A stretch of 64,000 bases of DNA from a virus. Shown here in pieces: positions 1-64,000 of this stretch (its first letter is position 1; each line of letters starts with the position of its first letter). The DNA is taken from IMG/VR virus record IMGVR_UViG_3300020156_000022, positions 1 through 64,000 of that record. The stretch is one strand, 5' to 3'. Position numbers and translations under genes: made by a program. The notes under the pieces are model-generated. The model searched no databases. It had not been told where the DNA came from and was given only the letters and a program-made list of their open reading frames with translations.

Positions 1-17
1 GTCTCTTCGATGATCAT
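1..17 (-). CDS. Start of a gene running off the left edge
   Basis: An ATG at 17 follows a good ribosome binding site (CGGAAGG) and lies downstream of the promoter at 50-78. Only five codons (MIIEE) are in the window, so no function can be given. Confidence 0.5.
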
Positions 18-49
18 TGCGATGCCTTCCGTTGAAATATTCTGGCGTT

Positions 50-78
50 AGCCTATCAAGCAAAGCTAGGGTTGTCAA
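50..78 (-). promoter_or_regulatory. Promoter TTGACA-N17-TAGGCT
   Basis: -35 at 73-78 and -10 at 50-55 with a 17-base spacer. It drives the gene at the left edge and is the archetype of the promoters repeated through the window. Confidence 0.75.
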
Positions 79-144
79 CTGCCAATCTCGTGATCACTCG
101 TAGATCAGTCCTCAACTAGCAATATAACAACCCTAGCATAGGTC

Positions 145-468
145 TTACAGGTCCGCAACCAACATGATCAGCTCATCAATATCTGATTCGATCAGCCATC
201 CTCGCACGTCGTCAAACTCAAACCCTGGCAAATGCTCGGTACGGCCGATGAAATCCCAATCACGCCACTCATTGCTGTTGAACCGAATAGCTGCGGCTTC
301 CCACTGCCCAGAAGCAGAGCCGTAACTGTACATGTGACGAACAATAGACAAGCCGTAACCATTCGGGAATCGAATGTAGACCTGCACACCATCGTGCAAC
401 GGCTTGACCAGGTAAGAAAAGTCTTCAGGCAACGTCAACGAACTGTCGAAAACTTCAAGATCAGACAT
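145..468 (-). CDS. Hypothetical protein, 107 aa
   Basis: Acidic soluble protein with several Trp residues (WRDWDF, RGWLIESD). No signal peptide or membrane segment. ATG preceded by AAGGGAAAC. I do not recognise a family. Confidence 0.8.
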   Translation of the reverse strand: MSDLEVFDSSLTLPEDFSYLVKPLHDGVQVYIRFPNGYGLSIVRHMYSYGSASGQWEAAAIRFNSNEWRDWDFIGRTEHLPGFEFDDVRGWLIESDIDELIMLVADL

Positions 469-494
469 TGTGTTTCCCTTTGTTTGTTTTATGG

Positions 495-698
495 CTACTC
501 TACGGTGACAGTCTGCATGGTAACTCGCAGAAGGTGATCGTAGTCACCTGACATAGCCTCATTCATGTACTCGTCCACCGCATCACCATGACCTGCACTA
601 CGCAGTGCTGCGGCAACCTTTCCCAGAATAGAGAAGGCATTACCATCCTGCCCAACAAGAGTAACAACAACATCAGGATACTTAATATCAGAAGTCAT
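495..698 (-). CDS. Small conserved actinophage-type protein, 67 aa
   Basis: Reads MTSDIKYPDVVVTLVGQ and contains GNAFSILGKVAAALR and SGDYDHLLR, a pattern I associate with a small family in actinobacteria and their phages; its function is unknown to me. The internal ATG at 698 is chosen because AAGGAAAG stands in front of it; the longer reading frame to 779 overlaps the neighbour at 716-856. Confidence 0.8.
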   Translation of the reverse strand: MTSDIKYPDVVVTLVGQDGNAFSILGKVAAALRSAGHGDAVDEYMNEAMSGDYDHLLRVTMQTVTVE

Positions 699-715
699 TG
701 AGCTTTCCTTTTCTA

Positions 716-856
716 TCAGTATCGAGTGTAGGTAATACGGAACAGACTTCCAATAATCAAAAGCAGATATGCCCACCAAGGGAAGTCTACCGCATCGGAA
801 ACAAGATCCATAATCAATACAGTAGGGACAGCGAAAGTGTAAACACTAATCTTCAA
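716..856 (-). CDS. Small membrane protein, 46 aa, TTG start
   Basis: Starts at a TTG after AGAAAG. One hydrophobic segment (WWAYLLLIIGSLF) near the C-terminus ends in basic RITYTRY. It lies just upstream of the 67-aa gene and is probably cotranscribed with it. Function not recognised. Confidence 0.6.
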   Translation of the reverse strand: MKISVYTFAVPTVLIMDLVSDAVDFPWWAYLLLIIGSLFRITYTRY

Positions 857-884
857 TTGAGAAACTTTCTTTAGAAATTAAGAA

Positions 885-940
885 GGGTAGGTAAGAAACT
901 CGTCAAGTGCCGTACTTGAGTCTTTATCTCTTACCTACCC
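885..940 (-). terminator. Hairpin terminator
   Basis: Twelve-base arms gggtaggtaaga and tcttacctaccc enclose a partly self-paired loop, immediately 3' of the 950-1120 gene. Confidence 0.55.
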
Positions 941-949
941 TGAAGCTTA

Positions 950-1120
950 CTACATCTCCCAACGGCCCGCAAGGGCTTCCCGGACGTTCTGGCGTTCACG
1001 TCGTCGTGACTGACGACGATCCTTAGTCCTGCCCTTACCGTTGTCAGCGTGCTCAAAGCAGCAACCACACGCGAATCGGTGCGCATTGAGGTCACGGGAC
1101 AACATCTTTCCGTTGCGCAT
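950..1120 (-). CDS. Small basic cysteine-containing protein, 56 aa
   Basis: Begins MRNGKMLSRD; has a FACGCCFEHAD cysteine cluster that could bind a metal, then a very basic segment (KDRRQSRRRERQ). RBS AGGGGA. Transcribed from the promoter at 1165-1193. A nucleic-acid-binding role is only a guess from charge. Confidence 0.65.
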   Translation of the reverse strand: MRNGKMLSRDLNAHRFACGCCFEHADNGKGRTKDRRQSRRRERQNVREALAGRWEM

Positions 1121-1139
1121 AGCATCCCCTATGGTGTTG

Positions 1140-1355
1140 TCAGGTCTTGCTTATTTCTGAGCGTAGCTTATCAAGCGAACTAGGCTCTGTCAACCCCACG
1201 ATGTAAAGGTTCGCCTGATCGATGGCGCGGAAAATATCACTAGGCGTTAGCTTAACATATGTCAACGGTCCTAGCAAAATGAAATCATTATCTGTTTCTG
1301 CTACGATAGTCCATTCACCGCACGTGTAACGATTACCTGCGGGTATCCACTCCAT
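1140..1355 (-). CDS. Hypothetical protein, 71 aa
   Basis: Its ATG overlaps the TAA of the kinase-like gene (TAATG), so translation is probably coupled. Sequence not recognised. Confidence 0.75.
   Translation of the reverse strand: MEWIPAGNRYTCGEWTIVAETDNDFILLGPLTYVKLTPSDIFRAIDQANLYIVGLTEPSSLDKLRSEISKT
1165..1193 (-). promoter_or_regulatory. Promoter TTGACA-N17-TAAGCT
   Basis: -35 at 1188-1193, -10 at 1165-1170, inside the 3' end of the 71-aa gene; drives 950-1120. Confidence 0.7.
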
Positions 1356-1810
1356 TAGGATTCACCACATCCCAGATCAATGATGTAAACCGTACCGTTT
1401 GGAGAAATTAGAACATTCTCACTGTGCAAATCACCAATAGGAATATCTTTTACTGCTTCTGCCCAACAAACATCTTTGCCAGGGCAACTATCTACATGCT
1501 CCGTACGATAACATTCGTTGTCTGGGTGCTTACCCTTAACGTATTCAGCAGCAATAACATTACCTTCAAGCAAATACATTTCAGGAAACTTCACGTTTTC
1601 GGGCAACTCAATCTGAGAGTATCGCTTGTAAGTTTCCCACTCCCACAAATTAGTACCAACACTATTATGTGTGTGGGAATCTACCTTGTAGACCCACCGC
1701 CCACTACGCAGACGATATACGGTTCGGTATTCCCCTTCACCAATGATCTTGCCGTTAGCAAAAGCATACATAGCTTTGCGAAGTGTAGGGAAGCCCTCCA
1801 TGCGAGCCAT
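1355..1810 (-). CDS. Protein-kinase-like fold protein, 151 aa
   Basis: Short protein with kinase landmarks in order: a glycine-rich loop (GEGEYRTVYRL, near residue 25), a possible ATP lysine (WVYKVD), a catalytic-loop-like IGDLHSENVLIS near 126, and a DFG-like VYIIDLGCG at the C-terminus. It is about half the length of a Ser/Thr kinase domain and ends right after the DLG, so the C-lobe is missing. It may be an atypical small-molecule or antibiotic-type kinase, or an inactive pseudokinase. RBS and promoter (1849-1877) lie directly upstream. Confidence 0.75.
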   Translation of the reverse strand: MARMEGFPTLRKAMYAFANGKIIGEGEYRTVYRLRSGRWVYKVDSHTHNSVGTNLWEWETYKRYSQIELPENVKFPEMYLLEGNVIAAEYVKGKHPDNECYRTEHVDSCPGKDVCWAEAVKDIPIGDLHSENVLISPNGTVYIIDLGCGES

Positions 1811-1848
1811 AAGGTTACTCCTTAGTTCTTGCTTGCTGTGTTGCCTAG

Positions 1849-1877
1849 AGCCTATCAGACTTCAACAAGGTTGTCAA
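1849..1877 (-). promoter_or_regulatory. Promoter TTGACA-N17-TAGGCT
   Basis: -35 at 1872-1877, -10 at 1849-1854; drives the kinase-like gene. Confidence 0.75.
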
Positions 1878-2047
1878 CGCTTACGACTAGCCTTAAGAGA
1901 CTGCTCATACTCAGCAAGATCCTTAGGACGTTGAGACTTACTGGCGTAGCCTTGTTTCAAATACTTAGGGGTGCGCAGTCTAGAATCTTTCGAAGTTACC
2001 CCCGCAAGATCTGTGTCTCTACCTGTAGTTGCATGACGCTTTCCCAT
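1874..2047 (-). CDS. Small basic protein, 57 aa
   Basis: Starts MGKRHATTGRDTD and ends KASRKR. RBS AGAAAGG. Hydrophilic and Lys/Arg rich; not recognised. The -35 of the next promoter lies in its last codons. Confidence 0.7.
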   Translation of the reverse strand: MGKRHATTGRDTDLAGVTSKDSRLRTPKYLKQGYASKSQRPKDLAEYEQSLKASRKR

Positions 2048-2126
2048 TTTCGATTAAACCTTTCTATTGTTGAATTACTGTTGACCGATAAGGCAGTCAC
2101 ACCATACTACATTCAGATCCATAAAA

Positions 2127-2217
2127 GCGAGGCAGCAGGATTCGAACCTACGATTTCCAAGGAGCTAGTGCCCTAGCTTATCCTTGACGCATTAAACCTA
2201 TAATGCTATTGCCCCAC
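2127..2217 (-). ncRNA. tRNA-like RNA with extended anticodon hairpin
   Basis: Terminal stem GTGGGGCA/TGCCTCGC, D-arm GCAT/ATGC with GG in its loop, and a perfect T-arm (GTAGG TTCGAAT CCTGC). In place of a 7-base anticodon loop there is a long hairpin: CAAGG/CCTTG enclosing AGCTAG/CTAGCT with loop GGCA. It therefore cannot read a codon in this form. Transcribed from the promoter at 2362-2390. Confidence 0.6.
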
Positions 2218-2218
2218 G

Positions 2219-2350
2219 CACGGACTATTAGGTACCTAATAGTACTGGCGAGTCTCTAGAGTAGCTTTTTGGGAGGGACCGCTACTTTACCCCGCCGTCG
2301 GATTTGCCGTCTGCAACGATAGGCTCCCCGGACCGTTCCTGCCCCTTGCC
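2219..2350 (-). ncRNA. Structured leader RNA between promoter and tRNA-like RNA
   Basis: About 130 bases with no ORF. Contains a perfect 20-base palindrome at 2223-2242 (actattaggtacctaatagt) and a GTAGC/GCTAC stem around 2262-2286. It could be an RNA of its own or a processed leader. Confidence 0.35.
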
Positions 2351-2361
2351 TTATGTTTGCT

Positions 2362-2390
2362 AGCCTACGGCTAACCTATCAGCTTGTCAA
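2362..2390 (-). promoter_or_regulatory. Promoter TTGACA-N17-TAGGCT
   Basis: -35 at 2385-2390, -10 at 2362-2367; drives the structured RNA, the tRNA-like RNA and the 57-aa gene. Confidence 0.7.
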
Positions 2391-2399
2391 GTACTAGGT

Positions 2400-2627
2400 T
2401 TAAGCAGCTTCGATTTCGTACTGAAACAGAGGAAAACCTCCAAGACGTGCATTTACCTTAGATACTACCTCGTTACTACCATCATCATCAAGTCTGACAA
2501 AATAGTCAAAAAAGGCATCATCGCCAGGCATGACCATGACTATAGTACCCTTAGTGCCAGCGGCAACAATACCAGGTTCATTGTCAAAGTCCTTCACCAG
2601 CTTAACTCGATCACCTTCTGTAAACAT
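2400..2627 (-). CDS. Hypothetical protein, 75 aa
   Basis: The N-terminal part (GDRVKLVKDFDNEPGIV, then GTKGTIVMV) looks like a small beta-barrel of the KOW/SH3 type, but this is a weak resemblance. No catalytic motif seen. Confidence 0.75.
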   Translation of the reverse strand: MFTEGDRVKLVKDFDNEPGIVAAGTKGTIVMVMPGDDAFFDYFVRLDDDGSNEVVSKVNARLGGFPLFQYEIEAA

Positions 2628-2643
2628 ACTAGCTCCCTTATTG

Positions 2644-2724
2644 TCAATGACCTTGGGTGCACTTATTGTTGATTACAGCATTGCCACATACATAACAGTG
2701 ACTTTCAGGAATGTTACTTTCCAT
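2644..2724 (-). CDS. Micro zinc-ribbon-like protein, 26 aa
   Basis: CYVCGN plus a later Cys and His (KCTQGH). RBS AGGATAAG. One of many tiny Cys-rich proteins in this window. Confidence 0.55.
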   Translation of the reverse strand: MESNIPESHCYVCGNAVINNKCTQGH

Positions 2725-2743
2725 ATTCACTTATCCTCATGTT

Positions 2744-2935
2744 TCAGGATTGATTGATGATTTTGTCGAGACCTTTAGCGTAAATGAATCGTGGCCCAAT
2801 TTCCGTAACCATACGATTTTCACGGTCTTCAAGAATTGATACCAGCTGCTCAAACTCATTCTCGCTGAGAAAGAAACTGATGTCCGCATCCTCAAGAATT
2901 TCGCGGATGGTAGGGATGTCTTCCGGCTTAGTCAT
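2744..2935 (-). CDS. Hypothetical protein, 63 aa
   Basis: Small acidic, probably helical protein (SENEFEQLVSILEDREN). RBS AAAGAGA; promoter at 2964-2993. Confidence 0.75.
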   Translation of the reverse strand: MTKPEDIPTIREILEDADISFFLSENEFEQLVSILEDRENRMVTEIGPRFIYAKGLDKIINQS

Positions 2936-2963
2936 TTTAGGTCTCTTTCTTTAAGTTGAGGCA

Positions 2964-2993
2964 AGCCTATCAGACCTGCCTCATGCTCGTCAA
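2964..2993 (-). promoter_or_regulatory. Promoter TTGACG-N18-TAGGCT
   Basis: -35 at 2988-2993, -10 at 2964-2969; drives 2744-2935 and the genes after it. Confidence 0.6.
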
Positions 2994-3142
2994 GACTTCT
3001 GCTTAGCCGCTTTGATCTGTGTGATGATCTCCGTCTGAATTTCCTTCGTGCGGTTTGAACCCTTTAGGCGACGCATAGCTGCGCGCTGCTCCCACTCAGA
3101 CTCTAAAGTTTCTGCTCGCTCTGCCAATGTCCACTTAGCCAT
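2990..3142 (-). CDS. Small helical protein, 50 aa
   Basis: Perfect AGGAGG 7 bases before the ATG. Charged amphipathic helix (MAKWTLAERAETLESEWEQR). Not recognised. Confidence 0.75.
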   Translation of the reverse strand: MAKWTLAERAETLESEWEQRAAMRRLKGSNRTKEIQTEIITQIKAAKQKS

Positions 3143-3182
3143 GATTACCTCCTAGGTTGTCTTGTTCCTTCCACCCTACAGA

Positions 3183-3214
3183 AAAGAGGCAGGAGTGTCA
3201 ACCCCTGCCTCTTT
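3183..3214 (-). terminator. Hairpin terminator
   Basis: Arms aaagaggcagg and cctgcctcttt, directly after the phosphoribosyltransferase gene. Confidence 0.75.
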
Positions 3215-3221
3215 CAAATAT

Positions 3222-3929
3222 TTACTTGGTTAGCTCACGGTGAGCATGGACAGCCATAGCTACCAATTCCTCTAGGGTGAGGGTCTGCTCATAGGTGTAA
3301 TTGGTACGTGCAAGCTTTACCGTAGCTCCGATGATGTCGGAGGTTGGCTTATCAGAAGCCATAGTTAGCTGCATAGAACGATAAATGTAATTGTAAGCTG
3401 AGTAATCAACATACCGAACATGCCCGTCTGTATCGATCTTACGAACACAACGACCATTACCAGCTGAGTCAATAAACTTACCAGCATAACTCTTATCAAT
3501 TTCGTTATAATTGTTTTGGTAGCAATAGGTGCCTACATATTCAGTAGAGAAACCGACTCCGGCTAGCATATTTGCAACCTGACGCTTTGCCGTAAGAACA
3601 GTTTCGCCAGTACAGACAAAGTCATCAACCAAAATCCAGCGCTTACCGATAGTGCCTCTGCCGAACTGCCCACAACTGTAGGAATCATGACTGCGCACAT
3701 CAGGCTTTCGCAGCGCAAGAAAAGGCACATCAAAATGACGGGCCAAAATTGGCAGGACCAATACACCAGACAGGCCAATTGCAACCATGCTGTCAAACTC
3801 AACACCAAGCCCCACCAGTTGAGTTTCCGCAGCAATACAAATCTTTTCCGCATCACCAAACGCTGCTTTGAAGTAGCCACCATCAACGGTGAAAAAATCT
3901 TTGGTCTTTGGGGAAGACGTAGTGGACAT
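3222..3929 (-). CDS. Phosphoribosyltransferase-like protein, 235 aa
   Basis: Type I PRTase fold: the PRPP-binding loop is seen as ILVDDFVCTGET near residue 98, preceded by hydrophobic VAIGLSGVLVLPIL. Such enzymes join a base to PRPP in salvage or act as regulators. The substrate-specifying hood does not match a family I can name. Own promoter (3968-3996) and terminator, so a single-gene unit. Confidence 0.8.
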   Translation of the reverse strand: MSTTSSPKTKDFFTVDGGYFKAAFGDAEKICIAAETQLVGLGVEFDSMVAIGLSGVLVLPILARHFDVPFLALRKPDVRSHDSYSCGQFGRGTIGKRWILVDDFVCTGETVLTAKRQVANMLAGVGFSTEYVGTYCYQNNYNEIDKSYAGKFIDSAGNGRCVRKIDTDGHVRYVDYSAYNYIYRSMQLTMASDKPTSDIIGATVKLARTNYTYEQTLTLEELVAMAVHAHRELTK

Positions 3930-3967
3930 AGAGATTACCTTTCTGGGATCAACTTTGTTGTGGCTAG

Positions 3968-3996
3968 AGCCTATCAGACCTTCTCAACTACGTCAA
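3968..3996 (-). promoter_or_regulatory. Promoter TTGACG-N17-TAGGCT
   Basis: -35 at 3991-3996, -10 at 3968-3973; drives the phosphoribosyltransferase gene. Confidence 0.7.
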
Positions 3997-4163
3997 GCTC
4001 GATTTAGTCCAGAGATTACCAAAACAAGAACTACGTATCCTACAGCAATAACTACCGCTCTGATAAATGCCCTCATTCCATGACCATACTTAAAGTAGTA
4101 TACATTGATGAAATAGTTAAGGAAGATCGATATAGCCGAACCAACAATAAGTCCTGTCAACAT
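3993..4163 (-). CDS. Small membrane protein, 56 aa
   Basis: Two hydrophobic segments separated by a basic loop (YFKYGHGMRAF). Start at ATG 4163 because AAGGTAGGAG precedes it. Last gene of an eight-gene cluster from 5938. Confidence 0.7.
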   Translation of the reverse strand: MLTGLIVGSAISIFLNYFINVYYFKYGHGMRAFIRAVVIAVGYVVLVLVISGLNRA

Positions 4164-4182
4164 GGCTCCTACCTTAACAAAG

Positions 4183-4380
4183 TCATTCAAGCATGTCAAG
4201 CTCGCTAGCGAAGAAACCTAGTTCATCTTTCTCTCCGTCTAGCACAACCACACAGAAACCGCCTCTACGGCTTTTTAAGCGTCCCTTACGGCCTCGCCAC
4301 ATGTCACCCCCACCATGGAAAGATCTTGGGTTAGAGATGACTACAGCAGCACCACGGACTAGCTTAGATCGATCGGTCAT
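4183..4380 (-). CDS. Hypothetical protein, 65 aa
   Basis: Basic Gly/Arg-rich middle (WRGRKGRLKSRRGG). Its ATG overlaps the TGA of the preceding membrane peptide gene (ATGA). Beta-rich and possibly KOW-like; not assigned. Confidence 0.75.
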   Translation of the reverse strand: MTDRSKLVRGAAVVISNPRSFHGGGDMWRGRKGRLKSRRGGFCVVVLDGEKDELGFFASELDMLE

Positions 4381-4544
4381 CCTGCTTTGCTCCCGATAAC
4401 AGAGATCCACACTTTTACAATAGCAACAATAAGGCACAAAACAATAATGGGTATGAGATAGACAACCAACCTTAGCACACTAGGCACTAATGAAAGTATC
4501 CATCCCATACCCATTAAAGGTACCAGAAGGTACGGTTTCCGCAT
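4377..4544 (-). CDS. Small membrane protein, 55 aa
   Basis: Hydrophobic throughout (WILSLVPSVLRL, YLIPIIVLCLIVAIV). Its start overlaps the stop of 4544-4906 (TAATG) and its stop overlaps the next start. Confidence 0.7.
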   Translation of the reverse strand: MRKPYLLVPLMGMGWILSLVPSVLRLVVYLIPIIVLCLIVAIVKVWISVIGSKAG

Positions 4545-4906
4545 TAGAGACTGTCGATTACCTTGAGCGCGCTCTTAAGTTCAGCGAGTCGAGACTCAAG
4601 TCGAGCAATTTCATTGAGAATCTGCTCACGCGGGCCACCAGCGGCATTGCTAAAAAGCTTATCCATTTCAGTTTCGTCGAGATTAGACACTACTGAAAGC
4701 TCAGGCTTAACAACCTTCCAAGCCCAGCGGCTCGCCCAAACAAGTCCATCCTTGCCACGGTAAGGCTCACCAACACCTACAGGATAACGAACACCGACTG
4801 AGGCCGCGTCGGTAGCTGCCTCAACAACACCCACATAATCATAAAGATCTTCGCGAGTATTACCAACATAAAGAACTTTCGTGCCGAGAATGTCTTCGTT
4901 AGACAT
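4544..4906 (-). CDS. Hypothetical protein with C-terminal coiled coil, 120 aa
   Basis: Beta-rich N-terminal half; the C-terminus (ILNEIARLESRLAELKSALK) is a clear heptad coiled coil. Part of a translationally coupled cluster. Confidence 0.8.
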   Translation of the reverse strand: MSNEDILGTKVLYVGNTREDLYDYVGVVEAATDAASVGVRYPVGVGEPYRGKDGLVWASRWAWKVVKPELSVVSNLDETEMDKLFSNAAGGPREQILNEIARLESRLAELKSALKVIDSL

Positions 4907-4909
4907 TTC

Positions 4910-5155
4910 CTAACCTCTCATTCGCTGAATAAGGCGATTGCTTTTGATTCCAGTACGTGGTCTGTTCAAATAGCTGTCGTTGAAGTCTGAAGGCTTAAGC
5001 TGTCTGCCGATCCTTGTCTCAACGTGTTGTACGCAGAGCATACCAACCTTGCCTAGCCCTGTCAAGCTCCATGTCGAGTCGATCAGCATGTAAAGCTCAC
5101 CCTGTCTAGCAGTATCAACGCCACAGTCAAGGCAAAGAAATTTTTTACGACTCAT
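4910..5155 (-). CDS. Zinc-finger-like protein, 81 aa
   Basis: N-terminal CLDCG with a later Cys-x2-His pair (CVQH), then a basic tail. A decayed partial copy of its first residues lies at 5288-5380. Confidence 0.75.
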   Translation of the reverse strand: MSRKKFLCLDCGVDTARQGELYMLIDSTWSLTGLGKVGMLCVQHVETRIGRQLKPSDFNDSYLNRPRTGIKSNRLIQRMRG

Positions 5156-5286
5156 TTCTTTACGATCTTACGAGCTATGTCGAATGCCTTGCCAAAAGCC
5201 TTACGCTCCTTATCAAGGCATTCAGCACATCTAATCTCGTGCCATCCATTAAGTTCCGTACCTGGCTTACAGCCGCAATCTGGCAT
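5152..5286 (-). CDS. Small zinc-ribbon-like protein, 44 aa
   Basis: CGCKPG and CAECLDKERK motifs. Its TGA overlaps the ATG of the 81-aa gene (ATGA). Confidence 0.7.
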   Translation of the reverse strand: MPDCGCKPGTELNGWHEIRCAECLDKERKAFGKAFDIARKIVKK

Positions 5287-5287
5287 T

Positions 5288-5380
5288 CTAGTTCACCTCA
5301 AATAGATAATTTCTTTTGCTTCGGCGAATTTCACCAGTAGTTATACCATAGTCAAGGCAGAGAAACTTTTTACGGCTTAT
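5288..5380 (-). pseudogene. Decayed duplicate of the 4910-5155 gene start
   Basis: Encodes ISRKKFLCLDYGITTG, almost the same as MSRKKFLCLDCGVDTA of the intact gene, but the start codon is ATA and the second Cys is Tyr; it stops after 30 codons. No usable start seen. Confidence 0.55.
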
Positions 5381-5425
5381 TGATTCTCTCCCAAGCTGCC
5401 TGCACTTCGCGAGCAATTTTTATTC

Positions 5426-5776
5426 CTAGCTAGGAAGTGCTCCCTGCCGGAAAGCCTTACGATAGCGTTGCCTCTGACGTGCCGACATTTTACCACCATT
5501 TCGATCTGCTGCATAGATTTCAGCCTTACGTTCTAGAGTTTGCTTGAAAGGAACCTTAGAATTCTGGCTAGCGGCAACGCCTCGCATCCTACGAGCATCC
5601 TTAGCGTTGCGAATAGCTGCCTTAATGGCCTCTACGACAGATTCTACCTTAGCAGGCTTATCATCGGCGCTAAGAGCTTCGATAAGCTGAGCCTTATTCA
5701 AGGAGCTGTAGCCCTTGATCTTACGATCCTTAGCAACAGCCTTGAGTTCTGGGAGCTTCATTTCGTTGTAATTCAT
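5426..5776 (-). CDS. Rho-N/SAP-type nucleic-acid-binding protein, 116 aa
   Basis: Residues 1-35 (MKLPELKAVAKDRKIKGYS then KAQLIEAL) match the helix-turn-helix-like Rho N-terminal/SAP domain. The rest is Arg/Lys/Ala-rich (ARRMRGVAAS, RQRQRYRKAFRQG). Likely binds DNA or RNA; its target is unknown. Start follows the previous stop directly (TAAATG). Confidence 0.75.
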   Translation of the reverse strand: MNYNEMKLPELKAVAKDRKIKGYSSLNKAQLIEALSADDKPAKVESVVEAIKAAIRNAKDARRMRGVAASQNSKVPFKQTLERKAEIYAADRNGGKMSARQRQRYRKAFRQGALPS

Positions 5777-5938
5777 TTACTTACCCTTCTTAGGCTTTTT
5801 ATCAGTCCCAGCGCTACCCTTATATGGGTTACCACCGCGATCAGAAGACTTATTGCGGTTTTCGGCTTGGTTAATCCTGCCTCCACCACCTTTTTCGCCT
5901 TCTTTGCGTTGCTTAGGAATCTTCTTATCTTCTGCCAT
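5777..5938 (-). CDS. Small disordered basic protein, 53 aa
   Basis: Lys/Gly/Asn-rich, no hydrophobic core. Strong RBS GGGAGG. First gene of the cluster 5938-3993. Confidence 0.7.
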   Translation of the reverse strand: MAEDKKIPKQRKEGEKGGGGRINQAENRNKSSDRGGNPYKGSAGTDKKPKKGK

Positions 5939-6201
5939 AGGTTTATCCTCCCACCTGTCAGGAAATGTCTGTTGCCCTTATGTCAACTTTTGCCCTGAGC
6001 TACACTATCCCAGTAGTCGGTACATATTCAGGTGGTAGCTTGCTCCCAAAAGGCTACAAGTTTTCGGATTAAAATTTAGGGGTGCAGGCCACGGATCTAG
6101 ACATCATCCTAAAAAGGAATCCGCTCCCCCGCCTGCTCTGCCAGAGCTTGCGGATGTCTCATGGACAACTCTCTCACTCAGCAGCTTGGATCAGTCTAGC
6201 A

Positions 6202-6342
6202 TTAAACCTTCATCAGGTCCAGGGTATCCGCGAAGTCGATCTCCATTTCATCGAGCATATCCGAAAGGATCTTCTCGGTGATCAGGTCGCGCTCACGGTG
6301 AGCCTGGAAAAGTGCATTAAGGATGTCGATGTAAGAACGCAT
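6202..6342 (-). CDS. Small helical acidic protein, 46 aa
   Basis: RBS AGGAGG. Reads MRSYIDILNALFQAHRERD; the C-terminal half is acidic. Downstream of a tRNA-like RNA from the promoter at 6516-6544. About 260 bases on its 3' side (5940-6200) hold no gene that I can see. Confidence 0.7.
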   Translation of the reverse strand: MRSYIDILNALFQAHRERDLITEKILSDMLDEMEIDFADTLDLMKV

Positions 6343-6402
6343 TGTAAATACCTCCTAGAATACAACCCTGATTGGATACTGACCAGTCGTGAGACTGTCA
6401 TT

Positions 6403-6490
6403 GCAACCCTACTAGGTTTCGAACCTAGCCTATCGCTGGTCTCCGTCAGTCAACGGTGCGATGTTCCATCCAGGAATACTATAGGGTTGC
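6403..6490 (-). ncRNA. tRNA-like RNA, 88 nt
   Basis: Eight-pair terminal stem GCAACCCT/AGGGTTGC, D-arm TTCC/GGAA, perfect T-arm CTAGG TTCGAAA CCTAG. The anticodon arm closes as CCGT/ACGG over only six bases (TGACTG), so no normal anticodon. Transcribed from 6516-6544. Confidence 0.55.
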
Positions 6491-6515
6491 CCCGAACTTT
6501 CTCGGGGATGTTGCT

Positions 6516-6544
6516 AGTCTAGTACATCATCTTGCGAGTGTCAA
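6516..6544 (-). promoter_or_regulatory. Promoter TTGACA-N17-TAGACT
   Basis: -35 at 6539-6544 overlaps the stop of the upstream gene; -10 at 6516-6521. Drives the tRNA-like RNA and 6202-6342. Confidence 0.7.
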
Positions 6545-6684
6545 TACTTGTCTGGACGCTTACGCTTAGCCTTCTCAGGTGCAGCATTGATAGCATGATT
6601 TTCCTTGCGCTTCAAATCTGCTTTTAGCTTTGCTGCCTTACGTTCCGCAATACGATTTTCTACTCGTTTAGCTTTATCGCTCAT
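6541..6684 (-). CDS. Small basic protein, 47 aa
   Basis: Very Lys/Arg/Ala-rich helix (KRVENRIAERKAAKLKADLK). TAATG overlap with the membrane protein gene upstream. Confidence 0.7.
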   Translation of the reverse strand: MSDKAKRVENRIAERKAAKLKADLKRKENHAINAAPEKAKRKRPDKY

Positions 6685-6896
6685 TACTTGCTAACTTCCT
6701 TAAGAAGGCTGGTAAGGAAAGACAAAGCAAACGTAATAACTAGTGGGAAGAAAACAATCTTAGCGGAAGCGGTAAAATCAATTAGGGGAACGAAGTCCCA
6801 CCAATGCGTATGCGCCATATTGATGAAAGCCATAAGTGAAAGGGCGCTCCCGCCCCAAATAAGAGCAAAGACAAAAATGAAGCCAATTGCTAACAT
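6684..6896 (-). CDS. Membrane protein, 70 aa
   Basis: Two transmembrane segments (IGFIFVFALIWGGSALSLMA and IVFFPLVITFALSFLTSLL). Unknown role. Confidence 0.75.
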   Translation of the reverse strand: MLAIGFIFVFALIWGGSALSLMAFINMAHTHWWDFVPLIDFTASAKIVFFPLVITFALSFLTSLLKEVSK

Positions 6897-6928
6897 AAGG
6901 AATCAATTCTCAATTCTGTAGTAAATTA

Positions 6929-6972
6929 TATAGGAGAGGTACCTGACTTAATAACCGGGTACCTCTCCTATA
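6929..6972 (-). terminator. Hairpin terminator after lsr2
   Basis: Fifteen-base arms tataggagaggtacc / ggtacctctcctata, starting six bases after the Lsr2 stop. Confidence 0.75.
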
Positions 6973-6977
6973 AGATA

Positions 6978-7577
6978 TTACTCGCTGTCAGTCTTCTCGT
7001 CAACCTTGGACTTAAGCTCGTTCAGAGTAACCTCGCTACCCTCAGCCTCAATCTCGGCCATCAGCTCAAGAATGTCCTCATCAGAGAGGTTAGTCTCGTC
7101 GGTTACCTCTCGCATTGCAGCAGTGTTGCCCGTAACCTCATCAAGCAGCTCATCAACCTGAGCCTGCTCAGCGGTAATCTGCTGCGTTACAAGTTCATCG
7201 CCAGCAGCCTGAGCATCCGTGTCAGGGTTGGCAATGGCCTTCTGCGCACTATGGTAAGCCTCAACAATATCGGCCTTGATTCGGCCACGGTCACCAACAT
7301 CATAACCATTAGCCTTAGCCCACTCACGAACCTTAGCAAGCTCACCAGAAGCCTTGGGAGCGCTCTTTGCAGGGTTAACAACCTCAACGGTGCGGGAAGC
7401 GGCAACATACTTAGCCAGCTTCTCAAGGTGGTTAGCGAAGTGCTTACGGTTCGCCTCACCAAGCTCAATCTCTCGCTTCTGACCGTTCGTAGGATCGAAG
7501 AAGACAACAGTCTCAACGCCATTCTGAATCCGCTCATCCAGCGAATCGGTCAGGATGGTGGTAGTAACAGTAGCCAT
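6978..7577 (-). CDS. lsr2: Lsr2-like nucleoid-associated protein, 199 aa
   Basis: N-terminal dimerisation part (MATVTTTILTDSLDERIQNG, VVFFDPTNGQKREIELGEAN) and C-terminal DNA-binding part (VREWAKANGYDVGDRGRIKADIVEAYH, residues about 84-112, with the RGR minor-groove hook) follow the Lsr2 pattern. Lsr2 silences AT-rich foreign DNA in actinobacteria. This copy carries an extra acidic tail of about 85 residues that host Lsr2 lacks, which might make it a competitor or dominant-negative. Own promoter (7632-7660) with a leader hairpin GGAGCAAC/GTTGCTCC-like at about 7598-7616, and own terminator. Confidence 0.9.
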   Translation of the reverse strand: MATVTTTILTDSLDERIQNGVETVVFFDPTNGQKREIELGEANRKHFANHLEKLAKYVAASRTVEVVNPAKSAPKASGELAKVREWAKANGYDVGDRGRIKADIVEAYHSAQKAIANPDTDAQAAGDELVTQQITAEQAQVDELLDEVTGNTAAMREVTDETNLSDEDILELMAEIEAEGSEVTLNELKSKVDEKTDSE

Positions 7578-7631
7578 AGTGTGATCTTACCTTTCAGGTT
7601 GTGGAGCATTGTTGCTCCGTTGATGGGTAGA

Positions 7632-7660
7632 ACATTACTCGAAAATTTCTTGGCTGTCAA
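7632..7660 (-). promoter_or_regulatory. Promoter TTGACA-N17-TAATGT (lsr2)
   Basis: -35 at 7655-7660 touches the 3' end of the ncRNA at 7659-7777; -10 at 7632-7637. Confidence 0.75.
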
Positions 7661-7777
7661 GTTGCCCGGTCTGACTAGTTTACCAGACTGTAATCAGCGC
7701 AGCACGGTCTCGGCTACCCACACGATAAGGCTTTCGCCCAGGTGGACCCCACGGTTTAGCTGACTAGCGGGCAACTT
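7659..7777 (-). ncRNA. Stand-alone structured RNA, about 119 nt
   Basis: Ends pair perfectly over ten bases (AAGTTGCCCG/CGGGCAACTT). The interior has a GGC-GAAA-GCC tetraloop hairpin and no ORF. Its own promoter (7780-7808) lies a few bases upstream and the lsr2 promoter begins at its 3' end. Not tRNA-like; family not recognised. Confidence 0.6.
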
Positions 7778-7779
7778 GA

Positions 7780-7808
7780 AACTTACTAGGTCTTACTCAG
7801 TTTGTCAA
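7780..7808 (-). promoter_or_regulatory. Promoter TTGACA-N17-TAAGTT
   Basis: -35 at 7803-7808, -10 at 7780-7785; drives the structured RNA 7659-7777. Confidence 0.7.
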
Positions 7809-8038
7809 GCTCGCTTCGCATTGACAGATTCAATATAGAGCTGCACTCTGGACTTGAATGGTTGACTGAGATACTCATCTCGCCGCTCAAGATGGGTGCT
7901 TGTCGGCTTTCCATAGTTATGCACAGTAATACTGAAACACCTTTGCCCCGGCTGTGCACCACACTTAGGACAAACTCTCATGCTTTTACCAGGAGTGGCA
8001 AGTGCCTTTACAGCCTTAGCTCTTGACTTAGCTTGCAC
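7805..8038 (-). CDS. Zinc-ribbon protein, 77 aa, GTG start
   Basis: CPKCGAQPGQRC followed by a His (THLERRDEY) is the metal-binding pattern common in short actinophage proteins. The GTG start follows AGGGAT; an internal ATG at residue 20 is possible. Confidence 0.75.
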   Translation of the reverse strand: MQAKSRAKAVKALATPGKSMRVCPKCGAQPGQRCFSITVHNYGKPTSTHLERRDEYLSQPFKSRVQLYIESVNAKRA

Positions 8039-8062
8039 GAAGATCTATCCCTTCAAATAAAA

Positions 8063-8126
8063 CGGGCAGGTATGGTGATCATCTGCTTCTCTGTCTTTCG
8101 ACTCCACATACTACCATACCTGCCCG
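8063..8126 (-). terminator. Hairpin terminator
   Basis: Arms cgggcaggtatggt / accatacctgcccg, 3' of the 8185-8367 gene, with a long 36-base loop. Confidence 0.6.
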
Positions 8127-8184
8127 GGGCACTACAATATGTCAAGACATTCTGTAGTGCCCAACCCTATCAGAATACCTGGTC

Positions 8185-8367
8185 TTACATCTCAGATGCG
8201 AGCTTACAACCATTGCTCCAAGTATACACAAGGTTAATACCAACCTTCTGCTCAAGCTCTAGGCAACTGCGCCGCTCATAATTAGCATCGATACAGCCAA
8301 TTATTAAACCACCAACAATTACACCAAGAATCCATCCTACGACTGCTGCAAAAAACCTATCCGGCAT
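8185..8367 (-). CDS. Membrane protein, 60 aa
   Basis: N-terminal transmembrane segment (FFAAVVGWILGVIVGGLIIG) and a small Cys-containing tail. Start at 8367 after AAAGGG. Confidence 0.7.
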   Translation of the reverse strand: MPDRFFAAVVGWILGVIVGGLIIGCIDANYERRSCLELEQKVGINLVYTWSNGCKLASEM

Positions 8368-8455
8368 AAAGACCCTTTCATAGGAGTTTGGTCTCAGCAA
8401 GTCAAGTTGTGTTAGCCCTGACTGTTCAGGTTACGTCTGCCTGCTGATGAAAACT

Positions 8456-8484
8456 ACCTTACTAGGTCGTTGCCCGGCTGTCAA
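8456..8484 (-). promoter_or_regulatory. Promoter TTGACA-N17-TAAGGT
   Basis: -35 at 8479-8484, -10 at 8456-8461; drives 8185-8367. Confidence 0.65.
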
Positions 8485-8696
8485 GACTGAATCTCGTCAA
8501 AATCTAGCAGGATGACAGTATGGCAACGCCAATACCTAGGATTCATAGCTGCCATGAAGGCAGACAGCTTGGTCGGATAGTAGTCATAAAAACTGACATC
8601 GTTCGAGCTGTGATAGACCACATAGCGAAAACGAGTCGGCTTTTTCTGATTCCTACGCATCGCACTGATCTGCTGGGAAACAAGATCCTTCGTCAT
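8481..8696 (-). CDS. Hypothetical protein, 71 aa
   Basis: Tyr-rich (RYVVYHSSNDVSFYDYYPTK). RBS GAGGATAA. Not recognised. Confidence 0.75.
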   Translation of the reverse strand: MTKDLVSQQISAMRRNQKKPTRFRYVVYHSSNDVSFYDYYPTKLSAFMAAMNPRYWRCHTVILLDFDEIQS

Positions 8697-8717
8697 AATT
8701 ATCCTCTCAAAGGAAAA

Positions 8718-8745
8718 GTCCCTGCCAACATCTGCTGACAGGGAC
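8718..8745 (-). terminator. Hairpin terminator
   Basis: Arms gtccctg / cagggac with extra internal pairs, 3' of 8772-8939. Confidence 0.55.
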
Positions 8746-8746
8746 T

Positions 8747-8775
8747 AACTTACCAGGAACAGCTCAGGCTGTCAA
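8747..8775 (-). promoter_or_regulatory. Promoter TTGACA-N17-TAAGTT
   Basis: -35 at 8770-8775 overlaps the end of the upstream gene; -10 at 8747-8752; drives 8481-8696. Confidence 0.65.
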
Positions 8776-8939
8776 CCGTGACGAGCTTTGCGGAACAGCC
8801 ACATAATGCCAACAATAATCAGAGCAATTCCGAGGATGTTTGGCGGTATAAGCTCAAAAGCAGCCTGGATAGCATTGAACAATGTAGCAACTAAGTCAGA
8901 AATGCCGTTGAATGCACTCTCGACATCCTTGTTTTCCAT
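8772..8939 (-). CDS. Small membrane protein, 55 aa
   Basis: Acidic/neutral N-terminal helix, then one transmembrane segment (ILGIALIIVGIMWLF) and a basic end. Holin-like size, but no lysis genes are adjacent. RBS GAAAGGA. Confidence 0.7.
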   Translation of the reverse strand: MENKDVESAFNGISDLVATLFNAIQAAFELIPPNILGIALIIVGIMWLFRKARHG

Positions 8940-9040
8940 TGTGATCCTTTCAGTATTAGGTAGAATTACATCGGGCGAGCGGCGCATAAACACTCTTTCG
9001 CTTAAACCTGCACTCTTACCTAGTGTTAGGCCCGAATTGC

Positions 9041-9093
9041 AATGGGGGTGAGTTACTCCCAATCAACAATAAGATTCATAACTCACCCCCATT
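9041..9093 (-). terminator. Hairpin terminator
   Basis: Fourteen-base arms aatgggggtgagtt / aactcacccccatt, beginning two bases after the stop of 9096-9191. Confidence 0.7.
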
Positions 9094-9095
9094 CT

Positions 9096-9191
9096 TTATT
9101 TAGCTTTAGGTCCACTACATGCGTGGCCGAATGGACCTATTTCTTTGCCGCATACACTACAGTGTCGTGGGCTATGAGCAATTAGCTCCAC
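9096..9191 (-). CDS. Micro zinc-ribbon protein, 31 aa, GTG start
   Basis: CSVCGKEIGPFGHAC fits a C2HC knuckle. The GTG overlaps the end of the 82-aa gene and follows TAGGAG. Confidence 0.6.
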   Translation of the reverse strand: MELIAHSPRHCSVCGKEIGPFGHACSGPKAK

Positions 9192-9430
9192 ATGCTCCTA
9201 CCCTTACGGGGTTCAGGAGCCTTACCTACACCCTGAGCACCCTTGCGACCGTTCTTAAGGTCAGAAAGTCCAGCGCGGATATCGCCACCACGCTTTACCT
9301 CTCCTCGTGCACGACGCTTCAGGTCTTCGATTTCCTTCTTAGACTTACCCTTTAGGGCACGAGGATTACCTAGAAGCTCCTCAGCCTCAGATAGACTGAG
9401 AGAATCCTTCTTGCCACCAAAAAGACCCAT
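9182..9430 (-). CDS. Small basic protein, 82 aa
   Basis: Helical acidic start (SLSEAEELLGNP) then Lys/Arg/Gly-rich. Not recognised; DNA-binding plausible from charge only. Confidence 0.7.
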   Translation of the reverse strand: MGLFGGKKDSLSLSEAEELLGNPRALKGKSKKEIEDLKRRARGEVKRGGDIRAGLSDLKNGRKGAQGVGKAPEPRKGRSMWS

Positions 9431-9444
9431 TACTTAGCTACTCC

Positions 9445-9591
9445 TTAGTTTTTCTCTGCATTTGCCCGACGGGCACGATTGATTGCTACATTCTCTCGTG
9501 CTGCGAGAATTCGCTTCAGTTTAGCACGATCAGCCGCAATAGCCTCAGGTTGAGACTGGCCGTAGGTCTTGCCACCACACATAGAGCACAT
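9445..9591 (-). CDS. Small zinc-knuckle protein, 48 aa
   Basis: MCSMCGGKTYG start, then a basic helix. RBS GAGGAG. Confidence 0.65.
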   Translation of the reverse strand: MCSMCGGKTYGQSQPEAIAADRAKLKRILAARENVAINRARRANAEKN

Positions 9592-9650
9592 GAGATTGTT
9601 CTCCTCGGGTTGATTATGTCTTGGTTAGTCTAGCAGAGCTACAACCAAGA

Positions 9651-9827
9651 TCACAACACTACCGACAAGTAGATAGTACCAAAGATCAAGGTGACACTAA
9701 AACAGAAACTTACCAAAGTGCTGATGGACATGAACTTATATGCATTGGTGTAATAGTCAATAATAGGAATTATTGTCGTTACTAGCCAGCCACAAAGAAT
9801 AATAAGGAGCACAGGAAGGTTAGACAT
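9651..9827 (-). CDS. Membrane protein, 58 aa
   Basis: Two hydrophobic helices (LPVLLIILCGWLVTTIIPII, LVSFCFSVTLIFGTIYLSVV). Start at 9827 after AAAGGGTAA. Confidence 0.75.
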   Translation of the reverse strand: MSNLPVLLIILCGWLVTTIIPIIDYYTNAYKFMSISTLVSFCFSVTLIFGTIYLSVVL

Positions 9828-9831
9828 AGCG

Positions 9832-10035
9832 TTACCCTTTCTTTTTCTTAGCTTCAGTAAAGATTCGGACGCTGCCGATTTGCTCAACAAATTCGTCAAT
9901 CTCATCAACAGAAACTTCAGAATCGAGAATAAGAGGGTCACCTACACGCATAACCTTAATTACAGACCCAGCTAGATACGGCTTACCGACTTCATAAGTA
10001 CGGCCATCCATTCCAACTACTGTATAAATACGCAT
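9832..10035 (-). CDS. Hypothetical protein, 67 aa
   Basis: Start MRIYTVVG at 10035 after GGAGGGG. Beta-rich with a basic KKKKG end. Not recognised. Confidence 0.75.
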   Translation of the reverse strand: MRIYTVVGMDGRTYEVGKPYLAGSVIKVMRVGDPLILDSEVSVDEIDEFVEQIGSVRIFTEAKKKKG

Positions 10036-10067
10036 CAGATCCCCTCCTTCGTTGTTAACGTGAAGTA

Positions 10068-10096
10068 ACTCTAGCATTACTCGAAGGGGCTGTCAA
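10068..10096 (-). promoter_or_regulatory. Promoter TTGACA-N17-TAGAGT
   Basis: -35 at 10091-10096, -10 at 10068-10073; drives 9832-10035. Confidence 0.65.
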
Positions 10097-10451
10097 GTAG
10101 GTCTGTCAACCTAACAGGATCAGGCTCAGGAGCTAACCCATAGCGTACACGCTTAGCATCTCGCTCGCAAGCCCTACACCTACGATGCAGATACCCGTCC
10201 TGTTCTTCCAGGCGAACATTATCCCCTGAATACGGGTGATTCCTAGGGCAGACAGGCTTTAGGTTGTTGCTGCTACGTAATAATTGCTCTAATGATTTAA
10301 CAGGAGGCTTTTTATGTTCATAAGAAACTCCCATTCTTTTATTCTGCGTATACCTTTTTTGAGCTTCGGCATGGCAAGGGCGACAATATGAGAATTTGCC
10401 TTTAACATATCTATCAAAGGCACCACACTGCTTGCAAGGTTCATCTCTCAT
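10077..10451 (-). CDS. Double zinc-finger protein, 124 aa
   Basis: N-terminal CKQCG...CRPCH ribbon and C-terminal CPRNHPYSGDNV...CRACERDAKR ribbon; the second resembles the zinc part of HNH/endonuclease VII proteins, but no His-Asn-His triad is complete. Probably a DNA-binding relative. Confidence 0.7.
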   Translation of the reverse strand: MRDEPCKQCGAFDRYVKGKFSYCRPCHAEAQKRYTQNKRMGVSYEHKKPPVKSLEQLLRSSNNLKPVCPRNHPYSGDNVRLEEQDGYLHRRCRACERDAKRVRYGLAPEPDPVRLTDLLDSPFE

Positions 10452-10483
10452 ATTGCCGCCCTTCGACTAATCAGTATTAGTAA

Positions 10484-10624
10484 TTAATCGACTAACTCAA
10501 TAATAGTAATAACAAAAAATCCTCCTGCGACCCCAAATAGCAAATATTGAAGTAGCCCTGTTGTTGTATTTGCTGCAATTATGGCTAGCAAGGTTACTAT
10601 AATAGCCCACTGGAAATTTTGCAT
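10484..10624 (-). CDS. Small membrane protein, 46 aa
   Basis: Two hydrophobic stretches (WAIIVTLLAIIAA, LLFGVAGGFFVITIIELV). Directly after 10625-10834. Confidence 0.65.
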   Translation of the reverse strand: MQNFQWAIIVTLLAIIAANTTTGLLQYLLFGVAGGFFVITIIELVD

Positions 10625-10834
10625 TTAACTAATACCTGCCGCACTCATAGGGTAGACGATCCAAATTCCCCAACCCAGGATAGCTGTCAGAAAGATCAGG
10701 AACACACCTACCACCAACGCTTTAACGCTGCCTGCCTCAAAGCCGTAACCGACACTGCCAATTGCAGAGCATGCTGAAATTATAGTTGCAATAATTAGCA
10801 ATACCCATACTAGGGTAGCCACTTGATAAGACAT
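10625..10834 (-). CDS. Membrane protein, 69 aa
   Basis: Two transmembrane helices (VATLVWVLLIIATIISACSA, ALVVGVFLIFLTAILGWGIW). Confidence 0.75.
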   Translation of the reverse strand: MSYQVATLVWVLLIIATIISACSAIGSVGYGFEAGSVKALVVGVFLIFLTAILGWGIWIVYPMSAAGIS

Positions 10835-10840
10835 AGTGCT

Positions 10841-11098
10841 CTATTCCTTATATTCATCTTGACTGGTAATGTGGAAGAATCCACAGCCGCCTTCGTCAAT
10901 TTCACATTCATATACCCTGACAGGCACCTTATTCCTATCAGAACTAGATCGTATTTCATCTACAGCAATTTGGGCTCGGTATCCTGTAGTAAATACAGTC
11001 TTATCCGGGAACCTCCAACACTTCGGAACTGAACGACGTTCCTCCTTAATTGGAGGAAGATAGGTGTCTAGTTCAATTCGCTTATTCTTGCGTCCCAT
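10841..11098 (-). CDS. Hypothetical protein, 85 aa
   Basis: C-terminal YECEIDEGGCGFFHIT looks like a worn zinc ribbon of the form C...C-x2-FH found in small actinophage proteins. Basic N-terminus. Confidence 0.75.
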   Translation of the reverse strand: MGRKNKRIELDTYLPPIKEERRSVPKCWRFPDKTVFTTGYRAQIAVDEIRSSSDRNKVPVRVYECEIDEGGCGFFHITSQDEYKE

Positions 11099-11137
11099 TA
11101 GTTTCCTTTTACCATGATCATAATTTTATCAAAAAGA

Positions 11138-11161
11138 TAGGTGACCCTTTCGAGTCACCTA
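11138..11161 (-). terminator. Hairpin terminator
   Basis: Arms taggtgac / gtcaccta, 3' of 11173-11625. Confidence 0.65.
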
Positions 11162-11172
11162 CCAAAGATTTA

Positions 11173-11625
11173 TTACACCTTCACAAGGCTCTTACGTCGC
11201 TTCTCGTCTCGATCGATAAGAGGCTTCATCAATGCCACCAGTGCCGCAGCGCGATCACGACCTGCCTGCTCGCGAAGTTCACGTTGCTCCTCAGAAAGAG
11301 TCTCCGCACGGATAGCCTCAATCACACCATCGTCGTTAGCACGGTAAACAGTACCCGCATCGCGACATGCCTCACACTTGCTAGGACGTCGGCCACGACC
11401 AATAGTGGTTACCATGAACTTCTTACCACAAGGACAGTCACGCTCAACCTGCTCAGGCTTGCCCTCAATATTCTGCTTACCACGAGGAGCAACAGGAACC
11501 TTGTATGCCTTACAAGCATTGCAGTTGACCTGAGGCCTGCCTCGCTTGATCTCTCGGTTGAAAGTCTTGGTGCACTCAGGGCTGAGCTGGTCACGGCAAG
11601 TCTCAATCGTGTACGAGATCTTCAT
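11173..11625 (-). CDS. Zinc-finger protein, 150 aa
   Basis: Six to eight Cys in three pairs (CRDQLSPEC, CNACKAYK, CPCGKKF...CEACRD) followed by an acidic/basic coiled C-terminus. Start MKISYT at 11625 after GAAAGGC. Likely nucleic-acid binding; family unknown. Confidence 0.75.
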   Translation of the reverse strand: MKISYTIETCRDQLSPECTKTFNREIKRGRPQVNCNACKAYKVPVAPRGKQNIEGKPEQVERDCPCGKKFMVTTIGRGRRPSKCEACRDAGTVYRANDDGVIEAIRAETLSEEQRELREQAGRDRAAALVALMKPLIDRDEKRRKSLVKV

Positions 11626-11654
11626 GGTGATTGCCTTTCGTTGAAGTTGTCTAC

Positions 11655-11683
11655 AGCTTAGCAACTAACCGCAGCGGTGTCAA
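11655..11683 (-). promoter_or_regulatory. Promoter TTGACA-N17-TAAGCT
   Basis: -35 at 11678-11683, -10 at 11655-11660; drives 11173-11625. Confidence 0.7.
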
Positions 11684-11689
11684 CTGCCT

Positions 11690-11920
11690 TCAGAAAACTA
11701 CTATGTGTAAGTCTCTGCCTTGATTATTGCGAGTCTCTATCAAATCGTGTAGAAAGGAAATCATATTATGTGATAAGTTGTTAATTCGAATTTCATGTGT
11801 CTTTTTTAGCTGCCACCACCTCTTACTTATTTTGTAGCTAGAGGCTGGAAACATAATTTTTATGCCACTTATTACTAAACCATTCTTTTTTCCTTTACCA
11901 GAAATAAAGACAGTATTCAT
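11690..11920 (-). CDS. Hypothetical protein, 76 aa
   Basis: TAATG junction with the 79-aa gene upstream. Contains ISKRWWQLKKTHEIRINNLS. Not recognised. Confidence 0.65.
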   Translation of the reverse strand: MNTVFISGKGKKNGLVISGIKIMFPASSYKISKRWWQLKKTHEIRINNLSHNMISFLHDLIETRNNQGRDLHIVVF

Positions 11921-12159
11921 TATTCCTCTACTTTAACTTTGACCGCATGCCCTGCTGGCATTTCAAAGTCTCCTTGAGACGTATACAACGTCACCCAAGG
12001 TTCGCCGGTGTTGGCATCATACCACTCTGTACGCCGAAGCACAACGGCGTAGCCGAAGATAGCAAACTCGTTATCCCCGTATTCATCACCATCAAGATCC
12101 AGTTCAAAGTCTGGTTCGATATCTTCAGCAAGAACATCTTTACAAATATTTATACTCAT
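11920..12159 (-). CDS. Hypothetical acidic protein, 79 aa
   Basis: Asp/Glu-rich centre (EPDFELDLDGDEYGDN). No motif recognised. Confidence 0.75.
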   Translation of the reverse strand: MSINICKDVLAEDIEPDFELDLDGDEYGDNEFAIFGYAVVLRRTEWYDANTGEPWVTLYTSQGDFEMPAGHAVKVKVEE

Positions 12160-12188
12160 TATGTGTTTCCTTACTAACTTACGATAAA

Positions 12189-12212
12189 AGCCAGCCCATA
12201 AAAGAGCTGGCT
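12189..12212 (-). terminator. Hairpin terminator
   Basis: Arms agccagc / gctggct, eight bases after the stop of 12220-12363. Confidence 0.6.
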
Positions 12213-12219
12213 AACTAGC

Positions 12220-12363
12220 CTATACTCTGCCAGCACCTCGGCAAACAGAGCAAGAGAACTTACCTTTAATACCTGTCCCCTTGCAGGCTGCGCAGGTAGA
12301 GTATTTAGAATTCAATTTTTTGATAGCTGCGCTCACAGACTTCTGATCAACTTTCTTACCCAA
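12220..12363 (-). CDS. DnaJ-type zinc-finger peptide, 47 aa, TTG start
   Basis: Two CxxCxGxG-like units (CAACKGTG and CSVCRGAG), as in the central domain of DnaJ but without J domain or peptide-binding domains. TTG start after AGGAG. Similar peptides recur at 46647, 50393 and 51226. Confidence 0.65.
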   Translation of the reverse strand: MGKKVDQKSVSAAIKKLNSKYSTCAACKGTGIKGKFSCSVCRGAGRV

Positions 12364-12375
12364 AATACTAAGCTC

Positions 12376-12576
12376 CTAAAATATCTGATTCAGCACGAAT
12401 AAAGCTGGATAAATTAAAGTAAAATAAGTGCCAATAGCATAAATATGGTACTTCAAAGGAATGTCTTCCTCTGCGTATCCTTTATGCCTGGAAAATATTA
12501 CTAAGCCTTTTCTGATGGGATAAATTATTGCAAAGCAAAATGTTAGCCAAATTACTATTACTAGTAATACGTCCAT
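12376..12576 (-). CDS. Membrane protein, 66 aa
   Basis: Two transmembrane helices (LLVIVIWLTFCFAIIYPI, IYAIGTYFTLIYPALFVL). Confidence 0.75.
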   Translation of the reverse strand: MDVLLVIVIWLTFCFAIIYPIRKGLVIFSRHKGYAEEDIPLKYHIYAIGTYFTLIYPALFVLNQIF

Positions 12577-12580
12577 ATCA

Positions 12581-12637
12581 GTGACTTTCGATAGATGTCC
12601 TATTTATATGATTAGGATACCATCTATCGAAAGTCAC
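12581..12637 (-). terminator. Hairpin terminator, 17-base stem
   Basis: Arms gtgactttcgatagatg / catctatcgaaagtcac, after 12645-13019. A promoter is embedded in it (12614-12642). Confidence 0.7.
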
Positions 12638-12642
12638 GTCAA
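12614..12642 (-). promoter_or_regulatory. Promoter TTGACG-N17-TATCCT
   Basis: -35 at 12637-12642, -10 at 12614-12619, overlapping the terminator stem; drives 12376-12576. Confidence 0.5.
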
Positions 12643-12644
12643 CG

Positions 12645-13019
12645 TCACCAATAAACAGTCATCAGATACTTTCCTGAGGGAATGATGTCATCCTTGTATA
12701 GACGATGTAGCACATGCCTCACTTCAACGCGCTGACTATACGAATAAGGGCGATCTGAAAAACTATCGTATTCTGACATATCAAGGCCTAGTGTTTGACC
12801 TGTCCTGATCCATTCGGCAACAATATCATCGTCACCAATAAAATCAAGCTCAGACTCACCATCTACGGTGAACTGATGATAAGTATTCTGGTGAATCAAT
12901 TCATCAGGAACCATGAAACCAAGAATACTGATATCTAGATCGTAGACTTCCTTGACGAGATCTTCAAGATCTTTGTACCAGAAAACCCTGACGTTGTTTT
13001 CCATCTTAAGTGTTTGCAT
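12645..13019 (-). CDS. Hypothetical protein, 124 aa
   Basis: Acidic, aromatic-rich (FWYKDLEDLVKEVYDLD). Overlaps the previous gene by 14 bases. Not recognised. Confidence 0.75.
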   Translation of the reverse strand: MQTLKMENNVRVFWYKDLEDLVKEVYDLDISILGFMVPDELIHQNTYHQFTVDGESELDFIGDDDIVAEWIRTGQTLGLDMSEYDSFSDRPYSYSQRVEVRHVLHRLYKDDIIPSGKYLMTVYW

Positions 13020-13506
13020 AACGGGGAACCCTTCCAGAGCCTAGGTAATAAAAACGACGCATAAAGAAAATCTTGTTGTGTCCACTACATCCGTGGAAAT
13101 TGCGAGGGATAGGGCCAAGAACAATATTACCAGGAACAATAAGACTAATAGCTGCTGAACCGTAAAGTTCGGGCAACAAAACAGAGGGGTTTTCCTCCAG
13201 CACAAAGAATTTCGTCTCAGAAAGATCATAGTCGTGGGTCCTTCTTAGACGGCCAGTCCTGTTCTCATAACCTCGCAACCAAACCCTGTAATCGTTTGCT
13301 GTAGCTGGGCGGCAGAATTGCAAGAATTCCTCCCTGCGCTCCCAAACCAGATCTTCTGGGCTTCGTTGTTTAGGCTCTTCTGAGTTTACTTCAATTTTAC
13401 TTAGAAGTATAGCTGAGAATTTGATAATGTCCTCAGCAGCGGAACGTGCAAGCTTGAGATGATGTGCAATCCAAGCCTTATCGTCAGCAGTGAGATAACT
13501 ATTCAT
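13006..13506 (-). CDS. Hypothetical protein, 166 aa
   Basis: Start MNSYLTADDK at 13506 after AGAGGAA. N-terminal helical, C-terminal beta/aromatic-rich with one CxGH. Promoter at 13565-13593. Confidence 0.75.
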   Translation of the reverse strand: MNSYLTADDKAWIAHHLKLARSAAEDIIKFSAILLSKIEVNSEEPKQRSPEDLVWERREEFLQFCRPATANDYRVWLRGYENRTGRLRRTHDYDLSETKFFVLEENPSVLLPELYGSAAISLIVPGNIVLGPIPRNFHGCSGHNKIFFMRRFYYLGSGRVPRYANT

Positions 13507-13564
13507 AGCGATTCCTCTACAGTAATAATCTCTGGGTTGCAATTACAACCTCGGCATGGCTAAG

Positions 13565-13593
13565 ACACTACCAGGTGGTCAACGAGATGTCAA
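13565..13593 (-). promoter_or_regulatory. Promoter TTGACA-N17-TAGTGT
   Basis: -35 at 13588-13593 and -10 at 13565-13570; overlaps the hairpin at 13571-13601. Confidence 0.65.
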
Positions 13594-13601
13594 CCACCTG
13601 G
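13571..13601 (-). terminator. Hairpin terminator
   Basis: Arms ccaggtggt / accacctgg, after 13611-13823. Confidence 0.65.
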
Positions 13602-13610
13602 CAAAATTAC

Positions 13611-13823
13611 TTAGTTTGCCTGCTCAGCATACATAACTAGTTCCCCAGCTTCCTCACGCATAACAAGCCGGGTATTGTCAGGGAAATTACTATCCCAAAA
13701 ATCTTTATCCCGAGAAATAACTACCCTACCACCTAATAGGTGAGTCAGCCACCATACTACCGCGACCACCTGATCCATATGTTCAGGATCGAATAGCTCT
13801 TCATCAACTAATTCATCCATCAT
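13611..13823 (-). CDS. Hypothetical acidic protein, 70 aa
   Basis: Overlaps the thymidylate synthase stop (ATGA type), so coupled to it. Not recognised. Confidence 0.7.
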   Translation of the reverse strand: MMDELVDEELFDPEHMDQVVAVVWWLTHLLGGRVVISRDKDFWDSNFPDNTRLVMREEAGELVMYAEQAN

Positions 13824-14689
13824 ACAGACACAGATCCTGTTAGTTTTGGGTGATGAAAATAGCCATGAAGACTGAAATCATCCAGCTCATAATCAAAAAT
13901 GCCCTGGCCTCGCTCGCGCTTAATAAGGACAGGAAGATTATTGTAGGCAATTCTGGTTAGTTGCTGCTTGATCTGATCAACATGGTTAGTATAGATGTGT
14001 ACATTAGTTAGATCGTGAATAAGTACTCCAGGCATATATCCAGACTGATCTGCGAATATATGTAGCAGCAATGCATACTCGGCAATATTATATGGCACGC
14101 CAAGGAATACGTCACATGAACGCTGATGCATTTTCATGTTCAGAGTGTTCCTGGAGAAATCAACATAAAGCTCAAAAGCCCAATGGCAAGGAGGCAAAGC
14201 CATTTCGTTTAGTTGATTGGGATTCCAAGCACTGACTACCATTCTACGAGAATATGGATTAGTCTTCAGTTCGTTAAGAACCCATTCAATTTGATCAACA
14301 CCCTTATAATTTAGATCTAGGCCGTTAAACCCAATATTGAAAGGATTATAAGGGTACTGCCCATTGAAATTACGCCATTGAAAACCATATACAGGTCCAA
14401 GATCTCCAGATTCATTTTTAGCCCACTTACGCCAAATACCAAAGCCCATATCAGCTAATTCATTAGCATCAGTAGAACCTTTGAGCATCCAAAGAATTTC
14501 TGCTTTAATATGCTCAAACCCGGCAGTCATGTCTTTAGTTGTCAACAAAGGAAAACCCTCACTCAGATCAAACTTCATCTGATGCGAAAAAATAGATAAT
14601 GTTCCTGTACCTGTCCTATCTTCTCTCAATTCCCCCTCTGTCAAAATCTTTTTACAAAGATTCAAATATTGGTTGTCAGCGTTATTCAT
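13820..14689 (-). CDS. thyA: Thymidylate synthase (ThyA), 289 aa
   Basis: Converts dUMP to dTMP with methylene-tetrahydrofolate. Seen: N-terminal REDRTGTGTLSIF, the active-site cysteine in ALPPCHWAFEL, the dUMP-binding QRSCDVFLGVPYNIAEY and the HIY of NVHIYTNH. The Asn of VPYNI is retained, which in this family points to dUMP rather than to the dCMP hydroxymethylases (Asp there). Full length. Works with the phage dCTP deaminase (48883) and dNMP kinase (59737) in dTTP supply. Confidence 0.95.
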   Translation of the reverse strand: MNNADNQYLNLCKKILTEGELREDRTGTGTLSIFSHQMKFDLSEGFPLLTTKDMTAGFEHIKAEILWMLKGSTDANELADMGFGIWRKWAKNESGDLGPVYGFQWRNFNGQYPYNPFNIGFNGLDLNYKGVDQIEWVLNELKTNPYSRRMVVSAWNPNQLNEMALPPCHWAFELYVDFSRNTLNMKMHQRSCDVFLGVPYNIAEYALLLHIFADQSGYMPGVLIHDLTNVHIYTNHVDQIKQQLTRIAYNNLPVLIKRERGQGIFDYELDDFSLHGYFHHPKLTGSVSV

Positions 14690-14864
14690 TTATCTCCTTT
14701 ACTCGAATACCTAGACCGTTGCCATACACCTTTGGCTCCTTCAGGAAGGCATCTCTAGCTGCCCTGAGTTTATCGTACAATCCCGACGGGCGAGGTACGG
14801 TGCCTGAGTCTAGAAGAGTACATAATTCCACATAATTTAAATCAACACTTACTATTTCTTCCAT
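14682..14864 (-). CDS. Hypothetical protein, 60 aa
   Basis: Overlaps the thyA start by eight bases. Not recognised. Confidence 0.7.
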   Translation of the reverse strand: MEEIVSVDLNYVELCTLLDSGTVPRPSGLYDKLRAARDAFLKEPKVYGNGLGIRVKEINE

Positions 14865-14867
14865 GCC

Positions 14868-15167
14868 TTACAATCCTCGCTCCAATACTCCATTAGTAAC
14901 AGGACTCAGCTCAAGAATAGGATCAAAGCTTTCACGCTCAATATACTTTTCACGAAGTTTCTTATATATATAGTAAGGGACTCTCACTTCAAAGTACAAG
15001 ACCTCCTGAGGATTATCCCAGTATTGCATAGCCATGACAGCCGTAACTTCATATCGTTGATAATTGAGTCCAGCTAATCCAGAAAAACTTCTCATCCAAG
15101 CTAGCAGTTTTCCTAGTTCTTCTGGAGTATAACACTTAACTATCTTGGCTTTCTTAAACAAGCCCAT
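14868..15167 (-). CDS. Hypothetical protein, 99 aa
   Basis: Begins MGLFKKAKIVKCYTPEE; aromatic-rich middle. Not recognised. Confidence 0.75.
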   Translation of the reverse strand: MGLFKKAKIVKCYTPEELGKLLAWMRSFSGLAGLNYQRYEVTAVMAMQYWDNPQEVLYFEVRVPYYIYKKLREKYIERESFDPILELSPVTNGVLERGL

Positions 15168-15309
15168 ATCGTTTCCTTAACCTATCAGCAATCTGATCCT
15201 TGGTTGGCTCTTGCCACTTATGCCAGCCTGTTTCCTTAGTCCAGATCTGACCGTAGTTCTTTACGTGCCAATCAAGATTGCATGCTCCACATACTGTGCT
15301 ATGACTCAT
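15154..15309 (-). CDS. Small zinc-knuckle protein, 51 aa
   Basis: CGACNLDWH near the N-terminus and GWHKWQEPT later. Paralogue of 15572-15736 (CAICN... AWHDWKKP). Weak RBS; the dispersed repeat at 15322-15349 lies 13 bases before its ATG. Confidence 0.65.
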   Translation of the reverse strand: MSHSTVCGACNLDWHVKNYGQIWTKETGWHKWQEPTKDQIADRLRKRYGLV

Positions 15310-15321
15310 GTCTTGTCCAAT

Positions 15322-15349
15322 CCAAGTGTAGGTAAGTATATATTCCTAA
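15322..15349 (-). repeat. Dispersed 28-bp repeat, copy 1
   Basis: Core on the coding strand GGAATATATACTTACCTACA then CTTGG. It spans the stop of the 59-aa gene and the gap before the 51-aa gene. Confidence 0.85.
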
Positions 15350-15525
15350 GGGATAGGGTCTATGCTAGGTCTTACACCAGTACAAAAATTGATGTGATCC
15401 TCAGATCCCCAAAAGTAACATTCAGCTAACCACTCTGCTACAGCAGCAACATCATTGAGCCCAAGCCTATCTTTAATTTTCTCAAATTCGTCTTCTGTCA
15501 AAGAAACTTCAAACTGTATCCTCAT
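15346..15525 (-). CDS. Hypothetical protein, 59 aa
   Basis: Start MRIQFEVSLTEDEFEKIK at 15525 after GGAGTAG, placed just behind repeat copy 2. Acidic; not recognised. Confidence 0.7.
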   Translation of the reverse strand: MRIQFEVSLTEDEFEKIKDRLGLNDVAAVAEWLAECYFWGSEDHINFCTGVRPSIDPIP

Positions 15526-15536
15526 TCTACTCCAAT

Positions 15537-15564
15537 CCAAGTGTAGGTAAGTATATATTCCTAG
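15537..15564 (-). repeat. Dispersed 28-bp repeat, copy 2
   Basis: Same orientation and sequence as copy 1; ends 12 bases before the ATG at 15525. Confidence 0.85.
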
Positions 15565-15571
15565 CGTAGGG

Positions 15572-15736
15572 CTACCATGGTGATTTACGTCTAGATCTTT
15601 TCTGGCTTTTGCGTTGCTCAACTAAACGCTCTGATGGTTTTTTCCAGTCATGCCAAGCACCGTTAAAGAATATTTTCTCTGTGTGGTAGCAATTGCAGAT
15701 AGCACAATCCAGCTCATATACATGACCTCTTGGCAT
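15572..15736 (-). CDS. Small zinc-knuckle protein, 54 aa
   Basis: CAICNCYH then AWHDWKKPSER and a basic tail. Paralogue of 15154-15309. RBS AAAGGATC; repeat copy 3 lies upstream. Confidence 0.65.
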   Translation of the reverse strand: MPRGHVYELDCAICNCYHTEKIFFNGAWHDWKKPSERLVEQRKSQKRSRRKSPW

Positions 15737-15754
15737 GGTGATCCTTTCTTGTTT

Positions 15755-15781
15755 GAAGTGTAGGTAAGTATATATTCCTAG
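15755..15781 (-). repeat. Dispersed repeat, copy 3
   Basis: Same orientation, final bases TTC instead of TGG; 19 bases before the ATG at 15736. Confidence 0.85.
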
Positions 15782-15820
15782 GTAGAGCCAGCCTTACTGA
15801 ATACTCTACCTAGATCAAAA

Positions 15821-16066
15821 TCAGATGTCGAATTCCCCATCCTTGGCACCATCGATAAATGCAATCCATTCATCGCGAGTGAAGGTCAAGATTGGACCAC
15901 TACCATTATCCTTGGTGTCTCGCACTAGAACCTGATCAGGATTCTTCATGACTTCAACACAGTTACCTGATGGATTGCTCCTGGTGCTCTTAGCCCAGAC
16001 TGCATTAACCTCAACGCAGTTGTTTCCACCATTACCATTACTGCGACTTGACTTCTTCCAACTCAT
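15821..16066 (-). CDS. DUF397 protein, 81 aa
   Basis: Carries the DUF397 signature: SWKKSSRSN, NCVEV, VLVRDTKDN, ILTFTRDEW and the end DGAKDGEFD. The N-terminal W-K-S-(S/T)-R-S...NCVEV unit occurs twice in a row. In Streptomyces such proteins sit beside DUF5753 helix-turn-helix regulators and are thought to modulate them; here no partner is adjacent. A second, shorter DUF397 gene is at 41673. Confidence 0.88.
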   Translation of the reverse strand: MSWKKSSRSNGNGGNNCVEVNAVWAKSTRSNPSGNCVEVMKNPDQVLVRDTKDNGSGPILTFTRDEWIAFIDGAKDGEFDI

Positions 16067-16105
16067 TTTCTATCTCTCTTTCTCTAGTCTGGAATCCTTG
16101 TGATT

Positions 16106-16133
16106 CCAAGTGTAGGTAAGTATATATTCCTAG
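16106..16133 (-). repeat. Dispersed 28-bp repeat, copy 4
   Basis: Same orientation, in the gap between 16134-16316 and the DUF397 gene. Confidence 0.85.
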
Positions 16134-16316
16134 CTAGGGTAGGTACCTGATATAGCTTACAACCTTCACAGGTTTCGTTACCTCAGCCAAGGCTTCATCG
16201 AAACTGTCCTTGACGAACATCAGATCATATCTTCTGGTAAAGCCATTCCAGAAATATACCAGCCATTTATCCGGCTTACCTTTTCTAATTTTGTAGCGAG
16301 GTCTGTGCCGTTTCAT
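16134..16316 (-). CDS. Hypothetical basic protein, 60 aa
   Basis: Begins MKRHRPRYKIRKGKPDKW; ATG overlaps the upstream stop (TAATG). Confidence 0.7.
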   Translation of the reverse strand: MKRHRPRYKIRKGKPDKWLVYFWNGFTRRYDLMFVKDSFDEALAEVTKPVKVVSYIRYLP

Positions 16317-16555
16317 TAGAATTTCCATCTTGTATTTTCGTCGATGACAGCTTGAACACGCCTGAAAGTTACATATCCTTGTTCGTCTACTTGCAGTTTT
16401 CCGTCAATCAGTTTAGTACCTAAGTAACTTACAGATTGATAGCTTTCTAGATCCTCAATTACTAAAAAATTATCGTGACAGGAAAGTGTACTCCAATGCC
16501 CAGCATAGCCCTTTCCATTTAGAAATCCTTGAGCATAATCTGCTTGCATTCTCAT
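16316..16555 (-). CDS. Hypothetical protein, 79 aa
   Basis: Its ATG overlaps the TAA of the sbcC remnant (TAATG), a relic of the operon order before the HNH cassette came in. Confidence 0.7.
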   Translation of the reverse strand: MRMQADYAQGFLNGKGYAGHWSTLSCHDNFLVIEDLESYQSVSYLGTKLIDGKLQVDEQGYVTFRRVQAVIDENTRWKF

Positions 16556-16650
16556 TAGAATTCCTCTACCTTAGTTATTCCGTTAACCAGCTTGAAGCGA
16601 TACCTACGATCTGCGAATTCACTGAAAGCATCAGAATGGGTTACTTCTCT
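16555..16650 (-). pseudogene. Remnant of a Rad50/SbcC C-terminus
   Basis: About 31 codons read EIREVTHSDAFSEFADRRYR then FKLVNGITKVEEF and stop. This matches the last residues of the intact C-terminal half at 17502 (VTHSDAYTEFADRAYRF, KLVNGVTKVEE). An in-frame stop precedes it and it has no start. It appears to be the original gene end, displaced by the HNH gene plus the 51-aa gene. Confidence 0.75.
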
Positions 16651-16796
16651 AATCTCTTATGAAACTTCTCATGTAAGGCTACATCAATCACATAAGTTCC
16701 GCAGTCCAAGCAGGCTTGTGCGTTGGGATGTGATATATCTCCATAGCTAAGCTTTCTATATCTGTATTCAGTAATTTTAGTTTCTTTATCTGTCAT
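16641..16796 (-). CDS. Small C2H2 zinc-finger protein, 51 aa
   Basis: CLDCGTYVIDVALHEKFH gives C-x2-C-x8-H-x3-H spacing. ATG overlaps the HNH gene's stop. Its own end overlaps the sbcC remnant. It seems to have travelled with the HNH gene. Confidence 0.7.
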   Translation of the reverse strand: MTDKETKITEYRYRKLSYGDISHPNAQACLDCGTYVIDVALHEKFHKRLEK

Positions 16797-17521
16797 TTAG
16801 AGATCATCCTTTTATACACTTTAAGCATTTCCCAGACTGTAGGAATACTATCTTTTTTTGAACAATTACAACTAGGACATAGCACTTGAGCATTAGCATA
16901 CATATGCAGTCCATTACGGGCAAGAGGCCAAATATGATCTAGATGCCATTGATCTAAATAATTTAGGGCTATCCTGCATCTTTGGCAAACTCCAGCATCT
17001 CTCTCCCATAATACGTCCTTCTTGATAGTTTCAACGAACAACCCTTTTTTCTTTAGTTTTCTTGCTGTATTGGACGCTCGTCTCCATGCTTTACCGGCGT
17101 CAGATTTCTCCCATGCCTGGTATCTCATCTTAGCCAGTTCTGGATTTTCCAGTCTATACTTGCGTTGTCGTAGAGCTGCTGATTTTCTATATTCCGGCGT
17201 TTTGTGCTTAGCTAAAATAATTTCTTTGTTTGTGTTGTAGTATTCTTTAGAATACTTTTTGATGGTGTCTGGGTGTCTTTCTCTATATCTCTGAGATTTT
17301 GCCGTACTAACATCTTTGTTAGATTTAGCATATTTAGTAGTAGCTAATCTTGTAGCTTCTTTACCTTTCGGAGTTGCTCGATATTCTCTAAATCTCCGAG
17401 CAACACAAGCTTTGCATGTAGTATTGTATCCTGTCTTATGTCTTTTAGATTTTCCAAAGTTAGATAATGGCTGAGGCATTGCCTCAGCACACTCAGGATT
17501 CTTACATTTTTGTGTTTCCAT
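16793..17521 (-). CDS. HNH homing-type endonuclease, 242 aa
   Basis: N-terminal zinc finger (CKNPEC...CKACVARR), a long basic repetitive middle (KYSKEYYNTNKE, YRKSAALRQRKYR), and a C-terminal HNH: CQRCR, WHLDHIWPLARNG, NAQVLCPSCNCSKKDS. Starts 20 bases inside the 3' end of the SbcC-C gene and is followed by a leftover SbcC terminus, as expected of a homing gene that re-supplied the host gene's end. Confidence 0.88.
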   Translation of the reverse strand: METQKCKNPECAEAMPQPLSNFGKSKRHKTGYNTTCKACVARRFREYRATPKGKEATRLATTKYAKSNKDVSTAKSQRYRERHPDTIKKYSKEYYNTNKEIILAKHKTPEYRKSAALRQRKYRLENPELAKMRYQAWEKSDAGKAWRRASNTARKLKKKGLFVETIKKDVLWERDAGVCQRCRIALNYLDQWHLDHIWPLARNGLHMYANAQVLCPSCNCSKKDSIPTVWEMLKVYKRMISK

Positions 17522-18167
17522 GAATCTCTTCCACCTTCGTTACACCATTTACGAGTTTAAACCTATATGCTCGATCGGCGAATTCGGTGTAAGCATCACT
17601 ATGTGTGACTAATATTACGGAAACTCGTGTCTTGTCTACTAGCTCTTTGATGAATTCAGCCAGAGGTCTTTCGTATTCTGCTGAGACATGAGAGAATGAT
17701 TCGTCTAGCACTAGAAGAGGTTCCTTGGAATCCTTACTTAGGAGCAGGACAACCAATCTCAGCAGGAAGCCTACCACGGCTGCCAATCCTCCGCCACGAG
17801 AGTCCATAACGGAGGTCTCTACAAGAGTGCCGTTAAGGCCCCTAGATTGAATTGTGAATTTAACTTCTGGCGTCTTGCCCCTCTGGGTCTGGGTAAGGTG
17901 AAAAGAGATGTCCTCGCCGAAAATAGTAGTCAATCCTCTGGTTACTAATTCTTCAATCTGCTGTTGTGCGTCTGCTTGTCGTTGCTCACCAATAGAAGCC
18001 AGGGTGATTGCTACTTTGTTGTACAGATCTACATCTTGAGAGGCTAATTCAATTTCCTCAGTAAGTTGTTTTCCTGTAGTAGCAATCACCCTGGCTTCTG
18101 CGATTCGGCGATCAATGATTTTTCGAGCAGATTGAACTCTCTTACTTAATTCTGTTAGATTGTCCAA
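17502..18167 (-). CDS. Rad50/SbcC-type ATPase, C-terminal half, 221 aa
   Basis: Carries only the C-terminal ABC half: coiled-coil start, the signature-like DSRGGGLAAVVGFLLR near residue 123, Walker B and D-loop (LLVLDESFSHVS, residues about 151-162) and the H-loop (VILVTHSD). The Walker A and zinc hook are on a separate gene at 45032. Together the halves total about 535 aa, close to T4 gp46. With the Mre11-like protein at 31849 they should form a DNA-end nuclease. Confidence 0.85.
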   Translation of the reverse strand: MDNLTELSKRVQSARKIIDRRIAEARVIATTGKQLTEEIELASQDVDLYNKVAITLASIGEQRQADAQQQIEELVTRGLTTIFGEDISFHLTQTQRGKTPEVKFTIQSRGLNGTLVETSVMDSRGGGLAAVVGFLLRLVVLLLSKDSKEPLLVLDESFSHVSAEYERPLAEFIKELVDKTRVSVILVTHSDAYTEFADRAYRFKLVNGVTKVEEIHGNTKM

Positions 18168-18603
18168 TCGTAATATCCTCTTCCTTCATACCTACTGCTT
18201 TTAGCAATTTTATTGCTTCCTTCAGTTCCTTTTCGTGTACTTTCTTTTCAGCTTCAAGAGCTTTGTTACGCTCAATGGTGACAAGCATTTTTTCAGGGTC
18301 AGTCTTTGGCAGAAACTTCTCAATAAAAAGAAGTTTTAGGTAGATAAAGTGGAGACTAAATCCAATCAGAAAGAAAGGCCAGAAAAATCCACCAAGTACG
18401 GCAGCGGCATTATAATCCATACTGTCATATCTCTTAGTATCTTTGATGGCTTCACGAATCTTTCCTTCTTCAGTGGAGGAGTACGTTCTGCCGTACCACC
18501 TTTTAAAGGACTTATTAAAAGACCTGTTACGAGAATAGACTGAGACGGGCAGACCAATGCCCGTATAAGCCAGAATGCTGAGAATAACAATTAATGCAGT
18601 CAT
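18142..18603 (-). CDS. Membrane protein with coiled tail, 153 aa
   Basis: Start MTALIVILS at 18603. Transmembrane segments at the N-terminus and near residue 75 (VLGGFFWPFFLIGFSLHFIY), then a charged helix (NKALEAEKKVHEKELKEAIK). Overlaps the SbcC-C start by 26 bases. Confidence 0.75.
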   Translation of the reverse strand: MTALIVILSILAYTGIGLPVSVYSRNRSFNKSFKRWYGRTYSSTEEGKIREAIKDTKRYDSMDYNAAAVLGGFFWPFFLIGFSLHFIYLKLLFIEKFLPKTDPEKMLVTIERNKALEAEKKVHEKELKEAIKLLKAVGMKEEDITIGQSNRIK

Positions 18604-18785
18604 AGTGATTTTACTTTCTTGTTGATGAAATAGTTGGCGATACAAGTAAGTACGAAAAGGCTAGTAGGAATAGCTACGATTTTACTAGCAGTAATGAGCG
18701 CAGCCTTATTCTCTTTTAGAAGATCTGCCCAGGACATTTCAATCCCAGGCAGATCTTCATCATACATCAATTCCAAACCATCCAT
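18600..18785 (-). CDS. Membrane peptide, 61 aa, probably leaderless
   Basis: One transmembrane segment (ITASKIVAIPTSLFVLTCIA). The ATG is six bases after a -10 hexamer (18792-18797), so the mRNA should begin at or next to the start codon. Stop overlaps the next ATG. Confidence 0.7.
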   Translation of the reverse strand: MDGLELMYDEDLPGIEMSWADLLKENKAALITASKIVAIPTSLFVLTCIANYFINKKVKSL

Positions 18786-18791
18786 ACCTTC

Positions 18792-18820
18792 ACCATATCA
18801 CAGGTGGTTGCGTTGGTCAA
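18792..18820 (-). promoter_or_regulatory. Promoter TTGACC-N17-TATGGT
   Basis: -35 at 18815-18820, -10 at 18792-18797; drives the membrane genes and the SbcC-C gene. Confidence 0.7.
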
Positions 18821-19251
18821 GTAGGGTTTGACCTGGAAGAACAGTAATTTTGCTCGGCATCCTGAGCGAATTCTACAGCATCGTTCTCAGCCATACCGGC
18901 CGCAGAGACAACACCTTCGATCAGACTCTTTCGTGGCTCATCTTGCCAGTTTCCTGAGGAAATCAAGTCACAAGTGCTGTTAGCAGTCTTAAGAATGACA
19001 AACTCAGGAATTGCAGGATACTTCTTCCCCCAACGCTCAGCAAATTGAGTAGCAGGAGTACCTGCTTCTGAAGTAGTAGCGGTTGGCTCAGCATCGCGAG
19101 TAGGCACCGTAGAAGGCTCTGTAGTGGCCGTAGACGGTTTAACAGAAGTAGTTGGTACGGAAGGGGTGGTTCCGGTAATAGAGCTGCTGTCACAGGCATT
19201 TAATCCCAATGCTGCGAAGACCATAACAGCAATAACAGTAGTGCGTTTCAT
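18817..19251 (-). CDS. Secreted lipoprotein, 144 aa
   Basis: Signal peptide MKRTTVIAVMVFAALG with lipobox LNAC, a Thr/Ser/Pro-rich linker, then a small domain with two Cys and DLISSGNW that recalls the DUF732 pattern of actinobacterial exported proteins. A phage lipoprotein may act in superinfection exclusion; that role is inference. Confidence 0.8.
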   Translation of the reverse strand: MKRTTVIAVMVFAALGLNACDSSSITGTTPSVPTTSVKPSTATTEPSTVPTRDAEPTATTSEAGTPATQFAERWGKKYPAIPEFVILKTANSTCDLISSGNWQDEPRKSLIEGVVSAAGMAENDAVEFAQDAEQNYCSSRSNPT

Positions 19252-19313
19252 CTAATTCTCCTTAAATACAGCAAGAGGTAGACCCTTATGAGCCTACCTC
19301 CTACAGAATAGTA

Positions 19314-19604
19314 TCAGTTATAGTAAATCTTTACAGCTCGACGAATCGCATCAAGGTATGGACGATCCCATTCTTGAACTTCTTGACTAAGCTCCTCGAA
19401 AGGAATCAAATCCTTGTGATTTGGCTTTGTACGATTACGCCAGATTGCCCAAGCTTCATGGACATCCTTTAGTGTAACATCTAACTTCTTAGTCATGCCA
19501 AGAAGTTCATACATTTCAACAAGATCGTCGCAATTATTCATGTAACTATCAATTGCGACTAGTTCAGCCTTCAGAATATCGAAAAAGGTCTGTACATAAT
19601 TCAT
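19314..19604 (-). CDS. RyR-domain-like protein, 96 aa
   Basis: Residues 48-90 (HEAWAIWRNR, HKDLIPFEELSQEVQEWDR, YLDAI) match the RyR repeat pattern: HE-W at the start, then PF/Y-EEL, then DR. RyR domains bind nucleotide-like ligands in some bacterial proteins. Single repeat; no partner domain. Confidence 0.65.
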   Translation of the reverse strand: MNYVQTFFDILKAELVAIDSYMNNCDDLVEMYELLGMTKKLDVTLKDVHEAWAIWRNRTKPNHKDLIPFEELSQEVQEWDRPYLDAIRRAVKIYYN

Positions 19605-19625
19605 AGGGATTTAGCTTCTCCTAAA

Positions 19626-19820
19626 TTAACACGTCTCTTCGCGTGTATCTACAATATCACCAGCATCAAGCATCTCTTGAAAAGTTGCAATCATAGATTC
19701 TTGGTTTTTTGATGTAAGATTATCAAAATTAAGTTCAGGGATGGTTACCAAATTCTGTTTTTCTCGGTAGATTTCCCAATGTCGCCGAGCCAGACCTTCA
19801 GCACTATCTTCGATCATCAT
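19626..19820 (-). CDS. Hypothetical protein, 64 aa
   Basis: Start at the double ATG around 19820 after GTGAGGA. Acidic C-terminus. Not recognised. Confidence 0.65.
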   Translation of the reverse strand: MMIEDSAEGLARRHWEIYREKQNLVTIPELNFDNLTSKNQESMIATFQEMLDAGDIVDTREETC

Positions 19821-19838
19821 ATTCCTCACCCTAACAGA

Positions 19839-19868
19839 AAAAGGCAGGCCCGTCAAGACCTGCCTTTT
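19839..19868 (-). terminator. Hairpin terminator
   Basis: Arms aaaaggcagg / cctgcctttt, just after the GPGG gene. Confidence 0.65.
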
Positions 19869-19873
19869 GTGGA

Positions 19874-20017
19874 TCATATCAGTAGGCTAACCCCACCAGG
19901 ACCTACCAGCAATCCAATAATGATCAACGCAACTCCCCATACAATATCACGTTGAACAATTTTGACGATTCCGAATACTACTAGAATTACCGCTATCAGC
20001 CACAATAGAAATTCCAT
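19874..20017 (-). CDS. GPGG-motif small membrane protein, 47 aa
   Basis: Two hydrophobic helices and the terminal motif LLVGPGGVSLLI. This is the pattern of small GPGG membrane proteins common in Streptomyces and its phages; their role is unknown. Confidence 0.8.
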   Translation of the reverse strand: MEFLLWLIAVILVVFGIVKIVQRDIVWGVALIIIGLLVGPGGVSLLI

Positions 20018-20043
20018 AATTAGCTCCCAATGTCTGTTTTGAA

Positions 20044-20238
20044 CTAATTACTATTATCGGCCTCAGAGATAAACTTAATATACTCGACTTGAGCCCAGGT
20101 AAGCAATAGGGCTAGCAAAATACTAGGAATAAGAAATACTAGATTACCATCTACAGCTATCACAATAGCTATGAACCAACTAAAGCCCATAGATGCCATT
20201 AGCAATTTTTCGAACCTATTAACCGTCGTTCTCTCCAT
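20044..20238 (-). CDS. Membrane protein, 64 aa, starts two bases after a tRNA
   Basis: Two transmembrane segments (FSWFIAIVIAVDGNLVFLIP, ILLALLLTWAQV). The ATG follows the acceptor stem of tRNA-Ser(GCT) as discriminator-C-ATG with no Shine-Dalgarno. One of ten such junctions. Confidence 0.7.
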   Translation of the reverse strand: MERTTVNRFEKLLMASMGFSWFIAIVIAVDGNLVFLIPSILLALLLTWAQVEYIKFISEADNSN

Positions 20239-20240
20239 GA

Positions 20241-20321
20241 GGAAGATAAAGGAATCGAACCCTCACCCTTGCGGACGGCACTCCTTAGCAAGGAGTTTCA
20301 CTGACCTCAGCGCTATCTTCC
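20241..20321 (-). tRNA. tRNA-Ser(GCT)
   Basis: Acceptor GGAAGAT/ATCTTCC, anticodon loop TTGCTAA on a five-pair stem, long variable arm, T-loop TTCGATT. No encoded CCA. Confidence 0.93.
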
Positions 20322-20348
20322 AGGTGCCCGTCTTTCCGAGCTGTCAAC

Positions 20349-20377
20349 AGTATACAGCATCTCTCAGCGTACTGCAA
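20349..20377 (-). promoter_or_regulatory. Promoter TTGCAG-N17-TATACT
   Basis: -35 at 20372-20377, -10 at 20349-20354; drives tRNA-Ser(GCT) and the genes below it. Confidence 0.65.
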
Positions 20378-20380
20378 CAC

Positions 20381-20479
20381 CTACTCACGAGGCATAGAGC
20401 ATTTCACACACTTCTTAGCTTCATAAGTATTAGACTTACTACAGAAATAGCAAATCCATCCAAAAATACTTAGCGACAT
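20381..20479 (-). CDS. Micro zinc-ribbon protein, 32 aa
   Basis: CYFCSKSNTYEAKKCVKC: two C-x2-C pairs. RBS AAGGAA. Confidence 0.65.
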   Translation of the reverse strand: MSLSIFGWICYFCSKSNTYEAKKCVKCSMPRE

Positions 20480-20481
20480 AG

Positions 20482-20781
20482 TCAATTCCTTATCATATAA
20501 CGACGACCCCATATGGTTATATCACCTTTTAGCGTTGCCTTGATTACACGATGATGGCCGTTATAAAGGAATAATTTATATGTCCACATAACTACATGGA
20601 CATAATCATCATCTGTAGGATTACGTTTACTCGTCTGGAATAGTTGAGCAATAACTAAACAGTCCTGAGTCAAATAAAGCTCATTGAATCTTATTAATTC
20701 AATAGAGCAATTCATCCAAGACTCAGGACCATCAGGCAGTTCTTTACGATCTACTATTCCCGCAAAGGGGAAATTACTCAT
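20482..20781 (-). CDS. ParB/Srx-fold-like protein, 99 aa
   Basis: N-terminal beta strand and TQDCLVIAQLF followed by LFLYNGHHRVIKATLKGD fit the ParB-like core (tQ... GHHR...A...G). Such domains are DNA-binding or nuclease-like; the helix-turn-helix of true ParB is missing. Confidence 0.7.
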   Translation of the reverse strand: MSNFPFAGIVDRKELPDGPESWMNCSIELIRFNELYLTQDCLVIAQLFQTSKRNPTDDDYVHVVMWTYKLFLYNGHHRVIKATLKGDITIWGRRYMIRN

Positions 20782-21218
20782 TCGTAGAAAGTAACCAAAC
20801 GTTCTTGAGGTTTTACTTCAGTAGTGTCGCCATCAAGATAACCACCATCGTAAGAAGCGTACCAGCCATCCTTACGGAAATAGCGAGTAGTTAGTCCATC
20901 AGAAATAGAAACAACCACCCAATACTGATCTCCTTCACCTTCACCACCATGCTCGGCTACTCGCTCAGCAGTCCAGTCGTCAACGGTGTACTTACCACCT
21001 TCATACTTAACCTGCTTCCAAGCTGATTCGTTCTCTTCCAGATTAGAGAAATCGTCATCCTCATCTAAGTCGTATTCAGCCCTTAGACTATCTTGCCAGG
21101 TCTGCCCATCACGATAGCTATACTTAGACTGATACTCAGCATGAGCGCCAGCCAGGATAACCTCTAGTGCCTTTGAAGCAGCTTCACTTACTGACATATC
21201 GTTTAGTGACTTTTGCAT
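20778..21218 (-). CDS. Member 1 of a tandem paralogue family, 146 aa
   Basis: Shares with 21444, 21778 and 22152 a C-terminal module: a V-x-V strand, then S-Y-x-G, a W/Y-D-G patch, and a basic patch ending in F/Y-E or W-E (here VKPQERLVTFYE). The N-terminal half is variable and acidic. Function unknown. Confidence 0.75.
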   Translation of the reverse strand: MQKSLNDMSVSEAASKALEVILAGAHAEYQSKYSYRDGQTWQDSLRAEYDLDEDDDFSNLEENESAWKQVKYEGGKYTVDDWTAERVAEHGGEGEGDQYWVVVSISDGLTTRYFRKDGWYASYDGGYLDGDTTEVKPQERLVTFYE

Positions 21219-21338
21219 TTATTTTCTTCTTCCCTTTGTTGGTCCAGGACACCTTGATTTATCTTGAGGATTGTTTGTTTCTGTGCCGCAATCTCGACAT
21301 ATCCAATGCTTATGCCCTTTATATTCCCACCAGTGCAT
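21219..21338 (-). CDS. Small zinc-ribbon protein, 39 aa
   Basis: HWICRDCGTETNNPQDKSRC. Close paralogue of 21319-21447, which it overlaps. Confidence 0.65.
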   Translation of the reverse strand: MHWWEYKGHKHWICRDCGTETNNPQDKSRCPGPTKGRRK

Positions 21339-21447
21339 TATAGCTCCTTACATAAGGGCAAGGGGACTTATCCTGTGAGGTTGAACTTTGTGTTTTGTAT
21401 GCCTTACACACCCACAACTTACCTTTACGTTCCCACTGATGTGTCAT
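21319..21447 (-). CDS. Small zinc-ribbon-like protein, 42 aa
   Basis: MTHQWERKGKLWVCKAYKTQ then SQDKSPCPY; same layout as 21219-21338 but the second Cys of the first pair is Tyr, so metal binding may be lost. ATG overlaps the upstream stop. Confidence 0.6.
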   Translation of the reverse strand: MTHQWERKGKLWVCKAYKTQSSTSQDKSPCPYVRSYNALVGI

Positions 21448-21785
21448 TGAACTTCCTCATATACAATAATAGTTTTTTCTTGAGGCACAACGATTTTTAA
21501 TCCGTCGTCCCATTCAGAGCCAATGTAAGATGTATATTTGCCTGTAGCCTTGTACAGAAGTCCACCAATAAGGAATACAATCCACAGATCTTCGGACCAG
21601 CCATCGTAGTTCTTATCCTGATCATAGGTATGTCCATCAACAACTCTAACTAAGCCTAGGCCAGGAATGTTATATTCCTTACCGATGAAGCTATAGTAAT
21701 TTTGATAGAAACCAAAGCTGCCCCATCCATCAACTTCTTCAGCATATTGAAGTAGGGCAGCTTTAATCAGTGCTGGATCAAACAT
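21444..21785 (-). CDS. Member 2 of the tandem paralogue family, 113 aa
   Basis: C-terminus IVFLIGGLLYKATGKYTSYI then VVPQEKTIIVYEEVQ matches member 1. Overlaps member 3 by eight bases. Confidence 0.75.
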   Translation of the reverse strand: MFDPALIKAALLQYAEEVDGWGSFGFYQNYYSFIGKEYNIPGLGLVRVVDGHTYDQDKNYDGWSEDLWIVFLIGGLLYKATGKYTSYIGSEWDDGLKIVVPQEKTIIVYEEVQ

Positions 21786-22155
21786 CAGTCCACTCCCAAG
21801 TGGTAACTACTTTCTCACGCTTTTCTACTTGTGAGATCTTGCTAATATCCCAAGACCATCCTTCATAAGAGGCATAGTAATAAGGAATCTTGAAGTTAGC
21901 TGAACTGCCATCAATACCTGTTACAGAAAAAACAATATAGCCATCATCAAGTGAGCGATACCCGTAAGAGTCATACTCCCTATTGATGTTAGTATGCTCA
22001 ATTTGTAGTTGGAAGTCAGTTACACCAGGTAGTTCAAACACATGACCAGCATCATACATAGGTAGATCTATGAGAGTGTTTTCCAGCTCGTAATAATCTT
22101 CTGAATCATCTTCAGGGGAAAACCAGCTTTTTATTTCTTCAATATTAGGAATCAT
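21778..22155 (-). CDS. Member 3 of the tandem paralogue family, 125 aa
   Basis: C-terminus YYYASYEGWSWD then EKREKVVTTWEWTDV. More acidic N-terminal half than its siblings. Confidence 0.75.
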   Translation of the reverse strand: MIPNIEEIKSWFSPEDDSEDYYELENTLIDLPMYDAGHVFELPGVTDFQLQIEHTNINREYDSYGYRSLDDGYIVFSVTGIDGSSANFKIPYYYASYEGWSWDISKISQVEKREKVVTTWEWTDV

Positions 22156-22559
22156 TCGAAAACGTCAATAACCTTCTGCTTAGGAGTTACTGGAAGCAGA
22201 TCCCCGTCCCAGGAGATTTCACCATAAGAATCACCGGTACCAGTCTTCTTAAAGAAGGAGTCGCCCACCTTGATAACTACGTAAACAGAAAATGTAGTAC
22301 CCTGAGGAAGCTCTCCGTCATAGAATCCAGCAGCATCGATGTCACCAGAATCGTAAGAAGTCTTACGAGCAACTACAGTAGCCTTTCGACCACCCATATC
22401 GAATGCTCGGCCAACAGGATAACCGTATCGAGTATTATCAGACTCGAAAATGCTCCAGCCACCTTGCTTAGTAACCCAAGCAGATAGCTCAGTAAGTAGG
22501 AAAGCTGGGTGGTCACTAGGAATTTCTGAATTACATAGCGGACAGTTAGCAGTAGTCAA
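22152..22559 (-). CDS. Member 4 of the tandem paralogue family, 135 aa
   Basis: Begins with an extra zinc knuckle (CPLCNSEIPSDH), then the shared module (VYVVIKVGDSFFKKTG, SWDGDLLPVTPKQKVIDVFE). First gene of the run. Confidence 0.75.
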   Translation of the reverse strand: MTTANCPLCNSEIPSDHPAFLLTELSAWVTKQGGWSIFESDNTRYGYPVGRAFDMGGRKATVVARKTSYDSGDIDAAGFYDGELPQGTTFSVYVVIKVGDSFFKKTGTGDSYGEISWDGDLLPVTPKQKVIDVFE

Positions 22560-22574
22560 TTTAATATCTCCAAT

Positions 22575-22685
22575 TTAATTCGCGAAAGAATTCAAGCAAC
22601 GCTGACAAGTAACCTTAGCCCAAACCTTAGTTACCTGGACTTGATCTGCCGGGCGATTACAGGCAGTCATTTGCTTGCTGAACAT
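22575..22685 (-). CDS. Micro Cys-containing protein, 36 aa
   Basis: VTCQRCLNSF pair plus one more Cys. Start at 22685 or the ATG five codons later; no strong RBS decides. Confidence 0.5.
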   Translation of the reverse strand: MFSKQMTACNRPADQVQVTKVWAKVTCQRCLNSFAN

Positions 22686-22693
22686 GTAGTGTA

Positions 22694-23494
22694 TCACATC
22701 ATGCCCTTCTTAGCCTTATCTAGAGGCTTCAGCTTATCTTTCTTAGCATAATGGATGTACATGTATGGGTGCGGAGTCTTAAAGTGCTCAAAGTTGGTAA
22801 CGATAAACCTGGCTGACTTGCCTTTTGTGAGAGACGTAATAGTCTTCTTCAGTGCAAGCTTATATGCTAATCCAGGACTGAACTTGTAATTTGTAGGAAT
22901 CATCCAACGCTCAAGAGCAGTCGCAGCAATCTCCTCACGGAATAGAAGAACCTGATCCTCAAAGGTCATGCCATTCCAGAGCTTATCAGGATCGATATCT
23001 ACAGTTTCTCCATTCTTCAAGATCCGCTCGTAAAGAGGACGATCATTGAAGGCTACAGAATCGTGAATACTGTCATGATCGTAAATTCGCACAACAGCAT
23101 CATCAAAAAAGTCTCCAGCAGCTTGAGCTAGGTTCATCTTCTTCTTACCGTGAGTTTTTTCCCAAACCCTATACAGCAGCTTGTGCAATTCCATATCCAG
23201 AACAGCACCATGATTCTTAAGGAACATCAAATCTACCATATGCTTATCCCAAGAACCGTTCTTCAGTTCCCAGTATGCATGAGAAACCTTAATAGTGTAA
23301 AGCTCATCAATGTTAGCAACATCATTGCGATCAAGCTGAGTACCTTCAAACAAAGGATGCCAGAATGGCTCAACCTTATCGTAGCCACTCACAAGAAAAG
23401 CCGGGGACTTGGTACCAAAAAAGTCTAGATCCTTGGGCTCACGGTAGCCGGGAAACCAGTAGTTCATTGCGACTGATCCAATAATCAGCGCCAT
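22694..23494 (-). CDS. Nucleotidyltransferase-like protein, 266 aa
   Basis: N-terminal IIGSVAMNYWFPGYREPKD with LDFF gives the G-S...D-x-D pattern of the polymerase-beta nucleotidyltransferase fold, and a later HMVDLMFLK could hold the third acid. Phage proteins of this kind are of unknown target; tRNA or a host protein is possible. RBS AAGGAGA. Confidence 0.7.
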   Translation of the reverse strand: MALIIGSVAMNYWFPGYREPKDLDFFGTKSPAFLVSGYDKVEPFWHPLFEGTQLDRNDVANIDELYTIKVSHAYWELKNGSWDKHMVDLMFLKNHGAVLDMELHKLLYRVWEKTHGKKKMNLAQAAGDFFDDAVVRIYDHDSIHDSVAFNDRPLYERILKNGETVDIDPDKLWNGMTFEDQVLLFREEIAATALERWMIPTNYKFSPGLAYKLALKKTITSLTKGKSARFIVTNFEHFKTPHPYMYIHYAKKDKLKPLDKAKKGMM

Positions 23495-23505
23495 AAGTGT
23501 TCTCC

Positions 23506-23622
23506 TTAAAACATAGTCTTATGCTTGCCGCAAATACAGAATACAAAACATTGTGGTTTAGAAGGCCGCTTAAGCCACGTGATAAATCTAGTGATTAGGG
23601 AATTCCCCGAATGCGTCTTCAT
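23506..23622 (-). CDS. Possible small Cys-rich protein, 38 aa
   Basis: Out-of-frame overlap with the end of 23588-23872; contains CFVFCICGKHK. Weak RBS (AAGGTG 10 bases away). Confidence 0.4.
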   Translation of the reverse strand: MKTHSGNSLITRFITWLKRPSKPQCFVFCICGKHKTMF

Positions 23623-23872
23623 CAACACCAACACCTTCATGTAAGCTTATTTTAAGAGCATTGAAATGCAGGCTACATAGAAAAAAAGGGACGACCATAT
23701 CCTCGGCTGGCTTAAATGCTACAGAATAAACCGGGACTTGCGGGCATCCTTCAAATGTTGATAGACCTCGAATTTCAGCGGACTGAATAGCTCCGTGATC
23801 TACCATGTCGCAAACAACTTCATGCTCTAATGCTTCTATTTCTGTAATTGGTACAGCAGTAATTAACATCAT
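23588..23872 (-). CDS. Hypothetical protein, 94 aa
   Basis: RBS GAGGCA before a double ATG. Ends in an acidic GVGVDEDAFGEF. Not recognised. Confidence 0.75.
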   Translation of the reverse strand: MMLITAVPITEIEALEHEVVCDMVDHGAIQSAEIRGLSTFEGCPQVPVYSVAFKPAEDMVVPFFLCSLHFNALKISLHEGVGVDEDAFGEFPNH

Positions 23873-23896
23873 ATATTGCCTCTTTCTCTTAGAAGC

Positions 23897-23980
23897 GGAA
23901 ACTAAGAGAATCGAACTCTCACCTCATTACAAGATGGCCCAGCTTTCCAGACTAGTTAGGTACCATACCAGCTAGCTTCC
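23897..23980 (-). tRNA. tRNA-Ser(GGA)
   Basis: Acceptor GGAAGCT/AGTTTCC with one G-U pair, loop CTGGAAA, long variable arm, T-loop TTCGATT. Confidence 0.85.
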
Positions 23981-23984
23981 AAGA

Positions 23985-24063
23985 GGAAGGTAAAGGAATT
24001 GAACCCTCAGGATTTCCCTGGCATCACTTTCAAGGCGAATTTGCCACCATGGCGCTACCTTCC
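23985..24063 (-). tRNA. tRNA-Ser(TGA)
   Basis: Acceptor GGAAGGT/ACCTTCC, loop CTTGAAA, long variable arm, T-loop TTCAATT. The outermost anticodon-stem pair is T-T. Confidence 0.87.
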
Positions 24064-24076
24064 ATATTCAATTATA

Positions 24077-24271
24077 TCAGTTTTCCCAGCTTATCTCAAC
24101 TTTTCTTGAGTCATGAAGAAAATCATTTATTTCAGAAAACTCAAGAATGCTTTCAAGACCTTTAGTGTCGATAGCTAGCATTTCTTCAGGGTCAGTAGTT
24201 CCGTAGTATTCTTCGGCATTAGCCATATCGACTTCATAATAGCCTGTAATATTTACTTTAATACGTGGCAT
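24077..24271 (-). CDS. Hypothetical protein, 64 aa
   Basis: Starts MPRIKVNITGYYEVD; paralogue of 24274-24501 (VKVSITGYYLISD, then a GT followed by an acidic stretch). Function unknown. Confidence 0.72.
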   Translation of the reverse strand: MPRIKVNITGYYEVDMANAEEYYGTTDPEEMLAIDTKGLESILEFSEINDFLHDSRKVEISWEN

Positions 24272-24273
24272 AT

Positions 24274-24501
24274 CTAATCCTTTTTAAGTTCGAGCCTAAT
24301 CGTAGGTAGAGTCTTCATATCCTGAAGCATTTCTTCAACCAACTCTAGTACATCTTCCGCATCGTATGCGCCGGGCTTAGATAGGCTTGCAAGTTCATGT
24401 TCGACAAATTCATCAAAACTGGCGGTACCTAAAACATCATCAGGCAAATCATCTGAGATTAAGTAATACCCAGTAATGCTTACTTTAACTACTCTTTTCA
24501 A
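24274..24501 (-). CDS. Hypothetical protein, 75 aa
   Basis: MKRVVKVSITGYYLISDD; paralogue of the next gene 24077-24271, which starts two bases after it. Confidence 0.72.
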   Translation of the reverse strand: MKRVVKVSITGYYLISDDLPDDVLGTASFDEFVEHELASLSKPGAYDAEDVLELVEEMLQDMKTLPTIRLELKKD

Positions 24502-24510
24502 AACTTTATC

Positions 24511-24651
24511 CTATCCAGCGAAGTGATTTACCAGCTTGATGATAGCCCAAATTACAACTGCAAGAAAACCTAGGCTAGCAAGTGCACTGAATACCCAGAC
24601 AAAGATGAACCCACCAAAAACCTTGGCAAAGCTCTTGTCGTCGTTATCCAA
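24511..24651 (-). CDS. Small membrane protein, 46 aa, TTG start
   Basis: Acidic start MDNDDKSF then a long hydrophobic helix (FIFVWVFSALASLGFLAVVI). TTG after AAGGAAT. Confidence 0.6.
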   Translation of the reverse strand: MDNDDKSFAKVFGGFIFVWVFSALASLGFLAVVIWAIIKLVNHFAG

Positions 24652-24661
24652 AACGAATTCC

Positions 24662-24778
24662 TTAATTAGAAGTTACGTACCACTGTAGTATGTGTGGAAA
24701 TACAAAATACATAAATACAAGAGCAAAAATGGTATTTCTGATTACAACCCACTTTTCACGCGGAGTGAGGTTACCCAT
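24662..24778 (-). CDS. Small membrane protein, 38 aa
   Basis: MGNLTPREKWVVIRNTIFAL then VFMYFVFPHIL. RBS AGAAAGG. Confidence 0.6.
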   Translation of the reverse strand: MGNLTPREKWVVIRNTIFALVFMYFVFPHILQWYVTSN

Positions 24779-24791
24779 AGCGTCAACCTTT

Positions 24792-24896
24792 CTAGTTGCA
24801 GCCCGAGCTAACTAGGGAAGAAATTCCTTCCCAGACCAAGAAGCCAATAATAGATCCCAGTAAAATTGCACTTATATCTGAAATTACATTTTTCAT
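24792..24896 (-). CDS. Membrane peptide, 34 aa, starts two bases after a tRNA
   Basis: MKNVISDISAILLGSIIGFL. ATG follows tRNA-Ile as discriminator A, C, ATG; no Shine-Dalgarno. Confidence 0.6.
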   Translation of the reverse strand: MKNVISDISAILLGSIIGFLVWEGISSLVSSGCN

Positions 24897-24898
24897 GT

Positions 24899-24970
24899 AC
24901 GCCATGAAGGAGTTGAACCCTCTACGCGCTGTTGATAAGACAGCCGCTCTAACCGTTGAGCTAATGGCGC
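24899..24970 (-). tRNA. tRNA, anticodon TAT (Ile)
   Basis: Acceptor GCGCCAT/ATGGCGT, D-arm GCTC/GAGC, stem GCTGT/ACAGC with loop CTTATCA, T-loop TTCAACT. Base 37 is C, not the usual A, which leaves the identity slightly open. Confidence 0.75.
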
Positions 24971-24976
24971 TTGACA

Positions 24977-25088
24977 GGCAGTGGCAGGTCTCGAACCTGC
25001 TAGCACCTCTCATCCTACCATGGATTCTGGATGCTGACTACGTGTACTTTGTCGTCAAGACGAGTATCTTCCCCAAACGTTCACTGCC
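24977..25088 (-). ncRNA. Long tRNA-like RNA, 112 nt
   Basis: Acceptor GGCAGTG/CACTGCC perfect and directly joined to a perfect T-arm (GCAGG TTCGAGA CCTGC). The middle holds TTGAC/GTCAG over 15 bases and a CATCC/GGATG hairpin instead of a standard anticodon arm. Directly upstream of tRNA-Ile; promoter at 25096-25124. Confidence 0.6.
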
Positions 25089-25095
25089 AAGAACT

Positions 25096-25124
25096 ACCTT
25101 ACACTAGCAGCCCTAGGCTGTCAA
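25096..25124 (-). promoter_or_regulatory. Promoter TTGACA-N17-TAAGGT
   Basis: -35 at 25119-25124, -10 at 25096-25101; drives the long tRNA-like RNA, tRNA-Ile and the membrane peptide genes. Confidence 0.7.
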
Positions 25125-25126
25125 CC

Positions 25127-25702
25127 CTAGAAGTTGTTGATTTGCGTGTTGTCAGAACCTAGTTGTACGCCTTTGTTGATTTCGTTTCGCACAAGATTAT
25201 ATTCATAATTAATTAGCCAACGATGCATACGCATCTCCGCAACAGCATCGTCTAGCGCATGGTGTACATTTTCATTGAACTTTCGCAGATCAGGAATTCG
25301 AGGATTTCCCAGTCGATGTACTTCCTGCCTAATATCATTAGTATACATAGGAACATATCTAGGAAGATTGACCATAGCGCGAAACAATTGTCCTAGGCAT
25401 ACATGATCATACGCTGAATACCATCCCCACAATTCTAACTTACCCTCGTTATTGTGAGCTGAGGCGGCATTTAAGAAAGTTTTTACTTCTGCGCGGATAG
25501 CTTGGGTAGTTTTACCATGTTCTTCCAAATTAAGAAGAGGTACTACATTATGCAAAAGCCAAGGATGACCTTCTACTTTATCCCAAGGTGCATCCAAAAA
25601 TTCGTAGTAAAGGCTCTTTCCGTCTTCTCGAATCATACCTACAGAAATAGGATAAACGCTATTTCCAGTTTCTAAAAATTCCCAGTCATGGTAAACTCTC
25701 AA
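25127..25702 (-). CDS. DEDDh 3'-5' exonuclease, RNase AS-like, 191 aa
   Basis: Motif I is DWEFLETG with ISVGMIREDGK, as in the actinobacterial Rv2179c/RNase AS family; motif II lies around GWYSAYDHVCLGQLF and motif III is HHALDDAVAEM with the catalytic His. Family members trim 3' ends of RNA, often poly(A). In this tRNA-rich phage it could act on tRNA or mRNA ends. Confidence 0.8.
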   Translation of the reverse strand: MRVYHDWEFLETGNSVYPISVGMIREDGKSLYYEFLDAPWDKVEGHPWLLHNVVPLLNLEEHGKTTQAIRAEVKTFLNAASAHNNEGKLELWGWYSAYDHVCLGQLFRAMVNLPRYVPMYTNDIRQEVHRLGNPRIPDLRKFNENVHHALDDAVAEMRMHRWLINYEYNLVRNEINKGVQLGSDNTQINNF

Positions 25703-25703
25703 T

Positions 25704-26003
25704 TTAACTCCAAAGTGCGGGGAAAATTTCAGCCAATTCCTTCATGGCTTGCTGACCTTCTACAGTAATCGCCATCTCTTCTGCAAAACTAGCAGTATCG
25801 AACTTTTTGGAATATTTTTCAAGACGTTCTGCAATGCTAGATAGTTGAGACTTCCATTCTTCCTCAGTCATTCCAGATGGATGACCACCAGCATTTCTAA
25901 TAAATTCTCTTAGCTGAAAGCTAATGACCTCAGCAAGATAAATATCCAAATTCCACCAAGCGGGACCGCTAGTTACTTCAGAATTAATTAGTACTTCAGC
26001 CAT
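25704..26003 (-). CDS. Hypothetical helical protein, 99 aa
   Basis: Amphipathic helices (EEWKSQLSSIAERLEKYSKK). Not recognised. Two-base gap to the exonuclease gene. Confidence 0.75.
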   Translation of the reverse strand: MAEVLINSEVTSGPAWWNLDIYLAEVISFQLREFIRNAGGHPSGMTEEEWKSQLSSIAERLEKYSKKFDTASFAEEMAITVEGQQAMKELAEIFPALWS

Positions 26004-26018
26004 TAGCTTTTAACCTCT

Positions 26019-26204
26019 TTACCAGATATATGCTTGCTTCTTTTCATCCCACCAGTAATTTCCGCTGCAACCTATGGAATAAGGAATATCTTGGTCGTAG
26101 ACTACAATAGTCTCTTCAACCCAGATACTACTCTTATTAGATTTAATAAGCTCACCATCTAATATGCCGCCAATACATTTTCCAATGTATTTAAATTCAG
26201 CCAC
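26019..26204 (-). CDS. Hypothetical protein, 61 aa, GTG start
   Basis: GTG overlaps the end of the lipoprotein gene and follows GGAGG. Trp-rich end (NYWWDEKKQAYIW). Beta-rich. Confidence 0.65.
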   Translation of the reverse strand: MAEFKYIGKCIGGILDGELIKSNKSSIWVEETIVVYDQDIPYSIGCSGNYWWDEKKQAYIW

Positions 26205-26640
26205 CACCAGAACCTCCACCCTTAGCTCCACCACCAACAGGAGCCTTAACAGCTGATCCTGGACCGCCCTTACCTACAACGCCAGTCTTTACTGTTCCGT
26301 TAGAGACCCTACCAGATGAAGGCAAGCCAAATTTCTGACGAGATGCCTTGTCGGTAACAGAAAATCTCTGAGAATTAGCAGGTAGACGACTACCTACAGG
26401 ATAGGATGAGCCTCCATGAACAGAGCTGCCCATGTAGAAAAAGAACATACTGGAATCGTAACTTCCACTACCGTCATCGCAGAGGTCTTCATCGACAACA
26501 TTGCCATTAGCATCTGCGCAATAGAAGTGTCCGTCTTCATTAGGATTTTCTTCGCTATCACAGGCGGCCATACCGCCCATAGCTAGCATAGCGAATGTTG
26601 CAGTTAAAGTTACTCGACGTGAATGCATGCGTCGGGTCAT
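26197..26640 (-). CDS. Secreted lipoprotein, 147 aa
   Basis: Start MTRRMHSRRVTLTATFAM at 26640; lipobox MAAC. Mature part has FYCADANG...DLCDDGSG, a DUF1190-like beginning, and a Gly-rich C-terminus (GGGAKGGGSGGG). Surface-exposed phage lipoprotein; role unknown. Confidence 0.75.
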   Translation of the reverse strand: MTRRMHSRRVTLTATFAMLAMGGMAACDSEENPNEDGHFYCADANGNVVDEDLCDDGSGSYDSSMFFFYMGSSVHGGSSYPVGSRLPANSQRFSVTDKASRQKFGLPSSGRVSNGTVKTGVVGKGGPGSAVKAPVGGGAKGGGSGGG

Positions 26641-26678
26641 CTGAACCGATCGCCCTTTCTGTGATTTGTTATGGCTCA

Positions 26679-26707
26679 ATCCTAGCAGGTTAGTTTATCT
26701 ATGTCAA
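26679..26707 (-). promoter_or_regulatory. Promoter TTGACA-N17-TAGGAT
   Basis: -35 at 26702-26707, -10 at 26679-26684; drives the lipoprotein gene. Confidence 0.7.
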
Positions 26708-26711
26708 GAAA

Positions 26712-26735
26712 AAGGCTAGTCCGAAGACTAGCCTT
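26712..26735 (-). terminator. Hairpin terminator
   Basis: Arms aaggctagt / actagcctt. A second perfect hairpin (atgaggaagca / tgcttcctcat) is at 26746-26769. The rest of 26770-26882 holds an isolated T-arm (AACGG TTCGATT CCGTT) with no partner acceptor strand and no gene. Confidence 0.6.
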
Positions 26736-26882
26736 GTGTAAATGAATGAGGAAGCAACTGCTTCCTCATTTGATTGAAAGGACGATGGTGAAGGTCTTGC
26801 ATCCTCCTGGGATCACCCGGCACTCAGAATTACAACGGAATCGAACCGTTCCCTCTATATGACCTCGCCCGTTACTTTTAAG

Positions 26883-26951
26883 TTAAATGAAATTGTTGGG
26901 ATTGGTTATGCCTTTTATTTCAAGGGACCATCCATGCCCATACAATTTCAA
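26883..26951 (-). CDS. Peptide, 22 aa, TTG start two bases after tRNA-Tyr
   Basis: Reads MKLYGHGWSLEIKGITNPNN and ends FI. TTG follows the acceptor stem as discriminator A, C, TTG. The junction repeats the pattern of nine others; coding is plausible but not proven. Confidence 0.45.
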   Translation of the reverse strand: MKLYGHGWSLEIKGITNPNNFI

Positions 26952-26953
26952 GT

Positions 26954-27030
26954 GCTCCGTCTGAGAATCGAACTCAGCTAGCGCAAGCGCATCGGGGTTA
27001 CAGCCCAATATCTGTCCCAGCAGCCGAAGC
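26954..27030 (-). tRNA. tRNA-Tyr(GTA)
   Basis: Loop CTGTAAC on stem TTGGG/CCCGA, long variable arm TGCGCTTGCGC, T-arm CTGAG TTCGATT CTCAG. Acceptor GCTTCG/CGGAGC is six clean pairs and the D-arm is slightly irregular. Confidence 0.85.
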
Positions 27031-27060
27031 ATGGAGCCAAGTTTCCTTGGCTGTAGATCT

Positions 27061-27089
27061 ATCTTAGCAAAGCTCTCAGTACCTGTCAA
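27061..27089 (-). promoter_or_regulatory. Promoter TTGACA-N17-TAAGAT
   Basis: -35 at 27084-27089, -10 at 27061-27066; drives tRNA-Tyr. Confidence 0.7.
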
Positions 27090-27444
27090 GCGATCTTACG
27101 AGAAGATGTCCGTGAGTTACTTCTGTTACATATTGCCAATAATCAAAGTTGATAGCAGGATCTGTAAAATCCTTGGCAAACTCAGCAGGAATCTCATAAT
27201 TTTCTAGATCAGGAAACTGAGCCTTCAAGTCTTCAACAACCTCTTCAACGACCTCAAGAAAATGTAGCATAGTTAAACGAGGCGCACCTGCACGAGCTTC
27301 TTCACAGAAATTCTCGTCATTACGCATGAACTGCACAAAATCATAAAGCATGTCTATGTTATTACGGTCATTTGTAGTTAGCATCCGCCCGCTGATTAGC
27401 GTAAGGACTTCTGTAAAGGGAAAGGTTCGATACTGGTATGTCAT
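27076..27444 (-). CDS. Hypothetical acidic protein, 122 aa
   Basis: Helical centre (LHFLEVVEEVVEDLKAQFPD). No motif recognised. Confidence 0.78.
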   Translation of the reverse strand: MTYQYRTFPFTEVLTLISGRMLTTNDRNNIDMLYDFVQFMRNDENFCEEARAGAPRLTMLHFLEVVEEVVEDLKAQFPDLENYEIPAEFAKDFTDPAINFDYWQYVTEVTHGHLLVRSLDRY

Positions 27445-27446
27445 TT

Positions 27447-27665
27447 TTACCTCTTACAATCTGGCCAGCGGTCTCCAACCTTGCAACGCTTAGAATTACG
27501 ATACTTATGCTTATCCGTTTCTCCGTCATCCTCAAGAATAGTAACTCGCTTGTGAGTCTTCTTAATAACGACTCCTGAGTCTATGCCATCAGACTCGCCA
27601 GCACAAGCCGTGAGACCCGTAACTGCCATGATGCTTGCTAGTGCAATACCAATCATCTTCTTCAT
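27447..27665 (-). CDS. Small lipoprotein, 72 aa, leaderless
   Basis: MKKMIGIALASIMAVTGL with lipobox LTAC; basic mature part ending in KCKVGDRWPDCKR. ATG seven bases after the -10 at 27673-27678, no Shine-Dalgarno: a leaderless mRNA is expected. Confidence 0.75.
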   Translation of the reverse strand: MKKMIGIALASIMAVTGLTACAGESDGIDSGVVIKKTHKRVTILEDDGETDKHKYRNSKRCKVGDRWPDCKR

Positions 27666-27672
27666 GTCAACT

Positions 27673-27701
27673 ACACTAGCAAGCATCAAAGATCATGTCA
27701 A
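27673..27701 (-). promoter_or_regulatory. Promoter TTGACA-N17-TAGTGT
   Basis: -35 at 27696-27701, -10 at 27673-27678; the start codon of the lipoprotein gene is at the expected transcription start. Confidence 0.75.
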
Positions 27702-28948
27702 GGGTTGACTTGGCCTGATCCGTCTGCCCAGACGTTGTTACGCCAGACATTGGTTGGATCAGTTTCCCATGCTGCTACAGGCCCATACCAGCCACAAGTA
27801 CGTCCATTTTGGCTAGCATATTTTTTTCCAAATGAATTATTCTCAATAGTAATATTAGTACCATGAGGATAGGGCTTTCCAGAAGTAGTTCCTGTAGATC
27901 CAGCATATAGACAATAAGATCCACCATCGAATAGGTTTTCTCTAATTTCTACTTTATCTACAGGATGGAAGTCACCATACATTACTAATGCACCAGAGCA
28001 TCCTTGTGCTCCGCAGTCAAGACGATTGTGAATAATTCTGTTATTTGAACCACCATTAGATCCTGCTGCTGATTGATGTGCTCCAGATACATAGAAGAAA
28101 TCATGAGCCCAAGAATCTTGAATAGTTACATTGTTCTGGAAATTGAATCCTCGTCCAGAATGGTGGATGTTACAGCGAATACAGGTATAGTTGTCGTATC
28201 CAATAGCAGCTTCACCATTAGCTGTTACCGCACCAGTACCATCAATTTCAACATCTTTAAGTGTTAATCCTGATAGATTCCAGTTTAATACATAGTCAGC
28301 GGCTACTAAACCATTAATTTTGGAACGAGTAACTGTTACATTTTTACCTCTAATAAGTAAGCCGCCCTCAAAGAGACAAGAATCTAGCTTAGCATTATCG
28401 GTAGATACCGTAGTACTGCAAGTCTTTAAGACTACACCAGCTGGAACTCCTGTGCAAGCAGCATCAGGGAAAGCTGGGTAACTAGGACAACTACGTTCAG
28501 TAGGCTCTGGGGCTGGGGTAGTTGTAGTTGGTACAGTAGTTGGTGGTGTTGTAGTAGGTGTAGAAGTCACACTAGGACTTACAGTAGGAGAAGAGGTAAC
28601 TACAGAAGGCTTGTAAGCTGCTACTAATTCTACAGTAATAGCAGTTGATGCCCAAGGAGTTACGGTGCCGTTAGCAGCTACAGATTTTGCTGCCAGAATA
28701 GTAACGGTCTTATTAGTTTTACTTTGTACTCGTACCAGGCCAGAACGATTAACTAATGATGCAGTAATCCCAGCAGGTACCACTCCTAGATTGTGGGTCA
28801 ATACACAAGACCCACTAGTATTCGTAGTACAGGATAATTGAGCACCCCATGATTGCATAATTGTAGTAGGTGCAGCTTGAGCACTAGTACAAGCTGTTAA
28901 GAGTAATAAAAGGCCAACAAATAAGGCCCAAGGTCTTACAGTTTTCAT
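27698..28948 (-). CDS. Secreted beta-helix lipoprotein, 416 aa
   Basis: Start MKTVRPWALF at 28948 (RBS AAAGG). Signal peptide ending LLTAC, an N-terminal beta domain of about 85 residues, a Pro/Thr linker (TTTPPTTVPTTTTPAPEP), then about 250 residues with right-handed parallel beta-helix repeats (IRGKNVTVTRSKINGL, ITIENNSFGKK, WRNNVW). The repeats resemble pectate-lyase-like carbohydrate-active domains. It is exported rather than a virion fibre, which is unusual for a phage early region. Substrate unknown. Confidence 0.8.
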   Translation of the reverse strand: MKTVRPWALFVGLLLLLTACTSAQAAPTTIMQSWGAQLSCTTNTSGSCVLTHNLGVVPAGITASLVNRSGLVRVQSKTNKTVTILAAKSVAANGTVTPWASTAITVELVAAYKPSVVTSSPTVSPSVTSTPTTTPPTTVPTTTTPAPEPTERSCPSYPAFPDAACTGVPAGVVLKTCSTTVSTDNAKLDSCLFEGGLLIRGKNVTVTRSKINGLVAADYVLNWNLSGLTLKDVEIDGTGAVTANGEAAIGYDNYTCIRCNIHHSGRGFNFQNNVTIQDSWAHDFFYVSGAHQSAAGSNGGSNNRIIHNRLDCGAQGCSGALVMYGDFHPVDKVEIRENLFDGGSYCLYAGSTGTTSGKPYPHGTNITIENNSFGKKYASQNGRTCGWYGPVAAWETDPTNVWRNNVWADGSGQVNP

Positions 28949-28982
28949 GTATTTACCTTTCAAAAGGGATCGACCTTTTATT

Positions 28983-29011
28983 ACTCTAGCAATCTATTGG
29001 TCTATTGTCAA
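28983..29011 (-). promoter_or_regulatory. Promoter TTGACA-N17-TAGAGT
   Basis: -35 at 29006-29011, -10 at 28983-28988; drives the beta-helix gene. Confidence 0.75.
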
Positions 29012-29157
29012 TGGCGAGGAATACTTATATCAGGGTGTCCACCAATTTTAGAAATTGGTTGTTGACAAACAGGACATATAGTTTTCTTTTCATGCTTAAC
29101 CCAACGCTTTCCTGTGCCCGAACAATTAATTATCGTATCCGGCAATTTTCTTCCCAC
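29008..29157 (-). CDS. Small zinc-ribbon protein, 49 aa, GTG start
   Basis: NCSGTGKRW and CPVCQQPISKIGGHPD. GTG after AAAGGAAG. Its stop overlaps the -35 of the next promoter. Confidence 0.6.
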   Translation of the reverse strand: MGRKLPDTIINCSGTGKRWVKHEKKTICPVCQQPISKIGGHPDISIPRH

Positions 29158-29171
29158 CGAGCTTCCTTTCC

Positions 29172-30407
29172 TTATAACCCTACTCGATATGCTAACATTT
29201 GAGGAATAGTTGCAATAGCCATTGTGTCGTCATTTTTTAGCAAGATAGAAGCTTTGTGTGTTTGGGTATCTTTGCCCAACAAGAATCTACACTCTGGCAA
29301 ACTATAGGCTTTAAGCATTTCTACCAGATGCAAATAGTTAACAGCTAATGTTTTAGGCTTTCCCGTCCACTTGCAAGGAATTACTACTGAAGCAGAATTT
29401 TCAATGTCTTTAGCTACAATCTTAACAAATTCATTTTCAATAATTAGCCCAATAGCATTAGATGAGCTGTCAGAGGCTACTTTAACTTGCTTGATGGCAG
29501 TAATCAGCTCTTGGCGATTGACAATAAATTCTTGATCGTTGCTTAAAGCAGGGCGTAGCCATAACTGCTCAACTTTAGGATAAGGATCATCTAGCTTGTT
29601 GACGTAGAAAATTACGTTGTTAAGTCTAAATACCAGACGGCCCTTAGTTTCGCCAATTTCCAGAATTTCCTGATCAGTAGAGGACAAAGTTTTAATGATG
29701 GTATTAATACTATATGTTGGCAACTGCATAGATAGTTTAAAATCTTCTACTCTAACTTGCTGGAATCGAGATCCATCGCAAGCAGTAAATTTGCCACCAC
29801 GGATGTGGATCATCCGCAAAGTATCTAAACCAGAATGATCTTTACCAGGTAAAGCATATTTGACATTAGTAATTGCATCAATAAAAGCTTGTCTTTGTAC
29901 TTCATGGAATACTACATTATCTAGTATGTCCATAGGAGGAAAGTCGGAACCATTCATGATTCTGATTTCAGCCGAAAAGCCTCCAGCAACGATTACAGCT
30001 CCTGTGGTACTTACCTCAATAAAAATAGTACTTCCAGCATTAGCTTCTTTTACAATAGTTAAAAGAGTTTTAGCAGGAAGTACTTCTGTTCCTGGAATTT
30101 TAGTATCTACTTGGTTAGTGCTGACTACAATAGCCATATCAAGGGAACTAGCAATAACTTCTAGTTTGCCTTCAGTAACTTTTAACTGAAAATTAGTCAG
30201 CACAGGAATCATATTACGAGTAGGTACTACACTAATAGCTTTTTCTAGCAGAACGAGAAGTATTTCTCGTTGAATTTCAAAGCTAGTACCAACTATTTCC
30301 TGCGAAGTCAAAGTGTCAGCATGAGCAGACTTAACAGGAAATGCTGGTGCCTTCGGTTCTTCTTTTTCCAGCCAGCTCAAGATATCTACATCATCTAACA
30401 CTTCCAT
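29172..30407 (-). CDS. dnaN: DNA polymerase sliding clamp (beta subunit-like), 411 aa
   Basis: Three-domain clamp: IPVLTNFQLKVTEGKLEV and AGGFSAEIRIMNGSDFPPM in the first part, then TLRMIHIRGGKFTACDGSRF in the second, and a C-terminal LAVNYLHLVEMLKAY and MAIATIPQMLAYRV. An extra N-terminal tail of about 40 residues (ILSWLEKEEPKAPAFPV) may recruit partners. It would tether the phage polymerase (60896) to DNA. Confidence 0.9.
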   Translation of the reverse strand: MEVLDDVDILSWLEKEEPKAPAFPVKSAHADTLTSQEIVGTSFEIQREILLVLLEKAISVVPTRNMIPVLTNFQLKVTEGKLEVIASSLDMAIVVSTNQVDTKIPGTEVLPAKTLLTIVKEANAGSTIFIEVSTTGAVIVAGGFSAEIRIMNGSDFPPMDILDNVVFHEVQRQAFIDAITNVKYALPGKDHSGLDTLRMIHIRGGKFTACDGSRFQQVRVEDFKLSMQLPTYSINTIIKTLSSTDQEILEIGETKGRLVFRLNNVIFYVNKLDDPYPKVEQLWLRPALSNDQEFIVNRQELITAIKQVKVASDSSSNAIGLIIENEFVKIVAKDIENSASVVIPCKWTGKPKTLAVNYLHLVEMLKAYSLPECRFLLGKDTQTHKASILLKNDDTMAIATIPQMLAYRVGL

Positions 30408-30417
30408 GCCCTAACTC

Positions 30418-30666
30418 CTAAAGGTTTAACTTGTCTAATGTTTCAGTGATCTCAGTAAGTAGAGTCTGAAGATCTGTTTGTAGCTCTACCAGAGTAGCAC
30501 GAGCATCAACTACATTGTCAACCCCAAAACTGGCATAAAGTTCGGCTAGCGCTTCTGCTTCAGCTTTTTCAGCGTTTTCCCTGACTGCCTCTGCACGAGC
30601 CTTAGCCATTCTGGCAGCATCGAGTCTTGATTTAATTTCAGCAATCTGGGCATCGATACTGCTCAT
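30418..30666 (-). CDS. Coiled-coil protein, 82 aa
   Basis: Ala/Glu/Lys-rich heptads throughout (DAQIAEIKSRLDAARMAKAR). Overlaps the upstream stop by ATGA. Confidence 0.75.
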   Translation of the reverse strand: MSSIDAQIAEIKSRLDAARMAKARAEAVRENAEKAEAEALAELYASFGVDNVVDARATLVELQTDLQTLLTEITETLDKLNL

Positions 30667-30806
30667 ACAAATCTCTTTACTGTCGAAGTACTTTTACATT
30701 TATTACAGTAGGTAACTCCCACCGAAGACATATATTGGCTACCATTATCTACTACCTTGACATGGCCACAAGACAACACAGCCATCAATTTCTTTTCTGG
30801 TTTCAT
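30663..30806 (-). CDS. Small zinc-ribbon protein, 47 aa
   Basis: SCGHVKVV...TYCNKCKST gives C-x-H and C-x2-C. ATG overlaps the nuclease stop. Confidence 0.65.
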   Translation of the reverse strand: MKPEKKLMAVLSCGHVKVVDNGSQYMSSVGVTYCNKCKSTSTVKRFV

Positions 30807-31597
30807 TTAAATAGCTTCCTTTGAAATTTACTACAGGCATGTTGAACTTCACACCATGAGCATCCAACGTTATCAGATTTTGGGGCATGATCGCCAGCCC
30901 ATTGTGACTGCATCATGGCTGAAATCCTAGCCCACATTTCAGCACGATCGTCGTTGGTAAAATAAAATTCTTTAACCTGCTCGTCACAGATAGGTTGGAT
31001 AAATCCACATTTATTTGGAGGTTCACCAAACATACTAATGATTACTAGATCATAGAAGATTAATTGCCCTAGACTTTTTTTCCAATAATCGTTGTCTGCT
31101 GTAGTCTTGAGATCCCACACAATGAACTTACCATTGTTGTCTCGGACCAGCAAATCAAATTCACCACGAAGCACAATTTCATCAAGTTCGCCAGTTGGTC
31201 GTTTGATCTTGACAACTTCATAGAATCTTTTCCCCGGCTCATAATCAAAAGGCAATACTCGTGCCTCTAAAATAGGCTGAAGCAGTAAAGCTGCGCCGGT
31301 ACATACAGTATGAATTTTCTTCTTATCGTTTTTGTTTCGCCATTTGATAGTATCCTTTTCTTGGGCACTCACAATAGCCTTTTCGAAATGCTCATCTACT
31401 AGATCCACCATGTTACCCACAGGATTATCTAGCCAAGCCTTCTGTACTGAGTCTACGACTGTACCAGCCAAGAAATTACGTACATCTTTGCCAGGAGCAG
31501 ATAAGCCTTGAGTAATAAGATAATGCTTTTGCTTACACAGTTCGAAACGTTGTAGGCTACTCCAAGAAACTTTGAAACGTTCATCTTTTTCAGTCAT
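30803..31597 (-). CDS. Cas4/RecB-type PD-(D/E)XK exonuclease, 264 aa
   Basis: Start MTEKDERF at 31597. Catalytic core GEFDLLVRDNNGKF then VWDLKTT, with a downstream Gln (LGQLIFYD), and a C-terminal CSWCEVQHAC which with an N-terminal Cys (FELCKQ) can hold a 4Fe-4S cluster. Likely trims DNA ends in recombination with the Rad50/Mre11 proteins. Confidence 0.85.
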   Translation of the reverse strand: MTEKDERFKVSWSSLQRFELCKQKHYLITQGLSAPGKDVRNFLAGTVVDSVQKAWLDNPVGNMVDLVDEHFEKAIVSAQEKDTIKWRNKNDKKKIHTVCTGAALLLQPILEARVLPFDYEPGKRFYEVVKIKRPTGELDEIVLRGEFDLLVRDNNGKFIVWDLKTTADNDYWKKSLGQLIFYDLVIISMFGEPPNKCGFIQPICDEQVKEFYFTNDDRAEMWARISAMMQSQWAGDHAPKSDNVGCSWCEVQHACSKFQRKLFK

Positions 31598-31673
31598 ATT
31601 TATCCTTCGATAGTTGATCTCTCTATTATACCTCAACTATCTTAGCAGCTCAAGACTGGTTTTTGCAGTAAAC

Positions 31674-31856
31674 TTATCCCAGTATTTGTCTAAAGCGTTC
31701 TTCAGTAGCTTTAGGGTCTTTCATCGCACAAGAAAAACAAATCATAGTTTTTCCAGGTGGCCCGTATGGTCTAAGTTCTTCAATTTCACCGCAATCATCA
31801 CACTGTTGAGATTTCTCAGTATATGCGACAAATACATCATTGATTTTATCAGACAT
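31674..31856 (-). CDS. Zinc-ribbon protein, 60 aa
   Basis: CDDCGEIEELRPYG...CFSCAMKDP: two C-x2-C pairs. Overlaps the Mre11-like gene's stop. Confidence 0.75.
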   Translation of the reverse strand: MSDKINDVFVAYTEKSQQCDDCGEIEELRPYGPPGKTMICFSCAMKDPKATEERFRQILG

Positions 31857-32826
31857 TAGTAAGTAATTCCTCTACAATTCTTTCAAAATCTTTGCCTAGC
31901 TTAAGTACCCTAATCTTGTCCATAACAGATTCAACGGTAGTCACTTCAATTCTTGACTGTCCTACCGAAGCAAGAAATTCGTCAAGTTTTAATTGTGTAG
32001 TTTTTACTTCTTCGATTTCTTTAATTCTAAAGACTTCAGAAGCCGGTTTAGCTTTAAGTTCAACAAATTCAAACGATCCTGTAATACTGTCCCATATGGT
32101 GACTCCCACAGGTCTCGTAAGATTCGATTCCGTAAGACTACCTCTCGACAAGGCACCGAAATTGCAGAATCTAACACCGTTGACAACGTACTGACCATGC
32201 CAATCATGAATGTGACCATAGACAACTTGGACATTAGCTTTCCCATCTGGATTGACTAGTCTAGCAAATTTTTCAGTAGAGTAGTGCTCATACGCAGGAT
32301 TAGCCCCTGGTGGAAAGAAAGGTGCATGAGTAACAATAAGCTGAGGAGTATCACTAGGTTTAAAATGTTTTAGTGCTTCTTTTACAGCTTGATCTGCTAC
32401 TGACGGTTCAGCATCCCAATACATCTGCCAAGGAATGCCATACACAGGTGGTTTGCCTGACAAGTATCTATCTGCAATAAATACTCTTCCACTTGAATAC
32501 ATTACACCTAATGGTTGGCCTTCATGCAAGGATTCCAGCCTATCGTTAAGTAGATCATGATTTCCTGGTACGATCCATACAGGCACATAACAATCAGCAG
32601 CCCACCTAATAGCACGTTGCACCAAGGCATGAGAATTTCTTCCGGGGGTTTTAATATGAAAGAAATCTCCAAGTTGAATAATAGCTGAACATTTACGATC
32701 TGCTGCTAGTTCATTAGCCTGGTACAGCAAATCAAACAAATCATCTGTGTAACTGGAAGTACAGCTCGCCGGATGACTATTTTCGTTTGTCAGATGTACA
32801 TCATTGATGATTAAGTATTTACTCAA
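31849..32826 (-). CDS. Mre11/SbcD-type metallophosphoesterase, 325 aa
   Basis: All five phosphoesterase motifs in order: INDVHL, QLGDFFH, VPGNHD, VTHAPF and YGHIHDWH. The C-terminal region has a charged helical cap. Expected partner of the split Rad50/SbcC halves at 17502 and 45032 in a DNA-end processing nuclease, as T4 gp47 is of gp46. Confidence 0.92.
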   Translation of the reverse strand: MSKYLIINDVHLTNENSHPASCTSSYTDDLFDLLYQANELAADRKCSAIIQLGDFFHIKTPGRNSHALVQRAIRWAADCYVPVWIVPGNHDLLNDRLESLHEGQPLGVMYSSGRVFIADRYLSGKPPVYGIPWQMYWDAEPSVADQAVKEALKHFKPSDTPQLIVTHAPFFPPGANPAYEHYSTEKFARLVNPDGKANVQVVYGHIHDWHGQYVVNGVRFCNFGALSRGSLTESNLTRPVGVTIWDSITGSFEFVELKAKPASEVFRIKEIEEVKTTQLKLDEFLASVGQSRIEVTTVESVMDKIRVLKLGKDFERIVEELLTNV

Positions 32827-33034
32827 GTTCCGTCAACTTCCTAACTGCTTGATCAATCTCATCTTCAATCATTACCGCATGAGTCAAAATAACCTCAGCA
32901 AAATCAATAGCTACATCTGATGGAATGCTGAATTCAATACTGTCATTAGTATTATCAGCATTGGATATGGTAATCTTTACTTTTCCATCTCGTGTCTCTA
33001 CTAGAACAATGCTATTACTCCACTGCTTTTGCAT
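32819..33034 (-). CDS. Hypothetical protein, 71 aa
   Basis: Beta-rich first half, acidic helix second half. Overlaps its neighbours on both sides. Confidence 0.75.
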   Translation of the reverse strand: MQKQWSNSIVLVETRDGKVKITISNADNTNDSIEFSIPSDVAIDFAEVILTHAVMIEDEIDQAVRKLTELE

Positions 33035-33359
33035 ACTTTTCCTTAAGCTCTTTTACCTTCTCAGGGCTCATCGACGCAGCTACATTACCAATATATGTAG
33101 GTGTAGGCTTTGACTTGATCTTATATTCAAATCTACGAATAGCTGTATGGATAGACATGCGAGCCTCCATCAATCCACTGGATTGATCCAATTCGTCTTC
33201 TTCAATTGCTCCTGCAAGCTGTAATTCTTTATATGCAGCTTGAAGTAATTCTTTTGCGCGAGAGAAGTGGTCATTGGCCTGGCGTAATTCAGCTTCTACC
33301 GCTTTACGCAACTCAGGGTCATTTCTCTGCTGGTCATTATATTTTTTGTAAAATGTCAT
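33015..33359 (-). CDS. Hypothetical helical protein, 114 aa
   Basis: Long charged helices (AEL RQANDHFSRAKELLQA). Not recognised. Confidence 0.75.
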   Translation of the reverse strand: MTFYKKYNDQQRNDPELRKAVEAELRQANDHFSRAKELLQAAYKELQLAGAIEEDELDQSSGLMEARMSIHTAIRRFEYKIKSKPTPTYIGNVAASMSPEKVKELKEKYAKAVE

Positions 33360-33363
33360 AATA

Positions 33364-33630
33364 CTATATAGTCCTTAGAATTTTTCCTATCTCAACAATT
33401 GCATCCTCTGGCAAACCAGAAGTTTTAAGTTCCACTGCTTTAGCTAACCAATGTTTGTGTGCCCAATTTTCCCAATCATTTTCAAAGAACCAAGTGCAAT
33501 TATCATCATGACCTAGCCTACAAAATTCTGAATGTAAGCGTTCAGCGAATAATTTAACTTGATTTTGATATTTTGGCTGCTGACGTTGATAATCTGCCCA
33601 ACCTGTGGGGTCTGGGAAATAGTTTTTCAT
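33364..33630 (-). CDS. Hypothetical protein, 88 aa
   Basis: Trp/His-rich centre (NDWENWAHKHWLAKAV). Not recognised. Confidence 0.75.
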   Translation of the reverse strand: MKNYFPDPTGWADYQRQQPKYQNQVKLFAERLHSEFCRLGHDDNCTWFFENDWENWAHKHWLAKAVELKTSGLPEDAIVEIGKILRTI

Positions 33631-33655
33631 GATGTGATCCTATCACACAACACAA

Positions 33656-33685
33656 GAAGGGACCAGCCTCTCGACCGATCCCTTT
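33656..33685 (-). terminator. Hairpin terminator
   Basis: Arms aaggga / tccctt with further pairing inside, before 33692-34066 ends; closes the unit from 34894 down. Confidence 0.5.
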
Positions 33686-33691
33686 TGAAAC

Positions 33692-34066
33692 TTACCTTAG
33701 CATATCGACAATTTGCTTCGCCCAAAGCTGGGCATGTCGATCTCTATCAAATTGAGGACGTAAATCCCAATCACGCATTTCGTATTCAAATTCTTTCAAA
33801 TCAAAGAATCTGTGTACGTGAGCACAAAAATACCATTCATCCTTCATAACATCTAAGGATCTACGTCCTCTGATATCTATCGCCATAGCGTCTGAGTCCA
33901 TAACGAAAACATGAGCCATGTAATCAGGACTGCCCGCAGGATTATCGCTAATCATTGCAATAGTCCATCCTGTCAGTTTATGAATCTCATAAGCTAGAGC
34001 TGGGCATTGCCCCTCAGTAAAATAGGCAATAACATCTTCATCATCTGTAAAGGTTAATGTATCCAT
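33692..34066 (-). CDS. Hypothetical protein, 124 aa
   Basis: Contains ALAYEIHKLTGW, DYMAHVFVMDSDAM and AIDIRGRRSLD, resembling small phage proteins of unknown fold. Not assigned. Confidence 0.78.
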   Translation of the reverse strand: MDTLTFTDDEDVIAYFTEGQCPALAYEIHKLTGWTIAMISDNPAGSPDYMAHVFVMDSDAMAIDIRGRRSLDVMKDEWYFCAHVHRFFDLKEFEYEMRDWDLRPQFDRDRHAQLWAKQIVDMLR

Positions 34067-34252
34067 TCACCAATATAGTCCAGTATAGTGACCGAATGCC
34101 CAAATACAGGCCAGCAACCAAAGACCCCAGAAAATTATAAATCCTAGAACTACAAAAGGTTTTAGATTATCTAATTTTTCTAACCTACCTACTACCTCTA
34201 AATGAGTCTTTTCACTTTCCGTTAACTCACTCCATGGCTTACTTATTCTCAT
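34067..34252 (-). CDS. Membrane protein, 61 aa
   Basis: Charged N-terminal half and one C-terminal transmembrane helix (VVLGFIIFWGLWLLACIW). Confidence 0.75.
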   Translation of the reverse strand: MRISKPWSELTESEKTHLEVVGRLEKLDNLKPFVVLGFIIFWGLWLLACIWAFGHYTGLYW

Positions 34253-34255
34253 TGT

Positions 34256-34714
34256 TCACCTCGACAGAAATTCATCGATCTGGTCAAGATGCTCGGGACG
34301 TAAACCACGGTTAGGTTTGGGGGCTATCAACAGTTGTCTGCTGTTGCTTTTCCAAGCATAGGGGATAGCTTCATCATCTGTCCAGATCAACTTATTACCA
34401 GAAGCCAAGACCTTCTCGGCCGCTGCAACCTTGTCATCGTTGTACATGCGCGTAGACCAGGCTGAGCGCAACGCTGGCAATTTAAATAATTTCTCTAGTT
34501 GGTCAGTATACCCACACCAGGAAGTCGCCCATAAAACCTCTACGTGCGGCAAACTGTGGACCTTCCTGACCCGCTCCATCAGCTGTGGTGCCCAACGCAT
34601 CTTCCAAGATGTTCCTAGGTAGTACGCTGTCCCCGAATGAGGCGCGGCTGACCAACCGGATTTGTTTGCGTTTAACACACCATCAACATCAAGGAGCCAT
34701 GTAAATTCATGCAT
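34256..34714 (-). CDS. HAD-fold phosphatase-like protein, 152 aa
   Basis: LDVDGVLN near the N-terminus is HAD motif I (D-x-D), LWATSW is motif II-like, and IWTDDEAIP is motif IV. It resembles the HAD domains found in RNA-repair polynucleotide 3' phosphatases, but no ligase or kinase domain is attached. Confidence 0.8.
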   Translation of the reverse strand: MHEFTWLLDVDGVLNANKSGWSAAPHSGTAYYLGTSWKMRWAPQLMERVRKVHSLPHVEVLWATSWCGYTDQLEKLFKLPALRSAWSTRMYNDDKVAAAEKVLASGNKLIWTDDEAIPYAWKSNSRQLLIAPKPNRGLRPEHLDQIDEFLSR

Positions 34715-34732
34715 AAAATAGCTCCTTTCACT

Positions 34733-34894
34733 TTAAGTGATATGATCTGTGTAAAGCATAAAAGAGGGCCTATAGTCGGTTACGGTGTAATACCACTTGC
34801 CATTACGTGATGATTGAAAACCCCACACATAATGCCTTACACCAAAATACTTAGCTTTCTCGTATGCAAGAATCATAGCTGCTCGATGACTCAT
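34733..34894 (-). CDS. Hypothetical protein, 53 aa
   Basis: MSHRAAMILAYEKAKYFGVR, aromatic-rich and beta-like end. RBS unclear. Confidence 0.6.
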   Translation of the reverse strand: MSHRAAMILAYEKAKYFGVRHYVWGFQSSRNGKWYYTVTDYRPSFMLYTDHIT

Positions 34895-34925
34895 ACTGAT
34901 TCCCTAATCAAGCTAGATAGAAAAA

Positions 34926-34954
34926 TCCCGGGCAGTCTCGGAAGACGCCCGGGA
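34926..34954 (-). terminator. Hairpin terminator
   Basis: Arms tcccgggc / gcccggga, six bases after the stop of 34960-35028. Confidence 0.7.
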
Positions 34955-34959
34955 ACAAA

Positions 34960-35028
34960 TTACTTACACCTGTGATTTCCGTTGTGTGGCGTACCACACT
35001 TTAAACATACATACTCATATTTTACCAT
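34960..35028 (-). CDS. Micro zinc-ribbon protein, 22 aa
   Basis: MVKYEYVCLKCGTPHNGNHR then CK. Starts five bases after tRNA-His. Confidence 0.5.
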   Translation of the reverse strand: MVKYEYVCLKCGTPHNGNHRCK

Positions 35029-35032
35029 AAGG

Positions 35033-35105
35033 GTGTCTGGTGGGAATTGAACCCGACGCTCTTCGGTGCCACAAACCGACGCTTTAACCATTAAGCTACA
35101 GACAC
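35033..35105 (-). tRNA. tRNA-His(GTG)
   Basis: Acceptor GTGTCTG/CAGACAC, loop TTGTGGC on stem TCGGT/ACCGA, T-arm CGGG TTCAATT CCC. Confidence 0.92.
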
Positions 35106-35176
35106 AACTAAGAGAAATGGTGAAAGGCTGCCTCTATTAAATAGAACCCTTTCCTGTGAGCGATACCATTTCTAAG

Positions 35177-35250
35177 TCGGGAATAAGGGACTCGAACCCT
35201 TCGCCTGCTGTCCCCAAAACAGCCCGTCTACCCCATGACCTAATTCCCGA
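35177..35250 (-). tRNA. tRNA-Pro(TGG)
   Basis: Acceptor TCGGGAA/TTCCCGA, loop TTTGGGG on stem GCTGT/ACAGC, T-loop TTCGAGT. Confidence 0.93.
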
Positions 35251-35253
35251 TAA

Positions 35254-35330
35254 CACAAGGTGTGCTTACCATTACACTAAATAGGTAACCCTCAAAGCCC
35301 TGCATCCGTACTCACCGGATCTTCCTTGTG
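35254..35330 (-). ncRNA. Structured RNA with a D-arm, no T-arm
   Basis: Terminal stem CACAAGG/CCTTGTG, hairpin ATCCG-GTGAGTA-CGGAT, and a D-arm-like GTG-TAATGGTAA-GCAC near the 3' end. May be a decayed or permuted tRNA. Confidence 0.35.
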
Positions 35331-35335
35331 CTTTA

Positions 35336-35364
35336 ATCTTACATCAGCATCTTAATCCTGTCAA
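35336..35364 (-). promoter_or_regulatory. Promoter TTGACA-N17-TAAGAT
   Basis: -35 at 35359-35364 overlaps the end of 35361-35540; -10 at 35336-35341; drives the RNAs and tRNA-Pro/His. Confidence 0.7.
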
Positions 35365-35540
35365 GACAAGACTGCTGATAATTTTGAAGCAATGTAATTG
35401 TCTCGCTGATCGGCATCCATCTCGGATTCTGCCGGGAAATCAGTTTGACTAACAAATTTGTTGTTGTAATAGATGGTTAATCGCTTGCCAATTACATTGC
35501 TGTTCTCATCAAGCATAGGCTCAAATGTAGAAGTAATCAT
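35361..35540 (-). CDS. Hypothetical protein, 59 aa
   Basis: RBS GGGAGG. Beta-rich start (KRLTIYYNNKFV), acidic then helical end. Confidence 0.7.
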   Translation of the reverse strand: MITSTFEPMLDENSNVIGKRLTIYYNNKFVSQTDFPAESEMDADQRDNYIASKLSAVLS

Positions 35541-35628
35541 CTCAATCCTCCCATAAACGACTTATAGGAGTAAATCGGCTATCCTAGCATACCCAGAACC
35601 ATCTTGCTTTATAGGCCTTTAGCTTATT

Positions 35629-35745
35629 TTAAAGTGGCCTCCAACATGAGCACTCACAAAGGTGCATCTTTTTTGCACAATCATAGTGCTTTCCTACAGA
35701 ACATGGCCAGCATTCCTTTTTAGGCTTAGGTAATTTAAAACTCAT
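35629..35745 (-). CDS. Cys-rich small protein, 38 aa
   Basis: CWPCSVGKHYDCAKKMHLCE then CSCW: six Cys and two His, enough for a zinc site. ATG overlaps the upstream stop. Confidence 0.6.
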   Translation of the reverse strand: MSFKLPKPKKECWPCSVGKHYDCAKKMHLCECSCWRPL

Positions 35746-35951
35746 GGAGCAATACCTGTGTCCCACTCGCATTGAGGATTTCCATCATCATCGCGGTCTT
35801 CATAATTCTCAAGCCAAGTTTCATAATGCTTGCCTGTCAGAATGCGAACTATTTGATCCAATATCCATTGCTTGTGGTGACTACCGTCAATTCCACCATA
35901 ATTCTCGATTAGGTCTAGTGTGCGCTCAATCTTACCTTCATCATCTGCCAT
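35742..35951 (-). CDS. Hypothetical protein, 69 aa, starts two bases after a tRNA-like RNA
   Basis: MADDEGKIERTLDLIENYGG, acidic C-terminus. ATG follows the terminal stem of the RNA at 35954 as discriminator G, C, ATG, exactly as at the true tRNAs. Confidence 0.75.
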   Translation of the reverse strand: MADDEGKIERTLDLIENYGGIDGSHHKQWILDQIVRILTGKHYETWLENYEDRDDDGNPQCEWDTGIAP

Positions 35952-35953
35952 GC

Positions 35954-36071
35954 GTAACGTACAGGAATTGAACCTGTTCCTGATACTCGCTCCTATTTCG
36001 CTTACTAGGTCCAGGATAGGACTCTTCGGGTACTCTGTCGGCTTTCTCTGTGCTACCGTACACCACGTCAC
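35954..36071 (-). ncRNA. Long tRNA-like RNA, 118 nt
   Basis: Acceptor GTGACGT/ACGTTAC, D-arm GTG-TACGGTAG-CAC, T-arm ACAGG TTCAATT CCTGT. The middle contains CCTAT/ATAGG and no standard anticodon arm. Followed by a start codon at the tRNA-type junction. Confidence 0.6.
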
Positions 36072-36124
36072 TCACTAAGTTGATCAGACCTAGTGCAGCT
36101 AAAGGGTAGCTAATCCTTAAGCGT

Positions 36125-36242
36125 GGACATCAGTCGTATTGAACGACTCAGGACGTTCCCCGAAGGGAGCCCTGCAAACCTTGGATGCCCTTGGTGCTGG
36201 TTTCAGACATATTAGGGAGGTCGTAACCAGCAAACTCCGTCC
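36125..36242 (-). ncRNA. Long tRNA-like RNA, 118 nt
   Basis: T-arm AGTCG TTCAATA CGACT, ends GGACGG.../...GTCC pairing over five bases, a GCTGGTT/AACCAGC arm and a TCCC-TTCG-GGGA hairpin. Same length as its neighbour and on the same transcript. Confidence 0.45.
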
Positions 36243-36254
36243 TCGTTGACTACT

Positions 36255-36283
36255 ACTCTAGCTTAGAGGTTAGTCCTTGTCAA
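36255..36283 (-). promoter_or_regulatory. Promoter TTGACA-N17-TAGAGT
   Basis: -35 at 36278-36283, -10 at 36255-36260; drives the two long tRNA-like RNAs. Shares AGTAG after the -10 with the tRNA promoters at 48437 and 52107. Confidence 0.72.
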
Positions 36284-36358
36284 GAAGATAATTTGTGGCA
36301 TCGTACAGTTGATGCACCTAGTGTTGATCACAATGCCACCGCAGTACCTACAAAACAT
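36263..36358 (-). CDS. Micro zinc-ribbon protein, 31 aa
   Basis: MFCRYCGGIVINTRCINC: two C-x2-C pairs. Overlaps the promoter for the RNAs below. Confidence 0.55.
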   Translation of the reverse strand: MFCRYCGGIVINTRCINCTMPQIIFLTRTNL

Positions 36359-36359
36359 A

Positions 36360-36437
36360 TTACATACCTGCGCAATTCCTACAGAAGCCCATAGGGCTTA
36401 AATCTGCACCACATCGATGACACATATTAGCTGACAT
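36360..36437 (-). CDS. Micro zinc-ribbon protein, 25 aa
   Basis: CHRCGADLSPMGFCRNC. Coupled to the SLOG gene upstream by overlap. Confidence 0.6.
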   Translation of the reverse strand: MSANMCHRCGADLSPMGFCRNCAGM

Positions 36438-36945
36438 CGGATATGGTCTTTTGGATACCCTTAGCTTTTTTGTGGGGAGTATTCTCCTGTTCAGGCAGTG
36501 GATACTCTTCAAGTTCATTAACATAATGAAATGTCTCCGTGGCTATCCCAAATTTATCGGCCGCATCCCTACAACCTGTAGCACCGCTAGATCTGTCTTT
36601 AATAAAGGCTAGACATGCATCGGCATTTGATTTTTGAACCATTTGTAGATTACGAACTGGCCCAGCTCGCTTGCCATATTTTTTCCAGTCTGCCTGATAA
36701 ACAATCACTTTACACTTCAGTGTATTTCTAGCAAAAATATCAGCTAGCCTATCTGCCCCTCTAGGGCAACCACCATGGACTACAGTTAGCCACTCTGACA
36801 TAGGAATTTTACTGTATTCTGGGTTTTCCTGTAACCATTCGGCAATTGCTTGAATGATTCTATGCTTGATGCTTTCGAAATTGTCCCAGTCCCTTGAACC
36901 AGTAATAAGAATGACGAATTTTTTTCTCAAGGGCACCTCGGGCAT
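36427..36945 (-). CDS. SLOG-domain (DUF2493/YspA-like) protein, 172 aa
   Basis: Rossmann-like ILITGSRDWD, then VVHGGCPRGADRLADIFAR, then GPVRNLQMV and ADACLAF. The family binds nucleotides such as NAD or ADP-ribose derivatives and occurs in anti-phage or counter-defence settings. Fused partner absent. Confidence 0.82.
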   Translation of the reverse strand: MPEVPLRKKFVILITGSRDWDNFESIKHRIIQAIAEWLQENPEYSKIPMSEWLTVVHGGCPRGADRLADIFARNTLKCKVIVYQADWKKYGKRAGPVRNLQMVQKSNADACLAFIKDRSSGATGCRDAADKFGIATETFHYVNELEEYPLPEQENTPHKKAKGIQKTISDVS

Positions 36946-37166
36946 TTAAAATAACTCAACTTTAGACAGTCAGGGCATGTAGGTTTCTTGCAAGCAGGGC
37001 AAGGATCATCAATGCCACCATCAGTGTTTATCCATGCCACATTACATCTATTAACCTTGTATGCCCCACACAAAGTAATATGCGGATGACAACATAGTAG
37101 ATGGCAATATTTAATTTCATCGTTTGCCTGTAGCTCCTCTACAGGTCTTTCCTGTAAAGTTATCAT
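36927..37166 (-). CDS. Cys-rich zinc protein, 79 aa, starts two bases after tRNA-Glu
   Basis: Ten-plus Cys including CHLLCCHPH and CPACKKPTCPDCLK...CPRC. ATG follows tRNA-Glu(TTC) as discriminator A, C, ATG. Confidence 0.75.
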   Translation of the reverse strand: MITLQERPVEELQANDEIKYCHLLCCHPHITLCGAYKVNRCNVAWINTDGGIDDPCPACKKPTCPDCLKLSYFKCPRCP

Positions 37167-37168
37167 GT

Positions 37169-37239
37169 AGTCCCAGAGAGAATTGAACTCTCTTCCTGAG
37201 GGTGAAAACCTCAGATCCTAACCAATAGACGATGGGACC
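37169..37239 (-). tRNA. tRNA-Glu(TTC)
   Basis: Acceptor GGTCCCA/TGGGACT, loop TTTTCAC on stem TGAGG/CCTCA, T-arm GAGAG TTCAATT CTCTC. Confidence 0.92.
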
Positions 37240-37310
37240 AGGCTGATAGTCAAATTGCTTTTATCCTCGCGGACTATCATTCACGAGTACTTCACCCGGC
37301 TTCGTGTTCT

Positions 37311-37339
37311 AGTCTAGCTCAATCTTACTAGATTGTCAA
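37311..37339 (-). promoter_or_regulatory. Promoter TTGACA-N17-TAGACT
   Basis: -35 at 37334-37339, -10 at 37311-37316; drives tRNA-Glu after a leader with a TGATAGTC/GACTATCA hairpin. Confidence 0.7.
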
Positions 37340-37341
37340 GC

Positions 37342-37848
37342 TCAGTCAAAACTTCCAGAAGAACTACTTGTGTCAGAAGAACTGCTTGAAGATGAGCTGC
37401 TGCCATAGTCAGATCCACCAGAGCTATAACCTGTTGAAGGAGAAGATGGTGTATCTGAACTAGGAGTATATCCTGAGTAATTTGATGTAGTTGGTGCTGT
37501 ATAATTGTCAGTACTTGGAGTGTAATAGTCTGTAGTAGGCTCTACAGCCCAAGAGCTATCTACCTCAGGAACTTCTACTGCACCAAAACTTGAATCCTCT
37601 CGATCGTACCGATGTTTCGCGGCGCTAGGCTTTGAATTTACAGACTTTGGATATGCGTATGTAGCAGAATAAGTATGCGGCGCATTATCTGTTAGATTAC
37701 GCCTTGTTTCTAAGTCTGCACGTACTTGCTCACGAATAGCTGTTTGGACACTTACCGGCTTTGACTTCTGGCTACGACGCTGAAGGAAATAGCCTACAAC
37801 AAATAGCACTACAGCAATAACTAGAATTAGCAGAAAAATCTTGAACAA
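37342..37848 (-). CDS. Membrane-anchored Ser/Thr-rich protein, 168 aa
   Basis: N-terminal transmembrane helix (FLLILVIAVVLFVVGYFL), then basic and Tyr/Ser/Thr-rich low-complexity sequence ending in polyserine. Possibly a cell-surface stalk. Confidence 0.75.
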   Translation of the reverse strand: MFKIFLLILVIAVVLFVVGYFLQRRSQKSKPVSVQTAIREQVRADLETRRNLTDNAPHTYSATYAYPKSVNSKPSAAKHRYDREDSSFGAVEVPEVDSSWAVEPTTDYYTPSTDNYTAPTTSNYSGYTPSSDTPSSPSTGYSSGGSDYGSSSSSSSSSDTSSSSGSFD

Positions 37849-37875
37849 AGCTGTTCCAATCTTAGTAGATATGAG

Positions 37876-37925
37876 TAACGTCCTGTTGCTGGAACCTATA
37901 CTAGCATTACAGCAACAGGACGTTA
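37876..37925 (-). terminator. Strong hairpin terminator after the Ro60 gene
   Basis: Fifteen-base perfect arms taacgtcctgttgct / agcaacaggacgtta. Confidence 0.7.
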
Positions 37926-37933
37926 AGGTAATT

Positions 37934-39553
37934 TCAGATTCGACCTGCTGAGAAGTCAGCGATCACTGACGGAGCGTTGGTGTCGAAACCTGCAACATTC
38001 AGGGTGCCGTTCACATCGTTAGGGTCGCCTACAGTAAACGGAGTAGCTGCCGCACCTACAACTACCAGCTTGGCGTCAATACCCATCTTCTGACGATAAT
38101 CCTTCAATGCACGCTCAGGCTTAATACGTCCAGCCCAAGTTTCGTTGTCGGTGTAAATCTGGAAGGTGTCAACTTCAATCTTGTTCTGCAATGCCCAAAC
38201 CATAGGCTGAGCAATATCAGTACCACCAAATGCCTGACCCTGCAACTTGCGGTTAACAGTAGCCAGATCCATCTTAGCAGTAATACCAAGATCACGGAAG
38301 GAAGTTGAGAAGCCCATGATCTGATACCAAGGCTCAACACGAGCAGTAACCATAGCCATAGCAGCAGTCACCTGTGCACAGCTTAGATCAATACCCAGTG
38401 CCGCAGAACCCATAGAACCAGAAACATCCAGAGCAAGCAAGGTTCGCTTGTTAGCAGGAGTAATGGACTTGAATGCAGCGTGGAATCCAGCATCCAAAGC
38501 ATCAGCAATTACAGGATTAGTTACCCAGTCCTTCTTACGAGTAATTGCATACCAACCATAAGACTCATTACGCTGCATCTGGCCCTCAGTATGAGTAACC
38601 AGAGCTAGAAGATACTGGATTGGGTGAAGACGAGTCTTCGCAATCATGTCAGAATCAACTAGAGCATTAGCAACTGCACGGGTAAACACCATATCGTTGA
38701 ATGCGCCAATACGAGAAAGGCGAGTAATCTGACGAACAAGTGCCTGACCCTTAAGCTGACCGTTAGCGAAAAGCTGCTTCCAAACCTCAGGCTCCTTAAG
38801 GAACTGAGTAGGAATAGTCTCCCAAGGAAGGTTAGTGAAACGCCCCAGAATATCGATAGCCTCAACAGAAGAAGAAGCAAGCTGCATCTTCTGAAAACCA
38901 TCGATAATGTCAGAATCGCCGTCTAGATCAATAAAGACAGGCTTACCAAGGATAAAATTACCTACACGTTGATCAACGCCAGTAGGGTGAGACAGGCGCA
39001 TAAGGTCACGCATAGTCCAACCATCACGCTGACGGTATTTAACAGCCTGGTACGCAAGCTGGTCAGCAGTCTTAGACTCAAACCACTTAGAGATTGCACG
39101 ACGCTTTGCACGACCCCAACCTCCAAGACCTTCGATGAAGGCAGCAAGCTGGTAAACGTGAGTAGCGATACGAGCAACCCTAGGAGCAGCCTCAACTACG
39201 GCCTGCTTAATACCCTGAACAGCCTCAGGCTCAGAAAGCATAAGAGCTAGGACGAAAATAGCAGCCTCGTTACGGTAGGCACGCCCCTTGTCGGACACGT
39301 CAATAACAGTAGCGAGAACAGTCTTAGGGTCCTTAGCGATCATCTTACGGATGAAGTCGACGTTCTGCTTAGTAAGATCCTTCTCACCCACGTAGTAGGT
39401 GCCCTTATCGGTACCAAGAATAAGGAAACGCTCAAGGCGCTGAATGTCAGATACTTCGAAAACGTAACCACCAGCGTTGTTCTTCACCTCATCGGAACGA
39501 GACTTCTCACGCTGAGTAGGTACAGCAGTAGAAAAATTCTTTAGTGCAGACAT
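37934..39553 (-). CDS. rsr: Ro60/TROVE-domain protein (Rsr), 539 aa
   Basis: N-terminal two-thirds: helical TROVE ring (GGYVFEVSDIQRLERFLILG, TYYVGEKDLTKQN, LMRLSHPTG, QYLLALVTHTEGQM). C-terminal von Willebrand A domain with a MIDAS site (LLALDVSGSMGSAALG, then GGTDIAQPM, and IYTDNETW). Start at 39553 after GAAAGG; the frame is open further upstream only because it runs through the RNA genes. Ro proteins bind misfolded RNAs and Y RNAs and can direct exonucleases; a Y-RNA-like permuted tRNA lies directly upstream. Confidence 0.93.
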   Translation of the reverse strand: MSALKNFSTAVPTQREKSRSDEVKNNAGGYVFEVSDIQRLERFLILGTDKGTYYVGEKDLTKQNVDFIRKMIAKDPKTVLATVIDVSDKGRAYRNEAAIFVLALMLSEPEAVQGIKQAVVEAAPRVARIATHVYQLAAFIEGLGGWGRAKRRAISKWFESKTADQLAYQAVKYRQRDGWTMRDLMRLSHPTGVDQRVGNFILGKPVFIDLDGDSDIIDGFQKMQLASSSVEAIDILGRFTNLPWETIPTQFLKEPEVWKQLFANGQLKGQALVRQITRLSRIGAFNDMVFTRAVANALVDSDMIAKTRLHPIQYLLALVTHTEGQMQRNESYGWYAITRKKDWVTNPVIADALDAGFHAAFKSITPANKRTLLALDVSGSMGSAALGIDLSCAQVTAAMAMVTARVEPWYQIMGFSTSFRDLGITAKMDLATVNRKLQGQAFGGTDIAQPMVWALQNKIEVDTFQIYTDNETWAGRIKPERALKDYRQKMGIDAKLVVVGAAATPFTVGDPNDVNGTLNVAGFDTNAPSVIADFSAGRI

Positions 39554-39575
39554 TTGGCTTCTAGCCTTTCTGTTA

Positions 39576-39693
39576 GAACGAATATGTATGGATGATTGGG
39601 GTGCCCTACCATTTTGGGCGTCTGGTTGATCTGCGTACAGCCTACCAGACAGGGATCGAACCTGCAAGATAACCAATCAAGATCGACTCGTTC
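39576..39693 (-). ncRNA. Y RNA (YrlA-like), circularly permuted tRNA
   Basis: Order from 5': stem strand GAACGA...TGATTGG, T-arm GCAGG TTCGATC CCTGT, hairpin CTGGTAG...CAACCAG in the acceptor position, D-arm GCCC-AAAATGGTA-GGGC, stem strand CCAATCA...TCGTTC. The two ends pair (TGATTGG/CCAATCA seven, GAACGA/TCGTTC six) where a tRNA has its anticodon stem. It ends about 20 bases before the Ro60 start, so it lies in that gene's leader. Confidence 0.7.
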
Positions 39694-39703
39694 AGAGTCA
39701 AGT

Positions 39704-39830
39704 GTTTCTGACAGGGTATGAACCTGCACATTTGTACTTCTTCAAAGATACTCCCCATAGCTAAGCTATAAGTTTCACTTCCGTACAAACCACCGAGGTT
39801 TCTCGGCTGCTATACTTTGCATACAGAAAC
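39704..39830 (-). ncRNA. Long tRNA-like RNA, 127 nt
   Basis: Acceptor GTTTCTG/CAGAAAC perfect, T-arm GCAGG TTCATAC CCTGT, D-arm TGC/GCA. Between them are a CCGAG-AAAC-CTCGG hairpin and a long arm TTTGTAC/GTACAAA containing ATAGC-TTA-GCTAT. The acceptor is the same seven pairs as in the RNA at 40849. Confidence 0.6.
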
Positions 39831-39833
39831 AAG

Positions 39834-39958
39834 TGCGGCGAAAAAAGGATTCGAACCTCTTCAGTGAGATGAGCTTAGCACGTCTAGTCCATGTTCGTCA
39901 ACATGCTAAAAACGTGCAGCCTATGACACTCATCCTAGTCTCATAAACCAAAGCCGCA
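39834..39958 (-). ncRNA. Long tRNA-like RNA, 125 nt
   Basis: Ends TGCGGC/GCCGCA, T-arm AGAGG TTCGAAT CCTTT. The anticodon position is a long interrupted hairpin: GATGAG/CTCATC, GCACGT/ACGTGC, CATGTT-GACG-AACATG. Three bases from the previous RNA. Confidence 0.6.
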
Positions 39959-39985
39959 AGTAATTGATGAATATGGGAGCGTAAA

Positions 39986-40114
39986 CGAATAATATACAGA
40001 CGCTCTGCCATTGAGCTATACCCCGTTCATCTATATAGCGTTGTTTGCGCTAGTCGGGGCAGGAGGATTCGAACACTCCAACATTCTGTTTCCTCAGATA
40101 ATCGTATTACTTCG
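39986..40114 (-). ncRNA. Second Y-RNA-like permuted tRNA
   Basis: 5' strand CGAAGTAATA and ACAGA, T-arm around TTCGAAT, acceptor hairpin TGCCCCG...CGGGGTA with an inner TAGCG/CGCTA stem, canonical D-arm GCTC-AATGGCA-GAGC, then TCTGT and TATTATTCG. The ends pair as ACAGA/TCTGT and CGAA-TAATA/TATTATTCG. Permuted order as in 39576-39693. Confidence 0.55.
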
Positions 40115-40189
40115 ACTCATCAAAGTGTCCCCGGTTGGATTCGAACCAAACTTACACTACCAGGCGCTAACTGGCAAGGGACTATAATT

Positions 40190-40357
40190 TTACTTTCTAG
40201 GCTTAGGCCAGCGATCAATTACTACCCTAAGATTTTCACATTCCTTCATTGCAGCATCAAAAGCTTTAGTATCTTTAGCTTCTCTCGCTTTTGCTAACTT
40301 TTCTCGTGCTTGCTGTAAAGCCTCTTGAGCTTCTCGTTTACTAGAATAGCTAGCCAA
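40190..40357 (-). CDS. Small helical protein, 55 aa, TTG start
   Basis: SSKREAQEALQQAREKLAKA coiled helix then DRWPKPRK. TTG after GAGAGG. Confidence 0.6.
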   Translation of the reverse strand: MASYSSKREAQEALQQAREKLAKAREAKDTKAFDAAMKECENLRVVIDRWPKPRK

Positions 40358-40366
40358 GGTTACCTC

Positions 40367-40522
40367 TCAGAATAGATTAGCTACAGTTTGAGCGTTGTTA
40401 ACTTCCTTCTGAAGTTGTGCAATAGTAGCTGCGTCAGCCTTGTTCTTTTTAGCTGCTTTTAGTGCAGCCTTAGCCTCTGCAAGTTTCTGAAATGCTTCGT
40501 GGCTGCTTGTAATCTTAGCCAA
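40367..40522 (-). CDS. Small helical protein, 51 aa, TTG start
   Basis: SSHEAFQKLAEAKAALKAAK; similar layout to the neighbour 40190-40357, perhaps a distant duplicate. TTG after GGAGAT. Confidence 0.6.
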   Translation of the reverse strand: MAKITSSHEAFQKLAEAKAALKAAKKNKADAATIAQLQKEVNNAQTVANLF

Positions 40523-40621
40523 TTTAAATCTCCACAAGATTAGTAATTAATTAATAGAAGTGAACATGTAAGTGAAAAACGGGTTTTTAAGTGCTGCCAT
40601 TACACCACCCGCCCATGAAAT

Positions 40622-40683
40622 GGACGAGCTGGGATTCGAACCCAGACCTTTCCTTTATAAGAGAAGATAACCGTTATTCGTTC
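40622..40683 (-). pseudogene. tRNA relic, anticodon TAT, D-arm shortened
   Basis: T-arm CTGGG TTCGAAT CCCAG intact, loop CTTATAA, acceptor GAACGAA/CTCGTCC with two A-C mismatches, and only 62 nt because most of the D-arm is missing. Confidence 0.5.
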
Positions 40684-40695
40684 GGCTCACTAAGA

Positions 40696-40771
40696 TCTCC
40701 TGGCAGGACTCGAACCTGCATGAGGGGTGGCACTAATCCTCGCCAACGTCTACCAATTCCGCCACAGGAGA
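40696..40771 (-). tRNA. tRNA-Leu-like, atypical anticodon arm
   Basis: Acceptor TCTCCTG/CAGGAGA, D-arm GGCGGAATTGGTAGACG typical of Leu, T-loop TTCGAGT. Best anticodon stem TGGCG/TGCCA leaves an eight-base loop AGGATTAG and the long variable arm is missing. Confidence 0.6.
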
Positions 40772-40848
40772 AAATTACTTCGAATATGTGTTGATGATGG
40801 TTATTTTTATTTTCAGTAAGATAAACCAACATCTCCGACTCGAATTGT

Positions 40849-40921
40849 GTTTCTGGCAGGAATCGAACCTGCTACCTTCGCTGTATATATTACGCTGCTC
40901 AATCCAATGAGCTACAGAAAC
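40849..40921 (-). tRNA. tRNA-like, irregular anticodon arm (TAT?)
   Basis: Acceptor GTTTCTG/CAGAAAC, D-arm GCTC/GAGC, T-arm GCAGG TTCGATT CCTGC all good. The anticodon stem GCGT/ACAGC needs a bulged A over loop AATATAT. May be a defective or unusual tRNA. The 190 bases 3' of tRNA-Glu (40925-41110) hold no gene, only a CATCGG/CCGATG stem. Confidence 0.5.
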
Positions 40922-41114
40922 ATATAATCAGGATATAATTTAGACATCGGAAAGCCCAGACAACGCTGAGCGAATTCACCATTTGAAAGATAACCGATGA
41001 TCCTTCGACCCTGAAACTTGAAGTTGAACATGTGTTTGAGATCAAACTATGCCACTATGGGCAATTAATTTTGGAGTAATTATCTGATAATCGATCTCAT
41101 TCGGCTCAACTTGT

Positions 41115-41189
41115 ACTCCGTACCGGATTTGAACCGGTGCTCTTCTGATTGAGAATCAGATGTCTTAGACCAGACTAGACGAACGGAGC
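41115..41189 (-). tRNA. tRNA-Glu(CTC)
   Basis: Acceptor GCTCCGT/ACGGAGT, loop TTCTCAA on stem TCTGA/TCAGA, T-loop TTCAAAT. Confidence 0.92.
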
Positions 41190-41193
41190 ATGT

Positions 41194-41216
41194 CTGTAAG
41201 CACTAGCTGCTTACAG
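41194..41216 (-). other. Leader hairpin upstream of tRNA-Glu(CTC)
   Basis: Arms ctgtaagc / gcttacag between the promoter at 41223 and the tRNA; a processing signal is possible. Confidence 0.5.
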
Positions 41217-41222
41217 GTATTA

Positions 41223-41251
41223 CCTTACACTACCTTCAGGCTGTTGTCAAC
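41223..41251 (-). promoter_or_regulatory. Promoter TTGACA-N17-TAAGGT
   Basis: -35 at 41246-41251, -10 at 41223-41228; drives the tRNA/Y RNA region and probably Ro60. Confidence 0.7.
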
Positions 41252-41680
41252 CGCATCATAAAAAGATCGACTATCTCCGTACAGATATGCATCAACAATT
41301 CGAGGCACAGTAAAAAAAGTATTGGCAGGAAGGGCATTCATATTAAACCAACGCCATTCTTCACACTTATCAGGTTCCATTACCTTAGGGTTGCCTGAAA
41401 GCCATATGCATACCATGCCAATATCAACATAATGCTTAGGCATGTATTCAGTCAGATTAATAGTGGAAATAGGGATAGGCCGAGTAGTCTTTACCTGAGA
41501 GCCAATTTCTTCTGCCATCTCACGGTAAGCTGTATCAGCAAACGACTCACCATACTCAAGTGTTCCTCCTGGAAGACCCCATTGCCCTGCACCATGAGAA
41601 CCCTTACGCTTACCTAGCAGGATAAGCTCCGGCATTCTTACTACAAGAACACCAATACCTACCTTGGTAATATTAGACAT
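41225..41680 (-). CDS. NUDIX hydrolase, 151 aa
   Basis: Full NUDIX box GGTLEYGESFADTAYREMAE then EIG at residues about 38-60. Such enzymes hydrolyse nucleoside diphosphate derivatives such as oxidised or surplus dNTPs; substrate unknown. Start MSNITK at 41680 overlapping the DUF397 gene. Confidence 0.9.
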   Translation of the reverse strand: MSNITKVGIGVLVVRMPELILLGKRKGSHGAGQWGLPGGTLEYGESFADTAYREMAEEIGSQVKTTRPIPISTINLTEYMPKHYVDIGMVCIWLSGNPKVMEPDKCEEWRWFNMNALPANTFFTVPRIVDAYLYGDSRSFYDAVDNSLKVV

Positions 41681-41843
41681 CAAACTCTCCGGCCTTTACA
41701 CCTTTAATAAATTCACGCCATTCGCGTTTATCAAAGCATACATAGTCTCCGTCAGAATCTCTGACAAAAACAACATCAGCTTCTATCAGAACTTCTACAC
41801 AGCAATCATTACCACAAAAAGAGGATTTCTTATGCTCAGGCAT
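41673..41843 (-). CDS. Second DUF397 protein, 56 aa
   Basis: KKSSFCGNDCCVEV, VFVRDSDGD, EWREFIKGVKAGEFDV are the DUF397 landmarks in order. Shorter than the copy at 15821 and not a close duplicate. Confidence 0.85.
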   Translation of the reverse strand: MPEHKKSSFCGNDCCVEVLIEADVVFVRDSDGDYVCFDKREWREFIKGVKAGEFDV

Positions 41844-41974
41844 TATTTTTCTTTTCGAAAGATATTCTTAGGGCGATCTTGCCCTTTCTTAGTGCCACAA
41901 TTCCAGCACTTTTTCTCTTCTTCTCGTACCTCAGTATGGCAATATTTACATCGCCAGTGATTAAACGTATTCAC
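41843..41974 (-). CDS. Zinc-ribbon protein, 43 aa, GTG start
   Basis: CKYCHTEVREEEKKCWNCG. GTG after GGAGCTG; TAATG coupling to the DUF397 gene. Confidence 0.7.
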   Translation of the reverse strand: MNTFNHWRCKYCHTEVREEEKKCWNCGTKKGQDRPKNIFRKEK

Positions 41975-42171
41975 GTACCATCAGCTCCACAAAGGTTACA
42001 AGTTAATTGGGTACCGTTAGAATTCCAGGTATTCAGTTTATGCTCGCACATTACAGTCCAATAAGCACAAGCATCACATTCTTCAACCTGGATTGAACCC
42101 AGCCAGTTCTCCATATAAAAAACGGAGGCTGAAAAACCTCCGTGCTCATCATGTTCCTTCAGATAGGACAT
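41971..42171 (-). CDS. Zinc-ribbon-like protein, 66 aa
   Basis: CDACAYWTVMCEH and CNLCGADGT. Follows 42172-42486 without a gap. Confidence 0.72.
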   Translation of the reverse strand: MSYLKEHDEHGGFSASVFYMENWLGSIQVEECDACAYWTVMCEHKLNTWNSNGTQLTCNLCGADGT

Positions 42172-42486
42172 TTACTTAATACCTAGTTCCTTCAGAATAA
42201 GGTCATGCTCTACTGCATGGAATACATGCTCAGGAATCTTAACTCGATAGACCATCTTTTCGAATTCGTAGCTAATACTCATCTCTAATTCTTGATGCAT
42301 ACCATCGCTATCGAGAAAAGCATTAGCTGCTTGGAGACGCTTAGTAATTTCGGGCAAAGCTTCAGAACGAACTTTTACCCATCGACCCTTATAAGTTCTG
42401 TCAAAAATGCCGAAGCCATTAGTGAATAACCCTATAACTAGGATAATTCCTAAGACTACTATTAGGGTTTCTAACCAATCAGACAT
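42172..42486 (-). CDS. Membrane protein, 104 aa, starts two bases after tRNA-Leu
   Basis: MSDWLETLIVVLGIILVIGL anchor, then a soluble alpha/beta part. ATG follows tRNA-Leu(TAA) as discriminator A, C, ATG. Confidence 0.75.
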   Translation of the reverse strand: MSDWLETLIVVLGIILVIGLFTNGFGIFDRTYKGRWVKVRSEALPEITKRLQAANAFLDSDGMHQELEMSISYEFEKMVYRVKIPEHVFHAVEHDLILKELGIK

Positions 42487-42488
42487 GT

Positions 42489-42569
42489 ACTCACGGTGGG
42501 ATTCGAACCCACAATCCTTTCGGCGCAGCATTTTAAGTGCTGAGTGTATACCAGTTCCACCACGCGAGC
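42489..42569 (-). tRNA. tRNA-Leu(TAA)
   Basis: Acceptor GCTCGCG/CGTGAGT, loop CTTAAAA on CAGCA/TGCTG, long variable arm, T-arm GTGGG TTCGAAT CCCAC. Confidence 0.93.
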
Positions 42570-42671
42570 ATTGGTTTTGTAATCAGGAATAGTATCAGCA
42601 TACGTTCTGACGTTTACCTGAACCAGACCTATCAACAAAGGCCCGTTCTAACATTAAACTATTACAAAAGT

Positions 42672-42746
42672 AGCGTCGGAGAGATTCGAACTCATCACTG
42701 TCAGGTTCCTAAGACCTGTGCCTCCTACCAATTGGGCTACGACGCC
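42672..42746 (-). tRNA. tRNA, anticodon TAG (Leu)
   Basis: Acceptor GGCGTCG/CGACGCT, loop CTTAGGA on CAGGT/ACCTG. The variable arm is short and the T-stem has two mismatches, unusual for a bacterial tRNA-Leu. Confidence 0.75.
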
Positions 42747-42751
42747 ATTGT

Positions 42752-43318
42752 TCATTTATATAGATTACGCATCTCGGCAACTTGTGCTGAGGTCTTCGCA
42801 ACTGCTGCACTTAAGTCTGCCATACTAGAAGCTAGCTTGTCAACACTTGTCTGCAACTTAGCTAAGGCAACTTTAGTGTCATCCACATAAGGCCATGGCT
42901 GCTGCACACCTAGTCTAGCATCTGGAAGGTACTGCTCGTAAGGTGCTGGTTTATCTGGTGCAGGCTTTTCAAAGACCATCCAAGACTTAAATGTTCTTCC
43001 TGCACCCTTAAAGATATCATAAGCTATCTTAACATTAACTTCAGGATCACGCCATCTACCACCGTTAGCCTGAATCTTAGGATACTGCCAACGACCTGAC
43101 AACTGAAAGATACCGTGATCTCTGTTTCCTACAGAACCAGGATCACTAGTTAACGGTGCAGTAGTACGAGAAATAGATTCAGTATCCGCAGATGACTCAG
43201 CTAACGCCACAGCAACGGCTACTACTGCCTCAGAATCATTAGTTCCGGGAACAATAGTAGTTTTACTAAAGCCTGCTTTAATGCATAGATCCGCAACTTC
43301 ATGTGGTGATAGCTTCAT
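42752..43318 (-). CDS. Lytic transglycosylase-like protein, 188 aa
   Basis: AVAVALAESSAD (catalytic Glu), then NRDHGIFQLSGRW, the SLT-type lysozyme fold pattern. The C-terminal 50 residues form a coiled coil (KLQTSVDKLASSMADLSAAV). It could cleave peptidoglycan for entry or lysis; the location among tRNAs is unusual. Confidence 0.8.
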   Translation of the reverse strand: MKLSPHEVADLCIKAGFSKTTIVPGTNDSEAVVAVAVALAESSADTESISRTTAPLTSDPGSVGNRDHGIFQLSGRWQYPKIQANGGRWRDPEVNVKIAYDIFKGAGRTFKSWMVFEKPAPDKPAPYEQYLPDARLGVQQPWPYVDDTKVALAKLQTSVDKLASSMADLSAAVAKTSAQVAEMRNLYK

Positions 43319-43326
43319 GTCAAGTC

Positions 43327-43482
43327 CTAATTCTTATCAGCATTCTTTAGTTGCTCAGAATACATCTCTCTACGACGGATAGCTTCTTTACTAAACATCG
43401 GCGGCTCAACCTTTGTAGCTTTACGTCTAATGTCTGCCATTTCTTTATCTGAAATGGTATTAGGAATTTTATTCTTTTTCAA
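43327..43482 (-). CDS. Small charged protein, 51 aa, TTG start
   Basis: KKNKIPNTISDKEMADIRRK; TTG after AAAGGAAA. Not recognised. Confidence 0.6.
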   Translation of the reverse strand: MKKNKIPNTISDKEMADIRRKATKVEPPMFSKEAIRRREMYSEQLKNADKN

Positions 43483-43607
43483 GACGATTTCCTTTTGTCA
43501 GATTTATTGGATCTTTTGACAGGATTTCTTCTTGCTTTATCTCCGTTAGCATCTACTCGAATAATCTTAATCTTACCGTCTGATTGCTTTTCGGGGTACT
43601 GTGCCAA
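43479..43607 (-). CDS. Small basic protein, 42 aa, TTG start
   Basis: GKIKIIRVDANGDKARRNPV; TTG after GAGGTG. Overlaps the next gene by four bases. Confidence 0.55.
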   Translation of the reverse strand: MAQYPEKQSDGKIKIIRVDANGDKARRNPVKRSNKSDKRKSS

Positions 43608-43695
43608 GATAAAAACACCTCATAAATTAGCTTTTCTTGCACTTAGGGCAATATTTTTCCATGATTCTACTATACCATAAGTTTGGAGACCTTGC

Positions 43696-43768
43696 ACGGA
43701 TGGAAGGACTCGAACCCTCGACAACGCAGGTTTGGAAGCTGCTGCTCTAGCCGCTGAGCTACACCCGT
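43696..43768 (-). tRNA. tRNA-Trp(CCA)
   Basis: Acceptor ACGGGTG/CATCCGT, loop TTCCAAA; the last anticodon-stem pair is C-C. T-loop TTCGAGT. Confidence 0.85.
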
Positions 43769-43848
43769 ATAAAATTTTAATTCAGAAGAAAGGTCCGTGT
43801 ACCGACCTTAACGCCACCCATTGCTACACTTGGTGACTACTTCCTAAG

Positions 43849-43903
43849 TAGAGAGAAGACCAACTCTTCTATGCGCATCGCAGGACTCGACCTGCACTCT
43901 CTA
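43849..43903 (-). ncRNA. Third permuted T-arm/D-arm RNA, partial
   Basis: From 5': TAGAGA, T-arm GCAGG-TCGAGT-CCTGC (six-base loop), ATGCGCAT palindrome, D-arm AGAAGA-GTTGG-TCTTCT, TCTCTA. Ends pair as TAGAGA/TCTCTA. Same permuted order as the Y-like RNAs. Downstream 43786-43848 has further hairpins (CTACTT-AGG-AAGTAG) and no gene. Confidence 0.4.
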
Positions 43904-43910
43904 ATTTGTA

Positions 43911-43983
43911 GCGGAAGCCGGATTTGAACCGACGATCTCAACCTCATGAGGGTTGCGAGGACGACCGAACTCCTCTACTCCGC
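43911..43983 (-). tRNA. tRNA-Met(CAT)
   Basis: Loop CTCATGA on CAACC/GGTTG, T-loop TTCAAAT, acceptor GCGGAG/TTCCGC. Elongator-type anticodon stem. Confidence 0.87.
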
Positions 43984-43987
43984 AAGT

Positions 43988-44058
43988 GCCGAGTACTAGA
44001 ATTGAACTAGTGTTTCAGGGTTATGAATCCTGTGTTCTAACCATTGAACTAACCCGGC
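43988..44058 (-). tRNA. tRNA with anticodon CAT (Met or Ile2)
   Basis: Acceptor GCCGGGT/ACTCGGC, loop TTCATAA with an A-C closing mismatch, T-loop TTCAATT. Starts right after the promoter at 44071. Confidence 0.85.
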
Positions 44059-44070
44059 TTGTTACCTACT

Positions 44071-44099
44071 ACCTTACCATGTTGCTCAGCCCTTGTCAA
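44071..44099 (-). promoter_or_regulatory. Promoter TTGACA-N17-TAAGGT
   Basis: -35 at 44094-44099, -10 at 44071-44076; drives the Met/Met/Trp tRNA group. Confidence 0.75.
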
Positions 44100-44199
44100 C
44101 AGGTTTCTTGTTTGATTTAGTTAGATAATTGATAATGTATACTTTGCTGTCCGTAACAGGTTTACGTAGAATTCTGCCTTTAAGTTGCTCAGTATTCAT
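44086..44199 (-). CDS. Hypothetical protein, 37 aa
   Basis: MNTEQLKGRILRKPVTDSKV; overlaps the end of 44189-44326. Weak RBS. Confidence 0.5.
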   Translation of the reverse strand: MNTEQLKGRILRKPVTDSKVYIINYLTKSNKKPVDKG

Positions 44200-44326
44200 A
44201 GCACTTATCTTTTTTCCTGTTTCGACGATATTTCCTGCGATTTTCATGCTTTGATGCTGCACTAGAACGACGAAGCTCAAGGAGCTGACGCTGTTCCTCA
44301 GCAGTGTATTTACGCTTGTAGTTCAT
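44189..44326 (-). CDS. Small basic protein, 45 aa
   Basis: YTAEEQRQLLELRRSSAASK then Arg/Lys-rich end. RBS AGGAG. Confidence 0.65.
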   Translation of the reverse strand: MNYKRKYTAEEQRQLLELRRSSAASKHENRRKYRRNRKKDKCYEY

Positions 44327-44351
44327 CATCAGCTCCTTTCTCATGCTGTCT

Positions 44352-44380
44352 ACACTAGCGGATCAGGTTCTGGCTGTCAA
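44352..44380 (-). promoter_or_regulatory. Promoter TTGACA-N17-TAGTGT
   Basis: -35 at 44375-44380, -10 at 44352-44357; drives 44189-44326. Confidence 0.7.
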
Positions 44381-44579
44381 CCCACTGTACAACGGTTTTT
44401 CCTTGGTGTCCATGGATATCAATAACGTCTTGAATATTCTTATAGAAGCATAAAGATGTTTTAGAGCCTATCCAACGCATAGCACAACTGCCATCACTAA
44501 ACTGTACACCTTCAGTAACAATACCTGTTCCTGAAATTCCAGTTTCATCTTCTATTCGATTAAGGTAGAATCGTCGCAA
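44355..44579 (-). CDS. Conserved actinophage-type protein, 74 aa, TTG start
   Basis: GISGTGIVTEGVQFSDGSCA, then MRWIG and IHGHQGKT: the layout of a small protein common in actinobacterial mobile DNA, function unknown. Confidence 0.75.
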   Translation of the reverse strand: MRRFYLNRIEDETGISGTGIVTEGVQFSDGSCAMRWIGSKTSLCFYKNIQDVIDIHGHQGKTVVQWVDSQNLIR

Positions 44580-44704
44580 GATTTGTCTTCTCTCCTCAAA
44601 GAATATTTTCTAAAGATTTCATCTAATTCACCAAGAAGATCATTTACACGTTCTTGGTCTTTAGAGTCTAATTCTTCCCAATCTAGATAATCATTGTTCG
44701 TCAT
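44552..44704 (-). CDS. Small acidic protein, 50 aa
   Basis: MTNNDYLDWEELDSKDQERV; overlaps both neighbours. Confidence 0.6.
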   Translation of the reverse strand: MTNNDYLDWEELDSKDQERVNDLLGELDEIFRKYSLRREDKSCDDSTLIE

Positions 44705-45014
44705 CGCTAGACCTCATAACTACTATCATCCATTCACCTGGACCTATTTTAAGATCTGAAGCTTCTCTTTCAGATAAATAACGACCTTGGTATGAATAGT
44801 TAGTAGCTTCAGCCATACGCATAACCATTTCAGCGTTGCTTGCTGAAATTATAGAATGTACTTCTAATACACCGTCAGTTAGGCACGCCCAAATTTCCCC
44901 GCACTCAAAACCACGTTGAAATTCATTATCAACAGTATCAAATTCTAAAAGAAAATCTGAGGAATCGGCATCTGCGCGGATTCCTCTTCTCTCAGAATTA
45001 CTTTCTGATCTCAT
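44691..45014 (-). CDS. Hypothetical protein, 107 aa
   Basis: Start MRSESNSE at 45014 after AAAGGTG. Mixed alpha/beta, acidic end. Directly downstream of the Rad50 N-half. Confidence 0.75.
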   Translation of the reverse strand: MRSESNSERRGIRADADSSDFLLEFDTVDNEFQRGFECGEIWACLTDGVLEVHSIISASNAEMVMRMAEATNYSYQGRYLSEREASDLKIGPGEWMIVVMRSSDDEQ

Positions 45015-45031
45015 GGTGCCTAACACCTTTC

Positions 45032-45976
45032 TTATGCATGAATCTCCTGGTTACATGTCGGACACCTACCAGCTTTGGTCAATGTGTCATGTAGTTCATT
45101 CTCGGCTAGCAGTATACCAGATCGAACGGATTCAATGCTAGTGTCTTGCTCAACTATCGTTCGCTGAGCCTGAGCAAGTCGTTTCAAAATATTTTTAAAC
45201 TTATTAAATTTAATGTAAGCTTTTTCCAGCTCTGCTATGTCAGGGAGGGCTGGAATATTTCTTACTGCCTCAAGGGCCTCTGATGCCTTCTTAGCCTTAC
45301 CTATGAGGTTAGCAAGAAGGTCCATACGCGCCTGGGTAGTTGTTGCTTGGGCAAGTAAAGCTTCTACTTGAGTTATTGATTTAGCTTGTTGCATAACATT
45401 AGCATAATCACCAAGTTGAAGTAAAAGCTTATCTTGATCCTTTTTACGGATATTGACCAAGCCTGATGCATTCTTCGCTCGCCTACTAGCTTCTTTAACT
45501 GCATTGAAAATAGTAGACACATTAGTTAGTTCACCAAGTACACGAGCAACAGAACTAGAACCTTCTTTAAGCAAATAAGGAGCATCGAATTGCCCGGCAA
45601 AATTAATTGATGCTACTTCTTGCGTGCCTGGCGAGATACCCAAAGCTTCTGTAACTTCGGAAGGTACTTGACGATTAAGCTTAGTAAAGCGGGATTCTTC
45701 GCTACCAGACTTAGCAACTTTGTAAACACTACTACCACCTATTTCTCTCTCTATAGTTACTGATGTTTCACTAGTTTTAACAGTAATCGCTGATACTTTA
45801 GTTCCTCTAGTAATGTAATCGGAGTCTAGGCTATTCATAGCAATAGCTTTCATAGCTCTAGTAAGTGCCGATTTTCCACTAGAAGACGCACCTACGATTA
45901 CTGTCAGCTTTCCAAATTCCAATTCTACATCACGTAGACTTTGGAAGTTTTTAATTCTGATGGACTCGATCAACAA
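45032..45976 (-). CDS. Rad50/SbcC-type ATPase, N-terminal half, 314 aa
   Basis: Begins MLIESIRIKNFQSLRDVELE; Walker A is VGASSSGKSALTR (residues about 32-44), the Q-loop lies in INFAGQFDAPYLL, then coiled coil, and the protein stops five residues after a zinc-hook motif (GRCPTCNQEIHA). It has no Walker B or signature motif; those are in the gene at 17502. The pair looks like a T4 gp46-type protein cut at the hook. Confidence 0.88.
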   Translation of the reverse strand: MLIESIRIKNFQSLRDVELEFGKLTVIVGASSSGKSALTRAMKAIAMNSLDSDYITRGTKVSAITVKTSETSVTIEREIGGSSVYKVAKSGSEESRFTKLNRQVPSEVTEALGISPGTQEVASINFAGQFDAPYLLKEGSSSVARVLGELTNVSTIFNAVKEASRRAKNASGLVNIRKKDQDKLLLQLGDYANVMQQAKSITQVEALLAQATTTQARMDLLANLIGKAKKASEALEAVRNIPALPDIAELEKAYIKFNKFKNILKRLAQAQRTIVEQDTSIESVRSGILLAENELHDTLTKAGRCPTCNQEIHA

Positions 45977-46164
45977 TAATCCTTAACATCAGAAGGATCA
46001 ACGAAAATTACCTCAGCCTCAGGATCTTCGTCCCTTACCTTAGCTAGTTTAACAGGGTAATCAATAGTCTTCAACCACTTACCCAATCTGTGCTGCACAG
46101 TAAAACCTGCTATGATATTATCCGAAGTGTCTAGCACTATCCATAATGATGTGGCTCTAGCCAT
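45970..46164 (-). CDS. Hypothetical protein, 64 aa
   Basis: MARATSLWIVLDTSDNIIAG; similar in feel to phage SPRY-like short proteins but not assigned. Overlaps the Rad50 start. Confidence 0.72.
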   Translation of the reverse strand: MARATSLWIVLDTSDNIIAGFTVQHRLGKWLKTIDYPVKLAKVRDEDPEAEVIFVDPSDVKDYC

Positions 46165-46187
46165 GTTGTTCTCCCATATAAGTATTA

Positions 46188-46361
46188 TTACCTATCTGCC
46201 GGATTGAGCCCATCTATTAGTGTACAGGTTGGCTTGCAATACTCCTTTTCTCCAACTTTGCACACAGGACACTTACCTTTATTCGGCCTTAGCTTATACC
46301 CATTGATTTCTTTTAATGGCTTTCTAAATGGATTCTTTATTAGCGTCTTTCTATTTTGCAA
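46188..46361 (-). CDS. Zinc-ribbon protein, 57 aa, TTG start
   Basis: KCPVCKVGEKEYCKPTC. No clear RBS; the frame is open only from this TTG. Confidence 0.45.
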   Translation of the reverse strand: MQNRKTLIKNPFRKPLKEINGYKLRPNKGKCPVCKVGEKEYCKPTCTLIDGLNPADR

Positions 46362-46435
46362 TCAGGGCAAACATACATGTCACTAGAATTTCCACTTTTG
46401 TGCTTGGCGCAAGCTACTAATATTTTTACAGTCAA
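46340..46435 (-). CDS. Micro zinc-ribbon protein, 31 aa, TTG start
   Basis: VACAKHKSGNSSDMYVCPDC. TTG after GGGAGA. Confidence 0.5.
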   Translation of the reverse strand: MTVKILVACAKHKSGNSSDMYVCPDCKIERR

Positions 46436-46454
46436 GACATCTCCCTAAACAAAC

Positions 46455-46482
46455 ATAGCCACCTGAATATTCAGGTGGCTAT
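46455..46482 (-). terminator. Hairpin terminator
   Basis: Twelve-base arms atagccacctga / tcaggtggctat, just after 46485-46538. Confidence 0.7.
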
Positions 46483-46484
46483 TC

Positions 46485-46538
46485 TCAAAGTTCTGCTTTC
46501 CACGTCCTACGTCTGGCAATTTGCTTATCTTTAGGCAT
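46485..46538 (-). CDS. Possible 17-aa basic peptide
   Basis: MPKDKQIARRRTWKAEL after a good GGGAG; placed between two clear genes and a terminator. Confidence 0.4.
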   Translation of the reverse strand: MPKDKQIARRRTWKAEL

Positions 46539-46548
46539 TTCAGTCTCC

Positions 46549-46644
46549 CTAGATAGGTCTGCCACAAGCTAGACAAATAAGGTTTCCTCGCTTATCCATC
46601 ATAACTGTCCTACCGTGGTCTTTGCAAGCATCATGCTTACCCAT
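46549..46644 (-). CDS. Micro zinc-ribbon protein, 31 aa
   Basis: CKDHGRTVMMDKRGNLICLA then CG: C-x2-H and C-x2-C. Confidence 0.6.
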   Translation of the reverse strand: MGKHDACKDHGRTVMMDKRGNLICLACGRPI

Positions 46645-46646
46645 GC

Positions 46647-46826
46647 CTAGACCTCGATAAACCCTGTACCTTTACAGCCTTTACAAGAACCTTTAGCTGT
46701 TTGCCCGTTATTACAGCCCGCACAACGCAACTTATTGCCTTTTTGCATTCGCTTCTTTAAAGGATACCTGTTATCTCGCGGTGCGACCTCGTGTGGGGGT
46801 GTATTACCCTCTTTATAGCGAGCCAT
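46647..46826 (-). CDS. DnaJ-type zinc-finger peptide, 59 aa
   Basis: CAGCNNGQTAKGSCKGCKGT then GF: two CxxC-x-G units. TAATG coupling to 46826-47005. Confidence 0.65.
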   Translation of the reverse strand: MARYKEGNTPPHEVAPRDNRYPLKKRMQKGNKLRCAGCNNGQTAKGSCKGCKGTGFIEV

Positions 46827-47005
46827 TAGGATTTATCTCCCTTATGGGAACCCTTATCACGGGAATGGTCTGGCTTACTGCCACCACCAGTAGTTCCTCT
46901 ACGACTAGTGTTAGTTCCTTTAGTCCAACGCCTTTCCACTTTCTGGGCATATTCCTCAAGCTGATCGGCAGACAGGTTCTTCTTATCGTCATCCTTTTTA
47001 GTCAT
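46826..47005 (-). CDS. Charged disordered protein, 59 aa, starts two bases after tRNA-Arg
   Basis: MTKKDDDKKNLSADQLEEYA then Gly/Ser/Lys-rich. ATG follows tRNA-Arg as discriminator G, C, ATG. Confidence 0.65.
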   Translation of the reverse strand: MTKKDDDKKNLSADQLEEYAQKVERRWTKGTNTSRRGTTGGGSKPDHSRDKGSHKGDKS

Positions 47006-47007
47006 GC

Positions 47008-47079
47008 ACCCCTGACAGGATTCGAACCTGCGATTTACAGTTTAGAAGACTGTTGAGTTATCCGCTACTCTACAGGGGC
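47008..47079 (-). tRNA. tRNA-Arg(TCT)
   Basis: Acceptor GCCCCTG/CAGGGGT, loop CTTCTAA on ACAGT/ACTGT, T-arm GCAGG TTCGAAT CCTGT. Confidence 0.93.
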
Positions 47080-47129
47080 ATTAAATTAGTTTTGAGTTTA
47101 AAGCGACCAAAACTATAAACAAACTTCGT

Positions 47130-47197
47130 GCATCGAGCGGGTTCGAACCGTATCTCTGGGTATGACCCCAGCGCATTTCCCTAATGCTACTCGATAC
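47130..47197 (-). tRNA. tRNA-Met-like(CAT), six-base anticodon loop
   Basis: Acceptor GTATCGA/TCGATGC, D-arm GCAT/ATGC, stem CTGGG/CCCAG with only GTCATA between. T-stem weak (three pairs) around TTCGAAC. Confidence 0.55.
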
Positions 47198-47204
47198 TAA
47201 CATG

Positions 47205-47272
47205 GTGCCAGCCATGCTTTTACCATTACGAAAGACCCGGCTGCTACCGCATACCACACTTAATGCTGGCAC
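47205..47272 (-). ncRNA. Structured RNA with tRNA-like ends
   Basis: Eight perfect terminal pairs GTGCCAGC/GCTGGCAC followed by CA, a GCAT/ATGC arm and a CGG-TAGCAG-CCG hairpin, but no T-loop. Possibly a decayed tRNA. Confidence 0.35.
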
Positions 47273-47347
47273 ACTAAGCTGATCACGTTCGTACTCTCGG
47301 ATTCCGTTTCTTAGCGTACGAAAGTCACCCGAGTATAACCAAACTGT

Positions 47348-47418
47348 ACGCCGAGAGAATTACGATATCTCGTCCCGCGAGTTAAAAGCTCGCTGCTCTG
47401 CCTCTGAGCTACCGGCGC
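47348..47418 (-). tRNA. tRNA-Lys(TTT)
   Basis: D-arm GCTC/GAGC, loop CTTTTAA on GCGAG/CTCGC, acceptor GCGCCGG/TCGGCGT. The T-arm (GAGA-TATCGTAAT-TCTC) lacks the usual TTCGA. Confidence 0.75.
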
Positions 47419-47464
47419 TAGTCTTACAGAATACTACCAAGAACGTCTACATTTTGCTGAAAGT

Positions 47465-47536
47465 ACGCCATAAGGGACTCGAACCCTTGACCCACCGATT
47501 AAGAGTCGGTTGTCTCTGCCGCTGAGCTAATGGCGC
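47465..47536 (-). tRNA. tRNA-Lys(CTT)
   Basis: Acceptor GCGCCAT/ATGGCGT, loop CTCTTAA on ACCGA/TCGGT, T-loop TTCGAGT. Confidence 0.92.
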
Positions 47537-47634
47537 TTGGTGAGATATTTGTTAGCCTCTCACTGGCATCAGCCTCACCCATTTTACATCACGGAGGACA
47601 TGATGTCTAGCTACTAGAAAGTTGACATGACATA

Positions 47635-47704
47635 CCTGCACCAGCTAGGAATCGAACCCAGTATGCCACTGAACAGGTTTGCAACCCTGTTTTGTAGGGG
47701 CAGG
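47635..47704 (-). tRNA. tRNA-Cys-like, D-arm missing, overlaps tRNA-Val
   Basis: Stem ACAGG/CCTGT with an eight-base loop GTTGCAAA, T-loop TTCGATT, acceptor CCTGCCCC/GGTGCAGG whose 5' strand is the 3' strand of tRNA-Val. A processing conflict is likely, so only one of the two can be cut from a transcript. Confidence 0.45.
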
Positions 47705-47766
47705 GAATTTCGAAATCCCGACCTGCGGTATGTAACACCGCTGCTCTGCCTCTGAGCTACGCCCCC
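47696..47766 (-). tRNA. tRNA-Val(TAC)
   Basis: Acceptor GGGGGCG/TGCCCCT, D-arm GCTC/GAGC, loop GTTACAT on GCGGT/ACCGC, T-loop TTTCGAAA slightly enlarged. Confidence 0.85.
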
Positions 47767-48053
47767 AAGCTACGTTTGAATTTATACCATCCAAACTGTT
47801 TTGCCGTTCTTCTTTTATGGCAGTTAGCACATCGTACCACACACTTCTCAATTTCTGCAAGTACTCGATCCCATTTAATTCCGTTTCTTACAGATTTACC
47901 TATATCAAAACTTTTTTCTTCTGGAATTAGAAGGCTAGAACCGACTAAGGAAACTAGCCTTGATTGGCTTGCTGATAAAGCTTTACTAGCTGAACCTTCA
48001 TTATGGGGTACTTTATCTGACAGTTTAGGGTATTGTATGAACTACCAGTTAAC
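47757..48053 (-). pseudogene. HNH endonuclease remnant, 5' end lost
   Basis: The frame has no start codon and is preceded by a stop. It reads IPEEKSFDIGKSVRNGIKWD, then VLAEIEKCVVRCANCHKRRT and AKQFGWYKF, the C-terminal half of a common phage HNH family, and ends inside tRNA-Val. The 250 bases above it (48055-48310) hold promoter-like sequence and no gene. Confidence 0.6.
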
Positions 48054-48114
48054 ACAAACTAAGTCTAATGGTACATCCTTAGATTTTATGTGTGCTTGAA
48101 CCTGGCAGGATCTA

Positions 48115-48144
48115 ACTATAACTTAGGACTGCTTCCCCTGTCAA
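48115..48144 (-). promoter_or_regulatory. Promoter TTGACA-N18-TATAGT
   Basis: -35 at 48139-48144, -10 at 48115-48120, in front of the HNH remnant and tRNA-Val/Cys. Confidence 0.55.
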
Positions 48145-48313
48145 GCCAGGCTCGGCTGCCACTATTACTGCATATCGTTAAGCCTGTGCTAGGTCATTCG
48201 CCTACTTGCAGCATTGAGCTTATAGTTATCATACGTGCTTTGTCAACAGCCTTACTGTATACGCGCGCCGTTCGACGTAGTTTATTACATTGTGGAATGT
48301 GATATACTTGCGT

Positions 48314-48384
48314 GGAGAAATAGGGAGTTGAACCCTATCTTGAACTTTGCAAAAGTCCCGTGCAACCCTTAACACTTTATCCCC
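48314..48384 (-). tRNA. tRNA-Ala(TGC)
   Basis: Loop TTTGCAA on GGACT/AGTTC, D-arm GTG/CAC, T-arm ATAGGG TTCAACT CCCTAT. Acceptor GGGGATA/TTTCTCC has one mismatch. Confidence 0.85.
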
Positions 48385-48436
48385 ATAGTAAGCGCAAGTG
48401 CGTCCAGTTTGCCCGGTCCTCGCGCTTACATCTACT

Positions 48437-48465
48437 ACTTTACATCGTCTTGGCTAGCTTGTCAA
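48437..48465 (-). promoter_or_regulatory. Promoter TTGACA-N17-TAAAGT
   Basis: -35 at 48460-48465 overlaps the stop of the upstream gene; -10 at 48437-48442; drives tRNA-Ala. After the -10: AGTAGATGTAAGC, shared with the promoter at 52107, then a GTAAGCGC/GCGCTTAC hairpin. Confidence 0.75.
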
Positions 48466-48626
48466 CCCTCTAGACTCATAGAATTTGCCAGAAGGATGTA
48501 GCCCTTTGCTGCTTCAGCCAATGCTTGAAGTCGATTCGCTTGAGCTTCACTCAAGTTGTAGCCCTGCGAGTCTTTTACCTTCTTCAGGCATTCCTCTGCT
48601 GACCTGAGTGCTTCATTTCGTGTCAT
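48462..48626 (-). CDS. Small helical protein, 54 aa, leaderless
   Basis: MTRNEALRSAEECLKKVKDS. ATG six bases after the -10 at 48633-48638, no Shine-Dalgarno. Confidence 0.7.
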   Translation of the reverse strand: MTRNEALRSAEECLKKVKDSQGYNLSEAQANRLQALAEAAKGYILLANSMSLEG

Positions 48627-48632
48627 GCACCT

Positions 48633-48661
48633 AGCCTACAGGACTCTGACAGGATCGTCAA
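48633..48661 (-). promoter_or_regulatory. Promoter TTGACG-N17-TAGGCT
   Basis: -35 at 48656-48661, -10 at 48633-48638; predicted start of RNA coincides with the ATG at 48626. Confidence 0.72.
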
Positions 48662-48674
48662 GGCTACGTATCTG

Positions 48675-48878
48675 TTATTTCTTAAATCTTCCTCGGCCTA
48701 TAGCTCGTTGACTAATCAAATCAAGTAACTGCTCACGAATATCCATATTACGATTAAGAATTTTACGAGTATTAGCGATAGTAGTCTGACAGTTTGCTAT
48801 GGCCGTCTCGACATCTAATAACTCTTCAGACAACTCTTTATCTGACCAATCACCGTAATCTGGTTGTTCAGTAAGCAT
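48675..48878 (-). CDS. Helical acidic/basic protein, 67 aa
   Basis: ELSEELLDVETAIANCQTTI coiled helix and a basic RGRFKK end. Confidence 0.72.
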   Translation of the reverse strand: MLTEQPDYGDWSDKELSEELLDVETAIANCQTTIANTRKILNRNMDIREQLLDLISQRAIGRGRFKK

Positions 48879-48882
48879 TTAT

Positions 48883-49488
48883 CTATTCCTTTTCATTTGG
48901 GTAAACATCATAGATCTTAAAATTATCAAAGGATCGGCTTATAGTTGGCCCAGCCTGGTACTGATAGTGCGATCCAGCTGCTCTTGAACCATACAACAAA
49001 GTAGTCGGCTCTGGTAAGTGGTAGAAGCCAAGTTGACTAACTTTCATACCTGGCCATAACAACAAAGGCATAGTTCCACTATTACTTAATTCTAAGGTAA
49101 TTTGCCCTTCAAATCCTGGATCAATAAACCCCGCAGTAGCATGAATAACCAACCCTAGCCTGCCTAAAGAACTTTTACCCTCAAGCTTAGCGGCTATGTT
49201 AGCACCTAATGCAATAGTTTCAAAGGTACAACCTAGCACAAATGCTCCTGGCTCTAATACAAATGCAGAACCCTTTGGAACAAATACATCTGTAAAGTAA
49301 TCAGTTGAGTCTTCTTTAGGATCTACCAACGGCGCGTCCGCAGGGGAATCAAATTGTAACTGTACCTTAAACTCAGGAGAAAGTGTCATATCATAACTGG
49401 CAGGCTGAATTAGCTCTTCCCTGAAAGGCTGGATGATAATATTTTGGAATCTAATCTCTTCAAGAATTCCTCTATTAGATACTAGCAT
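48883..49488 (-). CDS. dcd: dCTP deaminase (Dcd-like), 201 aa
   Basis: Trimeric dUTPase/Dcd fold: SYDMTLSPEF, EGKSSLGRLGLVIHATAG, IDPGFEGQITLELSN carrying the catalytic Glu and the substrate Ser/Arg. Deaminates dCTP to dUTP, feeding dUMP to ThyA. Whether it also cleaves dUTP, as bifunctional forms do, cannot be told here. Confidence 0.9.
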   Translation of the reverse strand: MLVSNRGILEEIRFQNIIIQPFREELIQPASYDMTLSPEFKVQLQFDSPADAPLVDPKEDSTDYFTDVFVPKGSAFVLEPGAFVLGCTFETIALGANIAAKLEGKSSLGRLGLVIHATAGFIDPGFEGQITLELSNSGTMPLLLWPGMKVSQLGFYHLPEPTTLLYGSRAAGSHYQYQAGPTISRSFDNFKIYDVYPNEKE

Positions 49489-49714
49489 GATCTTCTCTCC
49501 ATTCTAGTTTCACCTTGCCGCTTTCATGGAAAGCAAGATCAAGTATGGTATTATTATATACCTTTACCAGATCAATCTCAATCTTTTTACCTAAAGGTAC
49601 ATATTTTCTTAGCAATGCCGCTGCGACAGCCTCATAGATTCTTACTTTTTCTTCAAGCACATCAAAAGACCTGGATGCTAGGTACTCATCCAGGTCTATA
49701 AATTCATTTGACAT
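49475..49714 (-). CDS. Hypothetical protein, 79 aa
   Basis: Overlaps the dcd start by 14 bases. LDEYLASRSFDVLEEKVRIY; mixed alpha/beta. Confidence 0.72.
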   Translation of the reverse strand: MSNEFIDLDEYLASRSFDVLEEKVRIYEAVAAALLRKYVPLGKKIEIDLVKVYNNTILDLAFHESGKVKLEWREDHASI

Positions 49715-49732
49715 TACTTACCTTTCTCAAGA

Positions 49733-49804
49733 AAATAGGAGCCGCATCGACAAACAACTTGCGGATCTTTGCCTACAAGTTATCCTGGAGGTTGGCTCCT
49801 ATTT
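49733..49804 (-). terminator. Long hairpin terminator
   Basis: Arms aaataggagcc / ggctcctattt around about 50 bases with an inner stem, two bases after the nuclease stop. Confidence 0.6.
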
Positions 49805-49805
49805 G

Positions 49806-50156
49806 CTAGTATGCCTTATATTCAGCATGTCCAGCACTGACCATTCGATCATTGATGCTAGGAGTTTTAGTAGGGTCTTCTCCCCAAAGCCATAACTCTC
49901 CTAAATATCGGCCATACTTTTCTTTTTTATCCTTGGTAGTCATAACATATAGATACTTAAAACTACCATCAGGATTAGTAAGTAATTTCAATAACCATGC
50001 CCTGGCATTCTTACCGGCTTGTGTGGGTAGCTCAGGAGCATTAATTCTGTTGAATCTAATATGCATGTCTTGAAGAAGATCACAACCAGCGTCTCGCCTT
50101 ATTGTGATTGTATCAGCATCATAGACAGTTAAGATTTCAGCAGGGTAATCATACAT
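49806..50156 (-). CDS. Staphylococcal-nuclease-like protein, 116 aa
   Basis: Start MYDYPAEI at 50156 after GGGAG. VYDADTITIRRD, RFNRINAPEL (catalytic Arg/Glu), KYGRYLGELW (second Arg) and the end SINDRMVSAGHAEYKAY follow the SNase fold. No signal peptide, so it acts inside the cell on DNA or RNA. Confidence 0.87.
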   Translation of the reverse strand: MYDYPAEILTVYDADTITIRRDAGCDLLQDMHIRFNRINAPELPTQAGKNARAWLLKLLTNPDGSFKYLYVMTTKDKKEKYGRYLGELWLWGEDPTKTPSINDRMVSAGHAEYKAY

Positions 50157-50279
50157 ATTTATCTCCCATCGTATAAGAGATAAATCGGTAATAATTGAGG
50201 GTTGCAACTTCCAGTACAGCCGTGCAGCTTTCCCGGTTAACCAGATAGCTTTCTCACCTGTTCGTGGACCTCAATAAGA

Positions 50280-50357
50280 GCAGATAGGCGGAATCGAACC
50301 GCAGACATAAGACGCCTTTTGCAGAGGCGCGGCTATCACCAATAACCTTCTATCTGC
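50280..50357 (-). tRNA. tRNA-Cys(GCA)
   Basis: Acceptor GCAGATA/TATCTGC, loop CTGCAAA on CGCCT/AGGCG, T-loop TTCGATT. About 120 bases above (50160-50279) hold no gene. Confidence 0.92.
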
Positions 50358-50392
50358 ACGTAAAGAATAATATTATTCTTTACTAATAGAAT

Positions 50393-50503
50393 TTACTTTT
50401 TACCAGTACCTTTACATGCATTACAATCTATAGGAGGAAGACTATTACGTTCAAAAAACCCTCTACCTCTACATGACATACATATTTCTTTTTCTTTTTC
50501 CAT
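50393..50503 (-). CDS. DnaJ-type zinc-finger peptide, 36 aa, starts two bases after tRNA-Thr
   Basis: CMSCRGRG and CNACKGTG. ATG follows tRNA-Thr(GGT) as discriminator T, C, ATG. Confidence 0.65.
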   Translation of the reverse strand: MEKEKEICMSCRGRGFFERNSLPPIDCNACKGTGKK

Positions 50504-50505
50504 GA

Positions 50506-50579
50506 GCCACCAGAGAGAATCGAACTCTCGACCTTTTCCGTACCAAGGAAACACTCTGACCAAACTGAGCTATGGCGGC
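50506..50579 (-). tRNA. tRNA-Thr(GGT)
   Basis: Acceptor GCCGCCA/TGGTGGC, loop TTGGTAC on TTTCC/GGAAA, T-arm GAGAG TTCGATT CTCTC. Confidence 0.93.
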
Positions 50580-50667
50580 AAAACTAGTTTTTAGAAGCAG
50601 CCATTTCCCTTCCGGGCGGTACTGTGGAGAGACCCTTAGTTTCAAGGCTGAACTAGAAACCTTCCGA

Positions 50668-50741
50668 GCGGCCAGTGTGGCTCGAACACACTACTCTCTG
50701 CTTACGAGGCAGGGGCTTTAACCTGATTAAGCTACAGCCGC
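50668..50741 (-). tRNA. tRNA-Thr(CGT)
   Basis: Acceptor GCGGCTG/TGGCCGC, loop CTCGTAA on CTGC/GCAG, T-arm GTGTG TTCGAGC CACAC. Confidence 0.88.
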
Positions 50742-50745
50742 AATA

Positions 50746-50904
50746 TTAGTTAGACAATCTTTTTTGTTTTGTGCCGCAAGGCACATGAGTAACTACCTTA
50801 TTCTTGATTCTCCATCCACGAGTGCCTTTGCAATTGTCGCACACCCTAGGACCATTCTCATCAATGAGTCTTCCTCCGATTGTTGCATTATCTGTATTTG
50901 CCAT
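50746..50904 (-). CDS. Zinc-ribbon-like protein, 52 aa, starts two bases after tRNA-Gly
   Basis: CDNCKGTRGW and a lone CG later. ATG follows tRNA-Gly(TCC) as discriminator T, C, ATG. Confidence 0.65.
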   Translation of the reverse strand: MANTDNATIGGRLIDENGPRVCDNCKGTRGWRIKNKVVTHVPCGTKQKRLSN

Positions 50905-50906
50905 GA

Positions 50907-50976
50907 GCGGAAGACGGGAATCGAACCCGCGACAAAACGTTGGAAGCGTCTTATGTTACCTCTACACCACATCCGC
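50907..50976 (-). tRNA. tRNA-Gly(TCC)
   Basis: Acceptor GCGGATG/CTTCCGC, loop CTTCCAA on AGACG/CGTTT, T-loop TTCGATT. Confidence 0.9.
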
Positions 50977-51146
50977 ATTGGTGCAACCGTACAGCCTGCG
51001 AGAATCTATTAGGCACGATTCTCATTGTCCTAGTGCCTGTAGGGACCAGCTTATCGGTTGCGTTGAGAAGTTTTCTAAGGCATAAGCCTCGCATCTGAGC
51101 GGCCACTCTAGCATTAGCGCCCACCTATTCTCCCAAATCTCCGCGA

Positions 51147-51216
51147 GCGGCTAACGAGAATCGAACTCGTGCTTAAACCTTGGCAAGGTTTCGTGATACC
51201 ATTTCACTATAGCCGC
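51147..51216 (-). tRNA. tRNA-Gly(GCC)
   Basis: Acceptor GCGGCTA/TAGCCGC, loop TTGCCAA on AAACC/GGTTT, T-loop TTCGATT. Confidence 0.93.
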
Positions 51217-51225
51217 AATATTTAC

Positions 51226-51342
51226 TTATAGAAGTTTCTTGTCTATATAACCATTCTTACACTTGCCAGGACAATCTTTTATTTTGCCTGCTTTAACTAT
51301 AAAGCCCCTACCTCTACATGTCAAGCACATGACCAAGGCCAT
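51226..51342 (-). CDS. DnaJ-type zinc-finger peptide, 38 aa
   Basis: CLTCRGRGFIVKAGKIKDC then PGKCKNG. Same class as 12220, 46647 and 50393. Confidence 0.6.
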   Translation of the reverse strand: MALVMCLTCRGRGFIVKAGKIKDCPGKCKNGYIDKKLL

Positions 51343-51347
51343 AAAAG

Positions 51348-51512
51348 TTAACCTCTTTTTCTAGGAGTATTCTTTACTCTTTTAATAAAGTCTTGTTGAT
51401 TTTTCTTTGAAGTAGTTGCCAACAACGCAGCCGCATCTTCAAATTTCTTTTCTCTCAGAAGAGAGGCAGCAGTAAGATTAGCTTTTTTATCTAAACTGCT
51501 ATGCTTTCCCAT
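51348..51512 (-). CDS. Small basic protein, 54 aa
   Basis: Start MGKHSSLDKK at 51512 after TTGGAGG, overlapping the upstream gene. Helical, Lys-rich. Confidence 0.65.
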   Translation of the reverse strand: MGKHSSLDKKANLTAASLLREKKFEDAAALLATTSKKNQQDFIKRVKNTPRKRG

Positions 51513-51639
51513 TGCGCTTAGCCTCCAAGTATTCTGCTTCTGAAAGCTTTGCTTTTGCAAGGTTTCTTATAGAAGGAGTCTTAGCTGCTTTACGTGTAGC
51601 TTTATTTAATTTTGTCCAAGGATCTTTTTTCTTAAGCAT
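51499..51639 (-). CDS. Small basic protein, 46 aa, starts two bases after tRNA-Asp
   Basis: MLKKKDPWTKLNKATRKAAK. ATG follows tRNA-Asp(GTC) as discriminator G, C, ATG. Confidence 0.65.
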   Translation of the reverse strand: MLKKKDPWTKLNKATRKAAKTPSIRNLAKAKLSEAEYLEAKRNGKA

Positions 51640-51641
51640 GC

Positions 51642-51715
51642 GCGACTGAAGGGATTTGAACCCTCGATCTCTTGATTGACAATCAAGTGCTTTAACCAGG
51701 CTAAGCTACAACCGC
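51642..51715 (-). tRNA. tRNA-Asp(GTC), copy 1
   Basis: Acceptor GCGGTTG/CAGTCGC, loop TTGTCAA on CTTGA/TCAAG, T-loop TTCAAAT. Confidence 0.9.
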
Positions 51716-51721
51716 ATAGAA

Positions 51722-51780
51722 TTTTGCTGGAATCGAACCAGCGATGCAGGCTTTGCCCCGCATACCTCTCCAGAGGTGCT
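51722..51780 (-). pseudogene. tRNA relic without acceptor pairing
   Basis: T-arm GCTGG TTCGATT CCAGC and D-arm CCT/AGG remain; the anticodon stem ATGCGGG/CCTGCAT has a six-base loop GCAAAG; acceptor strands do not match. Confidence 0.4.
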
Positions 51781-51843
51781 GTTATATAGGAATCGAACCT
51801 ACCACCATAGTGTTACCTATGTCCTCCCCAAGAGGGTCAGCGC
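51776..51843 (-). tRNA. tRNA-like, six-base anticodon loop (AAC?)
   Basis: Stem CATAG/CTATG encloses only GTAACA; T-arm GTAGG TTCGATT CCTAT good; acceptor GCGCTG/CAGCAC. Abuts tRNA-Asp copy 2. Confidence 0.5.
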
Positions 51844-51915
51844 GCTCACGACCGGATTCGAACCGGCGACTTCTTCCGTGACAGGGAAGCACTCTTACCG
51901 CTGAGTTACGCAAGC
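51844..51915 (-). tRNA. tRNA-Asp(GTC), copy 2
   Basis: Acceptor GCTTGCG/CGTGAGC, loop CTGTCAC on CTTCC/GGAAG, T-loop TTCGAAT. Differs widely from copy 1, so not a recent duplicate. Confidence 0.9.
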
Positions 51916-51972
51916 ATGGAGCTGGGAACAAGGGCCTACCGTCAAATCCCTTGATAAACGGATTCCCAACGC

Positions 51973-52047
51973 CCGAGCAACAGGATTCGAACCTGCATGT
52001 TTCCGTTAACCTTTCAACTGGTTCGTAGCCAGAGGGTATACGCCCGG
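51973..52047 (-). tRNA. tRNA-like, anticodon ACG (Arg), no D-arm
   Basis: Acceptor CCGGGCG/TGCTCGG, loop CTACGAA on CTGG/CCAG, T-arm GCAGG TTCGAAT CCTGT; the D-arm is missing and the variable region is long. First RNA after the promoter at 52107. Confidence 0.5.
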
Positions 52048-52106
52048 ATGATGTAAGCGAAACCTGCTCAGTAAGGATAATTTTGGTTGTCCTGCTTACA
52101 TCTACT

Positions 52107-52135
52107 ACTCTACATCAAACTTCTAATCGTGTCAA
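52107..52135 (-). promoter_or_regulatory. Promoter TTGACA-N17-TAGAGT
   Basis: -35 at 52130-52135, -10 at 52107-52112; then AGTAGATGTAAGC and a GATGTAAGC/GCTTACATC hairpin; drives the tRNA-Arg-like to tRNA-Asp group. Confidence 0.75.
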
Positions 52136-52143
52136 GCCCTCAA

Positions 52144-52773
52144 TCAAGGTGCGTTTACAGCAACTATTGGAGACACATAATAAAAGGAGTTGAACACATT
52201 TAGCGATGAAGAGCTGCTAGGAGGACTGTTAGATACTCCTAGTCTAGACACTTCGTGGAAAACATTATTGGACGGTGATTTTACCACCCACGTACCTGGA
52301 GCACCAGGGGGACTAGCAAATACATAGTGCCAAGTATACACAGCAGCAACATAATCATATGTAAACCCGTCTAATAACCTTACGGGAGAATCAAACATAA
52401 CATTATTATACTGCCCAGGTACGGGAGTAAACTCTTTACTAGCCAGAAGTGAATTATCTTGCTTACGATAAAGCATTACTCGGTGGTTAACTGTAGGTAA
52501 TCCTGGATTAGGTGTGTTAGTAGGTGCGCGCCATTGAATACCTAAGCAATCTCGCTGGCCGACTCCACCAGTTAAGGCAAACTCCGCACCCATAGCATAA
52601 TACGTTGAACCATCTACACCGTCAACCCCTGTAGGTTGATAAGGCCAAGTTAATGTTTCTGTTAGAACAGGAGCACTGGCACCAAAATCATCCCAAGCTC
52701 CTTCATAACGTACTTTACCTTGGTTACTGGCATTTACCCACGCCCCAGATCGGCGACCTTTAATTACACTCAT
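52144..52773 (-). CDS. Tail-associated-type protein, 209 aa
   Basis: Beta-rich, Pro/Ser/Tyr-rich with TYDYVAAVYTWHYVFASPPG, recalling DUF4082-like carbohydrate-binding modules of phage tails. ATG overlaps the fibre gene stop (ATGA). Late structural type gene inside the early region. Confidence 0.7.
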   Translation of the reverse strand: MSVIKGRRSGAWVNASNQGKVRYEGAWDDFGASAPVLTETLTWPYQPTGVDGVDGSTYYAMGAEFALTGGVGQRDCLGIQWRAPTNTPNPGLPTVNHRVMLYRKQDNSLLASKEFTPVPGQYNNVMFDSPVRLLDGFTYDYVAAVYTWHYVFASPPGAPGTWVVKSPSNNVFHEVSRLGVSNSPPSSSSSLNVFNSFYYVSPIVAVNAP

Positions 52774-54488
52774 GCGTCTGTATCAATCCAAATAGATCCG
52801 TCAGGAACAGTACCAGGATCATTTGGACCAACATATATCCTGGCAGTTGAAGCTTCTACGTATGCGGAACCATTCCATAGCATAACAACTGGTGTCATGT
52901 CTTCCACAGCAGTAACTCTGTTAGAAATTGCTGTAACAGTAGAAGTAGCTGCTTTAGCGTCTAAAGCTGTTTGAGTAGCTGTTGAAATAGGCTTATTCAA
53001 GTCTGAGGTATTGTCGACATTGCCTAAACCTACATCGCCCTTAACTAAGGTTACGGTGCCGGTTTTTCCAGCTACGCTGTCTACAGGGAAATCTAAATCA
53101 GTTATCTGAGACTGTGTATGAGTATGGCTGGTATTAGCTTTTCCATTAAGTGCGGTTTGTGTAGCAGAGGAAATAGGCTTATTAGCGTCAGAAGTATTAT
53201 CTACGTTAGCAAGACCTACATCAGCCTTTACAAGAGTAACCACACCAGTTTTGCCTGCAACACTATCGACAGGGAAATCCAAGTCAGTAATCTGTGCCTG
53301 AGTATGGGTATGCCCTGTATTGGACTTTCCATCCAAAGCGGTCTGGGTTGCGGTACTGATTGGCTTTGATAGGTCTGAAGTATTATCTACATTAGCCAAC
53401 CCTACATCTGATTTTGTCAAAACTACATCACCAGTTCTACCGGCAACACTATCTACTGGATAATCAATGGTTGGAGTATCTTCCAAATCATTATAACTAC
53501 CAGAAGTAGCTACATCTGCCAAAGATGAGATATTAGCTTTAGCATCAAGCGCAGCTTGAGTAGCAGTACTGATAGGTTTGCTTACATCAGAAGTATTGTC
53601 AACATTAGCTAATCCAACATCAGCCTTAGTTAATACAACATCACCAGTTCTGCCAGCAACGCTAGATACTTCAGATGAGCCTCCTACTGGCTTATCGAGT
53701 AAATCATTGTAACTTCCTGTAGTTGCTACAGTTGCTAAATCTGATATATTAGCCTTACTATTTAAAGCTGTTTGTGTAGCTGTGCTGACAGGCTTAGCCA
53801 GATCTGCGGTGTTGTCAACATTAGCAAGACCTACATCAGTCTTATTTAACGCTACTGCTCCTGTTTTACCCGCTACGCTAGTCACACTAGCCGTTGGAAT
53901 TGTAGGCTTGTCAGCTAGGTCATTATAGCTTCCTGTAGTGGCTACAGTTGCCAATGAGCTAGTGTTCGCCTTACCCGCTAAAGCAGTATTTACCTCAGTT
54001 TCGGTATAATACCTATCATCGTGCAGGTGATCACCAAAAGCTACTTGAGAATGAGTAGTACCTACTGGCAATCGTGCAATAGACAATACACCTGAAGTAA
54101 TATCTGAAGCTGAATGCTCATGAGGCCCAGATGGTTGCTGAGTAACAGGTGCATTAACTACAGGAACTAGCTTTGATACTGGCAAGATATGATTAGGAGT
54201 ATCGTAAGGAATGGCAACAGTCATAGTAGAGTAGTCACCAGACAACTTAAATACTAAGGTATAAGTCCAGCCAGAAGGAGTCCATTCAGGGTCATCGGTA
54301 GCTGGTAAAGCTACAGACACATATCCCTGAGAATTCAATGTTGCTTTGATCATAGAAGGTACTACTGTAGTAGTTCCGGCAGATTCAAGAACATAGCCTC
54401 TGGAATAGAATTCTAAACTTCCTGACTCAGGTGTTCCATCTGCCTTTAGAAAGGTTCCTTGCACAGTAATCATTGTAGGCATTCCCAC
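52770..54488 (-). CDS. Tail fibre protein with tandem repeats, 572 aa
   Basis: N-terminal beta domain (residues 1-110), then HEHSASDITSGVL and five copies of a unit of about 60 residues containing VAG-x-TG-x-V-x-L, K-x-DVGL-x-NVDNT, and KP-(I/V)-S-x-ATQ-x-AL, interleaved with HTHTQ-QITDLD. The C-terminal part (RIYVGPNDPGTVPDGSIWID) is a common fibre/structural end. The unit is typical of trimeric receptor-binding fibres. GTG start after GAGG. Confidence 0.88.
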   Translation of the reverse strand: MGMPTMITVQGTFLKADGTPESGSLEFYSRGYVLESAGTTTVVPSMIKATLNSQGYVSVALPATDDPEWTPSGWTYTLVFKLSGDYSTMTVAIPYDTPNHILPVSKLVPVVNAPVTQQPSGPHEHSASDITSGVLSIARLPVGTTHSQVAFGDHLHDDRYYTETEVNTALAGKANTSSLATVATTGSYNDLADKPTIPTASVTSVAGKTGAVALNKTDVGLANVDNTADLAKPVSTATQTALNSKANISDLATVATTGSYNDLLDKPVGGSSEVSSVAGRTGDVVLTKADVGLANVDNTSDVSKPISTATQAALDAKANISSLADVATSGSYNDLEDTPTIDYPVDSVAGRTGDVVLTKSDVGLANVDNTSDLSKPISTATQTALDGKSNTGHTHTQAQITDLDFPVDSVAGKTGVVTLVKADVGLANVDNTSDANKPISSATQTALNGKANTSHTHTQSQITDLDFPVDSVAGKTGTVTLVKGDVGLGNVDNTSDLNKPISTATQTALDAKAATSTVTAISNRVTAVEDMTPVVMLWNGSAYVEASTARIYVGPNDPGTVPDGSIWIDTDA

Positions 54489-54512
54489 AGCAATACCTCA
54501 CTTAAAATAAAA

Positions 54513-54546
54513 ATGGTAGCCGACTAATGATATAATCGGCTACCAT
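54513..54546 (-). terminator. Hairpin terminator
   Basis: Arms atggtagccga / tcggctaccat, six bases after the HNH gene. Confidence 0.7.
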
Positions 54547-54551
54547 CTTAA

Positions 54552-54998
54552 TTACTTCCTGTTGTAAAGATCAGTCCACTCGGGCACTCGTGGTGCAAAC
54601 AACAAAGGCATCCTAGCTTCGTCAGGTGTTCTATCCCTCTTTTTGTTATTACATGGAGAGCATGCAGCAACAGTATTCTTCCAGGAATTCTTACCTCCCT
54701 TAGAACGAGGAATTACGTGATCAATAGTGTTCGCCCTGCCGTTACAGAAAGCACAAACATACTTATCACGTCTCAATACGCCAGATTTAGACCATTTAGG
54801 CTGCCTTTGATACCTCCAAGTAGTAACAACATACCTTAGAAGTCTGACAGAAATAGGACGTATGAAAACACCTATTAACTCATCTGCTGCCTCATGTACT
54901 TCAGCCACACCGCGAACGATCATTCTAATCGCATGATTTAGAGATACGGTGTGAAGTACTTGAAGGTCTGCGTTTAATACTGTTACATTTCCACTCAT
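54552..54998 (-). CDS. HNH endonuclease, 148 aa
   Basis: Start MSGNVTVLNADLQ at 54998 after AAAGGAG. The N-terminal domain with RPISVRLLRYV and the C-terminal CAFCNGRANTIDHVIPRSKG, SWKNTVAACSPCNNKKRDR are those of the stand-alone actinobacterial HNH family. Own promoter and terminator. Confidence 0.9.
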   Translation of the reverse strand: MSGNVTVLNADLQVLHTVSLNHAIRMIVRGVAEVHEAADELIGVFIRPISVRLLRYVVTTWRYQRQPKWSKSGVLRRDKYVCAFCNGRANTIDHVIPRSKGGKNSWKNTVAACSPCNNKKRDRTPDEARMPLLFAPRVPEWTDLYNRK

Positions 54999-55043
54999 CA
55001 CCGCACTCCTTTCAAATAAATCGCGGTGTAAAATCATGCGCCT

Positions 55044-55072
55044 AGCTTACCACCAAGCGCATGACCTGTCAA
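55044..55072 (-). promoter_or_regulatory. Promoter TTGACA-N17-TAAGCT
   Basis: -35 at 55067-55072, -10 at 55044-55049; drives the HNH gene. Confidence 0.7.
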
Positions 55073-55076
55073 CATC

Positions 55077-56192
55077 TTAGTGAGTGTGCCCTAGCAGACG
55101 ACCACAAGGATGATCTGCATTACATACACCAGTCTCAGCAGCTACCGGAATATCGCCACCTACCAGCATCAAACGGTTTACATCCGTCGGAGAAAGGTCA
55201 GCGTTATTAGCAGCTTGAGTTACTGCCTGCATAAGAGAGTACATAGTCAGATTACTCTCGTTGATCATGTTATTGGTGATGGTATTACGAAGATTACCAG
55301 GCAGGCCGTACTCACGGAACATCTCATTCATAGTTTCGCGAGTCATTCCATCAAGATGAATATCAGTCATGGACTGAACACCATCAAGAGCACCTTCTAG
55401 ACCACCTAGAACTTCGTCAACAGCATCGCGAGCCCACTCGAATACAGCATCGTTGCGACCGTTAGCGCCTCGACGAGACCAAATGCTGTTAGCACTGGTT
55501 CGAGTATCGATAGCACCATTAGTGCACCAATAACGGAAAAGATATCCATTGATCTGAGTCTGCTCAAGGCCTGTGAGTGAGTTGACTAGCTGAATACCTG
55601 TTGACCAAGTATCGTTCTCAGTTCCGGTATTCTCGATTACTCGCACATACTCAGGAACAATCAGACGAATGTGGGTCTGCTGAAGAGTATGAGTAAATTT
55701 GTAGTCAGCGAATACCTCACCACTACCGTACTTAGCCTCAATACCGTCCAGAAGAATTTCCAGTAGCCGAAGGTTTGAATATGGCTGAACAGCAGCACGA
55801 GCTACAGCAGCAGCCTTATCACCGCGAACACCAAGAACCTTATATTCACCCTTCTCAAGGCCAGCACGGAAGAAATGGTTAAAGATTTCTTCCGTGATAT
55901 GAGATGGCGCTTTGTAGAGGAAGCCCTTAGGCAGCTTAATTTCCTTCGCAAGGTCGTAAATACCACTCTGAGTTAGCTGTAGTTCCCGGCCACCTACGCT
56001 GATAAAACCGTTAATTTCGTTGTTAGGCTGGAGAGCCTTCAATCCATGGTTATAATCCTCGCCAAGGCGAAATGATACACCTTCGCCAACTTCAAACTCA
56101 TGAATAGCTAGAGGCTCAGTATATGCTAGACGCTCACGAACGTCATCCAGCGAAAGTAGCTTGTCCTTTACGTCATCGATAGTAACTGACAA
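55077..56192 (-). CDS. DUF932 phage protein, 371 aa
   Basis: VNSLTGLEQTQINGYLFRYW then CTNG is the hallmark of DUF932 (TIGR03299) proteins, common in phages and plasmids, function unknown. Ends with a Cys/His cluster (VCNADHPCGRLLGHTH) that could bind zinc. Confidence 0.85.
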   Translation of the reverse strand: MSVTIDDVKDKLLSLDDVRERLAYTEPLAIHEFEVGEGVSFRLGEDYNHGLKALQPNNEINGFISVGGRELQLTQSGIYDLAKEIKLPKGFLYKAPSHITEEIFNHFFRAGLEKGEYKVLGVRGDKAAAVARAAVQPYSNLRLLEILLDGIEAKYGSGEVFADYKFTHTLQQTHIRLIVPEYVRVIENTGTENDTWSTGIQLVNSLTGLEQTQINGYLFRYWCTNGAIDTRTSANSIWSRRGANGRNDAVFEWARDAVDEVLGGLEGALDGVQSMTDIHLDGMTRETMNEMFREYGLPGNLRNTITNNMINESNLTMYSLMQAVTQAANNADLSPTDVNRLMLVGGDIPVAAETGVCNADHPCGRLLGHTH

Positions 56193-56214
56193 AATCGGCT
56201 CCTTAGTATATGAA

Positions 56215-56247
56215 ATAGAGGGGCATCGGTTGCCCGTACCCCTCTAT
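56215..56247 (-). terminator. Hairpin terminator
   Basis: Arms atagagggg / cccctctat with an inner ggca/tgcc step, after 56258-56524. Confidence 0.6.
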
Positions 56248-56274
56248 CCTAGCAGAATCAGCTACCCTCGTCAA
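56246..56274 (-). promoter_or_regulatory. Promoter TTGACG-N17-TAGGAT
   Basis: -35 at 56269-56274, -10 at 56246-56251, touching the hairpin; drives the DUF932 gene. Confidence 0.65.
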
Positions 56275-56524
56275 CAGGTTCTTGTGGAGCTGGATTCTTC
56301 TGCTCATACCACCAGGCTACAAAGTCATTAGCTCGCTTTGTAGCATTGCCAACAGCCCAGCCTTCCTCACGGACCAACATGTAAAAAGATCTAAACAATG
56401 TTTCATCTGTTGGAGCTACAAAGTCTATGAATTGATCTACTAGCTTACAAGAATTAGCATGAGATAGTCCTAATTCTCTAAGATGCTCATACAACTTCAA
56501 ATCAAAAAAGTCATTAGCTTGCAT
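56258..56524 (-). CDS. Hypothetical helical protein, 88 aa
   Basis: MQANDFFDLKLYEHLRELGL, DFVAWWYEQKNP. Next to recA; not recognised. Confidence 0.75.
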   Translation of the reverse strand: MQANDFFDLKLYEHLRELGLSHANSCKLVDQFIDFVAPTDETLFRSFYMLVREEGWAVGNATKRANDFVAWWYEQKNPAPQEPVDEGS

Positions 56525-56529
56525 AAACT

Positions 56530-57621
56530 TTACTCCTCATCAATAAGTGATCCAACCTTCTTACTTTCTCGGTCCCGTTGCAACAGCAATTCTGCTTCAG
56601 AGATAAGCTGCATTCGCCACGTAGGATCACTAGCGGCCTTAGAATTAAATTGAGCTGTACCGTTAAGGCTGTCCCCACCAAGGGTATCATCTAGCTTAAT
56701 CCAAGCTCCTGAAGATTTAATCAACCCATTATGCTCAAGGATCTTACGAGCTGACCATAGATTATCAAAGCCTAGACCATAACGAACTAAAGCTTTACCT
56801 TCACGCATAGGAATGCCAATTTTATTTTTGGTGCACACCATCTTGACTTCAGTAGCTATTGCTACTTCCACAAGTTCACCGTAGATGTTTTCTACCTTAC
56901 CCTTTTCCTTAGTAGTGCTGATAAATTCTACCATCACACTAGAATAGTAGGTAAGCTTCTCGCCACCAGGACGAGTCTTCTGCGCACCACCGAAAGTAGG
57001 CATCCCACCAATCGCCAAATGCACGTGATTGATAAAAATAGCGGCAGTTTCAGTTTTAAACAGAATAGAATTCAGCATTCCAAGAAACGGAGACATAACT
57101 CTAGCTAGCGGTGCTACAGCAGCCTTACCTACTTCATCTTGAAATACCTGTGAAGGAATCATAGCAGGAACAGAATCCCAGATAGCTAAAAGAATTTCGC
57201 CAGACTCAATAAGTTCTTTAGCCATATTAGCTCCGGTCTCAAAATCTTCGGGACGGAGCATAATTACTGTAGAAGTATCATGAATATTTAAGCCTAAACT
57301 CTCAGCATAATCTGCATCAAGTGCACACTCATAATCCATATATAAGATAAACTTATTAAGACCTTCTTCACGAATTCTCTTCTGGGCTAATGCTGCTGTT
57401 TGTAGTGCAGCGGTAGTCTTACCACTCTGAGACTTTCCGTAGAACTGAGTAATCCTACCTAAAGCAACGCCGCCACCCATAATATCGTTTAGTGCCATGT
57501 TACCGGTATCCAAGAATTTCACATCACTATGAAACCCAAGTGAAAACTTATCTGCATATTTTTTATTCGCAGATGCTAAAATATCTGCTACGTTTGCTTT
57601 TGCTTTGTCTTTAGGGGGCAT
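56530..57621 (-). CDS. recA: RecA/UvsX-type recombinase, 363 aa
   Basis: Walker A FYGKSQSGKTTAALQ (about residues 60-74), Walker B-like ILLAIWDSVPAM, the L2 region with TFGGAQKTRPGGEKLTYYSS, and an acidic C-terminus. Promotes strand exchange for phage recombination-dependent replication, working with the SSB (58311) and the Rad50/Mre11 proteins. Confidence 0.93.
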   Translation of the reverse strand: MPPKDKAKANVADILASANKKYADKFSLGFHSDVKFLDTGNMALNDIMGGGVALGRITQFYGKSQSGKTTAALQTAALAQKRIREEGLNKFILYMDYECALDADYAESLGLNIHDTSTVIMLRPEDFETGANMAKELIESGEILLAIWDSVPAMIPSQVFQDEVGKAAVAPLARVMSPFLGMLNSILFKTETAAIFINHVHLAIGGMPTFGGAQKTRPGGEKLTYYSSVMVEFISTTKEKGKVENIYGELVEVAIATEVKMVCTKNKIGIPMREGKALVRYGLGFDNLWSARKILEHNGLIKSSGAWIKLDDTLGGDSLNGTAQFNSKAASDPTWRMQLISEAELLLQRDRESKKVGSLIDEE

Positions 57622-57636
57622 TAGATATATTTCTCC

Positions 57637-57810
57637 CTAAGCATCTAATAATTCATTAATTAGTTTTTCCAGCTTTAACTTATCTTCAGGACTCAACTTG
57701 TCGATTCTTTCGCGGCCCTTATCTAGGGAATCCTGGATAGCCCTGTGTATACAATGATGAATTATGTGTCCATCACTTACACAGCAATAAGGGTTTTCTT
57801 TAGTTCCCAC
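57637..57810 (-). CDS. Small His/Cys protein, 57 aa, GTG start
   Basis: YCCVSDGHIIHHCIHR, then a charged helix (EDKLKLEKLINELLDA). GTG after AAGGGAG. Confidence 0.6.
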   Translation of the reverse strand: MGTKENPYCCVSDGHIIHHCIHRAIQDSLDKGRERIDKLSPEDKLKLEKLINELLDA

Positions 57811-58255
57811 GAATCTCCCTTAATAAACCTTGAGCTGGTGGATTTTGTAAGTAGTTTATATAGCGCTGTAATCTGTCAATAGCATGCCCAGAAGAATCTC
57901 CTACTTGCCCAATAAGTGAATTACATGGACCACAAATAAGACCTCTAATGCATTTTCCACAGATAGGGGGTGCCGGGCAGCAACTATGATCATGGTCAAC
58001 AGACAGTCTTTTACTCAATCCTCTATTACCTGTCCACTCACCACAAGTATAGCACATGCCACCTTGAGCTGCATAAAGAGCATCGTATTCACCATCAGAA
58101 AGGTTATACATCTTCTGCATTCTTCCAGAATGGTTTTTAGCCTTTAGTTCTTTCTTTCTTAATCTATAACAAGTAGTACAACGAGGGCCAGGATAAGGCA
58201 ATTTCCTAGTCGTAGATCCACAATCTTTACATGATCTCTTTTTAGGTTCTGCCAT
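57800..58255 (-). CDS. Endonuclease VII-type HNH nuclease, 151 aa
   Basis: Start MAEPKKRSC at 58255. Zinc finger CKDCGSTTRK...CTTCYRLRKK, then YNLSDGEYDALYAAQGGMCY and VDHDHSCC...GLICGPCNSLIGQ. Matches the recombination endonuclease VII family, which resolves branched DNA in T4; here it sits between recA and the SSB gene. Confidence 0.9.
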   Translation of the reverse strand: MAEPKKRSCKDCGSTTRKLPYPGPRCTTCYRLRKKELKAKNHSGRMQKMYNLSDGEYDALYAAQGGMCYTCGEWTGNRGLSKRLSVDHDHSCCPAPPICGKCIRGLICGPCNSLIGQVGDSSGHAIDRLQRYINYLQNPPAQGLLREIRGN

Positions 58256-58310
58256 ATTTATCCTGACCCTCATTAACTATACGATATTTACTTGTCTAGT
58301 ATAGCAGCTA

Positions 58311-59198
58311 TCAGTCTTCAATGCCATTAAGAAGGTCATCAAAACTGACAGCTTCTGCGCGCTTATTAGAATTCTTCTCAGCATCAGCCATTGGCTTAGC
58401 CCAAGGGTCTTCCTTATCCAGAAGCCCATTAAGTCCTGCATCGAGATTGCGCTCAGCACCAACAAGACCATCAGAAGAACTTTCACCTGACAGGCCCTTA
58501 GCCTGTGCCCACTTACGCTTTACTTCATCAACCTTATCTTCGATGAAGTCCTTACCCATCTTGCGGCCGATGTAGCGGTAAATATCCTTGGACCTATTTG
58601 AAGCTACATTCTCTTCAAAACGCTGACGGGTAGATTCATTGGCCTGCCAACCAGTCTTCTGACCAGCAATGATTTTAAACTTCTGGTATCCAGCATTCTC
58701 ACATGGACCAAGAATCAGATCTACGTCCTGAGGAGCCTTTTCAGCTTCCTCGTAAATATCAATCAGCTCGCCGAACTTCTGATCGGCAAAAGCCCAAACC
58801 TTTACAGTTCCCTCACCATTAGCAGGAGCCTTGTTAGTTCCGTTGGTCTGGTACTGGTAAACGTGAGTAGCGTACTTACGCTTTGGCTTGGCGAACATGT
58901 CAGGAGCATCCTGAGCAGCCTTGCAAGCAGGGCAGTTCTTAGCGTCTAGGCCACGCTCCTTGATGATATTCTCATCACCAATACAGATTGGATTACCTAG
59001 GAACTCAAAGTCCATCTCTTCGCCTTTGTACTGGACTTCACCGTTAATCATCTTCGGTGCACGAAGATTGTGCACATAAGCTGACTCAGGCTCTTCCAGG
59101 ACAACAATACGGGCGGATTCCTTATTCTCAAGCCTTAGCTTGGGAAAGTTTTCTACTTCTGCGGCACGGTTATTGGAAGTAAAGGACATCTTAGCCAT
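58311..59198 (-). CDS. gp32-like single-stranded DNA-binding protein, 295 aa
   Basis: Basic N-terminus, a central OB-type core with a zinc motif (NCPACKAAQDAP), and an acidic C-terminal tail (SFDDLLNGIED) of the kind that contacts replication partners. Length and layout fit T4 gp32-type SSBs. Own promoter at 59252-59280. Confidence 0.85.
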   Translation of the reverse strand: MAKMSFTSNNRAAEVENFPKLRLENKESARIVVLEEPESAYVHNLRAPKMINGEVQYKGEEMDFEFLGNPICIGDENIIKERGLDAKNCPACKAAQDAPDMFAKPKRKYATHVYQYQTNGTNKAPANGEGTVKVWAFADQKFGELIDIYEEAEKAPQDVDLILGPCENAGYQKFKIIAGQKTGWQANESTRQRFEENVASNRSKDIYRYIGRKMGKDFIEDKVDEVKRKWAQAKGLSGESSSDGLVGAERNLDAGLNGLLDKEDPWAKPMADAEKNSNKRAEAVSFDDLLNGIED

Positions 59199-59251
59199 TA
59201 ATTATCTCTTTTCTCTTTTAACTGAGCGAACACTTCTGGAACGCTATGTCT

Positions 59252-59280
59252 ATTCTACCATGATCCGTACCTTGGATCAA
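59252..59280 (-). promoter_or_regulatory. Promoter TTGATC-N17-TAGAAT
   Basis: -35 at 59275-59280, -10 at 59252-59257; drives the SSB gene. Confidence 0.55.
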
Positions 59281-59768
59281 GCTTGGTAGTAGCTTGTTTG
59301 TTGCAGGTCTAAACGCTTTCTAAGGTCTTGGCGAATCTTATCCAGACCATAGTAATGAAGCCTGATAATATCAACAGCCTCATTAGCAAAACTCAATAAT
59401 TCTTCTGCTTGATTTAATTGTCTAGCCTCTTCAAAAGCAGCTAGATTAGCATCTGCGGCACGTTCTTTTCCTGTGCTGTAATCACCAAAGCTAGGACGTT
59501 TTCCAGCATTAACAATAGCTTTATCCCATACTTCCTGCCACTGCATTCTGAAAAGTGATACTCGCCTATCAGCAGCAGACTTAGCACGCATTGAACGAGA
59601 CAAATAATTTTCTATACTGGTGAGAACTTCCTGTACAGCTACTAGGGCTGAATGAATCTCTACAACATCAGCAGAGAAATCAGGATTTTGAAATTCAAAT
59701 CTTGCTTGAATAACAGCTTCAATATATTTTGTCAGCTCAGTCTGTAGTTCTTGGCTCAATAGGATCAA
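59277..59768 (-). CDS. Hypothetical helical protein, 163 aa
   Basis: Almost entirely helical (LSRSMRAKSAADRRVSLFRM). Between dNMP kinase and SSB genes; perhaps a replication accessory factor. Confidence 0.75.
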   Translation of the reverse strand: MILLSQELQTELTKYIEAVIQARFEFQNPDFSADVVEIHSALVAVQEVLTSIENYLSRSMRAKSAADRRVSLFRMQWQEVWDKAIVNAGKRPSFGDYSTGKERAADANLAAFEEARQLNQAEELLSFANEAVDIIRLHYYGLDKIRQDLRKRLDLQQTSYYQA

Positions 59769-60321
59769 TTCCTTTCATGAACAAAAGCAGTCGAACATCT
59801 TCTTCAAGCTGAGCGATTGAACTATTGTTATTGAGTATGTAGTCAACTTTATCTCTAATTGCTACAGATTCTGATGCATGTCCGTCCGAAGTCACCTCGG
59901 GCCGATCAATCCAGCAGATAGATCCATGCTTTTCATGAACAAATTCGACTTCGTTTTCAAACCGACAATCAGTGATAACGTAACGAGTGTCATCCCAACT
60001 CAGCCCTGGAAATTGCTTATTGAGAATTTCAATCCAGACATCTTCGTGAAAGAAGTTTCGCCCCGCTTCAGTACCAATAACCTGAAGCAGCTTACGAACC
60101 TCGGAAATATTTCTCTTAGCCCAATCCCAGCCTGCATCAGCAATCAACTCTGAGAGCCGGATCATTCCATAATAGTGCGTAGGAATCCAAGGATCAATAA
60201 TAAGTGCTAGTTCTCGTACAGCATCTGCAAAGGCTACTTTAGTAAATCCATACTCTGAAATAAGAACCTTTGCAGCAGTATCTTTACCCGATCCCTTGAG
60301 CCCAGAAAATGCAATTAGCAT
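59737..60321 (-). CDS. Deoxynucleoside monophosphate kinase, 194 aa
   Basis: P-loop FSGLKGSGKDTAAKVL at residues 5-20; VAFADAVRELA, LLQVIGTEAGRN and VITDCRFENEVEFV are typical of the phage dNMP kinase family (T4 gp1-like). Phosphorylates dNMPs for DNA synthesis. Confidence 0.88.
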   Translation of the reverse strand: MLIAFSGLKGSGKDTAAKVLISEYGFTKVAFADAVRELALIIDPWIPTHYYGMIRLSELIADAGWDWAKRNISEVRKLLQVIGTEAGRNFFHEDVWIEILNKQFPGLSWDDTRYVITDCRFENEVEFVHEKHGSICWIDRPEVTSDGHASESVAIRDKVDYILNNNSSIAQLEEDVRLLLFMKGIDPIEPRTTD

Positions 60322-60611
60322 CAGACCTCGCTATTAAAGTTGTCTTTGATTTTATTCAAAATCTTGTTGGCTCTGCCTCGTGCATCTTCAAAAGATATGT
60401 CGCCGACTGCACCTAATTGAGTCATCTTGGCAACTACAAGAAATTCAGCTTCGGCCTCTAGTAGCTGAAAAGCGTCTCTGACAGAAAGAACATGACCAGC
60501 TATATCGTTAGCAATCAGAATTCGCTGGATATCGCTTTCATCAAGCTCTACATCAAATTTAACCCACTTGCCGGATGCTGTTTCGGCTGAGCCACCTCTA
60601 ACTATTCTCAA
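60321..60611 (-). CDS. Hypothetical protein, 96 aa
   Basis: KWVKFDVELDESDIQRILIA; alpha/beta. Coupled to its neighbours. Confidence 0.75.
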   Translation of the reverse strand: MRIVRGGSAETASGKWVKFDVELDESDIQRILIANDIAGHVLSVRDAFQLLEAEAEFLVVAKMTQLGAVGDISFEDARGRANKILNKIKDNFNSEV

Positions 60612-60871
60612 TCTTCATCCTCCTCCATAAGCAGCTCCTCATCTAAAAATTCAATGAACAGCCGTCCCGTATAGTCTATGATCTTGCACCAACCTGTGTC
60701 AAGGTTGATTTTCCAGTCGGGGAAGTCCACAGCACACCCACACGACAAATAAATAGTCTGTCCAGCTTGGTAAGCTGCACTATTAGTGAGCGTATAAGTA
60801 ATGGATTGTGTCCAATTGTGGACTCTCCCGCCACAGCTATGACACTTAACTGAAAAGTCCTCAGTATCCAT
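60608..60871 (-). CDS. Zinc-ribbon protein, 87 aa
   Basis: CHSCGGRVHNW and LSCGCAVDF, with an acidic tail (EELLMEEDED). Confidence 0.78.
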   Translation of the reverse strand: MDTEDFSVKCHSCGGRVHNWTQSITYTLTNSAAYQAGQTIYLSCGCAVDFPDWKINLDTGWCKIIDYTGRLFIEFLDEELLMEEDED

Positions 60872-60895
60872 GCCACAAGTCTAGCAAGATCTCAG

Positions 60896-63484
60896 CTAGA
60901 ACGCAATATCTGCCGTCAGCCTTTGGAATTGCTCAGGAGTCATGCCAGAAAATTCATACTGCACTATGGCCCCTCCTAAAGCCATAGAAATTATGTTTCT
61001 ATGCTTCTCAGCATCTAGCTTAGTATCAGTCTGTGGCATCAACAATTCCCCCTCCGGAGTCTGGAGAAGAACATTCCTGGAGCCGCCTGAGAGCTTGTCT
61101 AGCAATTTATTGAAATTAACCCACTGTTCTTCTGTAGGCATGTGATCAATAATTACAACAACTCTTTCAGCTTGCTGCTTAGGACCGCAACCCTCAGGGT
61201 CTTCTAGATAAGCTTTTTCTTTTAGCTTCTTATCAATTTCTGCTGTAGAAGTGAACTTCTCTGCCTCAGATCCAAGTGTAGGTAAGTATATATTCCTAGG
61301 AGTATGGGCTACAGTCTCATCTACTTCTTCAGGAGTTGGAGGTTCCATTACAGTACCTTCAGAGATTCTGTTTGCTGGTTCATCTTCAAGTGTAGGTAAG
61401 TATATATCTCCTGGAGTAAGTACAGGACCATCTTCTACTTGGATAGCTCCATCTTCAAGAAGCTTAATCTCCTTAACTGATCCCCAACGCTTTCCTACAT
61501 GCCAATCAGCTTTCATCATAGGCCACCCCGGTACTGGAAAGATTACCGCAGGTTGAAGAACACGAATAACGTCAGCTGGATTAAGGCTGCGATGCACATA
61601 AAACTCCAGTGCATCGTGGACATTCATGAACAGCCTTACTTTATCTTTCCAACCCATTTTACGAATAGCCTTACGAGCACGAACCATTCCAATTCTGACG
61701 TAATCACCAGTAGCTCCACCTTGTACAGGATAGTTGAAGCAAGCTCTTTCTCCGCCTTCACGAATCCAACGGCGAGAATCGGTAAGTTCCCAAATAGGAA
61801 TCATACGACCAAATTTGGTAACTACATGTCCGTGCTGATAGCCGAATTCAACCTGCTTTTCGGTAAATCGCTTAAGCTTAGGAAAAGCAGCAAAATATTG
61901 ATTGAACAGATCTTCTGCCTCTTCTCTGGAGACATTAAGTCTTTTACCCAAAGCAATAGGAGTCATACCGAACAAAAGGCCGAAACCAATAGTCTTAGCC
62001 TTGGATCGATATTCTTTTGTTACTTGATCTTTAGATAGCTTGAACATCATCATAGCTACCTTGGTGTGAACATCCTCATCGTTTTCGAATGCTTCGATGA
62101 GTGCTGTCTCATTTGCCAATCCTGCGGCTGCTCGATATTCAGCCTGAGACAGGTCAAATCCTAGAATATAGTAATCATCAGGTGCGATTACCGCGTCACG
62201 GAAATTCAATTTATAGCTGGTGCCGTCTGCCAACTTGTAGTAATAACTCAGCGGAGTCTTACCATCATCATCTTTCAGGTTTACTGATGGCTGATTTTGC
62301 TGGTTAGGATTAGCGGAACTGAATCGAGCAGTGCGCACATAACTTTGGTTCAATGAAGGATGCACCATACCATCCGGAGCATATCCGTAATCCTTGGCAT
62401 ATTTATCCAAGAAAGATGTAGTCAGTCGCTTCATGTTCTTATAGTTGGAAATCTTCTTAACTACAGGATTCTTTTCTGCCAAAATATCCAGAGCCATCTT
62501 CCCAGTAGACATTTTTTTGTCTTCCTTGGCGGCACCCTTAGTACTTGTGGTATAGACATTTACCGTCAGACCCAGACGCTCGAACAGGATCTCAGATAGC
62601 TGTTTAGGGCTCCCCAGATTAATGTTGAGCTTAGTTCCTGGCATGCCTAGTAGTTCGGCTAGCTCAGACTGAATTTCGTCATTTAATTTGGCTGTAAACT
62701 CCTTGGCTCGATCAGACGCCTCCTGCATGAAAAACCAGTCATAGCGGATGCCGCAGTCCTCCATATCACAAATGACATAGACAACTTCCATATCCACTTT
62801 ATAAACTAGTTGATCTTTCACTTTAGGGTACTGATCAAGATGTAAAGCTAAACACCATAGGGCGTCTTCACATGCATACGTTACTACCTTTGAACTGAGA
62901 TCTAGTACATTAAATCGAAAAGCCTTTTTCTTCTTCTCAGTAAGGTGCTCGAACAGTTCTTCGAACTTAATCATCTTGTGTCCGAATTTGTTCAGTACCA
63001 GATCCTTTAGACCAAAATCCTGAAACTCTCGGGTGATATAAGCTTCTACCTGAGTATCTGACCTGGCAGGAAAATACCCGCTAGATTCTCGAACGTCTTT
63101 TCCAAAAATAGGATGATCTGATAATATCTCACGAAAAAACCGTGCCATGCGTCTAAGTTCGAAACCTAAATTGTGCGCAACGATCAATCCTGATTGGAAT
63201 GACTTCCAGAGAATTTCTGCGATAGCTAGATGATCAGTAAGATTTTCAGCAAAGTCATGAGCCATAGGAACATACCTTGCCCAATTAAGAGAATTGGTAA
63301 AACTGAAACCTACTAACAGATTTGTTTCTAGCTTTAGTGATCCTCGATCATCATCTTCTCCATGATACCCTGTTTCAATATCAAAGCCGATAGGCAGACC
63401 CTTATCGATCATGCCTGCCCAGAATTTTTCTAATTCCTCTACAGATCTTACAATGTCGTAGTTTTTAGTTACTACAGTTGACAT
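60896..63484 (-). CDS. polA: Family A DNA polymerase with 3'-5' exonuclease, 862 aa
   Basis: Exonuclease motifs GFDIETG, IVAHNLGFE and YACEDALWC in the first 230 residues; polymerase motif A YYILGFDLSQAEYRAA, motif B EYRSKAKTIGFGLLFG, motif C LFMNVHDALEFYV. After about residue 640 there is an extra C-terminal part of nearly 200 residues that ordinary Pol I lacks. It starts with two in-frame copies of the dispersed repeat (each giving IYLPTL) and ends in a small domain (RNVLLQTPEGELLMPQ then GGAIVQYEF) that I cannot assign. Replicative polymerase, probably with the clamp at 29172. Confidence 0.93.
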   Translation of the reverse strand: MSTVVTKNYDIVRSVEELEKFWAGMIDKGLPIGFDIETGYHGEDDDRGSLKLETNLLVGFSFTNSLNWARYVPMAHDFAENLTDHLAIAEILWKSFQSGLIVAHNLGFELRRMARFFREILSDHPIFGKDVRESSGYFPARSDTQVEAYITREFQDFGLKDLVLNKFGHKMIKFEELFEHLTEKKKKAFRFNVLDLSSKVVTYACEDALWCLALHLDQYPKVKDQLVYKVDMEVVYVICDMEDCGIRYDWFFMQEASDRAKEFTAKLNDEIQSELAELLGMPGTKLNINLGSPKQLSEILFERLGLTVNVYTTSTKGAAKEDKKMSTGKMALDILAEKNPVVKKISNYKNMKRLTTSFLDKYAKDYGYAPDGMVHPSLNQSYVRTARFSSANPNQQNQPSVNLKDDDGKTPLSYYYKLADGTSYKLNFRDAVIAPDDYYILGFDLSQAEYRAAAGLANETALIEAFENDEDVHTKVAMMMFKLSKDQVTKEYRSKAKTIGFGLLFGMTPIALGKRLNVSREEAEDLFNQYFAAFPKLKRFTEKQVEFGYQHGHVVTKFGRMIPIWELTDSRRWIREGGERACFNYPVQGGATGDYVRIGMVRARKAIRKMGWKDKVRLFMNVHDALEFYVHRSLNPADVIRVLQPAVIFPVPGWPMMKADWHVGKRWGSVKEIKLLEDGAIQVEDGPVLTPGDIYLPTLEDEPANRISEGTVMEPPTPEEVDETVAHTPRNIYLPTLGSEAEKFTSTAEIDKKLKEKAYLEDPEGCGPKQQAERVVVIIDHMPTEEQWVNFNKLLDKLSGGSRNVLLQTPEGELLMPQTDTKLDAEKHRNIISMALGGAIVQYEFSGMTPEQFQRLTADIAF
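61272..61299 (-). repeat. Dispersed repeat, copy 5, inside polA
   Basis: Identical core to copies 1-4; in frame it encodes PRNIYLPTLG. Confidence 0.88.
61386..61413 (-). repeat. Dispersed repeat, copy 6, inside polA
   Basis: One-base-shifted variant at one end (atatctcct for atattcct); in frame it encodes GDIYLPTLE. Confidence 0.85.
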
Positions 63485-63514
63485 ATATTCTCCTAGTGTT
63501 GATTACAGGGAACA

Positions 63515-63937
63515 CTATATCCCATATGATTTTTCATCTTCTTTAGATTTTTTCGTATGGCAAGTACTACAAAGCATCTGTAAATTATCTGGGTGGTGCT
63601 TGCAACTAAAACGAGACTTATCTCCGCGACGAGGAATAATATGATCGCAGGTCATCTCGTCTCCACGTAGTCTTACTATGTTCTCACACAGGCCACAGTC
63701 AGCGCAATGGCTATGGCGAGGTTCACCATGACTACGTATACAGTTACATTTGCGCCTAGATAACTTAACAGCTAACTGTCTAGCTAAAAAATAACGGTGG
63801 TGCAGACGCCATGCCTCAAGACATGATCCACTGCACCACCTTTTTTGTTCAGGTTTAAGCTGTCCAGAACACCAGCGACAATCACTATCCTTGCCAGACC
63901 AGCTAGATAGCGTACAATGAAGAGGATTTACTGTCAT
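63515..63937 (-). CDS. HNH endonuclease, 140 aa
   Basis: Two N-terminal zinc pairs (CRWCSGQL...WCSGSC), further Cys/His, then MTCDHIIPRRGDKSRFSCKH and LQMLCSTCHTKKS. Start at the second ATG (63937). Lies just upstream of polA, a usual spot for homing genes. The last 60 bases of the window hold no identifiable gene. Confidence 0.87.
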   Translation of the reverse strand: MTVNPLHCTLSSWSGKDSDCRWCSGQLKPEQKRWCSGSCLEAWRLHHRYFLARQLAVKLSRRKCNCIRSHGEPRHSHCADCGLCENIVRLRGDEMTCDHIIPRRGDKSRFSCKHHPDNLQMLCSTCHTKKSKEDEKSYGI

Positions 63938-64000
63938 AGGCAATCACAATAGAGCGAAAAGCCCAGCCGAAACCCACAAGGCTAATTTGTGTAATGATTG

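What the first reader, a model, noticed from the sequence alone, without database searches (positions are those of the whole stretch)
20044..51715. tRNA genes that end exactly at a start codon: discriminator-C-AUG junctions
At Ser(GCT) 20241, Ile 24899, Tyr 26954 (TTG), Glu(TTC) 37169, Leu(TAA) 42489, Arg 47008, Thr(GGT) 50506, Gly(TCC) 50907, Asp 51642 and the tRNA-like RNA at 35954, the sequence after the acceptor stem is always one discriminator base, then C, then the start codon of an ORF. Ten out of ten have the same spacing, and most have no Shine-Dalgarno. If RNase Z cuts after the discriminator, the downstream mRNA begins 5'-C-AUG and would be translated leaderless, a mode known in actinobacteria. 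This would tie tRNA maturation to expression of a small protein.
Basis: partly seen in the sequence, partly recalled or inferred. Interest (0 to 1): 0.88.

Follow-up and report, generated by a model that had tools for sequence, protein, structure and literature searches.

The report
tRNA ends set leaderless gene starts
In this phage and many other tRNA-rich viruses of actinobacteria, small protein genes begin exactly where a tRNA gene ends, so trimming the tRNA out of the transcript should also create the start of the protein's messenger RNA, much as tRNAs punctuate the messages of animal mitochondria.

Summary
All 28 ARAGORN tRNAs in the window carry one C after the discriminator (C74). In 8 of them, and in one tRNA-like RNA, an ATG ORF of 34-104 aa starts right after that C. 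The two TTG cases are not ORFs.

The spacing is not chance. In 15 tRNA-rich actinophages, 48 ATG/GTG ORFs start exactly after C74 against 5.6 expected (p=2e-29), in 32 ORF families next to 19 kinds of tRNA. None occurs in 8 non-actinobacterial phages. TTG is at chance, which matches the published codon rule for leaderless starts in mycobacteria. These ORFs lack a Shine-Dalgarno; most orthologues lying away from a tRNA have one.

C74 is invariant even where no ORF follows, and in host chromosomal tRNA genes (138/138). Published 5'-end mapping in an actinobacterium shows tRNA 3' cleavage between the two Cs. The likeliest cut is after C74, leaving mRNA that begins exactly with AUG/GUG.

Neither the cut nor translation has been shown in infected cells. 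It works like mitochondrial tRNA punctuation; I found no description of it in phages or bacteria in the papers searched.

The parts
20240..20321 (-). tRNA-Ser(gct); C74 at 20239
   Evidence: ARAGORN; Rfam 28.7 bits, just under cut-off
20044..20238 (-). ORF of 64 aa, ATG directly after C74; hydrophobic protein
   Evidence: weak PHROG matches of unknown function
24898..24970 (-). tRNA-Ile(tat); C74 at 24897
24792..24896 (-). ORF of 34 aa, ATG directly after C74; weak, no relative found
35953..36071 (-). tRNA-like RNA with 7-bp acceptor stem and T-arm-like hairpin; C at 35952
   Evidence: fold; acceptor stem differs on both sides in relative G001 but still pairs
35742..35951 (-). ORF of 69 aa, ATG directly after the C
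   Evidence: 78% identical in G001 with C-ATG intact; PHROG 23179, E=1.5e-7, unknown function
37168..37239 (-). tRNA-Glu(ttc); C74 at 37167
36927..37166 (-). ORF of 79 aa, ATG directly after C74; cysteine-rich
   Evidence: 63% identical in G001 behind the same tRNA with the same junction; dN 0.26, dS saturated
42488..42569 (-). tRNA-Leu(taa); C74 at 42487
42172..42486 (-). ORF of 104 aa, ATG directly after C74
   Evidence: 32% identical copy in G002, away from a tRNA
47007..47079 (-). tRNA-Arg(tct); C74 at 47006
46826..47005 (-). ORF of 59 aa, ATG directly after C74
   Evidence: no relative found
50505..50579 (-). tRNA-Thr(ggt); C74 at 50504
50393..50503 (-). ORF of 36 aa, ATG directly after C74; zinc-ribbon-like
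   Evidence: 40% identical to the G001 ORF behind tRNA-Gly(tcc), also at C-ATG; weak DnaJ CXXCXGXG match
50906..50976 (-). tRNA-Gly(tcc); C74 at 50905
50746..50904 (-). ORF of 52 aa, ATG directly after C74; its stop lies 4 nt before tRNA-Thr(cgt), so it is flanked by tRNAs on both sides
51641..51715 (-). tRNA-Asp(gtc); C74 at 51640
51499..51639 (-). ORF of 46 aa, ATG directly after C74
   Evidence: 55% identical in G001 behind the same tRNA with the same junction, dN 0.35, dS 1.05
26952..27037 (-). tRNA-Tyr(gta) with C74, followed by TTG: not accepted as a junction, 22 codons only
   Evidence: the same trailer follows Lys tRNAs in G002 and G003 and looks non-coding

Best explanation
This is tRNA punctuation in a phage. 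tRNA genes and small protein genes are transcribed together. The host's tRNA-maturation machinery cuts the precursor on the 3' side of the tRNA, most likely between C74 and the next base. This leaves a tRNA to which the nucleotidyltransferase adds CA, and a downstream RNA whose 5' end is exactly AUG or GUG. Actinobacterial ribosomes translate such leaderless messages without a Shine-Dalgarno, so one cut matures the tRNA and frees the small gene for translation. Shown here by sequence: the exact spacing and its excess over chance, invariant C74, the AUG/GUG-only rule, coding constraint in several orthologue pairs, no Shine-Dalgarno at the junction and usually one in displaced orthologues. Inferred: co-transcription, the cut and its position, the enzyme, and translation.
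For: Offset peak at exactly C74+1 in 15 actinophages: 36 ATG and 12 GTG ORFs against 0-7 at other offsets; 48 against 5.6 expected, 32 ORF families, 19 tRNA kinds. Independent IMG/VR sample: open frame after C74 in 47/77 ATG, 39/78 GTG, 19/95 TTG, 25/101 off-by-one CCATG (p=2e-8 and 1.5e-6); confined to loci with C74-only tRNAs. Orthologue pairs with dN/dS below 1 and ATG/GTG switches. No Shine-Dalgarno at junctions, present in most displaced orthologues. C74 in 468/473 phage and 138/138 host tRNAs. tRNA spacing never below C74. Cleavage between the Cs in P. acnes (PMC3848588). RTG at the 5' end necessary and sufficient in M. smegmatis (PMC4633059). Only 2 of 48 junctions have a -10 motif inside the tRNA.
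Against: No RNA, ribosome or peptide data from an infected cell. P. acnes is not the host, and its cut was reported for CCA-encoding tRNAs and only suggested for the rest. The published leaderless rule was measured on transcripts made by promoters, not on processed 5'-monophosphate ends. Most tRNAs of these phages have no ORF at C74. Several window ORFs have no detected relative. Some displaced orthologues show only weak Shine-Dalgarno pairing.
Confidence: 0.72

Rival explanations
1. One reading: RNase Z cuts after the discriminator, the whole CCA is added, and the message begins 5'-C-AUG and is translated as nearly leaderless.
For: RNase Z cuts after the discriminator in most bacteria studied, and is stated to be present in M. 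tuberculosis (PMC10673834). Streptomyces and Micromonospora encode RNase Z-like proteins just under the curated cut-off. All junction evidence except the invariance of C74 fits equally.
Against: It does not explain why C74 is invariant in tRNAs without an ORF and in host tRNAs, why tRNA spacing never goes below C74, or the mapped cut between the Cs in P. acnes. One extra 5' base departs from the published RTG-at-the-end rule.
Confidence: 0.17
2. The junction is only a recombination or packing seam: genes are gained next to tRNA 3' ends and the tight spacing has no role in expression.
For: Phage genomes are compact, and unrelated ORFs appear behind the same tRNA in different phages.
Against: The peak is one position wide. 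ATG and GTG interchange while TTG is not used. The Shine-Dalgarno is missing at the seam and usually present elsewhere. The seam is absent in non-C74 lineages.
Confidence: 0.05
3. A promoter inside the 3' half of the tRNA gene makes a leaderless transcript that starts at the ATG.
For: Leaderless transcripts made by promoters are common in the host group, for example 17% in S. lividans (PMC8079986).
Against: Only 2 of 48 junctions have TANNNT in the right place, and the sequence there is fixed by the acceptor stem.
Confidence: 0.03
4. The ORFs are translated from the uncut transcript by internal initiation or by coupling to upstream translation.
For: Several ORFs show coding constraint, so they are translated somehow.
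Against: The start would lie against a stable acceptor stem. Internal initiation would not demand one exact offset nor exclude TTG, which leadered genes here do use (21 of 122 best-scored starts).
Confidence: 0.03

Closest known systems
Mitochondrial tRNA punctuation (animal mtDNA; tRNAs excised by RNase P and RNase Z/ELAC2 release leaderless mRNAs)
   Same: tRNA excision defines the 5' end of messages, start codons lie at or next to the tRNA end, messages are leaderless; some ORFs here also have a tRNA just after the stop (9 of 48 within 40 nt).
   Different: A virus of bacteria with bacterial ribosomes; applies to a minority of genes; most genes keep Shine-Dalgarno leaders; one fixed base (C74) lies between discriminator and start codon.
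Leaderless translation in actinobacteria (Shell et al. 2015, PMC4633059)
   Same: AUG or GUG but not UUG; no Shine-Dalgarno; many small proteins.
   Different: There the 5' end is made by transcription initiation; here it would be made by tRNA processing.
tRNA 3' cleavage between the Cs in Propionibacterium acnes (PMC3848588)
   Same: A cut after C74 of an actinobacterial tRNA, exactly where these ORFs begin.
   Different: Reported on host chromosomal tRNAs, enzyme unknown, with no link to a downstream start codon.
MazF-made leaderless mRNAs (E. coli, discussed in PMC3848588)
   Same: An endonuclease creates a leaderless message after transcription.
   Different: A toxin that cuts mRNA, not tRNA maturation.

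Membership tests
tRNA punctuation (mitochondrial type) | Start codon at or within a few bases of a tRNA 3' end | tested here: met
   Exact offset in 48 actinophage ORFs
tRNA punctuation (mitochondrial type) | tRNAs flank most protein genes of the genome | tested here: not met
   Only 8 of 28 window tRNAs plus one tRNA-like RNA have a junction ORF; most genes have no tRNA neighbour
tRNA punctuation (mitochondrial type) | tRNA processing releases the message | not testable with these tools
   Needs 5'-end mapping
Actinobacterial leaderless genes | AUG or GUG start; UUG not used | tested here: met
   rule from PMC4633059
Actinobacterial leaderless genes | No Shine-Dalgarno upstream of the start | tested here: met
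Actinobacterial leaderless genes | Start codon at the very 5' end of the RNA | not testable with these tools
   Inferred from invariant C74 and the P. acnes cut site
Actinobacterial leaderless genes | 5' end made by a promoter with a -10 box about 7 nt upstream | tested here: not met
   TANNNT in 2 of 48
Classical RNase Z substrates (cut after the discriminator) | Base 74 not conserved in CCA-less tRNA genes | tested here: not met
   C74 in 138/138 host and 468/473 phage tRNAs, against T 19, C 15, A 4, G 1 in non-CC tRNAs of other bacteria

The most novel reading that the evidence does not exclude
Actinobacteria and their phages mature tRNA 3' ends by a cut after C74, and the phages have repeatedly used that cut to make exactly leaderless AUG/GUG messages for dozens of unrelated small proteins: a bacterial form of tRNA punctuation that ties each small gene's output to tRNA maturation during infection.
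Probability: 0.6. Interest if true: 0.86.

Novelty: new variant of a known kind. Interest (0 to 1): 0.78.

Why it matters
It would be a bacterial and viral counterpart of mitochondrial tRNA punctuation, which I could not find described, and a way to make leaderless messages without a promoter. It makes two open questions testable: where and by which enzyme actinobacteria cut tRNA 3' ends, and whether processed 5'-monophosphate ends are translated leaderlessly. It offers a reason beyond codon supply for phages to keep particular tRNA genes. It also gives an annotation rule: in Mildred21, by my comparison of its record table with the junction positions, one of five junction ORFs is annotated at the junction start, three start further downstream and one is missing.

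Tried and rejected
The two TTG junctions: rejected, 22 and 13 codons, and TTG is at chance everywhere. First IMG/VR and genome-contig scans used a pattern one base too long (N12) and found CCATG; kept only as an off-by-one control and as a source of host genomes. Internal promoter: 2 of 48 have a -10 motif. Genome packing: the offset peak is one position wide. Shine-Dalgarno inside the acceptor stem: no stronger than at other tRNA ends, p=0.61. The first comparison with ordinary genes let each gene pick its best start, which favours strong sites; repeated with first-ATG starts only. A search of named phages for the 79-aa ORF found none. A C-ATG on the Streptomyces chromosome (tRNA-Asn) runs into a terminator-like hairpin and looks accidental. 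Rfam did not identify the tRNA-like RNA at 35953-36071. Ten literature searches of the open library found no report of tRNA-punctuated leaderless genes in phages or bacteria; most subscription journals are not held.
Full report
What the window is. The window is bases 1-64000 of a 104,982-base viral contig. Its Ro60/TROVE protein is closest to Streptomyces phages, at up to 57% identity, and its nearest contigs are IMG/VR records of the same kind (G001, G002, G003). It carries 28 ARAGORN tRNAs in the window, all on the minus strand, and 29 in the whole record.

Checking the observation. Every one of the 28 tRNAs has a single C after the discriminator, none encodes CCA, and 8 go straight on into ATG. 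ARAGORN adds the C to the gene only when it is really there, as a test with altered tails showed. The eight ORFs have 34-104 codons. A ninth ATG junction follows a 119-nt tRNA-like RNA. In relative G001 its acceptor stem differs on both sides yet still pairs, and the 69-aa ORF is 78% identical with the C-ATG intact. The two TTG junctions open only 22 and 13 codons and should be dropped. So 'ten out of ten' is a selected list, but the feature is real: 8 of 29 tRNAs, p=3e-9.

A general rule in actinophages. I compared 15 tRNA-rich actinophages (of Streptomyces, Rhodococcus, Mycobacterium, Gordonia and Microbacterium, plus the window's contig and its three relatives) with 8 tRNA-rich phages of other bacteria. 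In the actinophages, ORFs of at least 30 aa start with ATG at offset 1 in 36 cases and with GTG in 12, while ATG at offsets 0 and 2-7 gives 1, 1, 1, 7, 1, 1 and 3. TTG at offset 1 is followed by such an ORF in 2 of 21 cases. The controls have none at offset 1; most of their tRNAs encode CCA, so the fair comparison is their 65 non-CC tRNAs. The 48 actinophage junctions fall into 32 ORF families behind 19 kinds of tRNA, against 5.6 expected, p=2e-29. Relatedness among phages is not removed from that p-value; the number of families is the safer measure.

An independent sample. Pattern scans of IMG/VR picked tRNA ends by sequence alone, without regard to ORFs. Of verified tRNAs, the frame was open for at least 30 codons in 47 of 77 with C-ATG, 39 of 78 with C-GTG, 19 of 95 with C-TTG and 25 of 101 with the off-by-one CCATG; about one in four is expected by chance. 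The effect is confined to loci whose tRNAs have C74 but not CCA: ATG 43/62, GTG 35/54, TTG 6/33. In mixed loci it is absent: ATG 3/13, GTG 2/16.

Are the ORFs genes? Orthologue pairs at the same junction have dN/dS below 1 wherever both could be computed, and most align from residue 1. The start codon switches between ATG and GTG in several pairs, such as G002/G003 Arg(tct) and Mildred21/EGole Leu(gag). Most proteins are small and have no known family; the Thr(ggt) ORF looks like a zinc ribbon. For several window ORFs (Ile, Arg, Ser) no clear relative was found.

No Shine-Dalgarno at the junction, but usually one elsewhere. Pairing with the 16S tail at junction starts is no stronger than at tRNA ends without an ORF (p=0.61) and weaker than at ordinary ATG genes (p=0.002 in each of two genomes). 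Orthologues that lie away from a tRNA give a natural experiment. The Leu(caa) ORF follows C74 in Mildred21 and Bmoc, but in EGole it is preceded by ACAGGAGAATTA. The Ser(gct) ORF follows C74 with GTG in two phages, but in EGole it starts 34 nt after the tRNA behind GGTGGAGAAGAA. The EGole Asp ORF has a copy in Mildred21 behind GAGGAAG. The G001 Glu(ctc) ORF has a copy in G002 that starts with TTG behind GAGAGG. There are exceptions: two G000 copies of that last ORF show only weak pairing, with an uncertain start.

Where is the cut? Three facts favour a cut one base later. First, C74 is invariant: 468 of 473 actinophage tRNAs and 138 of 138 chromosomal tRNAs of a Streptomyces, a Mycobacterium and a Micromonospora, including all 73 that lack CC; among 7 tRNAs from other actinobacterial loci one has T. 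In non-actinobacterial genomes the non-CC tRNAs have T 19, C 15, A 4, G 1. Second, consecutive tRNAs in the actinophages and in C74-type IMG/VR loci are never closer than one base, C74, with 49 cases exactly there, while mixed loci reach zero or overlap. Third, 5'-end mapping in Propionibacterium acnes found cleavage between the two Cs (PMC3848588); the paper reports this for CCA-encoding tRNAs and only suggests it for the rest. A cut after C74 leaves the message starting exactly at AUG or GUG, which is what M. smegmatis needs for leaderless translation, while TTG and CTG fail (PMC4633059). The enzyme is open: the Streptomyces and Micromonospora genomes have RNase Z-like proteins just under the curated cut-off, and P. 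acnes is reported to lack an obvious one.

How it most likely works. Shown by sequence: spacing, codon rule, invariant C74, coding constraint in several families, lack of a Shine-Dalgarno. Inferred: tRNA and ORF are in one transcript; tRNA 3' processing cuts after C74; the nucleotidyltransferase completes the CCA; the downstream RNA is a leaderless message. Nine of the 48 junction ORFs also have a tRNA within 40 nt after the stop codon, so some messages would be cut out on both sides; in the window this is the Gly(tcc) ORF, whose stop lies 4 nt before tRNA-Thr(cgt). The obvious consequence is that the small protein is made only when the tRNA is processed, but nothing here shows that this is used for regulation.

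Comparison and novelty. It works like mitochondrial tRNA punctuation but is not a member of that system: most phage genes are not tRNA-flanked and the machinery is bacterial. It follows the rules of actinobacterial leaderless translation, but with a processed rather than a promoter-made 5' end, since a -10 motif is present in only 2 of 48. In ten searches of the open library I found no description of it in phages or bacteria.

Limits. No RNA, ribosome or peptide data were available. Hosts of the IMG/VR contigs are inferred from relatives. An ORF cut-off of 30 codons admits chance ORFs; one of the 48, in BlueNGold, overlaps the next tRNA and is doubtful. The tRNA-like RNA rests on two sequences only.

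Noticed in passing
37934-39676 (-), 39575-39691 (-), 39979-40108 (-), 40589-40688 (-), about 41011 (-): A Ro60/TROVE gene with candidate Y RNAs next to it: sub-threshold YrlA matches (29.8 bits, E=0.002, just upstream of the likely Ro60 start) and a recurring G[GA]G[CT]CGAA...GTTATC motif that in this phage, Mildred21 and EGole often sits directly after a tRNA or tRNA-like gene.
   Followed up: partly
L370-L419 (host chromosomes), all actinophage loci: Base 74 is C in practically every actinobacterial tRNA gene, including those without CCA; this suggests a lineage-wide rule of tRNA 3' maturation.
   Followed up: yes
26883-26951 (-); G002 after Lys(ctt) 22139; G003 after Lys(ctt) 54239 and Thr(ggt) 51375: A shared short trailer, about TTGTATGGGCATRG...CCCCTTG, follows C74 of different tRNAs in this phage and its relatives; it looks non-coding and is unexplained.
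   Followed up: no
40694-40771, 40847-40921, 47128-47197 (-): tRNA-like genes with anticodon loops that ARAGORN cannot assign (four-base or two-base anticodons); some may be Y RNA or other tRNA-like modules.
   Followed up: no
35953-36071 (-): A 119-nt tRNA-like RNA with a long insert between acceptor stem and T-arm, conserved in G001, matching no Rfam family.
   Followed up: partly
L060:29974-44258 (Mildred21): GenBank annotation misses or shortens most junction ORFs: one of five starts at the junction, three start further downstream, one is absent.
   Followed up: partly
Comrade (L098), record about 77362: One predicted tRNA-Ser(cga) with an odd acceptor stem has ATG directly after the discriminator, without C, and a 61-codon frame; possibly a mis-set tRNA end.
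   Followed up: no
2128-2215 (-): A weak Rfam tRNA match (31.4 bits) far from the cluster that ARAGORN does not call; it too is followed by a C.
   Followed up: no
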